Source of the DNA: Lytechinus variegatus
Taxonomy: Eukaryota; Echinodermata; Echinoidea; Temnopleuroida; Toxopneustidae
NCBI RefSeq assembly: GCF_018143015.1
Contig: NC_054758.1
Coordinates: 8,540,501 to 8,604,500 of the forward strand
Length of the DNA stretch: 64,000 nt
Direction: 5' to 3'
Shown here: positions 1 to 64,000 of the stretch, piece after piece
Layout of the letters: the number at the start of each line of letters is the position of its first letter
How positions within the stretch are numbered: position 1 is the first letter of the stretch
Translations under genes and position numbers: made by a program
Notes under the pieces: generated by a model
Database searches by the model: none
What the model saw: the letters and a program-made list of their open reading frames with translations, nothing else
Told to the model about the DNA's origin: nothing

Positions 1-157
1 GTTAAAACTTGAAAACAAAATAACGAATGGAACATATTCTGATACATATATTCCCAAGAGAACTTTCGGGATTTGTATAACAGAAAACAGTTTTTAGCAT
101 TCAGTCATATCTAACAATTTATTCTTCTAAATTATTTATATTTTCCATGGGCTACAG

Positions 158-277
158 ACGGCAGTGAAAACTCAATTTGAAAATATGCAGGTCTACAGGT
201 TTTTCTTCGGGCTAGATGATCTAAGTAGCGAAAATAATTTTCGATGGGCTGATGGCACGTTATTAAGCAAAACGGGG
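158..277 (+). CDS. Exon 1: N-terminal half of C-type lectin domain
   Basis: Follows an acceptor at ctacag and is in phase 0. The translation contains FFFGLDDLSSENNF-RWADGT, matching the W-I-G-L-x-D ... W-x-D-G-(S/T) stretch of C-type lectin domains. The donor is ggg|gtaaga. It ends in phase 0, while exon 2 needs phase 2. A run of five G directly at the donor would give the right phase if it had four, so either an assembly indel or a real lesion is present. Upstream CTLD residues must lie before the window. Confidence 0.75.
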
Positions 278-3200
278 GTAAGATTTATCGTATCATATTT
301 CTTCCTTTATTTTCGTGAACTTCTCAGTTACATTTACTACATCATTAACAGTTGTAGTAGTTAGAGATAGTAGTAGTGTCGTGGTAGTAGTAGTTTTAGT
401 AGAACAAGTAGTAGAAGTAGTAGTAGTACAAAAAAATCTACGTAAATTCAACGTAGACGACGCCACCGCCATCGTCACCGTGGCCGTTAGAAAACGGTGC
501 CTATAATCACGCTCTGTGCTAGCGAAACAAAATTTAATTTCCGGTAAACGAGGTGAATTTAAAACTGGTGTTACTCTTTCATTCCATGTTGTAGCTAAGG
601 TAACACTTTGAAAGAGAGGCCTAATCTAGGCCTCTTTTATACTTTGAAGGATTTTGATGAAAATAATTTCATGTTTTACTACGTATTAATTGGGACATTA
701 TTTCAATGATCATTTCCGATGCAATCATTGTAAAAAAATGCCTTATAAGGGAATCCTTACTGCATTGCCTATGGTGATAGCAATTGTAGACTGGTGATTT
801 AATAATTATGTTTTTCCGACTCACTTTCTAAGCAGTTATTGGAAGGTTGAAATAATGAATAATGATAACAAGCAGTGCCACTCAATCATAACTCTCAATA
901 TTGAAGATCATTAATTATGTGGTTTTTAACTGATCATGTGAGATAGAATAATATATATATTTTTTTATATTTATATATTTTAAGAAAGCGAGAATGTATA
1001 CAAGATATCACTATCTGACTCGTCGCATATTAAGCTACATCACATGCATACTAATGTTTCAAGAATTGATATATTTTGTTATTATTATTTTCATCCGACG
1101 TTTTATATGGAGTGTTGAGGCCAAGTGGATTAGTCTACAGACTTTGAAACAGAGGGTCGTGGGCTCGAATCCAAGCCATGGCGTAATTTCCTCCGACCCA
1201 GCTGATGTACCAGGCAGGAATTTATTCCTTAAAATGCCATCGCGCTTTAAAAGGCTGTGGCGCTAAAGCCATGGTAAAGATATCCAATCAAATGCGTAGT
1301 GACGCATTCGGTAGTGATATGCGCTATATAAGCATGTTGGTATAATTATTATTATTATTATCATGTCATTGTCGGTATGTGCTTGCTTGATTTTACTCTA
1401 CTTCTTGAAATGTTGATACTGTAGCCTCGATTACCCATTTTAATCAGTAACAACTATTTATCTTCATACTAATATGTAAGCAATGTTATAATTCATCAAT
1501 AACATATTTCTGTGATTGCACCAACATGCAGATATTCACTATGGATCGGCATGAACCCGGATAATTATGAAGGGTACGAACATTGTGTGGAGAGGAATTC
1601 AAACATTGGTTGGAATGATCTTTTTTGTAGCACTCAATTGAGATTTGTGTGCGAGAAACCAGAAGGTAGGTCTGAATTAATTGGATAATTTATTGGGGAT
1701 CTTCACCCAGCGACGTACAGAGATCCAAGAACAAAGAAAATGTATTGTCAAATACCCTTTATGACAAAGCAAAACCAAGGAGTCTTTGTCGAAATTTGAT
1801 TATTCAAATCAACAGTTCCATACAATCGACTTATTTGCAATTTTTCGTCAGTTCGGAAACTTAATTGACCTCCCATATGTCAATTTTTTCTTTCATGGGA
1901 GTACATTTATGGAGTTTTTTAATCAGCCATGCGTAGCGGAGCAAAAATACAACAACCCTGTTGGAACTGAAACATTTTCCTTTTTCATATAGATATTGTC
2001 GCACATATTTTCTATTTACATTTTACCATTTCACATCTCTGAGGGGGTGACATTTCCAAGGAATCATGTCGACCCACAAGAGCAAAGTGGCCAGGGGAAT
2101 CAATCAGATGTTCTTTAACGAAAGGCATATAATAGGCTATAACAATTTTTATCATTACCGTCTATGTATACGTCACATCCATTAACAGGTCCTAAATCAT
2201 GTTCAGCTCGGAATCTAAGTAGCAGTACGAGAAGATTTTCAATAATTATTCAACTCATGTGAATATATCACGATAAACATTAACATCTTCGTCATGATCG
2301 GCTTTGTTAATGACATAACTTGCGTAACCCCCCCCCCAAAAAAAAAAAATATATATATATATACATGTATGTATGTATCATTATGTATACATGCATACAT
2401 GTAAATATACTTATATATTACATAAATAAATGAAAATAGAAAATAGATAAATAGAAAAAATAAGAAATAATACAAAAAAGTAAAAGAATACAGATGATGC
2501 AACTACTCGTACCATATAGTTTAGCTAATATTTCTAGGTTTGCAGTCGGTAAACTATTTCTAATTTGTATGATCTTTTCTCTGCAGTACCTCCACTTCAT
2601 TTGATTGCGATGACGTCAACACCTTTCGGGAGCCCTGGGAACGCTCCAACTTTCTCTTGCGTTCTCTCACCGGACAACACACAGAATACCATAATCTACA
2701 CAGAGAGGGGAGTTAGACCAAGCCCCACTCCTGCAGGCTACACACTGGACGTACCGGGCTCGGAGGAAACTCTAAATGGCGGACTAACACAGAACCTACC
2801 TGATGAAGCGACGTCTGTTGGCGTTTATAAGTGCTCCACTACATCTACAATCACCGGTACTTCAACATCAGCAGATGTGACAATTCTCTCACAAGACAGT
2901 ACGTACGAACATAAAGTACATTAAAAATAATCTGACATTTGACTGAGATAATGAAATTAAATTTCAATTTATTTTCTCATAAAAATCCAAACAAAAACAC
3001 TACGTATACAAAGCATCGTATTAACAAAATAGAAAAAAAAACAAATAGAAATAAACATTTGATTGAATATGAGATTGAATATGCTTGATATCTACATAAA
3101 CAGAATTCCAGAGTTGTGGTCCTTGAAAAAAAAATTGAGTTTTTAAAAGATGAAAGTCTTGGCTTAGGTAAATGAAAATCCTTTGCATTTCTTGTGTTGT

Positions 3201-6200
3201 ATCCATGGAAATCACTATTGAACTTAAAGAATGTTTTGATATAATCTGGCAAGAGGTTATTGTTACATAAATATAAAAATGTGAAATGCATGAATATCAC
3301 AAAATTTTAATACTTTCAATTCAACAAATAGAGGATTCGTTTGGGCAAGATAAGGAGCATGAGACATAATTCTTATTGCACGTTTTTGTAAAATATATAA
3401 TCTATAAATGTGAATGCTACTTGCACTTCCCCAGGCTAGAATACCATAATTGAGGTATGGATATACAGTGCGTATAAAAAAAACGGGACAGATTTGAAAA
3501 GTCTATAAAATTTTTGTTTCAAATAATGATGTCTATATTTTGGTGTTAATAGATGCTCTAAGGTCTTATCTTTGAAATGCAATTTAAAAAAATAAATTTT
3601 ATTCATGCTTGAGCGAACACGGGACGTTTTTGTCGGGGGTTCAAAAAGAGGCTTGTGCAAGGATTGCAGAATATGTGCAATACAATGACCAGACTTCTTG
3701 CTAATCAGGAGAATTCCTCTTGACCTTTTCATTATCTGTGCCACAATTTTTGAATTATGCTGTCAGTTATTTATTCAATTGAATTATTTTGTTTTTTCAT
3801 TTAAACTTCTCTTACCTTTAAATTTTCCTTCATAAGTAACTGAGAAAAGAAGATTTTATTTTGTCAACCCAAGCAAGAAGATTTGAATTATTAATTGGGA
3901 AAACTTGTGATTATTCAAATCGTTTTATTATGTGAAACAAATAAAGTTATGCACCTTTAAAAGACATGAATCTATTTTTTCAAGGGGTCATTAATTCCTT
4001 TACCAAGTTTAATTGCTTGACAGGAAACACAGGAAGGGATTCATGTTTTCAATGACAATGGTGTATTTAGTCAATTTTGAGGGAGCTAGATATGGCAGAT
4101 CGGGTAAAATGTATTAAAAAGTTGTGAGCGAGCGAAGTGAGCACGCCAATATTCCCACTTTTTTTAATTACAATATCAAATTTTATGATAGATTTTGACT
4201 TAATATTCAGAAAATGATATCATATTTTACTTTTTATCTTTCCTTGGTCATGATTTTTTTAATTGAGGGGGGAGCAACCCGAGCGCCCGCCCATCTGTGT
4301 GGCTTTGTTCAAAAGGCACCATAACCTTTGTAGCACATAATGAAAAGATTTGAAAAAAAAATCCATGCTCTCCCATAATTAAAAAAAATAATTTTAGCTT
4401 GAAGAAGGAATATTCAAAGCTAACAGATAGCATATTTAAAAGAAAGAACAGAATAATTCAAGCAAATAAATAGATCTGAAAATGAATTTCGACCACATGA
4501 TTTGAAAATTATGGCAAAGATAATGAAAAGGTTAAGAGGAAGTCTGCTAATTAGCAAGAAGTCCGAACATCATATTACTCATATTCTGCAATTCTGGCGC
4601 AAGCCCTTTTTTGAACCCCCAACAAAAACGTCCCGTGTTCGCTCAAGCATGAACTAAACTATTCTTTTTTATAGCATTTGAAAGACAAGACCTTAGAGCA
4701 CCTATTAACACCAAAATATAGACATAATAATTTGAAACTAAAATTTTATAGACTATTTAAATCTGTCCTGTTTTTTTATACGTACTGTATAATGGCATAA
4801 TACATCAGTTTTAAAATCTCCTTGGGAAATGATCTTAATCTATACATATTCCCTATATTTTGGCAAGCTTATTGCACTTAATATCTGTATTGAACATTCT
4901 TACTGAAAGACTATCTGGTAAACTTAAATTACTAAAGATCATATAATTGGTCTTGGCAAGATTAATTATCTTTTTTTTTGCATAAAATCACTGAGATATT
5001 AATTCAAGTTCAGAATTGAATAAATTGTGTAAACATGATAGTTTGTGAGATAAAAACAAATAGTGTCGTCAGCAAACATAATACAATGTAACAAGTTGGA
5101 TACTTTACTAAGATCATTAATAAAAGGGATAAACAACAGCGGTCCTAAAATAGAACCCTGAGGAACCCCACATGAGACAATCTGAAGCTGTGATTTGCAT
5201 TTGGATATTTCAACATATTGTTTTCTGTTGGATAGATAACTTTTAAATAATTTAAGTACAATACCTCTTATGCCATTCAATTCGAGTTTTTTCAATAAAA
5301 TAGCGTGATCAACTGTATCGAAAGCCTTTTTCAAGTCTAAAAACATTGCTATCAAATATTTCTTATTATCAAGTACGTTGGTAACAGTATAGAAAAAATC
5401 AATAAGAGCCGAAGAAGTTGAATGACCAGCACGAAAACCGTATTGATGGAGAGATAATATATTGCACTTGTTAATAAAATCAAATAATCTATTATATATA
5501 CACTTTTCTAAAATCTTAGAAAAAATTGGCAAGACTGATATGGGCCTGTAATTTGAAACATTTTCACTTGGACCATATAAACACGAGCAATCTTTAATTC
5601 ATCAGGAAATATACCGAGATCTAAACATTGATTGAATATTGCGCAAAGGGGTCGACATAAAATATGTATTGATTTTTATAACCTTGATACTTAAATATCA
5701 TCATACCCAAGACTGCAATCGCTTTTTATGTTGGACACAATATCAATTATCTCGGTACAAGTGATGGGTTTGAAAAAAACAAGTCCTTGGATTTTTATCC
5801 AAAAATCTACAAAATTCAAATTTAAATTATTACTCTGATCAACAGGAAAATTCATTTTAGTGACAATATTGATAAAATATTAATTGAATACATTACAAAT
5901 ATCAGAGGTATCATAGAATACTTGATTATTACATTTAAAAAATCAATATTCCAAGTTTTTTTTCATATTTCATTTGGAATTTGCAAAACTTTCCAAGAAA
6001 TAATGTTTTTTAGCTTCTTTAATCATATTACTGACTTTATTTCTACATTTTCTGTACACTTCTTTTCGATATGGTGATGGATTTTTTAGATAAAGTCGAT
6101 ATAAACGACATTTTTTCTTTGACAACTTTCGAATATCAAAATTAATCCACGGTTTATTCTTTTTAGGTTTTTTCTTCAAATATTCCAAGGGGAACATGAA

Positions 6201-9200
6201 TTATACACATTTAAAAACTTCTCTAAAAAATGCACGTAATTTGCATTTGGATTATTATTGTGGCAAGACCAACTGACCATTAGAACGGATCTTAGAAAAC
6301 ACTTAATACTACTATCATTGAATATTCGAAGCGGTTTATCTAAGTTTTGCTGTGTGTTGATGTCGTTCCAGCTAATAGAGTATACAGGTAAATGATCACT
6401 GATGTCAGTTATTAGTATTCCCGATTCAACTTTGTCTGCATGTATATCATTGGTGATTATTTTATCAAGCAAAGAAATTGTGTCATCCGTGATTCTGGTA
6501 GGATGGTCAATCAATGGATACATGTGATGTGAGAATAATAAGTTAATGAAATTATCAACATATTGCACTTTACCCACATTTAATAAATTGATATTGTAAT
6601 CACCTAATAAATAAACTATTTTATTTTCATTATTTACAATACTTAAAACATTGGAGCATCTCTCAAAAAAATCATCAATTGACTGATCTGGGGTCCTATA
6701 GATTGAACCAACAATTATACCAGAATTATTACTGACGATTTCCACAAATACACTATCTATACAACTATCATTATGTTCTAAGTAGGAGCGCCTTGTATAT
6801 TGCACACTATTATTTACGAAAATTCCAACTCCTCCCCCTCTTCTTGATAAACGGCTAACACCTTCAAATTTATATCCATCTATATTACACAAAGGGTGTA
6901 CAGTGTGCTCCCGAAACCAGGTTTCTGTGACACAAATTACTGTAGGTTTAAGTTTCACACTGTTTAAAAATTAAATTATATTATCAAAATTATTGAGTAG
7001 ACTTCTTGAATTCAAGTGGATACATGAAAAGTGATTTGCAGATTTTGCTCTACTCTCAATATATGTGTTAAACTCATCAGGTGTGAAATATTTCTTACAA
7101 GGAGAAAATTCAGAATAATCAAGAGACAAAAATTCATGCAAGATGTTTAAGTCATGGTTGCAATTGTTTAGACATTCTCTAAACAAAATACAAGTAGAAA
7201 TTAAATAGAAATAGTCCGGCAGCCCAGGAGGTTTATTCAACCGAAAGCCGGACAGGCAAATAACCCCATAGCTGGATAGCATGGACCCTGAAGTTTACAA
7301 AAATGAATTGCTGCCGGGTTCTATGCGTAGTCTTCCCTCTAAAATGACGTAATATATGACGTCACTACAAAATGGCCATATTTTACCATTTTTCAGACAT
7401 TGTACATATAGCATGAAGTCAAGGGAGAATATCTCAGCCAAATCATGCTTGTTTTGTATGAAACTTTCAAAATATATTGTTCAAGTAGTGCACAAGGGAT
7501 TTCCAAAATTTCACGAACAGAAATTATTGTTTACATATGCAAATTACGTAATGAAATTTGCATATCTTTAGTTTTGGAGATTTCTCGCATAAAAAATGTT
7601 CGAAAATCGATTTACAAATTTATTTTCTTTTTAAGTGTACTTTATTTGATATATTTCCTCTCAAGCATAATATCATTCTCTTTATCTACATCTCTACTTT
7701 AAGAAAATATATAACAGTAATTGAAAATGACATTATAGACTGTGATTTCAGCCCCCTTTTCAATATGGTGCGCACATAGAAATCGTGCGTTTTTGGCCTA
7801 TTTTCACCACATAGCTGAGGTGTGCGAACGATATGCCTACTTTATTGATGTTTCCTGCATTTTGCATGATATTAAATCTTCCAAACAACATATTTTCCTC
7901 TTTATTATGTCTCTGCTGATAAATCAATGATTTCAGCAAAGATTGATTGCCCACTGGGCAGTCTATAGGCTACGTTTTCAGCCTAGTTTTCAACAACGAA
8001 CCTATACCATGTATGCCTGCATCGTTAGTCGAGTCGGATAAGGGGTTCCTGTGTACCATCAAAATATTTTCACTCAACGTTTTGGTATTTGCCTTAAATG
8101 TCTAGTTAATGAATCTTGATGTTCCCTTCCCAAAATCGTGTCCAACGGGGTTTAAAATTGATATCTTTGGGGGCCCTCTTAGACTTTTTTTAATGAAAAT
8201 CAATTATTTTTATATTGTATTGCACGAAGTCTGACAATGGGACAATCTTAAATCAATACGCATTTCACTATATGATTTGGATAGAAATCGGTTGAAATTG
8301 TTTCTGAATATAGTCCGGTTAATATATTTTGAAAAAAAGAATTCATCAAAAATTTTGAACCAAAATGTTCATGTGAATTTACATCTTGCATCCGATCGCC
8401 TTTGTTGCTGTGCCAAACATGCAGAAATGCATGTAACGTGCTTAGCGATCGATAGAAAGGTACATGTATGTATTACTTGTATCATGTGTATGAGGGTAAA
8501 AGGCGTTTTCCACACAAAGCAATTTTTACGTTAATTAAATCTCTTGAAAAAGATAGAAGTTCGAGGCATTGCTCTGCATTTTCATTTTGCATGCAATTAC
8601 TCTCGGGCACCTTAAAGCATAGTCCCACAAGAACCAGTAAAATGTTACATACAGTACCACACCATTATCCATAGCTTCATAATATCGTGCTTTTTGGAAA
8701 AATTTTGTTTTGAGTATGTAATTTTTCCTTTAAATCACTTAGAGACAAAGAATAGGCTATTTTCTATCAGCTACATATAAAGAAGTTGTGGCATAGTAAA
8801 ACCTACCCTTCAGGCATGTCAGGGGGCTGCCAAAGTCACCCAATCTTTTTTCGTATCTTGCCAATTTCTCGGAAAATTGAGGCAAACATTGTTTCTGCAT
8901 TGCGGTAAAGCCCTTGTTTTTGTTTTGTAACCACAAGATGACAAAGTAGGATCTTCTTTATCAGTTACATATAAAGATGTGGTAGCACACTGAAGCCTTC
9001 CCCCTTCATGGGCTACCGAACTTTTCCAACTTTTATGTCTATTTTCATTCTTTATTGTAAAAAAAATGCAGTGATTGAGCCCCCATGCAGACAAAAGGGT
9101 ATTTCTGCTAAATAGTAAAGCTAGCTTTGATTTTGGAATCCACTTGGAAATTAAAGAGGCATTTTTTCTATCAGCTACTTGAACAATATATTTTGAAAGT

Positions 9201-12200
9201 TTCATACAAAACATGCATGATTAGGCTGAGATATTCTCCCTTGACTTCCTGCTATGTGTACAATGTCTGAAAAATGGTGAACTACGGCCATTTTGTAGTG
9301 ACGTCATATATTACGTCATTTCGGAGGGAAGACCACGCATAGAACCCGGCAGCAATGCATTTTTGTAAACTTCATGGTCCATGCTATCCAGCTATGGGGT
9401 CATCTGCTTGTCCGGCTTTCGGTTGAATAAACCTCCTGGGCTGCCGGACTAAAAGTAGACATTTAATAGAAAATCAACCGACGTTTCTCCATCCCATCCC
9501 GCCATAAAAATCCTTTCATTCACCAATACAGAAACAGCTGTCATCAAACAATTATCAGAAATTAGAAAAGAAAATGATTTCAAAATTCCAAATATAGCAC
9601 GAATTAAAGACTTGTCTTTGATCATGGAGACTGCGTTTTCTGCAACGAAGCCATTTTATATAATGATATTACCTGAAATGTGACTTTGAAAAGATGGACA
9701 AAATGATCATACTATTTCAAAGATTGTATTTCGGATGACAAAGTTTTAGATTTGTCATCACACTCTCCTCCTACAAACAATATATCATTAGGATTTTGGG
9801 GGGTAATTTCAATAATTTGGTCTTTGAAAAGTAACTTATCTGAAAGAACATTTCTTTTTCGTAATACTGTCCAAAATTCAAATGTTAAAGGTTTTATCGG
9901 AGTTTCTTTGACATCCTTTATTTGCAAAATGCTCAAAAGTTTTATTGAGATTGCACAGTTGTGCACATCTTGTGCCCGAGCGAACACAAACTTTAAAAGG
10001 TGTTTTCTGCTTATTTTGTTAAGCATTGAATCTTTTTTCTTAATTTAATCAAGTACTCGCCGGGTTATTGGTGATATTCATTTATATGAATTTTCAAGCT
10101 CAATAAGAATCTCAAAAATCCCTTATTGACGACATATTGTTGGATTTGGGTTGGTAGGTAAAATTTGAAAATGCACTTTTTATCGCCACTTACTGAAGGT
10201 AGGGTTGGGAGATATATCATACTTGTTTGATGCTATTTAATAATCCATACACGAAAAACAAACGTTTCATTTGATCTCTCAAGTTATGGCCGATAACATT
10301 TGATTTGTTACACTGTAAAAAATGAAGTGCTAAATTAGCACTTCATATTTTCACAGTGCATGTTATCAATGTTTTCTACCAATGGCAAATCGGTTTCTAG
10401 GACATTTTCAACCAGGTGACGGTCGTCTCACCAAAACAGTTTATTCCGGTGATGACATCACGCTCTCAGTTTCTACCACTGATAGCTACTCATCAGGGAC
10501 GGGTGAGATCCGGTGGAGCACCTTCTCAAATTTTGCAGAAGGATCTTTATCTCCAAGTGGAGATGGAGTTCTGTCCTATACTATTCGTTCAGCATCTAAG
10601 AGCGATGCAGATGTCTACGGAACATTCCAAAACAATGCAGTGGACAACCGTCTTTACAGTTTGATTCGCGTCATAGTTAGTGGTAAGTTGTTAATTTCTG
10701 TTCATTTTTTCTGACAATAGTGCAAGAGAAGCTAAGTACATCTATTAAGAAAATCGCTGCAACACAAATAAATATTCACAATGTCACCAATCATGCACAC
10801 TCACCCATCAAATATCCACACCCACACACACATATGATGTGTACGTATACAACTTAGAAGAGTTAGAAGAAAGTAATATCTCACTTTGATAGTACGGTTG
10901 TTGTTTTTTGAAGATTTTAATTATATTATTCTTGAGTGATTAGTCCGAACATACTTTTCTACGATAATTGTAATTTGCATTATTCATAGATTCTTTTCGA
11001 AATATCTCATTCTAAAAACATGAAAATTAAATTAACGTTAAATGACATTTTAGAATTCCATTGCTCTTTAATATATTCGCTGTGTTGTGTAGACTCGAAG
11101 ATGTACATATATCATGAGTTTTAGGCCTTCAGTGTTCTGATGACCGAAAATCTTAATGTTGCTTTTCTTATAGACCACCGACAATGATTATTCCAACTTG
11201 TGTTCTACCAATATCCCAGTCACCATATAGATGAAAAACATAATTAATCATTAAGGATTGTGTTGTATTTGCCACATTTCATTTTTAATAGATTGTCCCC
11301 GTGGTCGATGGAACCTACCGTTATGTGATCGTTTGTGTGATAACTGCTACAATGGAGGAATCTGTCATCCTCAATCAGGAACGTGTATCTGTCCTCCAGG
11401 ATTCATGGGCAAGAACTGTTTAACTGGTGAGTCGCCATCTCACACTCTGTAAAATAAAATAAGGGATACTATTTCAAAGTTAAAGCAATATCAATATAAC
11501 AGTGGAAGATAGAAATGAACACACACGGACATTAATGAGTCTCCTATGAAAAGGAAACAACCAAGACAATCACTACGCAAATTTGGCAGTTTGGCATAAT
11601 CGTACATATGCTCTGTCGATTGTATACACTTCTTAAAGAGACGTAAGATTGTTATAAGTCAAGTACAATCTTAAAACTAAAAAGGCCTAAAGAAAGAGAA
11701 AAAGAGAAAAGCAAATTTAGGAAATCTATTTCTTTAGGGCATGACAGAACCACAAAACCTAGCTCTCGTTGAATATGGTTAAAGTAACAAATTCTTTATT
11801 GCAGCATGCGGGGAACACCAATTTGGATGGGAATGCGAGATCAAATGTGGTGTTGGTAATGTTCTGGATGCTTGCAGCGGAAGTCAGATCTGCCTACCCG
11901 ATCCTTATGGATGCGACTGCCTCTCTGGTTATACAGGGATATACTGCGAAGAACGTAAGTCCTGGAGCAATAATCGATACGAAATAACGATAATTATCTA
12001 CATTCAGATTAAAGAGCTGTTATGAGCTCATACATCGGTGTATCGGGAACGGAGTACCCATTAATCAATACAAATCAACCGTGTCTTTAATGATATCTAG
12101 AAGATTATACCTGCATGTATCCAGTTAATTCACCGAAATTATAATCAATTGTATTATCTACTTCATACAAACGCATCCTGACAGATATAAACATTGTCAA

Positions 12201-15200
12201 GTGTCGGAAAGCTTTAAATGGTCAATCATACCAATGATTTTTTTTTTAATTGATATAAAGTACGAGGTTTCCATATTATAGAATTGCCCCTATGTCATCT
12301 CTTGGAATTTCCCAAGTTCCTACTGGTTTTATGTATTTTATGTTCGTTTTTAGAACTTAATTTTTACAAACTCATTATGCCAGGAAAATGTGTAAATAAA
12401 TAGCAACGGCCTATCAAAGGAAATTTGTCGTCCTTCCTGTGGAAGGATTTGTCATGAATTATCTCTCCTTTATACAATGTACGTCCCTCTTATCATGCTT
12501 ATTGCACTCGTTTAAATTTACAGAATGTACTCCAGGAAAGTTCGGCGTTGACTGCCTTCAATACTGTCACTGTGCTGGAGGGGTGCCATGTGATGCTTTC
12601 ACTGGAAGCTGTGAAGGAAGCTGTGAGGATGGGTGGTCAGGAGAAGGCTGTCAAGGTTTGTTGAGTTGGTAGAGAGCACTAGCGTATCACGCATCAGCTG
12701 TGCTATAACAAATAAATGTATGGGCCCATGCACAAGCGTAATGCTAGAGTCACTATGGCTTATGCCGAGAGGGTGGGTGCTGTCGCGTTAGGGGGTGTTG
12801 ACACTAACGCGAAGATTCGTCCAAAGCCCCCCCCCCCCCCCCCGGTTTGGCCGAAAGGGTATGTTGGGAGCGTTAGGGCGCGTCAGTGTCGACAACGCCC
12901 CCAAATGGCACAACCGGAGGGGCTTTTCCCGAACCTTCGCGTTCAGGCGTACGGCCTAGTACAGTACGGCCGGACGGCTAGCCAGGGCGGCAGGGCGATG
13001 GCACGATCCGCTCATCGCTGCAGAAGCATATCTGAACAGTGGCGACAGAAATGATCCGAGTTTAAAGAAGCTTAACTTACCTAGAATCAAAATGAATCGT
13101 TGAAATGTCTTAAGAATATTTTCAAGCAAGTACTTGCATCACTCTTTCTTGAAAAATGCATGATTCTGCGGAAAAGGAACTCAATTTCCTCGTGTCACCG
13201 TTTCGACATTATCGTCACCAGAGACAATGTAGCGCGGCGTGCATGCGTTCGGGCATTGCTCAATACCAGGGGATATATACTTAGAGAAGTAAAGACCACG
13301 ACATGGCTGCAATGCACGAATAGCTCAATTGGTTGAGAGCGGCGCCATGAAACCAGTGGTTGCAGCCTAGAAGCCTCTCACTTCGATCGATGATTTTGTT
13401 TTTTATTTTTATTTATTATTATAATTCATTATTATTATTATTGTCATTATTTTATATTATGTTGATGATAAAGATTATGATGATGATAATCATCTGTGAT
13501 ATTTTATTATTATAATGATCATTATTATCATCGTTCTTATCTTTATTATTATTATCATTATTACTGTTATTATCACTATCATTATTATTACTATTATTAT
13601 TATTATTAATATTATTATTATCATTATTCTTATCATTATTGTTATTATTATTATCATCATCATTAAGTATTATTTTTATCATTATTATAATTATCATTAT
13701 CATTTTTTTTATTATTATTATGATCATAGGACACATGTTAGTATTTGGATTAATTATTATAATTATTGTAATTAAAATAATTCCTTCGTTTTTTCTTTTC
13801 TTCTTCTTCTGCTTCTTCTTCTTCCTCTTCTTATTCCTCCTCTTCTTATTATTATCATTATTATTATCATTATTTCTTCTTATTATTATCATTATTATTA
13901 TCATTATTATTATTATTATTATTATTATTTATTATTATTATCATTAAGCATTTTTTATCATTATCATTATAATTATAATTATTATTATTTTTATTTTTAT
14001 TATTATGATCCATAGGAGAAGGAGCATGTTATTATTTAGATTATTATTATTGTAATTAAAATAATTCCTTAGTTTTTTATTTTCTTCTTCTTCTTCTTCT
14101 TTTTCTTCTTTCTCTGCATCCCTCTTCCTCTCCTTCATATTATTATAATTACTATCATTATGATTATTACTAAATTTGTATTTTTGTAATTATCGTTGTC
14201 TGTGACATTTTCATCATTATCGTATACTCCTTCTTTTTCTTCTGCATCATTTTCTTCTTCTACTACTACTACTACTTCTACTTCTTCTTCTTCTTCTTCC
14301 CTCTTCGTCTCCTTCATATTATAATTATTTTTTACTATCATTATTAATCATTGTTGATGGGGATATTATTTTTCTTATTGTTTTTGTTCTTCATCATCAT
14401 TATCTTATTCTCCTTCTCCTCCTCCTCCTCCTTCTTCTTCTGCTTCTTTTTCTTCTTATTGTTATTGTAATTATTATTATAATTATTATTAATATTACCA
14501 TTATTATTATTATTATTATTATCATTATTATTGTAATTATTATTATTATTAGTAGTAGTAGTAGTATTATTAGTATTATTTTTAGTATTATTATTATTAT
14601 TATTATTAAAAACAAAATAAAACGCACCCTTTCGGCACTTCCGGGGGGGGGGGGCTTTGGACGAATGGATGCGTTCCAGTGAACGCGACGTGACGTAACG
14701 CTCCAAGCGCACCCTTTCGGCCAAGCCGGAGGGGGGGGGCTTTGGACGAATCTTCGCGTTAATGTCAACACACCCTAACGCGACATCACCCACCCTTTCG
14801 GCATAAGCCAGTCACTATTGTCCCCAAACAATTTGACACATTAATTGCTTTGTAGGATCTGATGCTGGATTCGCGCCTGGACCGGGCCCTGTTTCATAAT
14901 GTTAATGACAGTTCAAAGCTACTGAAACTCTTCGATATGATTTGTTGATAATTAATTTGTTATAGTAATTTCTTATTTATCATACCAAATCTTGTTATTA
15001 CTCTCTCTAGTTATTTGACCGCATTTAAACATTTAGCCTTTTACGTATGGTATAATGTATTTTTCTTGCTACAATTAGATTTTATAGGTTTATACTGTTA
15101 AATACAGAGTATTTTTTAGACTTTATGGTGAACAATATAGATATATGGACTGCTTTGAGAGGCATGGTTGTTTCTAGAGGCTCAAGGGGACCGCAACGAG

Positions 15201-18200
15201 AGCATAATCTGGCCGATGCGGTACCCGCGAGCCGAAAGAAACTACCGTGTCTCGAATGTAAAAGCAGTCGAGATATATTTTATGCACCGACTCAAACATG
15301 AGATCTAGGGTCTAATCTAGATTTTGACAAGTTAGGTCTGAAAGCCCTAGGCCCCAGGCTAATGATAGGCCCTAACTTAGCCCTGCCCCTGAAGTTAAGT
15401 CTCTAAGTTGAATACCAATGCAGTCCATAGACTCCATACCCATTACAAGGCCTAGATCTTGATATTTTAGGAACCAAATTTGGGCCTGAACTACTAAGTT
15501 ACCTTAACAGTCTTAGATCTAAATCTCCATTGACGTCTAGATTTAACGTGATCTCGGCTACGTCAGATTAAACGGAACGATAGTAGGCCTAGGTCTCAGT
15601 TCTAGGTGTTGAGTCTACTCTTAACTCCCGATCTAATGTTAGATACCACGACAACAGTACCTAACGTTGTCGTTTGTCACTAAGGAGTAGGTCTAGTCTA
15701 GATCGTTAGTAACGTTAGACTCTTGTAAATCTAACTTTAGTTCAGTGTCCGTCTTAATCTTTTCACCCGACTCACCTATTGTGAGCATGCTCTTGAACAA
15801 AACAAATCAACTGCAACAAGGCTTGATGGTCGATACATCCGTTATGTCCTTAATAAGTTAGTCTTTTTTCAATATAGTGCCATATATTTCAACAGGAATT
15901 AAGAAGCAAAAGTCAAAGATCGGCACCATTCCATCGATATGTCATATCGGTTGCGTACACTTGCGCAATAAGCGCGTAAATGAAAGAAAATTGTCTAAAA
16001 CTTTCGATCACATTGCGCGGATATGGTATCCGCAATCGCCACAGAAAGCAAAATTTTGCATGCAATCAAGTGGGGATCTCAGCCAAATTTTGCTATGCCC
16101 GTCGGTAAGGGGCGGGTCAGGGGGCAACGGGCATAAATCTTGTTAACTATGCCCGTTTGCCTTGGGTACCACCTTTGTTTGTTGTTTTGCAGGCATGGTC
16201 GTTCATATGACCTCAGTTTTTACCAAATCAGAGGAACGGATTATTCGACATTCTTAAAGAGAGGTTTATAACATTACATATAGACCGAATGGATAAGCCC
16301 ATCGTGGAAACATAATGCTTGCAGTCTTTGGGCACTGAAACATTTTTTTTTTCATTTGAAAATGTTGTAGTTGTACCACTGACGCATTCGTCGTTATTGC
16401 ACTAGGCTAACATCCAGCTGATTTCGTCAATATTAGTATTTGGAATGGTGGATTCAGCTATGCAGTTCATAAGCCGTGAAACGAACAATGAGGACGCCCT
16501 ATTTTATTCCTGTTTTAAACTAACCTTTGTAGGAAATCATTTAACAAACAAGCAATGAGATTTTCTTTCAAAGCGCATTGTAGGAAGCGCTATATAAAGC
16601 ACCTTGTCTTAATCATCAATATTATTATCATCACAGTTCCATCCGTGTGTCCTGTTGGTTACTATGGAATCAATTGTACCGAGTTCTGTAACTGTCCTGA
16701 TCTGTCAGAGTGCGAGAAGGATTCTGGGTTCTGTATATCATCAGAGGGACAATGTGAGATTGGGTTTGTCGCTGAATCACCAGAAAAGCCAGACAGATGT
16801 GCTACATGTAAGCCATTTCTACATTTTATGTATGACTAAATGGTAGTGCATATATTATGGTAGAAACTGTAGTAATGAAATACATGAAAGTGTCTATTTT
16901 CCAAGTCTCCCCCCCCCCCCCAATCTTAATTTATTCACCCGTCTTCCTCCACTTTCTTTTTTCTCCTCTCTTTTCCTTCCATTTCTTTTTTATTTTGATC
17001 CGCCAATAGGGGGCGCCCCTGGATCCGCATATGAAAGAGAATATTGGTGGATCTACTATTTCTACAACTACCACAACCTTGACATTTACAGGCTGATACA
17101 CTGCAAATGCAAAAAAAATACATTATGAATTAAGAGAACAATATATCGAATTATGTAGAAGAGTAAGTTACAGCATAGAAAATTAAGTATTTATTATGTT
17201 CTTAATTAATCTAGTATTATTATCATCATCATTATAAATATAATTATCAGTTACTTTGAACTATGCTTACATCTTGCAGTTGCAGGATGTTTCGAGTCCT
17301 GTTCTAAGACATGTCATTGTGCTGCTACCGTCACGTGTGATGAGTCAGGTTCGTGCACTTCATGTCATCCACGATGGTCTGGAGACAATTGCCAAACAGG
17401 TTAGTATGGAAGGGCTATTTCAATTTTTTACTTCTAAGAAATGACCACGAATTGCCCGCCGACTATGATGTTTTATCTTTCCCTCACCTTAACCTGATTA
17501 TTTATGAAAGGCACAAATAAGTGTACTTTTTAGGGATAAACTCTATCAAAAGAGAAAGTCCTCAAGATTAAAATAGCTTAAAAAACAATAGTATCAAATT
17601 GCTTAACCACATGATAGTTCTAAGAGAACGTCACCGACAGTTCATGTTCGGGAATGAGCAGTAATGACAGTCTCAGTCCTCAAATAATTGAAATATATAG
17701 ATTCCAAAGTTTTTAATCCACTTGAGTTAGTTAAAAAGTACACAGCATCCCTTTGCTTAATTATGGCTTATGCAAACATTTGCTAGCAGGATATGCTGCA
17801 TTTTGCATTGGCCATTATACAGTTCTTAAAATATAATTTTCATGAACCCACCACTAAGATATCACTTTTTCTGTTTAAAACTTTTCTTTTCTGAAGATCG
17901 TTTTACCGCTACTAGAGAAAAGACGAATCCAGGCACGGCAATCATTTCCTGCACATTCGCTTCCAACTCAGACGACGGCCTCTCCATGAGAGCCTCTATT
18001 GGGGACTTCTCAACTGAAAGTTTCGTTACTGCAACTTCTACTGACATCAGTGATGGATCATCGTTACAATCGAACTTTACACTTTCCATTGATGACATAG
18101 AAACTAAAACAATTTACTGTTTTGTTGGCAATTCGACCAGTGACGAGGGACTTGCTTATATCAGCTTACGCCCTCAGGGGACATTTGGTAGGTTCTGAAT

Positions 18201-21200
18201 CATTTAAATGAACTTTTTTCAATAATCCTTGCATCGAATATTCAAGCATGTACATGATATAAGTAGACTTGAGTGTGATCGACTATTCTGCGCCACAGTC
18301 ATGCAAGTGAAATTACGAAAGGGAAGTTTGTAGTGAGGAAGGCTAAGTATTTTATTGGATTTTCGAATAAATCATTTTGCATTGGACATTGTGGGGGATA
18401 GCCTGTATGTGCTGTGTCCACAAGCCATGTATCCACGAAATTGGTGTAAAGAGACATCGATGAATGTTGTTACATATACAGCCATACATTTATACAGGAA
18501 TATATAATATACGTTGGCATCATTATTGTTGGAATAGGGTGGGAAATTTTTAAAGCAGATTAGAACTAAAGCCCATTGCACATTGTGCAGAAACTTCATT
18601 TACTTATGCCGAGGGGTTCCTTGCATATGTGGCTTTTCGTGGTAACCAACAGGGTTTTTAGTAATGCATTAATGGAAATATAATTCGAGACATTTGACAC
18701 AGTTTGAAATTAGATTACACGGGCCAAATTGAGTCTATGGTTCATTCTTGTCCGAAAAATGAAATTTATTACATTTATAACCAAATTATTTGAAATATTT
18801 GTGCCCATTTCAGTTCTTCCGGTCTACAACAGCCAGCCTAGATTAGCGGAGCAAGGCTACAGTTATCTGGTTATTGCATGGGATTCCTGGGAACCTGGCG
18901 ATGATGTTGGAGATGGTCCTGTCATCGGTTATAAAGTATACGTTACCTCTTCGGATGGAAACGAAACAGTCACCTCTATTACTGCATCAGGTGTCCCAAG
19001 AGAGAGGGAATCTTCAAGAAGACGAAGGGAGGATGCGGAATGGATGAATTCTCCTATGGTCGGACCTCCAAGGATTTTGCCATCAAGGAAGAAGAGACAA
19101 GGGGATGCAGGAACACTGATGCACAATGTTACCGGTCTGGATGATGGTCAGTCGTATCTGATTCAGATTTCAGCAGTTCGTGATGGCCTGAACGGTGAAG
19201 GAGAAAAGGGTCCGGCTTTAAGTGTGACAACTCGGGAAATAGGTAAGATTTCCCTCAATTCGATCTTGTGCATTTGCCATGGACCTGACGTACGAAGACA
19301 AATTAACTCGTTGCGTTGCGATTTGTATTAATATTGTGTACATAACCATATGAGGGGATATGCATTCAAAGCTAAAATTAGGCATTAGTGATTTGCTGGA
19401 TTCATTTGATTAGTTAACGTTCAATTCTCAGTTGTAATGTATTTTTTTCTCATTAACAGAACCCCCTCCGGGTCCTTCTTCAACTGGTGCTATTGTAGGT
19501 GGAGCAGTCGGTGGAATAATCTTCATCGTGCTGCTGATTGTCATCATAATAATTGTACTAAGATGGAGAAGGTAATCTTATTCGGTGTTATTCTGATGGC
19601 CATGGTTTAGTTAAAGTAGAAATATATTGAAAATCGTAAAAATTGAGAATCATATATCACAATAAAGGAAAAAAATAAGGAGAACACGATGATGTACATC
19701 ATTTATCATGGAGACCGATGAAACTCAGTTAATTGATAGTTTAAAGTTCTCTCTCTGAATGCTTCAAACACGCAGAATTACGTCCGCGAAATTGGGGATT
19801 TTTTTATGACGTCACTGTCTGTACGAGAGGCGTGATTGGCTCTCCCACGTGAAGCTCCACTTGCATGCAAAACCTGTTGCAAGGGTACATTTTCCCCACA
19901 TTGTCACTGAATACTTCCATCCCGAAATGAAAGAAAACCCATAATTTTATCTAGATTTGGATTTTCAAATTGATGATTTTGAGATGAAGAGAATGATGAT
20001 GAAGTGAACAACACAGTGACGTAGTTGGAGGTAAATTGGGGGAATTACGCCGATGATGATGATGAATTCAACTTGCAACACGATCACAAGTGAAGTCATG
20101 TACATGCCGATTCGCTACCAATTCATGCTGCTGGAAGTGCTAGCTACACCGCGCGGGCCAAATTGAATTCATGCTGAACATGAATAACCACATCCAGACA
20201 GAGTCTATTATAAGAAGGAAAATAATGATATAACTGTACTTACAAACAAGTGAATAATCCGAACCTGAAGGCTAATCAACTCAACGAATAGTAGCAGACG
20301 ATATGGCATATGCACTGACGATAACTTCATGCGGCTGGGATAGATTGTCACTCGTTCTGTTAGATGTAACTTTTACTCATTAATTTGACAAAATTACGAA
20401 ACTCGGGAATTGTTTATCTATATAAAAATATAGTAACATCTCTTATCATTTTTTTGAATTACGATAAAACCTGTTGTGAAGGAAAACGTTGAGGTAAATT
20501 AAAATTAGATGTAAAAGATCATCCCCATTATCATGATTATTATGTGATCGTAAACAAACCATCACAACAACACATGCCGTATTGTTTGCTCGCCTTGGCT
20601 GAGCTAGACTGAAAGAATAGATCTATGCACGTGTTGCACAGCTCTCAATCAGCAAGGCGAGCAAGGAAGGAATGCGTGCATGTTTGAGATGGTTTGTTTG
20701 CAATGACATACAAGCTACGCATGTTGGGGGATGATCTATTACATGTTATTTTAGTTTACCTCAACGTTTTCCTTCAAAACAGGTTTTATCGTAATACAAA
20801 AAATAATAAGAGATGTTACTATATTTTTATATAGATAAAAAATTCCCCGAATTTCGTAATTTTGTCAAATTAATGAGTTACAAATTACATCTAACAGAAC
20901 GAGTGACAATCTATCCCAGCCACATGAAGTTTATCGTCGGTGCATATCGTCTGCTGCTATTCGTTGAGTTGATTTGCCTTCAGGTTCGGATTATTCACTT
21001 GTTTGTATAGTACAGTTATATCATTATTTTCCTTCTTATGATAGACTCTGTCTGGATGTGGTTATTCATTTTCATGGATTTAATTTGGCCCGCGCGGTGT
21101 AGCTAGCACTTGTAGCAGCAGCTGCATGAGTTGGTAGCGAATCAGCATGTACATGACTTGTGATCGTCAGGCAAGTTGAATTTTTCATCATCATCATCGG

Positions 21201-24200
21201 CATAGTTCCCCCAATTAACCTCCAACTACGTCACTGTGTTGTTCACATCATCATTCTCTTCATCTTTAAAATCATCAATTTGAAAATCCAAATCTAGATA
21301 AAATTCTGGGTTTTCTTTCATTTCGTGATAGAAGTATTCAGTGACAGTGTGGAGAAAACGTACCCACGCAACAGGTTTTGCATGCAAGTGGAGCTTCACG
21401 TGGGAGAGCCAATCACGCCTCTCGTACAGACAGTGACGTCATCAAATTCCAGTCAATTGAGAGACCGGTGCGAGGCATATTTCTGAGGGGCATTTTAGCG
21501 TTTTTTAATCGGCGATTTTCACCTTTTTATATTATTTTCGGTATTTTTGAATGACCCACTGATGATCCCCACATCATTACCTTTCCATTGATATATAATA
21601 AGACCACATTCATAATCAATATATTTCTCCTTTAATCCTGGGTTAACTTTGACCATGGGCGGAAATCCCAGGGGGACAGTGGAGACGTGTCCCCCTACTC
21701 AAAATAGTAGGGGGACACAATATCAAATGTCCCCCTACTTTTTGTGGTCTTTTATGATGGCAAGAAAAAAAATTATTAAAAATCGAAATAAAACCCGTAT
21801 TTTAGGACGAGATGACCTCACTTTTTGGATGATAACTTTTTTATTTTTTATTAATATTATTTTTTTAGGGGGGGGGCTTGTCAAATTTTCTAGCCTTTTG
21901 TCCCCCTACCTTTTGGGAGAGATTTCCGCCCCTGATTTGACCACAATTTTATGGAGTGCCACATGCCAACTCATTTACCAAGTAAAAAGATTATTCGATT
22001 CCTGTTGGAAAAGATTCTAAAAACTAATTATTTTGTCATGATAAAGATTAAACTAGGAAAGTAGTAATGAATTTTAATGAATCAGTTGGTACATTTTATT
22101 TGCCTTGATTACGGAAGAAGTATCGTGGAACTCGGTATTCCATAGAGGTGTGGTCTAGAATTCTAGTTTAGACTAGGGTTAAACCTAGGTTTAATTACAA
22201 AATAAAGGACATATGTTTCCAAAAACATAATAATAATATTTGGTTTTTATAGTGATTTATCAATATACGACTTCTCAAAGCGCTTCTGATCACCAATAAA
22301 TCACCCGGTCACTGGAATAATAGCTTTTTTCGCAGCCTGTTATAGGCGCCGTCTGCTAAGTCAACAAGAATGACGGTGTTTCCTACTACTGGTACCCAAT
22401 TGTTGGCAAAGTGTGGATTGACGCCTTACAAAACGACGCACAGTGGGCCAGGAGAGAGCAAAAGTGCGCCAAAACTGGTTTTTGGTCATGAAACAATTTT
22501 TTTTTTTCATGTTCTAAGGAAAGATAAGAACCTGTAGGATGTCTCCATACAATATTTCTCCATGAAATTGATTATTAGTTGCCCATTTTATTCAATATTA
22601 CCGGAAAAATGAACCTTTACGGCTACCGCATGTGAAAATGACACGTTTTAGATATTTCATTGTTTCAACAAAACGGATAGCTTAATTTATTTCTAATTCA
22701 CGGTACTTTTTGATGAATGATTGTTTTAAGTGATCAAAAATTTTCGAGATAAAATGATGATCCCTTCAGAGGATATTTTGGACGAAACCATTTGACAATG
22801 GGGGGTTTTAGCAATTTTTTTTTCATGAGCATTTCTTTTACAAATTGCTGCCGATTGCTGCGCTATAAATACCATGACGGTCTTTTTTATAGTTCATGCT
22901 TTACAATGATACCAAATTTAGCTGCAGATACGTGCATTTTCTGGAGATATAACCAATTTTCCAACCACATGTTCGCCGTATTTATCACAAAAAGTCGTTC
23001 CAAGTTAGTGTCCCATTATGCGCGTGCCGAACGTTGCGGGTGACATTAAACAAACTCCCCGCTCCCTTCGGGACCGTATAAGACCGTATCTCTGTGAAAC
23101 TCACCGTCGCGTGGTGGGAGAGAGAGAGAGGGGGGGGGGGTGTCTGGCTCAGGTGTCTGGTTCTTTAGACTGGTATCTTCCTAAAATATTCTCGTTAAAC
23201 ATACGTTAAGACAAGCTGTCATTTCCACTTCCACTAACTATATAGTAATACATGTAAAACAACTTCATTTTGATGTCAAACTGTTCCATCCCGTGTTGCA
23301 TATATGCTGTCATTCTGAGAAGATTAATTCTTAAGGTAAGATTCCCGGGTAAGATTATTAATTTGTTTTGTTGTTCATAAACAAAGTCCTACTGTATATC
23401 GCTATCATAAAGCAAGTCCTACTGTATATCGCTATAACACACATGACTAGGGATGTGATTGGTTTCACTCAGTTTTCTGCCAAAAAATGAAAATGACAGA
23501 TACGTGGGATCTATACATGTATAAAGTTGCATTATCATTATTAGTATTTATCCCGCCAAAAAAAAAATGAAGGGTTTGTAACTTCACATACACGTATGAA
23601 TTCGTTTATCTCTTGGCTCATTCTAAATTTGCTATAAATTGTTAATATCAATCAAGAAGGAAGTGCATATTATCATTTCAAGGATTGATTGGTCTCTGAC
23701 TCTTGACTTTATATGTATTCCACAGACTAATGGTAACAAGTGACATTGTGATTAGTAGCAAATTTTTAAGAGTACAACAAGCACAGCCTCTTCCTCCTGA
23801 TGTTCAAAGTACATGTATGCTAAAAGATCCTCTCACCAAAGACATAATGGTTGTTGAGATAACAGAGAGAGACTCTGTTTCGGAATAACTTTGTATACGC
23901 TGTTCTTGGTGAAATATATAGGTAGGCCTTGTACCGATTAACCTGCAGAGGACCCGGCCTCTATTATTTATCATTGGGATAATTATTTTAAAGATTTCAC
24001 TGTCCAATACTGGCATCAATCCATTTTAATTCATGTAGGTGTGGTTAATCATTGTACCCATTGAATAAAAAATACCCCTTTGCATTTTTTTTACAATTTC
24101 ACTTTGAATTTTACAATTCCCCCGGATTCATGGTAGGGCGCCCTCTTTAACCCTAAATAGACTGGGCTATTTCGACGCCTAAGAAGACGGGGGGCTGATT

Positions 24201-27200
24201 CAGCCCCCCCCCCCCCCCCCCCCCTTATGATCTCGGCCGTCGATCGCGCGATCGCGACGAAAATTGGCACACGCATTACCCTTGGCATTACCTACAAATC
24301 TATAACATCAAATTCTTCAAAAAATCTCATGTCTCATTAAAGAGAAATTCCAGTAGTTGCAGTAAACACTGATTTCATGAGAAAGTCTGTAAAACAAGGC
24401 TTAATTGTCAGTATATCATCGAGGATCTAGATCTGGTACTGTTACATTAACTGAACTTTGTGAAATCTTGAAATCTACGCTGAAAAAATGTTCACGCCGA
24501 AGATCCCCAACACAGATAAGCGCACGTGGGACAATGTATAATTATTGCTTAGGGCGTCGGTCCCGACGCCCTACCCGTTTCCTGTGCTTATTTGATGATT
24601 TCTCAGCAATTACACAATTTCTTCCAGAATTCTTTGGCACATAAGTTTTATTTATACAAACAGACACTTTGGTGGTCATTTCATTGGATTCTGTACGAAC
24701 TCATTTTGATATCATTACCAAAACTAGCATTTACCTTTAATGATGCTAATTTATGCGTAAAACCATAAGTTTGCTCTAATTAATAAAATAATGCCCCTGA
24801 ATTGCTTATTTTTGTTTCACATACTCTAGATAGGCATCTGATCAAATTTATTTTTAGAAAATTTCAACATCACATTTATTTTCTTATGTTTTCTATTGTT
24901 TTCTAAATTTCTTATGTATTTCTTTGTTTTTCGAATTTTTGTTTTTTTATCGTTTTTTCAATGTAAATTGTCAAGGGCTTAATTAATTGATTTTAAGCAG
25001 TTAAAGGAAAAATAATGATACATTTATGAATTTTGGCTGAAAACACTATTTGCATTGGATTTGTACACAAATTCACGTTTTTGAGTAATTTGGGGTCTGC
25101 ATGCACTTACAAAATGTTGCGTAATTTCGGAACCGAGTACCCAGGGGTCACAATTTTGGTCTCAAAAGTTGCCCGAGACTTAAAAGTAAAAAGTCAGTGA
25201 GCGACGCGGTCAAAAAATTTTGCGCGGCGGATTTATCGCGAAAAATGTCGAGGAGGGCTGAATCAGCCCCCAGTCTTTTTAGGGTTAAGCGATACTCAAG
25301 TCACAAATTGAATTGTTTGTACCCCGAGCAGACTTTTTTTTGTTTGTTTGCCTGTTTATGTGTTTGCTGTTTGCTAATATGCTTCCTTATTGCTGAAATT
25401 TCTCTAAAACTAGTTTCTGAAAATTTGAAGATTATTGTAGAATTAGATGTAATTTCTTCTCAAATGTTAACAGCCAATCAGAAAACAGTATTTTAATGAC
25501 GTCATCAATATTTGAAAATACTTTTATTGAATTCTACGGGTGAAATTACCCCTATCTACCAAATTTAATCGTATAAATATGTGAAAAAAGGGTTTTGTCG
25601 CACTTTGGGTTCATTCTGGCCCACTGTGCGACGCTAGGCCATGTTTGGACTCGAACACACTACCCTCTGATTACAAGGCGAGAGTCGGAACCGCTAGGCC
25701 ACGGCGCTTCCGATATCAGCCAATTTGACTAATGCAATAATGCCTTTAATATATTGAATTCATAATGATTATGATGTAATATTTATAGCGCTTTACACTA
25801 ATCAATCAAAAGTTTCTAAGCACACATTATGCAGTATAATTACCATGTCTAATATAGCAGAGCAGCTGTTACGCAGACTGCGTTTCAAGGAATACATTCC
25901 TTCCCGGTACATATTCACCTCACCTGGGTTTAGTGCAACGCGTTGTTTATCAATTTCTTTCTAAATGAAATCACGTCATGGCTGGGATCGAACCCACGAC
26001 GCTCTCTGTTTAGAGTCCGAAACTAATTCATTGAGGCACAACGTTCCTCAGTTGTGGGACTATTACATATCTACTATGGTAGTGCGATGTGCAGTATTGT
26101 TTTATGCAGGGTTGTCACAAAAAACGTTTTTTATTTAAAAAAATGAAATAAAACGTTTATAATATTTTAAAACGTTTTAAATCGTTTTTTTTCCCAACGA
26201 ATGATGCAAAATTCGTAAATAAATTAAACTATACAGTCTGATTTAAGCTCTTTATATTTAAAATACATTTTTCGAGTAAGTAAGAGAAGACCACAATATT
26301 TGTTACTGAATGTCCAACAGAAAGGTTAATATTTCCCCTAAAAATGACTAAATCACGGGAATTTAATGCCAAAAAAAGCCCCACTAAATTTGACATTTTA
26401 TAACTTTATTCCTTATGCATGTGCATATACACATACTCCCGGGGTATTTTTAGTCTTGTCAATTGGGGACGGGGGTGCGAGAAGAATTTGCACAATGGAC
26501 TGAAATGACATACTGTTATCTTTGGGGTTTCAAAGCTTTTAATTTCATTCAATGAAGAAATATTTATTTCATTTGAATTGATTATGCCAATTTTACTTCA
26601 ATTTATGAATAAAGCCCTTGAACTGCTTATTTTTTTCAATTGAGGAATTTAAATCAAATGCATATAAGAAAAAAGAAATCAGTATAAAAAAAAGTTTTTT
26701 AACTTTTTTTAAAATGGAAATCATTGGCAATAATTTCAATTAACAAAAAGTACAAATGATACAGATTTTGGCGAGAATTTACAATTGGCTTTATTGAATC
26801 ACGTTTTTGAGTGGGTCTGACGTGCACTTGTGTAATAGCATAACCGCATACCCATGCATGCATCCCAAAATAGTCTTGAATGATACGGCGTGGCCCTGTC
26901 ATGTTTATAGCTTTATCATATAAAATTTTGAGGGGGCCATTGAGTTCCCCTGTGATTTTATGGTCAAGGTTTGCTAGCTGATTGTCTTATGCTGCTTCAG
27001 GTACTTAAAGGACAAGTCCACCCCAACAAAAACTTGATTTGAATAAAAAGAGAAAAATTCAACAAGCATAACACTGAAAATTTTATCAAAATCGGATGTA
27101 AAATAAGAAAGTTAGACATTTTAAAGTTTCGCTTATTTTCAACAAAATAGGTGTATGAACGAGCCAGTTACATCCAAATGAGAGAACTGATGACATCACA

Positions 27201-30200
27201 CACTCGCTATTTCTTTTCTATTTTATTATATGAAATATGAAATATTTGTATTTTCTCATCATTGTCATGTGAAATGAAGTTTCATTCCTCCCTGAACACG
27301 TGGAATTCCATTATTTTAACAATTTGTGCTTCAGGCAATGAGGTCCTAATCATCAAATTCGTAAAAATTGAAATATTGTATAATTCAAACAATAACAATA
27401 AAAAACAAAAGAAATAGTGAGTGAGTGACGTCATCGATTCTCTCATTTGGATGTAACTGGCTCGTTCATATAACTATTTTGTTGAAAATAAGCGAATCTT
27501 TGAAATGTCATAATTTTCTTATTTTACTTCCGATTTTGATGAATTTTTCAGCATTGTGCTTGTCTAATTTTTCTCCATTGATTTAAATCAACATTTTTCT
27601 GAGGTGGACTTGACCTTTAATAAATTATTATGATAATATAGGGTATTTATATTGCGCAAATATCCACCTTGTTAAGAGCTCAATGCGCTCCTATTTACCC
27701 GGCTAAGCGTTTAGACCGCACATAGCTTTTTAAGGAATTATTTCCTACCGGTACCCATTTACCTCACCTGGGTTGAGTGCAGCACATTGTGGATCAGTTT
27801 CTTGCTGAAGGAAATTACGCCATGGCTGGGATTTGCACCCACGACCCTCTGTTTCAAAGTTCTAAGACTAATCCACTGGGCCACAAATCAATTCATCGTT
27901 ACAAAGCGCAAAGTTTCTTGCTTATGTCTGTACCTTAAGAGTACAATGTCAGTTTTAGAATCCATTAATCGTCGCCTGCCCGCAAAGGCAGTTAGCGCGC
28001 ACTGCATGTCGCCTTCCCGCAGAAAGGCTGTTAGCATGCAGTTAACATGTTTTAAAACACACCATTAAAAACGTGCCAACCCTGGTTTTATGTGCCCATT
28101 TAAATCATTTCATGATATATTATATGGACCTTTTGGTCCATATTTTTAATCTTTCACTATCGTGTGGTCAATTTCTCAATGCAATGAAAACTGCGAAGGT
28201 CATTCCACTTTTTAAAAAAGGTGATAAGCTTGATGTTGGGAACTATAGACCTATCTCTTTATTATCTTCGTTTGTTAAGTTATTGGAAAAGATTGTATAT
28301 ACTCGTGTAATTTCGTTTTTTAAAAAGTTTGATATATTTTCTCACTTTCAGTTTGGCTTCTGTGAAAAGCACAGTACCGTACACGCTTTATTGTCTTTTG
28401 TTGAGAAAGTCTCTCACTCAATGGATTTATCGTCCCACACTGTAGGTATATTCCTGGACTTCTCCAAGGCCTTCGACACCATTAACCATGACATTTTACT
28501 TTATAAACTGTCGCACTATGGTGTGCGTGGGAAGGCCTTGGAGTGGTTCAGGAGTTATTTAATGAATAGGAGGGAATATGTATCTTTAAACGAATATGAA
28601 TCTGAACTACGAAACACCAGTTGCAGTGTACCTCAAGGAAGCTTACTTGGCCCTCTTCTTTTTGTTTTGTACATAAACGACTTCTATAGATCATCAAACT
28701 CTCTATCTTTTATATTATTTGCCGATGACACCAATATTTTCTTTTCACATAAAGATCCAAATATTTTAGTTGATACAGTTAATACTGAGTTATTAAGTAT
28801 ATCGCAATGGATACATGCGAACAAACTTTCACTTAATTTACAAAAGACAAATTACATGCTATTTAGCAACTCTTTAGATTCATTACCTTCGGATATAATT
28901 CTAAACAACACACCATTAAAACAGGTTTCTCATACTAAATTTTTGGGGGTCACAGTTGATAGCCATCTTACATGGAAAGTGCATATTAACAATGTATGTA
29001 AAATTATATCAAGAAATATTGGTGTTATCAACAGAATGAAATTTCTTTTACCGCAATCCTCATTATTTATGCTTTATTCGTCATTGATTTTGCCATACCT
29101 GATTGATTTTTATATTGCAAAAGAAAGTTATCCGGATTATTTGCAATGCTCCAATACGCTCTCATACTAATTCTTTATTTCTCGAAAACAAGATTTTGAA
29201 AATTAAGGATTTATATTCATTTCAATTAGGTCAATTTATGTATCAATATAATAGCAATAATTTACCCATTGTTTTTCATGACATGTTTCATAAAAATGAG
29301 AGCATTCATAAATACCCAACTAGGCAATCAGATGAATTCCATTTACCGCTCTTCAGGACGTTCAAAGCCAAAAATACTTTCATTTATGAAGGCCCAAAAT
29401 TTTGGAATTCCCTTCACAACGATTTAAGAAATTCCCCCTCTCTGTTCACTTTCAAAAGAAAGTTAAAATCTTTCTTACTGAAATCTTATAATCAAGTCTG
29501 AAAAATACATCATCACAGATTTTTATCTTTATTCACAGTTCCTTTTCAGTCATGCGCTACTTTGCTTCTTGTCTACACTCCTCTCTCTTTAGGCCTAGTT
29601 CATATGCAGTTCTCACATTCATTCCTCACCCCCCCCCCCCATTCTTCTCTCCCTCTCTCTCTCTTTCATTCATTCGCTTTCTTTCTATATTTTCTCATTC
29701 CTGAGTTTTTTGCGTAATTTTCACATTTGATTATTTGATATTTTCTTTTAATGATGTCTCCTGTTGGCTCTCATAGTTTCTGATTTGATTTGAATATATA
29801 AAATTAATTTCTCGTTTGTCAGATTTTGAGGAGCCCACAACTACAAGCCTAGCTTTTTAGTGGGATCCTCCATTTTCACAAATTATAGATCACAATTTCT
29901 TTACACATGATTATTTTATATATAACTGTTTTATAGCATGTCTTTCTCAAGTTGATTTTATGGCATTGATATATATTTTTATGACGTTGACTTGTTATGA
30001 TTGTATTTATTTGATTTATATTTTGTTGAAAATGAAATAAATGACAAATGAAATATTACGTAATGACAAGCTACTGCACCATTACCATCAAAACCCTATA
30101 TCTTATCACTTCTCATCCCCAATGTGATTCAATTTTCTACTGCCATAAACGTACCTGTGGCATTCATTGTTTTTCATATTACAGATGTTTAAAAAAATTA

Positions 30201-33200
30201 GTTACGAAAAAATGTTTAATTGTCGTATAAGATCGCCGTTCGATACCATTTACTTCATTTACGTTCTTTATTTACGTTTATATCAATTTTTCCCCGTATT
30301 TACCATAATCGCAAAAGCTTTCATTTTTTTTTCTAGAAGAAAACCTCGCCCCAAGCCGGTCTCCTATTCCTATGATAATGATTACATTGGTGGCATTTCA
30401 ACAGGTATGTTCATGTTGTATACTAATTTCGCTGGGCACATCAGTTGTTGGGATAAACCATTGGTTCATTCTAGAGGCAATTCAGTAGAGACGCGTGATT
30501 ATGTCTTTATTGTGCCATCGGAATTTCGATTTGGGTTACTAAGTAGCAACTGAGCCATGTTACCATGGCAATTATAAATGAAAACGTGATCATTATTTGA
30601 TGCCACTGGGTGGATATCGCCTGCGATTCCAAACCACATTATTATACATATAAGGATCCTAGACAAAACTGACAGCAAAGGATAGAGAAAAATAGCTATT
30701 TTCGATGGTATTACAATCTCTGGCGAAATTCAAGAATCATAAGCCTAGTGAATGAAAATTGTTTCAGTTTCAATTTTCTTCTAGGTACTTTGCCATGAGC
30801 CAAATAAAAATCATATCTAGAATTTTCTTTCCTCCGAGAGAGATTTGCTTACAGGATAAACTGAAATAGCTTCTAAAATGAAATCGAAAATCTGTTTGTC
30901 ATAATGCCAAGTGTGATTAATTAATATCTTAGGATGCACACTTTACAAAGGTAAAGTATATGAGCCAATAATGTATATAGGATTTGAGGAACTGCCACTA
31001 TTCGTAATGAAGGTACTCAATGTCAAATACGTTTCATTGATTTCTATTGTCCGTTATTAAACGCTATCCAGATCTCGCATATTACTAATTGCTTTAAGTT
31101 TGGATCGTAAAGTTAATTAGTGTATTGAATGTAGCACTCAAGATATCGTAATGAATTTAACACCTGAAATAAATAAAATTGAATTGGTTGTATAAGAATT
31201 ACAGCCATTTCCTTTTTTTCTTGGACTGAGTTGCGGAATTGAAGAAATAGTATTCAGACTTAAAACGGAGACAAATAACTTTTGGATTAAAGTTTCGTAG
31301 TCTTAATTACAACCCGTAACACTCATATCCACCGTTTTTTACGTCACTGCAGAGGATGAAACTGGAAAATCTGACACACCAAAATCAACTGACACACTAA
31401 AATCAACTCCAAATGTGACACCACGTAAACCTGTCGTACGACCAAAGCCCTCTATCGCCGCCGAATTACGGGTGACTTCCAATGGTGTAGACCATGCTGA
31501 TGTACCGGTATCCAGGTCAGAAGAAGCGCCCAAGGAGCGCCATCCAATACCAATTTCACAGTTTGCCACACTAGTTCAGAACAATAGATATACAGATATG
31601 TTCTACGAAGAATTCCATGTAAGTGTATTTATGTCATATACATGTACATGTAGTTAGCTAGAGATGTTTGTTTTCTCTGCCACATTTTTAAAAAGATTCA
31701 AAGACTCACAATATATTTATCAAGATACCAACTGTGGATAGCAACCAATTTTAGTGCAGAAATTTTGGATTTGACAATGGAAGAAACAATTGTGCCTGAA
31801 AAAGAAACAAATGATTTATTTGGAGCCCAAAAATTTGTCATTTTACATTGTCATTATAATTCGTCGATTTATTCATTTATGTGCTTACGCAAATAATGCT
31901 TGAATGGAGTTTTATCTACGTCTGAAAAATTGCATGATTATTTTTAGCACATAAGTAAATATAACCAAAATAAATGAATTCAGAATTACACTTTAAAACA
32001 GAATGTTCATATTCATGATGTAATGTATATGCTGGACTAATAACAAATGAGAGAACAAAGGTTTGTATTTTAGCGCTTAACGATGAGTTTTGCATAAGTT
32101 ATGATGTTATATTCCTGTGAAACTGATATCAGTGTTATCCAAATCATCATGATCACAAATTTCCTAAACTACAGAAAGAAGACAGCGGTTCGAATATTAA
32201 AATGGTATAATTGCAAAAAGTTTTATGTTCTAATGTGCTTTGCAGCAAATCTTTGAAAAAAAACTATATAATTTAATCTTTCCCAAATCAGTGCCTACCA
32301 GAAGCAAACATCTTTCCTCAAACGGTTGCCAAGAAGAAGATCAACTTTGAGAAGAACAGATACAAGAATATCTTGCCATGTAAGTAGGATCACCCGTAAC
32401 ACAAATGTTAGCTATTAATCGCTAATATGGAAGAAGTAAATGGTTCCTAGGAGGAGCCCGGCTCTGGCGTGTGATACGGCTATCACTGCAGACTGTGTAG
32501 AAACACACCACTTAAGTTGTATGAAAAAGCGGAGAATATGCAGTTTAATGTTCAATTTAATACAGAATAAACAAGTAAAAGGATGTATATATGGACTGAC
32601 TTGTTCATAACACGTCATATATACATGGTATTTCTTCTGTATCTGATATCAAAACAAAAACAATTGTCTACATAGCTGTAGCAACATCACCTTAACATCC
32701 TTCAAGAACATATGGAGTGCAATGATAAAGGTCGAGTATTTTGTACCCTGCAGTCATATTTTTACTAAACTTCATAATTCCTTAAAAAATTCATCGTGCA
32801 TCTTTAACAATGACGGTCTTTCGTTCATTTCTCCCTTATATGTAGGCTACATGTAAATAACAATATGGATTCCTCGTGTGCCCGAACCAAAGGCGCCTCA
32901 TTCATGTCGCTTTGCACGACTGTGTATTTCCATTACGTAACATTCACGTGTACACATATGCCATCTTTTCATGTGCACACCTCATTCATGTTATAACTTG
33001 ACTCATCTATTTCTGTTACTTTCACTCCGTATTTCATCATGCCACTCAGCTTAAAAGATGATATAACTAATTAATATTAAGATAGCAAGTTATTCTACTC
33101 ACGTCATTTGGGCTTGTATCATAAAATAAGCGAAATATAACACCAGCTATCGTCAACACTTCAACACGACGAGAAAAATTTAGCGACACGCCCCCAAGCG

Positions 33201-36200
33201 GTCAAATTCAAATGTATTTTATCATCACTACCACTTTCCCACGACGAGGAAGATTAAGCGACACGCCCCCAAGCGTTAAAACTCAGATCGATTTTATCGT
33301 CTGTCCTGCCTTTACAGATTCGAAATAATAAAGAAAAATAAAACATTACAACAAATAAAGAAATTATAAAAACTTTGTCCTCTACACGACATTAGCAATA
33401 CTGCAATTAGTATACATGTGATACTGCAAAATTGCAATTGTGATGTATATGTTGATGTAAAACAAAGAATACTTCCATAACAATTGCTAATCAAAGGGAT
33501 GAACAATCATGACGCGCGAATGGCATTATAAACATTACAAACCTGAAAAGGAGTATAATATATTTCCGTAAGAAGTTGAGATAAACATAGTTAGGCACAT
33601 TCCAACAATACACTCTAGTGGCATCGAATTATGTATTTCCTGTAATTATCAAACTTTCCTCACATCTCTCTTTCCTTACTTCATCCCGCTAGTCCTCTCT
33701 TACCATCCTTCAACTGTGTACGCAAACACACACACACTCTTGAGTTATTAAGTTATTGCAAAAAAAAAGTTTGTTTGTCTGGAGTCCTATTGTTATGCGT
33801 GCTTTTTATATTTTGTGTGTGTATTTGAAAACAATTTCACTCCATGCGTCTCTAATTCAAAGTCCTACCCCTTCTCCCCCCCCCCTCTCTCTATGTATCT
33901 CTTTTTTTCTCTCTCTCTCTCTCTCTCTCTTTTGATTATATATCCAATATGGTTCTTACTTTGATTACAGACGATTCATCAAGAGTTGTCCTGCCAATCA
34001 TAAATGGAGACCCTGAATCCCATTACTTCAACGCTTCATTTCTGCCGGTAAATAGGAACCCTTTCTAGATTTTGCTCTCTAAAAACACAAAAAAAGAAAA
34101 CACAAGTCATCTCTATTCCTTTTTCGCTTTTGTGTAGATTGAAATTTTGAATTTTTTTTTGTCATTTTTTTTTAAGTTCGTCACTATTCCCTATCTTTAT
34201 TTTGCTTTTTTATTTATTTTCTCTATAACTTCCAGAGCTTTGGAAATGAGCATGCATATATCGCCTCACAAGGTAAAGTTGTATTTCCTTTCTGATGTTA
34301 CCCCTCATATACCGATTGAAATAACACGGGATTTTAGCACCATTTGCACAGTACTTAGACATTCAAAGAAGCATAGACTTATTGCAAAGGGCCTATATTA
34401 GAAAATACTATTTTGTATGATAACTAAAACAAATATTTTCGGTATGTGTATTTATTATCTGTAATCTATTATCTGTAATCTACGTTTTACCATTTTCCGT
34501 AAATCTTGCTGTTCATAATAGATTAAGGAATAATTTATCTTTCAATAATCATAAAAAAACAACATCAACATAATAATCATTGGTACATGTAATACATGAC
34601 TTCTTCCTAGTCTCCTCAATTTACTTCCGTACAGAGGAGGGTTAGGGCAGCAAAATTCGATTTTTTATTTTGAAAAGGTGATTATTTTGCTTGCTCGCTA
34701 CCCTCGCTCGTAACTTTTTAAAAAATCCAATGTACATGTATGACATGTTCGCCCTCATTCGGAATTTGGCTCATTACACCGCAAATGGTAACAAAGGTTT
34801 TCTGTTTTCTGTATGATGTGATTTGAAATGTTAAAACAAATTGACTTATATCGATTGTTTTTCCAAGGCCCAAATAATGCGAGCATGATTGATTTCTGGC
34901 GGTTGGTATGGAAGGAGAATGTAAAAACAATTGCCATGGTAACGAACCTCCAAGAAGGAAACAAGGTTGGTCGCAAAATTTCTAACTCGTTCTCTTCTGG
35001 ATTTTGAAACCGTCGGTATCACATTCACGCCTGCATGTTGGTGTGTAGGCCTATCTGGTGTGGTTTATTGTCATTCCGTCTACTGTTATTTTGCTCACGC
35101 ACCCATTGTCTAATGTCATTTCGTCTATCATCAGTTGGTATACTATCCACATCGTCCAAACAGCATTTCGTCCAATTGCCACTTTGCCAAAAGCATGCTG
35201 GTCTAATAACCATTCCATCTATTATCATTTGGTCTAATTGCATTTTTTTTCCAATTGGTCCAATAGCCACTTTGTCCATTTTCATTTCGCCTATTACATT
35301 TTAATCCAATAGCCAACTGTCCCAAAGTTGGCTATTTTTTAGATGCACTTTAAAATTATCTTGATCAAGTCACTGAATTTTCTGATCGAATTTTATTACT
35401 CGGTTATCTCAATTGTAACACGTTAATAACAAATTCTTTATACAAAAGGCTTGATAAATTAGGGAGCTTGGGTGGACTAAATCAACTAATTCAACAACCA
35501 ACCCGAGCGACACCAAATTGTAGTATCCTACTCGCCTCTAATCCCTTTGGTACATTACAATTTTTTTAAGGATGATTTCATTGTATTCTTTCAACTCAAA
35601 ATTAATATTCACATTCCATAAACAAGTTGTTTAAATTTTTTGAAACATGATTATAAATTATACAATAAATCCATGTCCTATATGCAACTTATACATCAAA
35701 CATCAGATACTGGAAATTGATAATGATGCATTTCAACAATTGCAAAATGAAATATTAACAAGATGTATTAAATGACAAGAGAGAAAAACAGAACAATGAT
35801 AAAAATGTGATGTTCTACCTACAAAGGGGCAATATAGCTCTGGGGAAATTATGCTCTATCCCATTTTTTTTCACACGACTCATTTAGGACTTATGAATCT
35901 AACGTACAGTGCAGTCATGTTTCTCATTTTCATTCAGATAAAATGTCGCCAATACTGGCCAGAGTCGAAATCTGTGACCTTTGGTGACATCTTTGTCAAT
36001 TTGGAATCTGTTACGAATTGTACCGGAGGATTAAAGAGAACAATGTTCATGAAAAGGGTATGTGCGAGGAAAGTAATTTAGTTTAACAATTTAGATAAAG
36101 GAGAAATAAACCGTATATCAAGCAGATCGTACCCTTGTCTAGTTTAGAAGGATGTCTCGTATAACGATATTACTCGATAGTTCATTTGAAGTGTTGAGGC

Positions 36201-39200
36201 AGAAAATATTTCTTCAAATGATTTAGGAACGCTTCAAACTTTTGGAGATTAGGTCTATATAATCTGAGAATATTTTCAATGAACAGACTTTGTTTCTAAA
36301 AGTAGATATTTGTTTATTGAAAATAGGGACCGATACACATTTCCTTTATCTCAATATGTCCTACAGTTTTCATGACTATCGACGAAACAACTTTTTCTTA
36401 TAGATTTTTCTCCACGAAATCCGAATGCCGCTTAAAGATATTGGCTAAATTTCCAATGTGAAAGAAGTTATGACATAAAAAATTTAATTGTGTTCCTGAA
36501 ATTTATTATAAAAGCGAAATAAAGACAAGAATATTGAATACTCATGATTAGCGATTAATTGATTAATAAATATAAATGCCGAAAATTAAAATCTTTGTAT
36601 CAACGTTTCGTAAATTATCTATTTCCATGATTTGCAAAAGACACGTAAGGATAATAAATTCGGGGTGTAAAATTTAAAAAAATGATACTGATACAACCTT
36701 TTAATCTCAGTGAGAATTGCTATCCTACAAAATAATGTACTATGATATTTATGTAAAATTGCATTTTACAGATATCAAATACTCATGACATTGTGAAAGG
36801 TATTATTGAATTGATATAATTTCACATGAAATGGCATTAAACGGTTCTGTGAAGTAAATTTGTGTCTTTGATTTGAATAATGTATATTTTTATAGGGTGC
36901 CGACACCAAGGTTGTGAACCAGTTCCACTTTACTCAGTGGCCAGACAAAGCAGTTCCAAGCAGCACAAGTGTTCTGCTTAGATTTATTGATGAAGTGCAA
37001 AAGGATCATAGTCAAAATGACTCTCCTCTCCTGGTTCATTGCAGGTAATTACACATACTGTTATCCACCCCCTAGTCGGACAGCTACTCTATTAACTATC
37101 ATTCTATCCTCCTTAAATTATGACCGGATAAAGCATATTCATTCATTTACATTTCTTTATTTTGGTTATTCCATGTATCACCTTCGACCCCAATTTTGTC
37201 TCACCTCCATAGCAGAGTGAGACTATAGGCGGCGGCGTCAACATCAAATCTTAACCTAAGGTTAAGTTTTTGAAATGACATCATAACTTAAAAGAATATA
37301 TGGACCTAGGTCGTTAAACTTGGACATAAGGTTAATCAAGTATCACTGAACATCCTGCATGAGTTTTATGTCACATGACCAAGGTCAAAGGTCATTTAGG
37401 GTCAATGAACTTTGGCCGAATTGGGGGTATCTGTTGAATTACCATCATAACTTTGAAAGTTTATGGATCTGATTCATGAAACTTGGACATAAGAGTAATC
37501 AGGGGAGCGTTTCTTGAAAGGACTTGTCAGACGTTTTATCCGACAGTTACTATAGTAACAGTGCTTCTCAACCAATCAGAATCCAGGTAATTTGTCAGAT
37601 CTGACAACTTGTCGGACCAAAATATTGATGAAACGCCCCCCAGGTATCACTGAACATCCTCTGCGAGTTTCAGATCACATGATCAAGATCAAAGGTCATG
37701 TAAGGTCAATGAACTTTGCCCATGTTGGGTTTTTTTGTTGAATAACCATCATATCTCTGTAAGTTTATTGGTCTAGGTCATAAAAAAGTGGACATAGAGT
37801 AACCATGTATCACTGAACATCTTGTGCGAGTTATAGTAGTTTTCAAAGTCAGCACTACTGCTATATTGAACAGCGTGATGCAGGTGAGACGGCCAGAGGC
37901 ATTCCACTTGTCTTTTTATTCACACGATATACCTCTTGCTCTTCATTCCATTCAACTCAATAAATTTATTGACATGTAATAGTTTTAAGAAACGTGAATT
38001 TCCTCAAACCGTCGATACTTTACATATAGGTACTTTTAAGTGCATGGGAAAAGTTTATTACATTTGGAACACAAACCACAAATCTTTATTCCAACAACCG
38101 AAACAAACAAAATATCTCGTATCCAGAACACACACAACAAGCCTTGCTATTTAATGGGTCCCTCCATTTGCTCAAGTATACTTTAGCAAAAACAATAGAT
38201 AAAAATACATATGTTATATCCTTGCTTCTGCTCGTCATTCATCATAATATTTTTTCTTATTCATCATATTGTATATCCATGTAGTGCTGGTGTTGGAAGG
38301 ACTGGTGTAGTGTTGAGCATTGACAGTGTGGTAGCTGAAGCCAAGAGAACCAATCAAGTGGATATCTTTGGATACGTGTCCAAGATGAGACAACACCGCC
38401 CTTACATGGTGCAGACACAGGTAGGTGGTTGGTTACGTAATACAACTATTTATTATTATAATATTGTTACCCTGTATCTTGTTTGGTAAGATCCGATACC
38501 CAAGATTTTAATATGTTCATAACTTCATAAAGCTTTGTTTTTTTATGATTTATATGATTTATCATTATAGAAGATCTTAACACAGCCAGTACATTTGAGA
38601 TACATGAAGGTAAATAAAATAATTGTGAACTTTTAAAACAGACATTTTTTTATTGATATCGCGTCTCACCAAAACAACTAGCATATTGCTTTTCAATTGC
38701 TTTCACATTTTTTATGAGCACCCCTTTTTCAAGAGTGTGGGATAAAGTATATTTTATTTCTTGTATCACTTTTTGCATAAATTATTTTTCTAGGAGCAAT
38801 ACAAGTTTGTGTACATTGCAGTCCTGGAAGCTCTCTTGTCTGAAAATACCAGAATCCAAGCCTGCTACTTTGAATCTGCATTGATGAAACTTCAAGTAGT
38901 AACCAGAAACAAAAAAGGGATGTCCACTCTACTGGGCAAACAATTTCAGGTAAGATAAAACAGTCACAACACTAAGTCTATGGTCGCACGAACGAAACCG
39001 ACTTTAACCAACCATAACATTTTCGTCCGTGTGCAGTTGGTTTCATCGGCGTGCCTGTCTGCTTGACGCATTACTCAATTACAACAAACATTCGTGACTA
39101 GCAACAAGCATGGGACAAGAGTAATTCTGAATCCTAAAATAACATATACATGTAGATAATTATATCCAAATATATATATTTGCATGTTTGGATGTGAATT

Positions 39201-42200
39201 TCTGTAATGTGAATAGTTAGCACAATCGGTCATAAAAACATAAGCCCATTCTAAGTACCGACCAGTGTAGGTCATCAGAAACCAAAATCAAATCAGTCAT
39301 ATGCAGCCCAACGCCATGTTAACATATAATATCTATGAAATGGAATCAGGGAACGAAGTAATGACATGTCGCTCAAAGTTGATATTGAGATTTTTTGAGT
39401 TTCAATGAACACTTCCTAAACATTAAAATGATATATTAATTATTGGTCAACTGTAACCTCATGAGAAGTTGATGGAAAGGAGAGGAAATTCACCGAGAGC
39501 TCAATAACAAATAAGACGAAAACCAGTTTTAAGTTCGGGGTTCACTTGACCATGAGATGCCTGTTGCATATTGTGCTATGTCAGTGAAACTTCCACCATT
39601 CCCCCAAAATGTTGTCAAAGAAACCCTTTTTATTATTTGTTTTACCTTCGCAACTTAGTTCTTTCCAGTAAAGAGATTTGTCCTGTCCGAAAAGCAAATT
39701 TGGTAATTTGCTATTTAAAGAGAATCATGCCTGGCAACTTATTTTTTAGGTTTGGAGTAGCTGGTCAAAAATAGTACTAGTTTCTGGATTTTTTCCTTTT
39801 TTCTCTGTGTTTTGTAGAACCTGACGATCGTTTGCCCTGATCCCCCAGCAGCAATGGTAAGAACTGGTACACAGGCTGAAAATCGGTCAAAGAGTCGATA
39901 TGCCAATATTCTTCCACGTAAGTATTTACTTTCATAAACATTGGTTTGTAATTCAAACAATTAATTTTTATGCATGATAGACAAATCTCTGCTTACTTTC
40001 CGCCAAAAAATGTCATTCAACTGATTTTGTTTTAAATCACAAACATCATTACTAGCATGATACACAAACCCAAAAATATTTGGAATAGATAAATGAATTC
40101 ATTCTGAAAAAATATTGTGAATTAGAATCAATTAAATGGAATTAAAGTGAATTACAAAACCTACATATACGAATGCAATTACAATATGCCGAACAGCAAT
40201 CGGCTCTTTCATACGAATTATTCCATCGTTTCCCCCCTCAGTGGAAAGGAACCGTGTTATTCTGCAATCTAAGAGCTCTTCGGATTCTGACTTCATCAAC
40301 GCCAGCTTCGTTAGGGTATGTTTATTATTGATTGGTCAGATTTTAGCTGCATGGAAAATAAATAATTGGGAACATAATGTATGATTTTTTTTTCATTTGA
40401 TTCTAGTTTTCCATATTGCACGATTGATACTGATCATTGTTACATAAATGTTAACCAAGAAGCATCTTCAGTATAAAGATGAACATTGACCAATTATTAC
40501 GATTTTAATTTAATTATACCAATGTGCAAAATTGGATAAGTAGCTGATTAGCGTGCCAAGGGTTAAATAATAATTCAAGGGTCGACGTTTATATAAGTAT
40601 TCGAATATTTGAATAAGTTCAACATCTTTTTGTGATCCGAACACAAGGCAAACCTTTTTTGTTTATTTATGTTTGATTTGGATTATCATTACCAAAGAGC
40701 TGTTGTATGAAAATTATCACTATTCACTCCGATATCAGAGGTAAAGTAAAATGCTTTACACAATCCTAAATATACCGGTGAGTTTTTCATGAACGGACCG
40801 TCCGGATGTTCTATCTGACAGTTACCATAAATAATGAGCATCTTATCCATTCAAAATCAAGAGAATTCGTCAGATCGGACAACTTGTATGACGAAAAAAA
40901 ATGTTGATGAAACACCCCCCCTCCCCTTGTAAAAGTCGTCACTCCTGACGAAGAGCAACCACTCGAAACATCGAGATCCAAAAGTTATTCTCAGAATTTC
41001 ACCAAAAACAATCAAGAATTGCCTACATGGTGCATTCACAGACCTGCCATCTAATCCAATCCTAAACATTTTAACATCCTTCACTTCACTGTACCCATTG
41101 GTTTTTCTATCGTACAGGGCCTTCGATACGGATTCATCACAACACAGATGCCCATGCCGAATACCGTTGGTGATTTCTGGTCAATGGTAATCGACTATCA
41201 ACCCGCGATCATTGTTATGCTCAATGATGACAGCCGTGATAAGGTATACATAGTATAAGTTTATATCATTCCTTAAAACCATTATACAGCTATGGTAAAC
41301 ATGTATACTGCTATTTCATTTTCTCCATCTGAGTCTGAGTAGTCTATTCTACATTAACCGTTCCCGTTGGTTGTATTTGTGGTACAGAGTACAGCAATGA
41401 TTACTGATGATTCTCATTTAGGCTAATATTAAAAAAATGTAGAAGGGATTTGGAAATGGCACTACTTAGATATTAACCTCCAATGGCAACAATTACGGTG
41501 AAAAGAGTTGCCATTATGATTTCCTATGTAATCAAGGTCAGGTTGTCTTGCCAAATTTCGATCAAAGGAATTCCAAAAGCGTAATGAGATGATACTCTGC
41601 CTTAATGAGTCATATGTTACTTCAATGTGATGTTTTTCATCATCGAGAGCATTAGTAAGATATACACGCACGAGTTACATTTTGATCAGTTCTAACACAC
41701 CCGAGGCAAAGCCGAGTGTATTTGGACTGCCTCAAATGTAACAAGTGTGTAATCCAATCCGGATGCCTATTAAAGCAGAATGACGGGTGTGTTTTGTAAG
41801 AAAGAGATGTGGGTGCTCGTAATTTGAGTGACGACCCTTCGCTCAGTAACAAGATTATAATGTTCAGTAGATATATGTACATGTTATACATGTACATAAG
41901 TACTAGTCCTTATCAAATTATCCTGTTAGCTAAAATGAATAAAGGGTCACTTGACCGATTTCAGGCAATCGTTTGGTTGGGATCCAAATCACCATTCTGA
42001 AAGGTTACATTAGCTAACGGCCTCAAAATCATATAGCAGCAGCCCTTATCGAGACAGTCTGTCTCCATCCTGTTCTCTCCATGAGGGAAGGGATATTCAG
42101 TGAAGTCTAGCTCTGTTACCATTGGTGGAGATCCACCAGAAATCGGGGAATTTATCTTCCATGATGTATGACAGATTCAAGAACATACACTGTAAAAACT

Positions 42201-45126
42201 GTGGTGTTAAAACTGACACCAATTGGTGTTAATAGAGGACCACACCCAGAGGTGTTAGAATTACACCCTAGAGATTGAACAGAACACCAAAGAGAGTAAA
42301 TGTAACAACCAAAGGTGTTGTAATAACACCTATAGGTGTAAAACTAACACCACCAATTTAAGACCGGTGTAAAATAATTTGTGTGGTCCTCTATGTACAC
42401 CAGTTAACACCACAGTTTTTGCTGTGTAGAAAATACATGTATATTACCAAATCTTTGTTGAAAATTGATGAATCAAAATGGCTGTTTCGTCCTGGAATTT
42501 GGACAAATCACATATTTGCAATTTTCGTCAGCTCTGAAACTTAGGGCGAAACTGCTTCCCGGTTCATCAATCTTCGATATAAACCCCGGGCTGTTCATTG
42601 CCATATGACGTCATTTCAATACATTCACTGTGTTCTTGAAAGCGTCGTGTGTCTTCGGAGCGGAAACTCCCCCATGTAATCCATTATCACAATTTTATAC
42701 ACTCCTTTACAGAGTTGCGCTCAATACTGGTTTGACAATAGCGTTACAACCTTTGGATCTGTCTCTGTAACCACGCTGTCAGTCTGTGAAAGAGAAGGGT
42801 TCATTATCAGAGAGCTTCAAGCAACTCGGGACAACTCACAGGTAACTACCGACGAGAACGTCATTATTCTTTATATACATAAGCAGTAATGAAGTAGTAA
42901 CTACAATACTCAATAGGCTTTATTAATGAAAACGAAAGCGTACACTCAGATTTTTCAAACTAATCTAGAAGTTTGTTCAAATATAAACCACTGTTGGAAA
43001 ATTGCATTAGAAATTGACATACTAAAGCTTTTCGACATGCACTCATCGGAGTAAAATCGCATGACTTAACATTACGCCAGAACAAAGCAATATGATGGAT
43101 CTAAAGAGACGTTATTCGAGCTGTCAGTTTGTTTTATGTTATCTTCCGATTTTACAGGACCAAACATTTAATTCACCGTTAGTTTAAAGGAAAGGGCGTG
43201 GAAAATGAATTGGATTTTTTGAACCAATAGTTGGTCAGCTCATAATTTTTCAACTTTTTGGTTAGTTACAAGAAATTCCAGGAGTGTTCCCAGATTTCCC
43301 AGTAATTCACATAAGTACATAGTAAGATTCATAAGACTTGACTTCAATAATATAGGACAAAGGACGCTTATGTATGATCTAAATTTGAATAAGTGCTTTA
43401 TAAATATTTGAATCTGAAGGTTTGTCACGTTGTGAAGCAGTACCAGTTCCTGGAGTGGCCAACTAAAGCAAAACAACAGAGAGACCGTGCCAAGAGTCTC
43501 CTTGATTTCATTGGAGAGGTTGAGGATTCTTTCAGCGACATTTCAGAGGAGTTTCCGGTCGTTGTTCACTGTCTGTAAGTTCACAATCTTGGTCATCACA
43601 TTTATTGCAATTTGTTCTATTGTTAGGAACAAATTTACATTCATATCCCATTGGGTAAGGGTAACGAATAATGGGTGACGTTGAAAAGCTCTCTGGAATG
43701 ATGTAACAGGATGTAAGGTCTAATCCTCATCGCAAGTGAGACTCAAGATCATTAATGCGCATAATTACAAAATTCTTTCAGTTTACTGGACCAAAATAAA
43801 GATATCAATTGTTTTCCATCTCTGCCATCCCAAGTACAAACATAATCAAAAGCTGGTAGGGTTTACCGGACGAGTCATCTGTAACATCGCCATTTTTGTT
43901 TTCTTTTTTTAAGTTTGGCAGTAACTGCGCCCTATTCTTCGACCTATAATCTACAAACTTTAGTCAATTAAGAGTACCTTGAAGTTTGGGTCACATCTTT
44001 ATGTGGTCTTTGACGGGGATCTCCACACTTGCTACAGAAACAAAACAATGAAGTATCCTGAAAAACTGCTGTGAAATCCCTCGTAATGCAACTAATTTCT
44101 AATAACTACTTGATGTTTCTATTGTATATTTAAATTCATGTTCAAGGAACGGTGTTGGTCGAACTGGTGTCTTCTGTACAACTCTAGAGTGCATTAAGCA
44201 GTTGAACACAGAGGACGCGGTTGATATATTTCAAATGGTCAAGATGCTCCGGAATGAGAGGACGCACTTTGTACAAACGGAGGTAATTGATTATCATGAC
44301 ATGGGCGTCAGCGCAAAGAACCTTATTTTGTTCATAGGGGTACATCTGTCGTTGCGCCCCCCCAAAAAAAAAAAAAATAATAATAATAATAAAATAAATA
44401 AATAAATAATGTTTATCTGCACTGACGGCCATGTATCAGGGGAGCGTTTTGTGAAAGGTCCTGTCGAATGTTTTATAAAACAAGAGATTGGTTTTATCTG
44501 AAAGATTTTATACAAACATAGAGTGCTTCTCAGTCAATCAAAATCAAGAAAAGTTAACAGATCTGACTTGTTTGACAAAAATATCGATAAACCATTTTAA
44601 TAATGCACCCGAATTCAAAAGACCTACTTGTAAAATGAGCAATGATATAAAAATACAATAATTTCAAATCGCAACTCCCCTATTGGCATTGATTACTAAT
44701 GATACTTGTAATGCCACGCACTTTCCATCTTAATTGCTCAAGGAGTTTCAGAGCAAATTTAAAATAGATTTTTCCATTATCTAACTTTTTTATTGTTGTG
44801 GAAAATAGGAAGAATACACTTTCATCCACGAGTTGATCAATGAATACCTACATGAAAATGACTACGAGCAGCTACCTGTACCGGTAGAGGATGACGAACA
44901 CACGTACGGGAACGTGGAGTCTACCGCAGCCCCGGATGTGACGGGCGAGGGCGTGTATGAGATTGCAAGCATCCAAGATGGCGCCGGGAACAGGCCCGTG
45001 TCGTATCGTAACCTTGCAGGAATAGATGGCAGGCAGAGTGTTGCTGCTGCAGAGCAAACGAGCACTGAGGAACGAACAGCTCAACCACCGAGAGACGATG
45101 TCTATGAAAATGTGAATTACCGGTAA
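158..45126 (+). CDS. Receptor protein tyrosine phosphatase with C-type lectin and Tie-like ectodomain (5'-partial, 29 exons)
   Basis: Spliced from exons 158-277, 1532-1665, 2587-2898, 10401-10682, 11292-11426, 11805-11954, 12524-12655, 16637-16807, 17280-17399, 17897-18187, 18814-19242, 19460-19571, 30337-30404, 31353-31618, 32292-32379, 33971-34047, 34236-34272, 34868-34965, 35938-36057, 36896-37044, 38285-38420, 38794-38949, 39818-39917, 40242-40315, 41118-41243, 42713-42841, 43420-43574, 44147-44282 and 44809-45126. All introns are GT-AG and phases agree except exon 1/2. Residues below count from the window start, total about 1,539. Order: CTLD 1-84, Ig 85-189, Ig 190-283, EGF x5 284-519, Ig 520-616, FN3 617-759, TM about 770-792, juxtamembrane to 890, D1 890-1190, D2 1215-1440, tail to 1539. 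Family knowledge: such proteins are single-pass surface receptors that dephosphorylate phosphotyrosine. The ligand is unknown; the lectin and Tie-like modules suggest glycan or secreted-factor binding. The signal peptide and start codon lie before the window. Confidence 0.9.
345..427. repeat. TAG trinucleotide microsatellite
   Basis: Interrupted (tag)n/(gta)n with a few other triplets. The open frames over it on both strands are low-complexity and not genes. Confidence 0.85.
1108..1365 (+). mobile_element. tRNA-derived SINE
   Basis: The head has a Pol III box-B-like stretch (gggctcgaatcc) about 40 nt after an A-box-like gattagtctacaga. The body (ccatggcgtaatttcctcc ... aggaatttattccttaaaa) recurs at 25745-26046 and 27625-27892 on the other strand, and the tail ends in (att)n after gcgctatataa. 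Confidence 0.75.
1532..1665 (+). CDS. Exon 2: C-terminal half of C-type lectin domain
   Basis: The acceptor is aacatgcag and the donor gaag|gtaggt. The frame gives YSLWIGMNPDNYEGYEHCVE, then GWND..C....LRFVCEKP, the classic CTLD ending with the WND motif, the second and third disulfide cysteines and C-E-K-P. A canonical EPN or QPD sugar-selecting triplet is not clear; NPDN occupies that place, so sugar specificity cannot be read off. It ends in phase 1, matching the Ig exon that follows. Confidence 0.8.
1666..2586. other. Intron 2: AT-rich, poly-C/poly-A and TA/TG microsatellite
   Basis: Mostly AT-rich. Around 2328-2420 a C9 A10 (ta)n block is followed by atgtatgtat/atacatgcatac repeats. Nothing coding was recognised. 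Confidence 0.6.
2587..2898 (+). CDS. Exon 3: Ig-like domain 1
   Basis: A symmetric 1-1 phase exon of 312 nt between ctctgcag and aca|gtacgt. It holds one Ig fold: first Cys in F-S-C-V, second in V-G-V-Y-K-C with the usual G-x-Y-x-C spacing of about 65 residues. Low similarity to any one Ig subclass can be judged by eye; its place directly before a second Ig and Tie-like EGFs suggests the first Ig of a Tie-type ectodomain. Confidence 0.8.
2930..7212 (-). pseudogene. Decayed non-LTR retrotransposon (CR1/L2-like LINE), endonuclease and reverse transcriptase
   Basis: Read on the minus strand. 7100-6176 encodes an apurinic endonuclease domain (N-S-R-S-L-L-N-N, T-E-T-W-F, G-I-F-V-N-N, L-L-G-D-Y-N-I, S-D-H-L-P). 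6197-5970 is the inter-domain part. 5532-4999 is reverse transcriptase with A-F-D-T-V-D-H, V-P-Q-G-S-I-L-G-P-L and F-A-D-D-T. The C-terminal part (R-A-x-R-I..., then N-A-K-D-F-H-L-P) continues at about 3420-2977. Several frame breaks are present and 3464-4789 is an inserted element, so it is dead. It sits antisense in intron 3 of the phosphatase gene. Confidence 0.9.
3464..4789. mobile_element. Long-TIR DNA element with TA duplication (Tc1/mariner-like), inside the LINE
   Basis: Begins TACAGTGCGTATAAAAAAA and ends in its inverted counterpart TTTTTTTATACGTACTGTA. The inverted repeats run about 290-300 bp each (to about 3760 and from about 4490), roughly 85 percent alike by eye. TA sits on each side (3462-3463 and 4790-4791). 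The LINE resumes in the same order on either side. No transposase was recognised in the 0.7 kb between the arms, so it is non-autonomous. Confidence 0.8.
7213..9450. mobile_element. 2.2-kb element with about 280-bp terminal inverted repeats, inserted in LINE
   Basis: Ends are AGTCCGGCAGCCCAGGAGG and its inverse. Arms 7213-7490 and about 9175-9450 are over 90 percent alike by eye. The interior has two diverged direct copies of a 190-bp stretch (near 8757 and 8950, each with atcagytacatataaag). The flanks 7191-7212 and 9452-9474 are near-copies of each other (aagtaga.att.aatagaa.at). No transposase was recognised; family unknown. Confidence 0.8.
9451..10060 (-). other. Possible upstream remnant of the LINE
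   Basis: A 104-codon minus frame at 10026-9712 (LRKRNVL ... FVGGECDDK) is unassigned. Its place just upstream of the interrupted LINE suggests a 5' part of it, but the link is not proved. Confidence 0.35.
10310..10357. repeat. 48-bp palindrome (CACTGT...ACAGTG)
   Basis: Near-perfect inverted repeat centred on gtgctaaattagcac with outer ends CACTGT/ACAGTG, about 45 nt upstream of the exon 4 acceptor. It may be a minimal MITE. Confidence 0.65.
10401..10682 (+). CDS. Exon 4: Ig-like domain 2
   Basis: 282 nt, phase 1-1, from tttctag to agtg|gtaagt. The sequence reads as an Ig-type sandwich (YSGDDITLSV ... GEIRW ... D-A-D-V-Y-G) but lacks the usual Cys pair: the position after D-x-Y is Gly, not Cys. 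It is an Ig fold without the core disulfide, as in some Tie and titin-type Ig modules. The acceptor is weak in pyrimidines, but frame and phase fit both neighbours. Confidence 0.75.
11292..11426 (+). CDS. Exon 5: EGF-like domain 1 (Tie type)
   Basis: 135 nt, phase 1-1. It encodes DCPRG-W...CDRLCDNCYNGG-ICHPQSGTC-ICPPGFMGKNC. The run C-I-C-P-P-G-F-M-G is, from memory, the same as in the first EGF of vertebrate TIE2, and the spacing of eight cysteines is of the Tie/laminin sort. Extracellular. Confidence 0.9.
11805..11954 (+). CDS. Exon 6: EGF-like domain 2 (Tie type)
   Basis: 150 nt, phase 1-1. It encodes ACGEHQFGWEC ... ICLPDPYGCDC ... GYTGIYC. The CLPDPYGC core is a hallmark of the second EGF of Tie receptors as I recall it, and is not typical of generic EGF repeats. 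This is the strongest single clue to Tie ancestry of the ectodomain. Confidence 0.9.
12524..12655 (+). CDS. Exon 7: EGF-like domain 3 (Tie type)
   Basis: 132 nt, phase 1-1, from tttacag to caag|gtttgt. The translation has C-T-P-G-K-F-G-V-D-C, C-H-C, C-D-A-F-T-G-S-C and G-W-S-G-E-G-C, the x-PGxxGxxC ... GWxGxxC pattern of Tie EGF 3. The donor (gtttgt) is slightly weak but keeps the phase. Confidence 0.88.
13310..13390 (+). repeat. tRNA-like / SINE head fragment
   Basis: The stretch tagctcaattggttgagagc matches a Pol III A box as in tRNA D-arms, followed by a tRNA-like body. It then runs straight into ATT repeats, as SINE tails do. No intact tRNA cloverleaf was confirmed. Confidence 0.45.
13395..14620. 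repeat. 1.2-kb ATT/ATC/CTT microsatellite tract
   Basis: Almost wholly (att)n, (atc)n and (ctt)n with small unique islands; a 60-bp block around 13720-13780 recurs at about 14005-14070 (atgatcataggaca.. then ttattattgtaattaaaataattcctt). The long open frames here are low-complexity artefacts. Confidence 0.9.
14819..16562. other. Intron 7: unassigned
   Basis: Unique-looking sequence. 15290-15740 is oddly rich in ctag/tctag and taggcct words. 16085-16160 has an inverted pair tatgcccgt...acgggcata. No coding exon recognised. Confidence 0.45.
16563..16636 (+). repeat. SINE tail fragment supplying the exon 8 acceptor
   Basis: aagcgctatataaagca followed by attattatcatc mirrors the 3' tail of the SINE at 1108-1365 (gcgctatataagcat ... 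attattatt). It abuts cag|TTCC of exon 8. Confidence 0.55.
16637..16807 (+). CDS. Exon 8: EGF-like domain 4
   Basis: 171 nt, phase 1-1. It encodes VCPVGYYGINC-TEFCNC ... C ... GFC ... GQCEIGF ... DRCAT, an EGF/laminin-like module with a longer tail. The intron side of its acceptor is SINE-tail-like sequence (gcgctatataaa...attattatcatcacag), so the splice acceptor may come from an inserted SINE. Confidence 0.85.
17280..17399 (+). CDS. Exon 9: EGF-like domain 5
   Basis: 120 nt, phase 1-1. It encodes GCFESCSKTCHC ... TCDESGSCTSC-HPRWSGDNC. The acceptor must be the first of two overlapping cag sites (atcttgcag); the second would break the frame. This is the last EGF before the membrane-proximal Ig and FN3. 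Confidence 0.85.
17400..18813. other. Introns 9 and 10: no recognised elements
   Basis: Two introns on either side of the Ig exon; AT-rich with no clear repeats or open frames of note. Confidence 0.5.
17897..18187 (+). CDS. Exon 10: Ig-like domain 3
   Basis: 291 nt, phase 1-1. An Ig module: I-I-S-C-T-F ... about 50 residues ... T-I-Y-C-F-V, with N-S-T and N-F-T glycosylation sequons. An Ig between the EGF block and FN3 is the Tie arrangement. Confidence 0.82.
18814..19242 (+). CDS. Exon 11: fibronectin type III domain with basic, furin-like insert
   Basis: 429 nt, phase 1-1. FN3 hallmarks are present: L-V-I-A-W-D-S-W, G-P-V-I-G-Y-K-V-Y, L-D-D-G-Q-S-Y-L-I-Q-I-S-A-V and the terminal S-V-T-T-R-E. 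An insert of about 40 residues between strands C' and E is rich in Arg and Lys (ESSRRRRED, then PSRKKRQGD). RKKR at 19086-19097 fits the R-x-K/R-R proprotein convertase consensus. Cleavage in a membrane-proximal FN3 is known for LAR- and PTPmu-class receptors; cleavage here is inferred. Confidence 0.88.
19460..19571 (+). CDS. Exon 12: transmembrane helix
   Basis: Phase 1 in, phase 2 out. A short Pro/Ser stalk (EPPPGPSSTGA) runs into a glycine-rich then fully hydrophobic stretch (GGAVGGIIFIVLLIVIIIIV) and a stop-transfer LRWRR. The orientation is outside to inside. The next coding exon is 10.8 kb away but joins in matching phase. Confidence 0.92.
19806..21442. mobile_element. Giant foldback palindrome, about 790-bp arms
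   Basis: atgacgtcactgtctgtacg at the left returns as its complement at the right end, and the arms match almost throughout (for example ccgcgcgggccaaattgaatt, ctatataaaaatatagtaac, cctgttgtgaaggaaaacg). The centre is near 20624 between ctcgccttggctgag and its inverse. It lies in the intron just after the transmembrane exon. It has no gene; best read as a foldback or non-autonomous TIR element. Confidence 0.88.
21656..21935. mobile_element. 280-bp hAT-like MITE with 8-bp duplication
   Basis: Inverted ends GGGCGGAAATCCC / GAGATTTCCGCCC. TTTGACCA occurs on both sides (21648-21655 and 21936-21943). The inside has repeated gtccccctac words. Confidence 0.75.
22240..22438 (-). mobile_element. SINE, 3' part (split by the next element)
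   Basis: Matches the body of the SINE at 48800-49098 (caaagcgcttc, cccggtcactgg, aagtgtggattgacgcctt). The other part resumes at 25629-25717; removing the insert and one CGACG restores the expected gcctt...gacgctaggcc. Confidence 0.82.
23724..23888 (+). other. Open frame after an acceptor-like site, unassigned
   Basis: Inside the RSS-like element, tattccacag is followed by an open frame of about 54 codons to TAA with normal-looking composition (VQQAQPLPPDVQ ... TKDIMVVEITERDS). It could be the last exon of a lost transposon gene or a captured host exon. I do not recognise it. Confidence 0.3.
24151..25284. mobile_element. piggyBac-like non-autonomous element (TTAA flanks)
   Basis: TTAA at 24147-24150 and 25285-25288 flank ends CCCTAAATAGACTGG and CTTTTTAGGG. 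Both ends continue with ggggctgattcagcccc. Nested in the RSS-like element. A diverged relative of its right half (cacgttttgagt.., gcatgcactt, ..tacccaggg) is seen at about 26575-26900. Confidence 0.7.
25629..25717 (-). mobile_element. SINE, tRNA-like 5' part
   Basis: On the minus strand: TGGCCTAGCGGTTCC (A box) and GTTCGAGTCC (B box). Together with 22240-22438 it forms one SINE broken by the RSS-like element. Confidence 0.8.
25745..26046 (-). mobile_element. tRNA-derived SINE
   Basis: On the minus strand the B box gggttcgatccc is followed by the same body as the SINE at 1108 (ccatgacgtgatttc, ggaatgtattccttga) and a tail with gcgctataaatatt. Confidence 0.75.
27005..27620. mobile_element. 616-bp foldback MITE with TTAA ends
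   Basis: TTAAAGGACAAGTCCACC and its inverse bound two arms of about 200 bp that match (gagccagttacatccaaatgagag; aaaatcggatgtaaaataagaaa). TTAA at both ends may be the target duplication. Confidence 0.8.
27625..27892 (-). mobile_element. tRNA-derived SINE inside the hAT element
   Basis: On the minus strand: tggcccagtggattagtc, tttgaaacagagggtcgtggg, a damaged B box (gtgcaaatccc), then ccatggcgtaatttcc. Same family as 1108-1365. Confidence 0.75.
28093..30053 (+). pseudogene. 5'-truncated CR1/L2-like LINE, reverse transcriptase
   Basis: 28115-29095 encodes a near-intact reverse transcriptase: V-I-P-L-F-K-K-G-D, Y-R-P-I-S-L-L, L-D-F-S-K-A-F-D-T-I-N-H-D, V-P-Q-G-S-L-L-G-P-L, F-A-D-D-T, K-T-N-Y-M-L-F, and F-L-G-V-T-V-D. 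A frameshift near 29100-29160 moves to a second frame ending at 29501 (WNSLHNDLRNS, FKRKLKSFL). The 5' half with the endonuclease is missing and the 3' UTR ends near aaatgaaataaatgac. More open and so younger than the 3-7 kb LINE. Confidence 0.88.
30337..30404 (+). CDS. Exon 13: cytoplasmic juxtamembrane segment
   Basis: 68 nt, phase 2 in, 1 out, from ttttttctag to acag|gtatgt. It encodes (R)RKPRPKPVSYSYDNDYIGG, basic then tyrosine-rich, typical of a juxtamembrane region. There is no alternative hydrophobic segment of real length before it, so it depends on exon 12 for membrane anchoring. Confidence 0.82.
30405..31352. other. Intron 13: unassigned
   Basis: AT-rich, no recognised repeats or exons. 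Confidence 0.5.
31353..31618 (+). CDS. Exon 14: juxtamembrane linker and start of PTP D1
   Basis: 266 nt, phase 1 in, 0 out. A Ser/Thr/Pro/Lys-rich linker with three KST repeats leads into PIPISQFATLVQ ... MFYEEFH, the alpha-1' helix and E-E-F entry of receptor PTP D1 domains. The donor is cat|gtaagt. Confidence 0.87.
31619..33970. other. Introns 14-15: small tandem duplication, CT microsatellite
   Basis: Mostly unassigned. 33166-33305 has two diverged direct copies of a 75-bp unit (cgacgag..a.tttagcgacacgc, cccaagcg). 33860-33935 is a C/CT-rich tract ending near exon 16. Confidence 0.55.
32292..32379 (+). CDS. Exon 15: PTP D1, pTyr-recognition loop
   Basis: 88 nt, phase 0 in, 1 out. It ends with FEKNRYKNILP, the K-N-R-Y motif whose Tyr stacks on the substrate phosphotyrosine in active PTPs. 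Confidence 0.92.
33971..34047 (+). CDS. Exon 16: PTP D1 beta-sheet (YDSSRV...YFNASF)
   Basis: 77 nt, phase 1 in, 0 out. Y-D-S-S-R-V and H-Y-F-N-A-S-F are conserved PTP motifs 2-3. A CT microsatellite ends about 40 nt before the acceptor. Confidence 0.92.
34236..34272 (+). CDS. Exon 17: PTP D1 micro-exon (YIASQ)
   Basis: 37 nt only, between aacttccag and caag|gtaaag. It encodes SFGNEHAYIASQ, the Y-I-A-x-Q(G-P) motif completed by the next exon. Phase 0 in, 1 out. Too short for ordinary gene finders, but required by frame. Confidence 0.88.
34273..34867. other. Intron 17: fragment resembling 4080-4160
   Basis: 34620-34740 has tttgcttgctcgctaccctcgctcg, similar in style to gagcgagcgaagtgagc at 4125, probably old mobile DNA. 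Otherwise nothing. Confidence 0.4.
34868..34965 (+). CDS. Exon 18: PTP D1 (GP...DFWRLVW)
   Basis: 98 nt, phase 1 in, 0 out. It completes Q-G-P and gives D-F-W-R-L-V-W-K-E and I-A-M-V-T-N-L-Q-E-G-N-K. The donor is gttggt, weaker than the others. Confidence 0.9.
34966..36895. other. Introns 18-19: degenerate ATTTGGTC minisatellite
   Basis: 35045-35330 is built of loose copies of a 12-18-nt word such as catttcgtctaat / ccaattgccactttg / catttggtctaat. The remainder is AT-rich and unassigned. Confidence 0.55.
35938..36057 (+). CDS. Exon 19: PTP D1 (KCRQYWP)
   Basis: 120 nt, phase 0-0. IKCRQYWPES is the K-C-x-x-Y-W-P motif of PTPs, followed by the strand leading to the WPD loop. Confidence 0.92.
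36896..37044 (+). CDS. Exon 20: PTP D1 WPD loop
   Basis: 149 nt, phase 0 in, 2 out. It encodes F-H-F-T-Q-W-P-D-K-A-V-P, so the general-acid Asp of the WPD loop is intact; the usual Gly of W-P-D-x-G-V-P is Ala. It ends in P-L-L-V-H-C, the start of the P-loop, which is split by the intron. Confidence 0.94.
37200..37905. repeat. Tandem repeat, about 190-bp unit, with MITE insert
   Basis: Three diverged units share cataactt.aaagtttatgga, acttggacataagagtaatc, agtatcactgaacatcctg, cacatgaccaaggtcaaagg and tcaatgaactttg. A 140-bp MITE (37502-37645) sits inside the second. Similar units occur in other marine invertebrates as I recall. Confidence 0.75.
37502..37645. mobile_element. MITE family A, copy 1
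   Basis: Ends ggggagcgtttcttgaaagg and gatgaaacgccccc, with ccaatcagaatcc in the middle. Relatives lie at 40782-40925, 44439-44600 and 51352-51495. Confidence 0.7.
38285..38420 (+). CDS. Exon 21: PTP D1 catalytic P-loop
   Basis: 136 nt, phase 2 in, 0 out. Joined to exon 20 it makes H-C-S-A-G-V-G-R-T-G, the full HCx5R(S/T) signature. It ends R-P-Y-M-V-Q-T-Q, the Q-loop completed by E-Q-Y in exon 22. D1 is therefore predicted to be catalytically competent. Confidence 0.95.
38794..38949 (+). CDS. Exon 22: end of D1 and D1-D2 linker
   Basis: 156 nt, phase 0-0. EQYKFVYIAVLEALL is the last helix of D1; the rest (ACYFESALMKLQ ... GKQFQ) is the linker into D2 found in tandem receptor PTPs. Confidence 0.92.
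39818..39917 (+). CDS. Exon 23: start of PTP D2
   Basis: 100 nt, phase 0 in, 1 out. N-R-S-K-S-R-Y-A-N-I-L-P parallels K-N-R-Y-K-N-I-L-P of D1; the N of KNRY is Ser here. Confidence 0.9.
40242..40315 (+). CDS. Exon 24: PTP D2 (NRV...DFINASF)
   Basis: 74 nt, phase 1 in, 0 out, equivalent to D1 exon 16. ERNRVILQS ... DFINASFV. The D2 exon cuts mirror those of D1, showing domain duplication with intron positions kept. Confidence 0.9.
40782..40925. mobile_element. MITE family A, copy 2
   Basis: Diverged: gagtttttcatgaacgga, tctgacagttaccata, cagatcggacaacttg, gttgatgaaacaccccc. Confidence 0.6.
41118..41243 (+). CDS. Exon 25: PTP D2 (FITTQ...DFWSMV)
   Basis: 126 nt, phase 0-0. YGFITTQMPMPNTVGDFWSM then I-I-V-M-L-N-D. 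In D1 the same region is split over exons 17 and 18. Confidence 0.9.
42186..42428. mobile_element. GGTGTT-rich MITE, copy 1
   Basis: Ends TACACTGTAAAAACTGTGG and CCACAGTTTTTGCTGTGTA. The interior repeats ggtgtta/taacacc many times in both directions. In intron 25. Confidence 0.85.
42713..42841 (+). CDS. Exon 26: PTP D2 (CAQYW)
   Basis: 129 nt, phase 0-0. S-C-A-Q-Y-W-F-D matches K-C-x-x-Y-W-P with the Pro changed to Phe, an early sign of D2 drift. Confidence 0.9.
42842..44146. other. Introns 26-27: unassigned
   Basis: No repeat or coding signal beyond exon 27 within it. Confidence 0.45.
43420..43574 (+). CDS. Exon 27: PTP D2 degenerate WPD loop
   Basis: 155 nt, phase 0 in, 2 out. Y-Q-F-L-E-W-P-T-K-A-K: the catalytic Asp is Thr. 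It ends V-V-V-H-C, keeping the P-loop start. The donor is gtct|gtaagt. Confidence 0.92.
44147..44282 (+). CDS. Exon 28: PTP D2 P-loop
   Basis: 136 nt, phase 2 in, 0 out. With exon 27 it gives H-C-L-N-G-V-G-R-T-G, so Cys and Arg stay but the loop Ala is Asn. The Q-loop, completed in exon 29, reads Q-T-E-E-E-Y, with the second Gln replaced by Glu. Together with WPT this predicts little or no D2 activity; a regulatory role is known for D2 domains in this family. Confidence 0.92.
44439..44600. mobile_element. MITE family A, copy 3
   Basis: ggggagcgttttgtgaaagg, cagtcaatcaaaatcaag, cagatctgacttg, atatcgataaacc. The right end is decayed. Intron 28. Confidence 0.6.
44809..45126 (+). CDS. Exon 29: end of D2 and tyrosine-rich tail, stop codon
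   Basis: 318 nt to TAA at 45124-45126. The last D2 helix (EEYTFIHELINEYL) is followed by a tail of about 88 residues with YEQL, YGNV (Tyr codon 44905), YEIA, YRNL (45004), YENV (45103) and a final NYR. Three of these are Y-x-N, the Grb2 SH2 consensus. PTPalpha carries one such site at its C-terminus in vertebrates. Confidence 0.93.
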   Translation, partial: EEYTFIHELINEYLHENDYEQLPVPVEDDEHTYGNVESTAAPDVTGEGVYEIASIQDGAGNRPVSYRNLAGIDGRQSVAAAEQTSTEERTAQPPRDDVYENVNYR

Positions 45127-45970
45127 TACTAAGAATATATATATCCGGTAGAAAACACCAACACCCTCTTGAAACACTTCCGTTTGTGTGTATTATAGTT
45201 TTCATTAAAATATGACTTGGAGTTGCAGAAACAGCTATATAAAATTGGCAATGTAAAAATGAAAGGCAAATATTCATAGCAACAGACACTACAATAGGCG
45301 TTCGCTTGAAGTTAAAAAAAAAAACATTTACTTTTGGAGGCTCATTAATCCAGGTTGTTATCCATAATTAGGTCGCATATACACGTATATTTTACAAGCT
45401 TTGTAGAGGTGCAATATCTAGTGTACCATTGTACGAGTTAATATAAGGAACTGTGCTGGTTCACAGCAATTAAATAGTATAATGATGTTTGTCTAAATAG
45501 GCGTACACATTCGTTTTTCTTTCTGATGATTGGAGACATAAGTCTGAAAGTGCCTGTCTGCCGTGTAAATAAGGTTTTTGAGCAACCATCTAAAGATATG
45601 AAGTCATTAGGCTATGCCCCATCAGAAAAGAATCGGCAAATGAAGCATTTATTGCCAAATACATATCTGATAAAATAGTATACTGCACTTAGTGGTTCTT
45701 GATTAAGGTTAAAGTTAACGAATCGATTATCTTTTGCCAGATTTTTATTAAAGACATCTTATTAAAATATATATAGAACATATGTGGACTTATTCTTATC
45801 AAGTATATGTTATAAGAAAATACAAGAAATAATAGGTTCATAAGTAACGATTTTAATTATGAGTGCGTGTGTGTCAGGGTGTGGGTGCGTGTGTGTATGT
45901 GCAGATATTGTCTCCTTATATAGTGCAGTATGGCTGTCTTTTGTGAATAAAACGTTCCATTACTCCTTGT
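45127..45970 (+). other. Probable 3' UTR of the receptor phosphatase
   Basis: AT-rich non-coding sequence after the stop. A polyadenylation signal AATAAA lies at 45946-45951, preceded by a GT-rich run (gtgtgtcagggtgtgggtgcg). The exact cleavage site cannot be seen. Confidence 0.5.
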
Positions 45971-48799
45971 CTTGTCTCAAATAACACTGTTCCTTCTCGT
46001 TCTTTTTCTCCTATTTCTCCATGTTTTGTAAATTTGTGCAAATTATATGAATGCAATCATTCTTGTCCATGTTCATTGCTGAAATATCGCAGGTTTTCAA
46101 GTGAGTGTATGTATGTGGTATATTGTCATAACTGTACTATGTAGTGTAAAGATTTATTGTGTAGGTTTCAAACAATTATGAAATATTTTTACAACGGAAC
46201 AGTACTTATATCTCCATCTCTCCATAGCACGAATATTGCCTTATAGGCCTTTTCTTGCTCATGTGAACTACTAATGTTATACAAGCTATTGCCAATAAGC
46301 CAGTTCGTAGTTCGTTTCTGCGCATGATCAAAAGATTCTACGCATGATCAGAGGAAGGTTATTTGTACTAAAGTGACATGTTGGTTTAAAATCTAATGAG
46401 ATAAGCACCAACTTTGATGTCTTGATTATTCATAAAAGTATGGTTTTCATTTACATCCACAAAAAACAACAATGTGTCCACGAACGAGTGGTATTTCACG
46501 GTTAGCCAAGTACGTTGTGCAACATCTTATGATATGCATTCAAAATAGGAATGCAACAAATACCTTCATAAAGTGTTCTTTGGCGTGCTATTCTAGTCAC
46601 CTGGTCTATTCAATTTCTTCATGCTGCCATGTAAGGCAAGCTTACGTAATATCTTGCTTTGAAATCTGCCTATCATAATGAAAGAAATGAAAGGTCATTG
46701 ACCAAAATTGTCAATGAAGTAACTACGAACTGGTCTATCCTTCAGATTTTTCAGAGCGAGACCACTATTTTTATGGCTTGAACCCGCTGGTTTTAGTTAC
46801 TTCTTGCTTATCGCTCTGCAGCCATGGCAGCCGCAGCATTAGAACTAAAGTCCAATCATGATTTTATATTGCATTGCAAGCAATTAAAGAATAAAGGCAT
46901 TTAATATTCAGCGTACGGGCGAGATTTTTCAGGTACGTCACTATCCAGAGCAAACAAAGTACAATGTACGTTTTAGAAAAAAAGTAGTTTATTGTGATAT
47001 ATTGAATTTATGGATAACTCGTAATTTCAGCTTAAGAGTACGAATAACGTATCTTGTTTCATTGCGATTCGGAGTTGTCCTTCATTGAACTAAATAAGGT
47101 ATGAGTGTTTGTATTCGTGGTTGAGTTTTTGTGATGTACTTAGAGATATGTGTTTTAATTAAAGAAAGAAAAGTATATAAACATATTTGTACGTGCTAAT
47201 ATAATCTGAAATGGCAATTGCTTTTTTTATAGGATGTACTTATGTTCAGGGGACAGCACCAGGGATGTTATCTGAGGGGTGGGGGAGATGTCCTACAGGT
47301 GATGTCATTTTTTCAGTCAGTTATTTGTACACTGTGAAAAGAATTATCCTTAAAATCAAAGTAGTTCCTACAGCAGAGTCTTGAGTACACCTGTAATCTT
47401 ACCAAATTGCGCAATCTTACAGGAAATTGGTATTTGGTGTATGGAATCCAACTAATTCCCTTCAATAAAACGCCATTTTCCCTTTTTAAACAGACCTGTT
47501 ATATTATTATGGAAGGGGGGAAAATCCTATTTTATGAATTTACAGAATGATTTTGTTATTGCTTTCTGCAAAATCTTCTTTTTTTCCCTGTAAAATCACG
47601 TTTGTTTTTTTTTGTTTTTTTTTTAACAGGGTAGATCGAGGGCTATTCTTTCATACAGCATAAATTTCTACTTCTTACACTCCTAATCCTTTTTTCTTTG
47701 CATGTCTCTCACTCTTTCTTTTTTTTTACCCCCTCCCCCTTTTCTTTTCCCCACAAATATCACAGAGGGTCACCCCTCCCCCCCCCCCCCGGCGCAGTCC
47801 ATGAGAATATCGTGTATATATATATCTTTATTTGCTATACACCAGTTAGTATGACCATGAGGTTTACAGGGTCTTCAAAAGGCGATTCCTAGGAGAACAG
47901 ATATGCTGCTCCCCAATCAAACTTTGAGAATAGTTTATAATTGTGTTGTTAATATTAATGTTTCTTTAAAGTCTACTCAGATGTACATGTATATCAACCA
48001 TCCGGCATTTAGGAATGCAATATATTGGCTAGCATAGTTTAGCTGAGTTATCGTAATAAATAAGCAACAATAGGCCTATACAGTTTATTTTTATTTTATT
48101 ATTGTCTTTCTAAATAATAATCAAATACAAAATCTAATGTCGTTTCTCTCTTTTCGTCTTTTTCTTAAAATGGTTATCATTGGTCTTATCAATCATAATG
48201 TTTCTTTATTATCTTTTTTCTAGACTGACCTACTCATTCTTGTGTGTTGTATACATACTAAAGTTGCATCAAGTGTAGTATTTGTTGAATATGCATTTTG
48301 TAATGACATAATACAATTTACATCATAATAAATCATTGATAATAATCTTTTTTGTGTAATTTTTCCTGCTTTTTCTGCTTTTTCCGTTTTCATTTTTTTT
48401 TGCTTGGGGGGGATGGGACACACGACATAAGCCCATACAGCACCCCCACCCTCCACCTAACAACATTAATCGGAAGGTAAAAACTATTTCAACGTATTTC
48501 TTGAGGAGGAAGAGTGGTGTGCTGTATATGATCATATTGCCCCCCCCCCCCCCACAACAAAAATATAACAATTAAAAAATAAATGACCTCATCCTGAAAT
48601 AAGTCACCTCTCTTCTCGTGTGTGTCAGTGTGTGTGCGCGCTCATTGTGTACAAAGTCAATGGGAGATCAAAGAAGTCACCACCGCTGATGAAATGAACG
48701 GCAGTGAATGGAGTGGTGACTTAAACCAGGATAATGCCAAATAAATAAATGCCAAATAAATAAATGCCAAATAAATAGATAATAAAAATGAATAAATGA
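45971..48799. other. Intergenic, mostly unassigned
   Basis: Contains a possible MITE at 46296-46737 (ccagttcgtagtt at the left, aactacgaactgg at the right), poly-T, poly-C and a 15-bp minisatellite (aaataaataaatgcc) at 48731-48780. No gene recognised. Confidence 0.5.
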
Positions 48800-49098
48800 A
48801 CGAATAATAAGTTGGCATTTATGTAGCGCATCATCAATTTATGACTGCTCAAAGCGCTTCACAATTATTACCCGGTCATTGGATTCATAGCATTTCAAGC
48901 AGCATGTTATGTGCACACTTACTGAACCAATCACAGTGACGGTTGTTTCCTATATACCGGTACCCAATAAGCACCAGGGTGAGAGTGGCAAAGTGTGGAC
49001 TGACGCCTTGCCAAAGGACGCTAGGCCATGGTGGGATTCGAACACACGACCCTCTGATTACAAGGCGAGAGTCAGAACCGCTACACCACGGCGCTTCC
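48800..49098 (-). mobile_element. tRNA-derived SINE, best-preserved copy
   Basis: On the minus strand: A box TGGTGTAGCGGTTC, B box GTTCGAATCCC, then ccatggcctagcgtcctttgg and a tail with caaagcgcttt...gcgctacataaatgcc. Undivided reference for the SINE split at 22240/25629. Confidence 0.85.
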
Positions 49099-49458
49099 AT
49101 GGATTAAAAAAAATACATGAATAAATAGATATATAAATCAATAAAAAAAGAAAAAAAGATAATAAATGAAATAAATATAAGTAAAAAGCAGAAAAAGGTA
49201 CACTTTGGAACAAAACTGCAGATTGGTCTACAGCCAATTGTCTCCTATTTTTCATCTTGCCCTCTTCCGTCCATAACCAGCTCTTCTACAATTTTCTTTT
49301 TTCGATTTGCCATTCAGCAATTTTATCATAGTGTTTGATTATTTTTTTTCTAATATACACTTGGTCTAACAAGAAATAGATAGTGGGATGAACATTCGTG
49401 AAACACTTGCCTTCGGCAATGTAATATTATACAAATATTGAATGATGGGGTGTGTAAC

Positions 49459-50800
49459 CAGTGGCGTAACTACGGGGGGCATGGGGGGCACGTGCCCCCC
49501 CCCCCCCCCATCGGCTGGCCAAAAAAAAAAGAAAAAAGGAGAAAAAGAGGGAAAAAGGAAAAGAAACGTAGTGGAGGAAAGAAGAAATTGTTGTTTATTA
49601 TAGTGTTATATTATGTTATTTAACATAAGAAGCATTTTTTCATAACTTTATGAAACGTTTTTTGCTTAATTGTGTCTTCATTGTTGTTGGTGCTCGCATA
49701 GACTGTTTAACGAGATATATAAACCTGCTGTACTAAAGCCACCCGTTTTCAAATCAATATACAACAAAAATAATATATTTCCTCGCAATTAGTTTTAAGA
49801 AGTGATATATTCTTTTTTCATGACTACTGAAAGTTGTTGCCCTATTTTAAGGTCTTAAAATAAAACATTCCTGTCCGTGCTAACGTTCGCATTAGTGGAT
49901 TGGTGAGATTTCTGCTCTTCATGAACTCCTAAAATCAGTCCTTAAAATGTCAATTTTTCTGATCTGAATATCAAAAAAAATTAGCTAGCGCTTCGCGCTC
50001 GCATCATTTGGTTAGTGAAATACGTGGGTTCTTAGTGAATTCCTACAAATAATCCTTAGAATGCCCCTCTTCATGTCTGAATTTCCCAGATTTTGAGCTC
50101 GCGCTTCGCGCTCGCAGTATGTCATTAGTGAGATGCATATAATAATCATGATTACAATGACTTCAAAAAGTGTTCCATGTGTTTAGATGTAATTCTAACA
50201 AACTCAGCAAGCGCTTGGCACTCGCATTAGATGACTATGGTGAGATATGTATACTCTGACTTAATGAATTCCTAACTATAGTCCTTAAAATATCCATGTT
50301 TGGGGTCAATATATACAAAAATTTCAGCTCGCGCTTCGCGCTCGCATCATTTGGTTAGTCAAATACGTAGGGTCTTAGATAATTCCTACAAACAACCCTT
50401 TGAATGCCCCTCTTCAGGTCTACATTTCCTAAATTTTCAGCTCGCGCTTTTGCGCTTGCAGTATTTGATTAGCAAGATGCGTATGATAATCATGATTACA
50501 TGACTGTGTTTAGATGTAATTCTAACAAAATCAGCAAAGGATGGCACTAGCATTAGATGACTATGGTGAGATATTTATACTCTTAATGGATTCTAAAATA
50601 TAATCCTTAATATTTCCTTGTTTAGGGTCAGTATATACACAAATTTTAGCTCGCGCTTCGCGCTCACATTGTTTGTTTAGCGAGACAGTTAAGTATCATG
50701 ATTACAAAACAATTTGCTTATAATGTCCATTTGAAGCCCTCAATATCAAAAATGTTCAGCTCCCGCTTCGCGCTCGCATTATTTCAAGTGATATACATAT
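49459..50800. repeat. Composite repeat: CAGTGGCGTAAC end and hairpin array
   Basis: Starts with cagtggcgtaactac, a common hAT-type end. Seven copies of the self-complementary AGCTCGCGCTTCGCGCTCGC follow, at about 49983, 50096, 50206, 50326, 50439, 50648 and 50758, in units of about 110 bp (one gap of 210). Copies 3 and 5 are decayed. Confidence 0.78.
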
Positions 50801-51030
50801 CCGTTTAATGGCACTGCATGTCCTCGTCCATACGATGAAAATACGTCACTATGAACTTGACATTTGACCTTTTGACCTCAAAATCAATAGGCTTCTTGGG
50901 ATTCATGCTAGTATTATACATACCAAACTATATGAGCCTAGGTTAAGTTAAACTGAAGTTATCGCGTTTACAATCAAAAGTTAACGGACGGACGGACACC
51001 GAGCATGACATAATAATACGTCCCGTCGAG
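50800..51030. repeat. Dispersed repeat with GGACGGACGGACACCGAGC
   Basis: tttgaccttttgacctc, aagttatcgcgtttaca and ggacggacggacaccgagc form a pattern I recall as a dispersed repeat of marine invertebrates. It follows the hairpin array directly. Confidence 0.5.
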
Positions 51031-51351
51031 ACGGACATATAAGCAAAAATATGATTCAACCATTCTTGTTAGATCAAGAACGGAAATAAAGACTAATCTA
51101 TTACTATATTACTGTATCACAATTTTTTTTTAGTTGTTTTTACTGCAGCCAGGGCCGTTTTTAGTGCAGATAAAGGGAATCACGATCGTTTCCAAGATTG
51201 TATGCGTGAAATATTGTCACGTAAATAAAAGGTTATATGAAAGATAATATAAAATATATAGATAATATAATATAAAAGATAATTATAATATATGCTCAAG
51301 TTGTTATTTTGATTTTTATATGCTATGCAACTACAAGAATATTTATTAGGA

Positions 51352-51495
51352 GGCTGCACTCTAGAAGCTCCGATTGTCGAACGTTTTATCTGACAGTTTA
51401 GTATCGTGCTTCTTAGCCAATCAAAATCAAAGAAAGTTGTCAGATCTTACAAAATGTAATTACTGTATCGGACAAATATGTTGATGAAGCGTTAC
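51352..51495. mobile_element. MITE family A, copy 4
   Basis: cgaacgttttatctgacagtt, agccaatcaaaatcaaag, tgttgatgaagcgtt. Confidence 0.6.
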
Positions 51496-51529
51496 CTCGT
51501 TCTTCCCATTTCTATCCCCTGGAGGACCC

Positions 51530-51552
51530 CCCCCCCCCTCTCTCTCTCTCTA

Positions 51553-51595
<43 letters not shown>
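51530..51595. repeat. CT microsatellite
   Basis: C9 followed by (ct)n. Confidence 0.9.
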
Positions 51596-51596
<1 letters not shown>

Positions 51597-51790
51597 TTTG
51601 GACGTTTTTTCTATGTACAGTCACACCAACGGATCCAATTCTAAGCCGATCAATGGTATGTCATTGAAATTCATATGATAGATTTGGTCGGTCGGGAGAC
51701 GGTTACACCTTTAAACATAGTATACCACGAGGGTCGAGGACGGATAAAGTACAAAGTTTAAACGAGTTGGGCTCAAAGCGTACGGCGTAC

Positions 51791-51962
51791 CATTTGGACA
51801 GATTTGGTCGATCTTGAAGACGCAGTACACACCGGGCATCCAAGGCCAAGAACTCGGTGCTGCTTTGGCAGTGTTCTTCACGCAGTAGGTCCGGAAGTCT
51901 TTGTTGCAATAGTTGGTCAAATGGTTCCCTCTAGAACAGGTATTTCCCGAGTTAGTTGTTAC
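51791..51962 (-). CDS. Possible ApeC/apextrin-like exon (isolated)
   Basis: On the minus strand, between acceptor tatgtatcag and donor aatg|gtacgc, an open frame reads VTTNSGNTCSRG ... YCNKDFRTYCVKN ... SSWPWMPGVYCVF ... ICPN. W-P-W-x-P-G-x-Y-C and C-P-x-G recall the ApeC domain of echinoderm apextrins, secreted glycan-binding defence proteins. The expected following D-D-E-D segment was not found nearby on this strand, so this may be an exon fragment. Family placement is tentative. Confidence 0.4.
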
Positions 51963-51989
51963 CTGATACATACTAAGAAATAAAGGTTA

Positions 51990-52440
51990 AAAATTGAACC
52001 CCGAAAGGTTGATGCAAAATCAACACCCTATGGGTTACAAAAATTGAACCCTGCGGTTGGGGTTCATTTTTTCACCCTGCGGGTTCAAAACTGCACCCCT
52101 AGGGGTTCTATTTACAATCCGAAAACGAAATAAGGTTCGATGTTCCGAAGGTTCATTAGTCCGAAAACGAAATAAAGTTGGCTGTTCCGAAGGTTCGTTA
52201 ATCCTAAAACGAAATAAGGTTCGTTGTTCCGAAGATTCGTTACTCCGAAAACGAAATAAGGTTCGTCAATCATTATACGTTTTCAGATTAACAAACCTTC
52301 GAAGTTACGAATCTCACTTTGTTTTCGGGCTGACAAACCTTCGGAATTATACGAACCTCATTTCGTTTTCGGACTTACGAAGCTTCGGAATTACGAACCT
52401 TCGGAAATACGAACCCTCGGAATAACGAACCTTCGGAATT
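51990..52440. repeat. TTCCGAAGGTTCG minisatellite with strand switch
   Basis: 52000-52110: short inverted pair around gaaccc..gggttc. 52115-52265: four direct units of about 36 bp (ccgaaaacgaaataaggttcg..gttccgaaggttcg). From about 52280 the same unit appears in the reverse direction (gaacctcatttcgttttcgg, ttcggaattacgaacc). The 122-codon open frame across it is not a gene. Confidence 0.8.
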
Positions 52441-52556
52441 ATGCGCAATACTTCTATACGGCATTCCTGGTTGAAAATAGTTCTATATAAATAAATACAG
52501 TAAAATTCACCATCTAAGCAAAACGCTTAAAATCCAATCGAAATCTGATGAAAAAT

Positions 52557-52737
52557 AACAAATTATTCTTACACAATCAGTTGGCAATACAATTCCTTTC
52601 ATTCTTGGTTAACAAAATTTAGATAGCTATAATTACCTAAGATGAAGTACGAAATAATAATTGGAAATATGACACAGCAGCTTGATCATTCAATATTCAC
52701 AGACATGCATATAGACTCAAATGTCTTGATGTCTTAA
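52557..52737 (+). repeat. 160-bp block upstream of the GPCR, copy 1
   Basis: cttacacaatcagttg, cctttcattcttggttaac, gatgaagtacgaaat and attcacagacatgcatatag recur in the same order and direction at 63837-64000, about 90 percent alike. Confidence 0.85.
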
Positions 52738-53158
52738 CTTTATTACTCCTTGTCCGATTATATGACATTTTCAGTATTTTATTTGTCTGATTTACGTATT
52801 TGTTCAAATCGTATGATTTTCAGCCTGGACTCCACCTATAAGGATAACCCGCCAGTAGCGATCCCATTCTCTTTAACTCAAGCGAGACAGTGACGGGAAA
52901 ACGCTGTCAAAGAGACGTATTGAGTTCGTTTTGTTGAGACTAATGTACAAATTTTGTTATGATGCGTAGACTTCAGAATGAATTGGTGGCGTACTATTGA
53001 GTGGCAGTTCGTTTTGTTGAGGCAAAAAATGAACGAAATTTGTTATGACGCGTAGAGTTCAGAATTCGGTGGCGTATGAACGTTTCATCGCAGATTCGTG
53101 TTACTGTTAATGTACTTAGCAATTACGTTTTCCCGCCTTTTATGTAACGACTGTCAAC

Positions 53159-54246
53159 ATGCTTTTATCTTCTGATATGGCGGTCACGGAAAGCTTGGAC
53201 CCAGTATTAAATGAGGCTGAATCGCTTGATATCAATCGCAACACATATATTTTCATTTGTTTCCTCGCAGTGGTTATAAATGCTTTCGTACTGTTTGTAA
53301 TCAATAAACAAAATGAACTTCAGGACAGCATGAAAATCCTCTACCAACTTCTTGCTGCATCGGATTTGATTCTGGGTATATCCTGGAGCTTGTGGGACTA
53401 TTTCTGGTTTTCAAGAGATGGCAGTTATTGCTTTGTCATTAGTCTCATATTTCCGTATCCAGTCAATGTTTCCTTCTGGTTCGTGATGACCTGTCTTTCA
53501 GGGATAAGTTTTAATCTTTTTCTTCTTGTCACAAGGCCTCTGCAATATCACACAATTGTCAGCAGAAAACGATTTGTAATCGTTCTTGTGATGGCCCTTT
53601 CGGTAACCATACTTTTATGCAGTATCTACATCCCGATTCCAGGATCACCATTTATACAACTTTTAACGAATCGCTGCCTGGCTAGAAACACAACGGTTGT
53701 AGGAGAATGGACATCTATCTTGCATACCTTATACCTATAGTTCCCATTTGTGTAACTCTATCTTTCACGACTATCATCTACATTCGCCTTCTTGTCATTG
53801 CACGTAAGAAAGTTAATGTGGTAGGAACTGTCGAGGTTCAGCCTGCAGTTGATCAACCTGATGGAAATGACGATAGTCTTAAGAATCATGGCCAACCATC
53901 AACGTTACCCGAAGTGATAGTTGAGCGCCATCCCGTTCGCCAGCAGGTCCGACTGCGCAAGAAGCGATGTCAGACGTGTCAGACTTTCAAAGGCTTCTGG
54001 ACCATCCTTTTCTTGACTGGCTCTTTCAGTATGGTCTGGATACCTAATGTAATCAACTTCGTAAATCCTTCAGATGTTAACACCTCAGCTGTTCTTGATA
54101 TGATGTCAGTTAGCAATACGTGGGTACAACCTATAGTATACTTGATAACAAACGCAGAAGCCAGGACACTCTTTTTGAAGTACTTGTCCATATTGTTCAG
54201 GCAAATCCGTGGATGCATTCGTAGAGTTAAGATTCCAAGGTTGTGA
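53159..54246 (+). pseudogene. Rhodopsin-like GPCR in one exon, one frameshift
   Basis: Frame one (53159-about 53715): TM1 with V-I-N-A-F, TM2 with A-A-S-D-L, TM3 after C-F-V-I, ending L-L-V-T-R-P-L (DRY position reads VTR), TM4, then ECL2 with N-R-C-L-A and glycosylation site N-T-T. Frame two (about 53710-54246): TM5 YLAYLIPIVPICV, a loop of about 90 residues with RKKRCQTC, TM6 with W-I-P-N, TM7 with Q-P-I-V-Y at the NPxxY place. One missing base, or two extra, near 53705-53720 separates the halves. The intact length would be about 362 residues. AATAAA lies at 54294-54299. It resembles the fast-expanding orphan GPCRs of sea urchins; ligand unknown. Pseudogene versus assembly error is open. 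Confidence 0.82.
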
Positions 54247-54299
54247 GTCCCAGCATGTCTGACATCCATTCTCTTCAAGAGATTTGCTCACAAAATAAA

Positions 54300-54760
54300 A
54301 TCCGAAATCAATTATTTGCAACTTTTCACAATTTGTAATTTATAGAAATTATATTGTATATCATATTTTGGAAATGAACAACTTAGGACTTTGGCAGTAA
54401 TTCGAAAATATTTGAAAATAAATAAAGACTTGATTTCAAATATACATTAAATCAGTACATATCATTTGGTAAAGTTATCGTTTATGATGTGAAAATATAA
54501 AAATGATTTTATTAGAAGTATTTTATAATTGCTTGTCTGTTAACCATGATCATGCGCGCCTATGTAAAAAAGTGGTGCGAATTAGTTCTTTTCATCATTG
54601 TGCGCTGTAAAAGGCTTGTCTAGCAAAATCGCTGAGAGAAATAGAATGATAGGGCCTATAGGGAAATGTGCTATGCACTTACGGAATATTACCATTGATC
54701 AGTTGTATCCGAGTAGGTAGAATTTGCTTGTCGATTAAGCTATATATAGTTTGTTAAAAA
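54300..54760. other. Downstream of GPCR: AT-rich, unassigned
   Basis: Further aataaa words (about 54419-54425) could serve as alternative polyadenylation signals. Nothing else. Confidence 0.45.
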
Positions 54761-55606
54761 GCGTATATACGAAACGAACATTTTGCTTGTGCACTTAAGC
54801 AATTGCTTGGGTTGTTTCAAGCTCCGTCGGAGCAACTTGAGCGTTTGCAAGATCAGGGCGTAATCATGTTTACCAAAGACAGAACCCCAAGATGAGCAGT
54901 GTCCTACATAAACGTGTTTTATTCGTAGTAAGTGCAAACCGAATGCAAACAATACACAAATTAAAGCATTAGTTGGACACCACGTCTGACATAATGTCTA
55001 AGGAAAATATGTTACATGAGAGAAGTGCTATTTTGCACTGTCACACTTCTGCATTTGTTCTGAACCCTGTTCGCATTACGTGTCGTCGCTTTCGTTCAAA
55101 CTGCAAGCAATACATGTAGCTTGCTGAAGCATTGCTTTATTTCATGTGCATAACCATTTGCCAGTGCTTGAACCCTTTTCTTACCCTCGGAAAGCAATTG
55201 CTAGCGGGTTTAACAATAGCGACGTCACGCTGGTACCATGGACCTACTACTACTACTCAGAGTAATAAGTCCATGCTAGTACGAAAACGACTCGCAGAAA
55301 AGGCATGACTCAAAATTAATCATGGTTCATGCATAGGGCCTACAACATCTTTTTCTCAGACGTGGCATCTAACTAACTTGTTTCATTTTGGTAAATTTAT
55401 ATATTTGGCATTTGTTTTGCACTTAATAGGAAGAAAACATATAAAGGTACACCTTGAGGATCTCTCTCAAGAGCATAAACGTAAACACGTGAACGCTTTG
55501 ATCAAGAAAACGCTCAGCCTGCTCTGACGGAGTTTGAAAGAAACCCAATCAACTGCTCAAACGCACAAGCTAAATGTTCGCTTTATGCATACGCCTTTTT
55601 TATCAA
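54761..55606. mobile_element. 845-bp element with about 100-bp inverted ends
   Basis: Left ttaaaaagcgtata..cgaac.tttgcttgtgc and right gcacaagctaaatgttcg..gcatacgcc are inverted copies, continuing through caagctccgtcggagcaacttgagcg and its counterpart. No gene inside. Confidence 0.7.
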
Positions 55607-55828
55607 TACCTTAATCGTCAAGGAAGTGCCAGCAGTCAGCGATTGCTTGAACTTACTAGCAAAAGTATTTGCTCGCTCATTTGTATGCATACGGAATCAA
55701 GCAAAAGCCTAGAAAATGCAACCCCTTAACAAGTATTGGCGTGTGAAACCCTACCCTTAACAAGTATTGGAAACAAATACTATTGGCAAGTGTTCCCAGA
55801 ACTGAGCCCCTAAACAAGTACATTTGCC

Positions 55829-55956
55829 CTACGGTGGCCTTACGGCGAGTCGAAATCAGCCGTTTTATTCAATTTTATTCAAACCACCTATATTTAGCTG
55901 GTACGAAAAATGTTATATAAAACGGCTGTTTTTTACTCGCCATACGGCCGCCGTAG
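55829..55956. repeat. 128-bp palindromic MITE
   Basis: ctacggtggccttacggcgagt and actcgccatacggccgccgtag bound agccgttttat / ataaaacggct. Confidence 0.8.
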
Positions 55957-56482
55957 AACAAAATTAATGTGACCATAGCAAGTAAAATGAACCCCTAAAC
56001 AAGTCATACAGTTTTCTTAAAATTTCAGGGTGCTTTTCTTTTCTTACAAAGGACATTGTGCAATTCCATGGAGAAACAATCATGATATTGTTGAATTCCC
56101 GTATAGTTTCAATAATATTGATGGGATCAATCGAAACTCTTTGTAAGATGGGGCCCAGACATGCCTTTCATTTTTCTGTCGATTGGCGAACCAATGTCCT
56201 TGGTACACCACAAACCAAAGCGGATAATATAATTTGGTTAATGGATTCGCAAAGCGTATAGACATCAATCAATAAAAATACTAATTTCTGGAGTTATAGG
56301 AGGCAAAACTGGAGCCACCATTGGCAATTATTTGCCACAGGATCGCATTCCCGTGGATAATAGCATTGTGTTGGTGTTTTCTTATTTATTTATTTTATTT
56401 ATTTATTTATTACTATTCATTTTTTGGGGGGTAGGCGGTAGATTGTTTTCATGATCGTACACACTCATTTCAAAATGACGTA

Positions 56483-56728
56483 TACATTGTAAAAACTGCG
56501 GTGTTAAAACTGACACCAATTGGTGTTAATAGAGAACTACATCCCGAGGTGTTAGAATTACACCCTAGAGATTAAACGTAACACCAGTAAATGTAAATGT
56601 AACATCAAAAGGTGTTATAATAACACCTATAGGCGTAAAACTAACACCATCAATTTAACACCCGTGTAAAATAACTGGTGTGGTCCTCTATGTACACTGG
56701 TTAACAGCACCACATTTTTTGCTGTGTA
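56483..56728. mobile_element. GGTGTT-rich MITE, copy 2
   Basis: Same order of words as 42186-42428 (gttaaaactgacaccaattg; ttacaccctagagatt; gtgtggtcctctatgtacac). Confidence 0.85.
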
Positions 56729-59700
56729 CCATAAAGGCGCATATTACTACTATTAATTTGTTAGGGCGGGAAAATGGTATGAATAAAGGTACAAGTGCTA
56801 GTGGAATTATGACTATGTCCTTTTTCTAAACTTGCCACTTTAATAGTGAGTTACGGATGGGTTAATCTGATACTATAAATGCATAAATTATTGAATGTAA
56901 TTGAAATTATGCTAGTGGTATAATTGTGGTATCCTTGCCAAGCACGATTTAAGTGGCAATAGATATACAATTTCCTCACTCATGAAGTCAATTCGGCAAT
57001 TTACATGATTAACTGTTATAATACAGGTCTATAGTCTAAAAGGGAATAAATAATAGATAATATGTAATTATATGTATATTTCCCTTTACAATACTAATTT
57101 GCGGGTCCATGCCACACCCCCCCCCCCCCTCATCTGTACACCAGTATTAAAACATGTTTTATAATGCAAAAACTTTTTTGTCTTAAAGGAAAAATCATTG
57201 AGAAATACGTTTTACGCTAAAACGTAATTATTGCCATAGCATAGAATCATTTTTTCTCTCCTTCCCAAGTTTTGGGGAAAATACACACTCTACACATGAC
57301 TAATTGGGAGGCGACTGCAACACCCCCCCCCCCCCTGCGCGCTTTTAGCATCTATGTTCTTGTTGACTAAATATTGATGGTCTAACTTTTCTGTTTTTCA
57401 GAATAGTTTATAATAGGCAACAATGATCTCTAAGATAGGACGAGATTCACCCATTCGCAAAAAGATTACATGACAAATTTGCAAAACTATATTATGATCA
57501 CTATCTATTTCTCATAAATCTCAAGGTTTTAAAATAGTTTAAATAAAAAAAGGATAACTACTTCAGTGGAATACATCATTTAATGGTAGCTAATTAAATG
57601 CCATTTACATCCATTTTCATGTACAAAAAATCCCAGTACTGATCAATACGATATCGAATATTTCCAACCTTTAACAATATTCTCACGTTATCGTATGTGA
57701 TTCTTAATATCGCAAGTCTAATACAAAACATGGCAGATTAATACTTGGCAAAAATGTACCAAATGAAATGTACAGTCAATATTTTTTTAGTCAAACCCTG
57801 AAATACAACACCACTCTACAATGAACACAAACAATCGTATGAAAGAAATATCTAGCTGTGCCATCGATAAGAATAACTGGAAAACACACTTTGAGCTCCC
57901 GTGGCATGGCAGATGTTGCTATGTTATGCAGGCATAGCACAAAAATCCTGTACGATGTGTTCAGCTCAAACGAAGCTAGTCACGCTGTGATAATTGTAAA
58001 AATAATAATAGCGGGTTTTAAAAGCGCCTTTTGCCTGAGGATACCAAGCGCTTCTATTATTAACCTGGCCTTAGCTCGAGCTAACATCATCGGCACTCAG
58101 TGCATGCAAGGAATTAATCCTCACCTGGGTAGATGCACATATGGATTTTACCCATACACTTAAGCGTCAACCTCTTCAAACACACCGCGCGCCGCCGCGA
58201 AAAGCCGAAAAAATGTGCCATTTCCCCCATTTTTTCAACCATATCTTTTGATCTGATTGGCCTAGTTCACCACCGGAAAAAGCATTAGAAAATTTAACTC
58301 TTCTTCTTTATGGTGATGTAAAAATCACGATTTTTTTTTGTTCTGCCATCGCACCGTCAGTTTATGGTTATTCTCCATCAATTTGGTCAAAATTTCTGTG
58401 GTATTGAACTTTTTGACTGAACGCTTCCGGCTATATCTGGCGGTTTCTTGCCGGGAGTGGGCTATTTTTTACCACCGGAAAAAGATTCAAGTCATTCAGT
58501 TCATTCTGAACATTTTGATATATAAATGATTCTCATTGGATGAAAAAAAAAAACCGTCAAAAGATTAAACAAATTGGAGCCTCCGTCTGATTTGGGGAAC
58601 TTTGCTACATTTGCGCATTTCATTTCTCCACGAGGGAGGGGAAGAGAAACCCGACACCGGTATCGATGAGATTGAATGAGAAAAAGATGAAGAGAGGCGA
58701 CATTTGTACTAATCTTCAGTAAATAATCACGTAGGCAGAGAGCGATGAGACAGCTAATGAATTGCATCTCACATTCCTTGACAAGAAAATGACAAGAAAC
58801 AATGCCTGCTGAAAATAGTCTCAATAAATCGCCGTACGTGTCCCTCCCACCGACCTCCGTGTCGACCTTGCTCTAAATAGAAAGATCGCGAACCTAGCGT
58901 GATCCAATCCGATCCAATCAGATTCAACCGCACAGCTGGGCGACAATGGACGCTTAGTCGGTTCTGTGTGTGTGCGCGCAGCTGACCCGGCTGATTAAAA
59001 GCTTCAAATAAGGTGAAAGAAATCGGGGGTCACATATTCATATGAATTATTACATCATTTTATATGGGGGCGCGGAATGTTTTTGGAATTGGTGGGACAG
59101 TAAAAGTTCATTTTCACTTCAGGGCCTGAGGTGTCCGAATGCGCTCCCTGTATCCTTTTTACATCAGTATTTTGAATTGAATTTGCTTGGGTGCTTGCAC
59201 CCCCTAAACAGCGAATTTGAAAAAAAAATAGTAACTTAAAGTGAAGCAAATTAAAAAGCAAAAAGTTGGAACAGTAAAAAGTCATTCTCGACATTTTAAA
59301 TTTCATTTTCAGTGCCATATAGGCCGGCAGGTTTTGGAATTTATTAGTTTCCTATGGGAAAAATTCATCACGTAGGCCTACACGTCGTACCAATAGCACA
59401 AGATTCAACATCATGCTTACCAAGAACAAGCAATGAGATGCCCTGCATACAGTAATCAAAGATCAAAACCGCTAACTTATACAAATCATTGTACATTAAA
59501 GAAAAGCAAGGTACATACAGGTAGGCCTACATGGACATTACAAAATCATATCCAATTTAAACAAATTGGTCAAGAGAACATGGAATCAAAGGACGTGAAT
59601 GGAGGAAATGTGGGAAAAGGAGGTGCAGTTCAAGGTCGGGAAATCCAGAGAAGATGGGCTAATTCACTGTCTTTTGAATTATTTTTCAATCTTTCCATTA

Positions 59701-60830
59701 ATGTACGTTGTATATTTTTATTTTTATCTGATATAAATACATATTGTTATCTATCATTATCTAAAATAGGCATATAAACAGAGAGGTAAACGCAAAAAAT
59801 CATAATAGAGAATTTCATCCCGAGAAGTCAGGTATAAATGCCAAATTCACAGCCTAATCCCCATGTAATCACACTAATAGTTAATTGAGATGCAATTTGT
59901 CATTAATATTTTCGATTGTAATGAGGTTGGATTCTTTTCTTCAAGAAAAAAGGCTGGAGACGGCATCCCTTTTTCAGTGTTACAACGTACGAGCTATGTG
60001 TACATCCGGGTACTTTTGCAAATCTAGACCTATCGAGCAATGGCCGACCCCGCTCCACGCAATCACAGACGTTAAGTACGCGCGCCTATGGGGACCCCGC
60101 ACTCTAGCCTAATTAGCATGATTAGTATACATCTCTATGGTGAGAACTGAGTGGGAGTGAGCAGCATTTTTGCTTCATGAAACACTCAATTAATGACATT
60201 GACATAGGGGTGTGAGTGCGTTACAGGTATCCTCACCAGACACCAGTTGACATGTGACCGTACATAAGGAGCGTTCACACGTGGATAGATACATGTATCT
60301 ACATCATGATATACGTATACAGCAAATATTCACAGAGTACAGTGGAAAACATCCATTGAACTGGGAGGCGACAGACCTTCACGAAGAATTCAAGCTTTTC
60401 AGACAAAGAATGCAGCTCGTTCTACAGATCAAGACATAACTGATCCAAGAAAAATGGCTACAAAAATCAAGAATGTTGTAGCCAATGGAGCTTTTCGCAG
60501 GATCACTGCATCGTAGTCTAGGCGATATGTGCAGAAAAATAGGCACTTTTGCTCAGAAAATGATAATAGCATAAAACCTGGCACGATGATTGAACTCATA
60601 CTGATCATTCTCAGGGGTAGCGCCAAAATTTTCAACATTTTTCTTAACAAAGGTTGCTAGGTAACAAATTAGATGCATCAATTATTTCAATATATTGTCA
60701 CTGTGAACCTGATGAAGACGTTAGGTTTGCGTCGATAAATTTGAGAATACTTTGAAATAAACTTTGTTGGAACTACAATGCATTATCCCTTTGTCTCCCT
60801 TATCTCATCGTCCAATACGAATGTAATATT
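56729..60830. other. Intergenic, no gene recognised
   Basis: Poly-C runs (57118, 57324), a SINE-like fragment on the minus strand (about 57975-58150: agcgcttctattatta, ctcacctgggtag) and unassigned sequence. Short open frames (for example 59433-59777) have no family signal. Confidence 0.45.
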
Positions 60831-60834
60831 GTGT

Positions 60835-63836
<3,002 letters not shown>

Positions 63837-64000
63837 GATTATCTTACACAATCAGTTGTCAATACATTTCCTTTCATTCTTGGTTAACAAAATTTAGATA
63901 ACTATAATTACCTTAGATGAAGTACGAAATAGTAACTGGAAATATGACGTCATCAGCTTGATCATTCAATATTCACAGACATGCATATAGACTCATATGT
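63837..64000 (+). repeat. 160-bp block, copy 2 (reaches the window end)
   Basis: Direct copy of 52557-52737, in the same orientation. It may continue beyond the window. Confidence 0.85.

What the first reader, a model, noticed from the sequence alone, without database searches (positions are those of the whole stretch)
158..45126. Tie-receptor-like ectodomain joined to a tandem tyrosine phosphatase
Seen: exons for Ig, Ig, EGF-like modules, Ig and FN3, then TM, then PTP D1 and D2, all in matching splice phase. EGF exons 5 and 6 contain C-I-C-P-P-G-F-M-G and C-L-P-D-P-Y-G-C, words I know from vertebrate TIE1/TIE2. Known: Tie receptors have Ig-Ig-EGFx3-Ig-FN3x3-TM-kinase. Inference: the outside of an angiopoietin-receptor-like protein was combined with a phosphatase inside, plus a C-type lectin at the N-terminus, so the same class of ligand could drive opposite tyrosine chemistry. 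I recall that lectin-bearing RPTPs were noted in a sea urchin genome survey, so the novelty must be checked.
Basis: partly seen in the sequence, partly recalled or inferred. Interest (0 to 1): 0.88.

Follow-up and report, generated by a model that had tools for sequence, protein, structure and literature searches.

The report
Tie-headed receptor tyrosine phosphatase
A sea-urchin-like gene joins the sensor head of the blood-vessel Tie receptors to an enzyme that removes phosphate instead of adding it, and comparison with relatives suggests that this head has been passed between the two opposite enzymes more than once.

Summary
From 1532 to 45126 (+), 28 exons join in one frame: the end of a C-type lectin domain, Ig, Ig, five EGF-like exons, Ig, FN3, TM, tandem PTP domains. 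The order, including the 19571→30337 junction, recurs in a Strongylocentrotus purpuratus protein at 70% identity. The lectin exon 158-277 does not join in frame here, and the true N-terminus lies outside the window.

The parts
158..277 (+). exon: first part of a C-type lectin domain; donor phase 0, not in frame with the next exon in this assembly
   Evidence: P0001 166-207 matches 152-277 at 62%
1532..1665 (+). exon: end of C-type lectin domain
   Evidence: Lectin_C 5.4e-11 on the two lectin pieces joined by hand
2587..2898 (+). exon: Ig-like domain 1
   Evidence: P0001 65%; model of relative P0012 overlays Tie2 from residue 23
10401..10682 (+). exon: Ig-like domain 2 (the Tie2 domain that binds angiopoietin, recalled)
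   Evidence: hhalign of urchin Ig2 vs Tie1 Ig2 prob 96.5, E 7.7e-10, two controls under 1
11292..11426 (+). exon: EGF-like 1 (CICPPGFMG)
11805..11954 (+). exon: EGF-like 2 (CLPDPYGC)
12524..12655 (+). exon: EGF-like 3
16637..16807 (+). exon: EGF-like 4 (beyond the Tie2 match)
17280..17399 (+). exon: EGF-like 5
17897..18187 (+). exon: Ig-like domain 3
18814..19242 (+). exon: FN3 domain with a basic insert (RRRR, RKKR: furin-like); last exon of the unit shared with Tie kinases
19460..19571 (+). exon: transmembrane segment
   Evidence: within the alignment with P0001
30337..30404 (+). exon: juxtamembrane
   Evidence: within the alignment with P0001
31353..31618 (+). exon: juxtamembrane and start of PTP wedge
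32292..38949 (+). PTP D1 and linker: exons 32292-32379, 33971-34047, 34236-34272, 34868-34965, 35938-36057, 36896-37044, 38285-38420, 38794-38949; KNRY, WPD and HCSAGVGRTG present
39818..44282 (+). PTP D2: exons 39818-39917, 40242-40315, 41118-41243, 42713-42841, 43420-43574, 44147-44282; HCLNGVGRTG kept, WPD changed to WPT
44809..45126 (+). last exon: C-terminal tail with three YxN motifs (YGNV, YRNL, YENV) and stop
28046..29167 (+). reverse transcriptase ORF of a non-LTR retroelement inside the TM-to-juxtamembrane intron
   Evidence: RVT_1 6.2e-39

Best explanation
The locus encodes a type I membrane receptor of an echinoid gene family: C-type lectin domain(s), a Tie2-type ligand-binding head (Ig1-Ig2-EGF1-3), extra EGFs, Ig and FN3, one TM, a catalytically competent-looking PTP D1, a D2 that has lost the WPD acid, and a tail with Grb2-type YxN sites. 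Most likely mechanism: the head binds a ligand of the class that engages Tie heads, or a surface glycan through the lectin. Clustering or competition then brings the phosphatase to the tyrosines that a Tie kinase with the same kind of head phosphorylates, so kinase and phosphatase act as paired receptors with opposite enzymes. The extracellular unit, made of phase 1-1 exons in this gene and ending at the FN3/TM border, has moved between the kinase and the phosphatase during deuterostome evolution. Shown: architecture, Tie2-type head, PTP motifs, tree conflict. Inferred: ligand class, opposition, exchange mechanism.
Against: No expression, ligand or activity data. The D1-only tree of 51 rows did not recover the Tie-headed RPTPs as a clade and starred branches force at least 3 label changes. 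Asteroid and ophiuroid RPTPs, whose D2 is incomplete, are not in the D1+D2 tree; their place rests on D1 (asteroid with urchin 79/83, not starred). Enzyme labels are still clustered on the head tree (kinase 6 changes against a shuffled mean of 13.2; 0 of 500 as low). In one search the asteroid kinase heads are one side of a branch (64/74), so the RPTP heads are sisters to them there and nested only. Ig1 of urchin and tick phosphatases does not match Tie1 Ig1 by profile (prob 3.3 and 2.4), although the structures do. The asteroid case rests on two Acanthaster models; amphioxus RPTP P0031 is one model and may be a chimera with a Tie kinase gene. Vertebrate heads do not group with amphioxus ones, so the deep head tree is not reliable. 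The lectin exon is out of frame in this assembly.
Confidence: 0.6

Rival explanations
1. Chimera: the window holds two genes, a Tie-like gene (158-19571) and an RPTP (30337-45126), and the joined protein is an artefact of exon chaining.
For: A 10.8 kb intron with a retroelement lies at the junction; sea urchins have a separate Tie kinase, SpTie1/2 (cited in PMC12113024, passages).
Against: One S. purpuratus protein covers both halves and the junction at 70%; several Lytechinus proteins have both; a starfish Tie-like kinase protein finds only head exons in the window; ticks and hemichordates have head, FN3 and PTPs in the same order.
Confidence: 0.04
2. Ancient fusion without later exchange: one RPTP and one RTK each received a Tie head once; the mixed head tree is due to short, fast-evolving domains or wrong gene models.
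For: The head alignment is only about 250 columns; deep nodes are weak; P0031 may be a chimeric model; PTP (D1+D2) and kinase trees each look like single lineages; enzyme labels remain clustered on the head tree.
Against: Kinase monophyly of heads is rejected in four tests (twice, 61), one of them without the doubtful models; grouping the asteroid with the urchin RPTP heads is rejected too; asteroid kinase P0037 and phosphatase P0026 share 74% identity in EGF1-3, P0037 and vertebrate Tie1-type kinase P0141 50%.
Confidence: 0.25
3. Adhesion or glycan receptor: the Tie-type head is only a scaffold; the lectin domain binds pathogen or self glycans on coelomocytes and the receptor works like an immune inhibitory phosphatase, with no link to angiopoietin-like ligands or Tie kinases.
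For: Lectin domain at the N-terminus; at least eight Lytechinus pictus gene numbers among the hits; YxN and one ITIM-like site in the tail.
Against: The arrangement of the Tie2 binding head is kept over 300 residues, which a mere scaffold would hardly need; the two hemichordate and two tick relatives scanned show no Lectin_C.
Confidence: 0.3

Closest known systems
Tie1/Tie2 (TEK) receptor tyrosine kinases
   Different: Two more EGFs, one FN3 instead of three, lectin domain(s), phosphatases instead of a kinase
SpTie1/2, the sea urchin Tie kinase (Stevens 2010, seen only as a citation)
   Same: Tie family receptor in an echinoid, reported in coelomocytes and axial organ (from its title)
   Different: Kinase; no S. 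purpuratus kinase row was among those listed by my searches, so its head was not compared
Tandem-domain RPTPs: PTPRA/PTPRE (R4), LAR/PTPRS (R2A), PTPRM/K/T/U (R2B)
   Same: TM, active-looking D1, degenerate D2; PTPRA and PTPRS are the best PDB hits; the two tick and two hemichordate relatives scanned carry Pfam Fn3_PTPRU above its cut-off
   Different: D1+D2 lie outside the R2A and R4 clades; no MAM domain among the Pfam hits; Tie-type head
VE-PTP (PTPRB), the phosphatase of Tie2 in vertebrates (passage in PMC10815196)
   Same: Phosphatase opposing Tie signalling (as proposed here)
   Different: R3 class, FN3 repeats only, single PTP domain, no shared head
Paired activating/inhibitory immune receptors (e.g. 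CEACAM; PMC2110893, start of abstract in a listing)
   Same: Near-identical outsides with opposite signalling insides, exchange between paralogues (recalled)
   Different: Those signal through ITAM/ITIM adaptors (recalled); here both partners would be the enzymes themselves

Membership tests
Tie receptor tyrosine kinase | Ig1-Ig2-EGF1-3 ligand-binding head | tested here: met
   Ig2 only; Ig1 not by profile; on relative P0012
Tie receptor tyrosine kinase | third Ig followed by three FN3 | tested here: not met
   one Ig and one FN3 exon
Tie receptor tyrosine kinase | Tie-type tyrosine kinase domain | tested here: not met
   PTP domains instead; a Tie-like starfish kinase finds only head exons in the window
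Tie receptor tyrosine kinase | binds angiopoietin | not testable with these tools
   -
Receptor-type PTP | one TM and cytoplasmic PTP domain(s) | tested here: met
Receptor-type PTP | D1 catalytic motifs KNRY, WPD, HCx5R, Q-loop | tested here: met
   KNRYKN, WPDK, HCSAGVGRTG, QTQEQ
Receptor-type PTP | phosphatase activity | not testable with these tools
   -
R2A (LAR) or R4 (PTPRA/E) RPTP | D1+D2 inside that class's clade | tested here: not met
   in another clade, 100/100; D1 alone gave a weak backbone
R2B (PTPRM/K/T/U) RPTP | D1+D2 inside R2B | tested here: inconclusive
   no verified R2B D2 available; bit scores for the recalled D2 do not favour it in the window
C-type lectin domain | Lectin_C profile | tested here: met
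   5.4e-11 on the two pieces joined by hand; the DNA join is out of frame here
Paired receptors with opposite enzymes | kinase and phosphatase in one genome with heads that are each other's kin | tested here: inconclusive
   Acanthaster has both (P0026/P0028 and P0056), heads in one asteroid clade 100/99; the window's own genome could not be searched

The most novel reading that the evidence does not exclude
The Tie ligand-binding head is a bilaterian module older than the Tie kinase as we know it. It sat on a receptor phosphatase in the common ancestor of ticks and deuterostomes, and has since been exchanged repeatedly between a receptor tyrosine kinase and a receptor tyrosine phosphatase. 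The result is lineage-specific paired receptors whose outsides match and whose enzymes oppose each other, with echinoids adding C-type lectins and expanding the family.
Probability: 0.5. Interest if true: 0.87.

Novelty: new variant of a known kind. Interest (0 to 1): 0.76.

Why it matters
Kinase and phosphatase receptors are usually thought of as separate families with different outsides. A shared, exchangeable head would let one ligand set both sides of a tyrosine switch, and would give the angiopoietin/Tie system an origin outside vessels and outside vertebrates. It makes direct tests possible: ligand binding of a tick or urchin phosphatase head, and whether starfish Tie kinases and Tie-headed phosphatases meet on the same coelomocyte.

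Tried and rejected
Assignment to R2B: Pfam Fn3_PTPRU in tick and hemichordate relatives and eye resemblance of D2 suggested it, but no solved R2B D2 was among the rows shown and bit scores did not favour it for the window. D1-only trees: weak backbone. Pfam for the first two Ig exons: nothing significant. The window's own genome: the genome search was unreachable each time. Two papers asked for by id are not held: PMC3045532 (Byrum 2006) and doi 10.1016/j.ydbio.2006.08.048. Nothing describing a Tie head on a phosphatase appeared in the listings of the ten paper searches or in the passages I looked at. That library lacks most subscription papers, listings were cut, and Byrum 2006 was not read, so prior description is not excluded. 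Foldseek's own ranking of the tick model puts titin-like and contactin chains first, with Tie2 at ranks 4 and 7; only the Z ranking puts Tie2 first. ITIM-like and YxN sites are motif matches only; 4 of 15 proteins looked at have no YxN in the last 110 residues.

Full report
1. The gene. Reading the + strand with splice scoring gives 28 exons from 1532 to 45126 whose 27 junctions are all in phase, ending in a stop. The exons from 2587 to 19242 are all phase 1-1, the phase class that can be shuffled without breaking the frame. Its donor leaves phase 0, but the only acceptor found for the next exon needs phase 2; a run of five G sits at that donor. This may be an assembly slip, an allele or a lesion. 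The S. purpuratus protein P0001 (LOC115924937, 1586 aa) hits 25 of 29 exons by tblastn, in order from 152 to 44285. It aligns with the spliced protein over 1403 columns at 70%, through the TM and juxtamembrane exons. P0001 has two Lectin_C stretches, so this gene probably begins upstream of the window.

3. The inside. The best PDB relatives of the tandem phosphatases are PTPRA, PTPRS, PTPRE and LAR. D1 keeps KNRY, WPD, HCSAGVGRTG and the Q-loop. D2 keeps HCLNGVGRTG but has WPT for WPD, so it is probably weak or inactive (inference). The tail has three YxN motifs. Of 15 proteins looked at, 11 have at least one YxN in the last 110 residues; P0072 (tick), P0192 (hemichordate), P0019 (crinoid), P0023 (holothurian) and P0021 (urchin) have one at the very end (YSNF, YANF, YANP, YANM, YANY), and 4 have none. 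YxN is the Grb2 SH2 preference (recalled).

5. Trees, all on representatives that I chose. (a) PTP D1+D2, 32 rows, 548 columns: 20 Tie-headed RPTPs, one hemichordate relative and two mollusc RPTPs form a clade, 100/100, apart from LAR, PTPRA/E and four amphioxus RPTPs. Holding the 20 plus the hemichordate together is not rejected, p 0.17. Asteroid and ophiuroid RPTPs have an incomplete D2 and are not in it. Against this, D1 alone with 51 rows did not recover the Tie-headed RPTPs as a group, needs 5 label changes (at least 3 forced), and puts two hemichordate rows with classical RPTPs at 99/95. A second D1 tree of 30 rows groups 17 ambulacrarian rows at 98/96 and asteroid with urchin-B RPTPs at 79/83, and does not reject one Tie-headed clade, p 0.12. 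(b) Kinase domain, 20 rows: vertebrate, amphioxus P0069/P0108, ophiuroid and starfish rows form a Tie clade, 96/95; the nearest solved kinase of P0069 is Tie2, 292 bits against 225 for FGFR1. P0062/P0064 fall outside; apart from a two-copy EGFR construct the nearest solved chains of P0064 are FGFR and RET. (c) Head (Ig2+EGF1-3), 44 rows, 249 columns: it follows lineage more than enzyme, though enzyme labels are still clustered (kinase 6 changes, shuffled mean 13.2, 0 of 500 as low). Kinase monophyly costs 174.75 log units, p 3.1e-5. EGF1-3 alone (33 rows) costs 153.13 and Ig2 alone (31 rows, two dropped as too short) 74.71. Leaving out amphioxus rows and asteroid RPTPs as possible gene-model errors, and also P0017, P0030, P0079, P0102, P0041, P0044 and three rows of unknown enzyme, it still costs 35.62, p 0.0027 (29 rows). 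With asteroids in, their two RPTP heads lie in one clade with eight asteroid kinase heads, 100/99. Forcing them to the urchin-B RPTPs costs 28.37, p 0.0007; forcing 11 echinoderm RPTP heads (urchin-B, asteroid, holothurian, crinoid) together costs 48.00, p 7e-5 (26 rows). Inside the asteroid clade the kinases stand together at 64/74, while nest the RPTPs among them; that detail is open.

6. Where the shared unit ends. Window and starfish kinase P0036 align over residues 49-717 of the window protein, whose TM begins near 730. Amphioxus RPTP P0031 aligns with the Tie kinase P0108 over 10-620, with its TM near 629. In both, homology stops at the FN3/TM border, where the window has a phase-1 intron. 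EGF1-3 identity is 74% between Acanthaster phosphatase P0026 and Patiria kinase P0037, and 50% between P0037 and P0141, a row without a name that groups with vertebrate Tie kinases. P0031 is a single model and could be a chimera; I give it little weight.

7. Reading. The phosphatase halves and the kinase halves each look like one old lineage, while the heads cross between them. Gene conversion or recombination in phase-1 introns between related genes would do this. The direction in echinoderms is not settled. The spread of the phosphatase form to chelicerates, with no kinase form in the part of the list shown, suggests but does not prove that the phosphatase association is older.

8. Function. 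SpTie1/2 is reported in coelomocytes and axial organ (title of Stevens 2010 as cited). [quoted passage not shown] Some Tie-headed RPTPs carry that name in databases (P0022, P0054), but I could not tell whether that protein is one. The mechanism of shared ligand class and opposed enzymes is therefore inference.

9. Novelty. The architecture exists in public protein records, many of them named 'uncharacterized'. I found no paper that describes it, within the limits given under Tried and rejected. I call it a new variant of receptor-type PTP, and the exchange of one head between opposite enzymes the part worth a specialist's time.

Noticed in passing
window 53120-54246 (+): GPCR-like sequence (7tm_1 E 2.3e-5, below the curated cut-off, on the first of two overlapping frames): an intron, a frameshift or a pseudogene.
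   Followed up: no
window 51711-51986 (-): Piece of an apextrin C-terminal domain (ApeC, E 1.3e-7), another echinoderm surface or immune gene family.
   Followed up: no
window 5002-5598 (-), 6176-6970 (-), 28046-29167 (+): Reverse transcriptase and endonuclease pieces of non-LTR retroelements in introns of this gene.
   Followed up: no
P0062, P0064 (Branchiostoma): A Tie-like head on a kinase outside the Tie clade; P0062 carries in one model a fibrinogen-like domain (2.6e-64) and a SAM domain. The domain type of angiopoietin ligands would sit inside the receptor.
   Followed up: partly
P0069 and P0108 (Branchiostoma): Tie kinases of amphioxus; P0069 has a thrombospondin type 1 domain, and P0108 holds two Tie-like units in one model, probably two neighbouring genes.
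   Followed up: partly
P0045 (Holothuria), P0046 (Anneissia): Proteins named Tie whose sequence shows no kinase match and ends after a short tail: possible decoys or broken models.
   Followed up: no
window 18814-19242: Basic RRRR and RKKR sites in the FN3 exon; R-X-K/R-R sites before the TM in 6 of 28 proteins checked (window, P0001-P0003, hemichordates P0192 and P0202). They hint at furin cleavage as in R2B RPTPs (recalled).
   Followed up: partly
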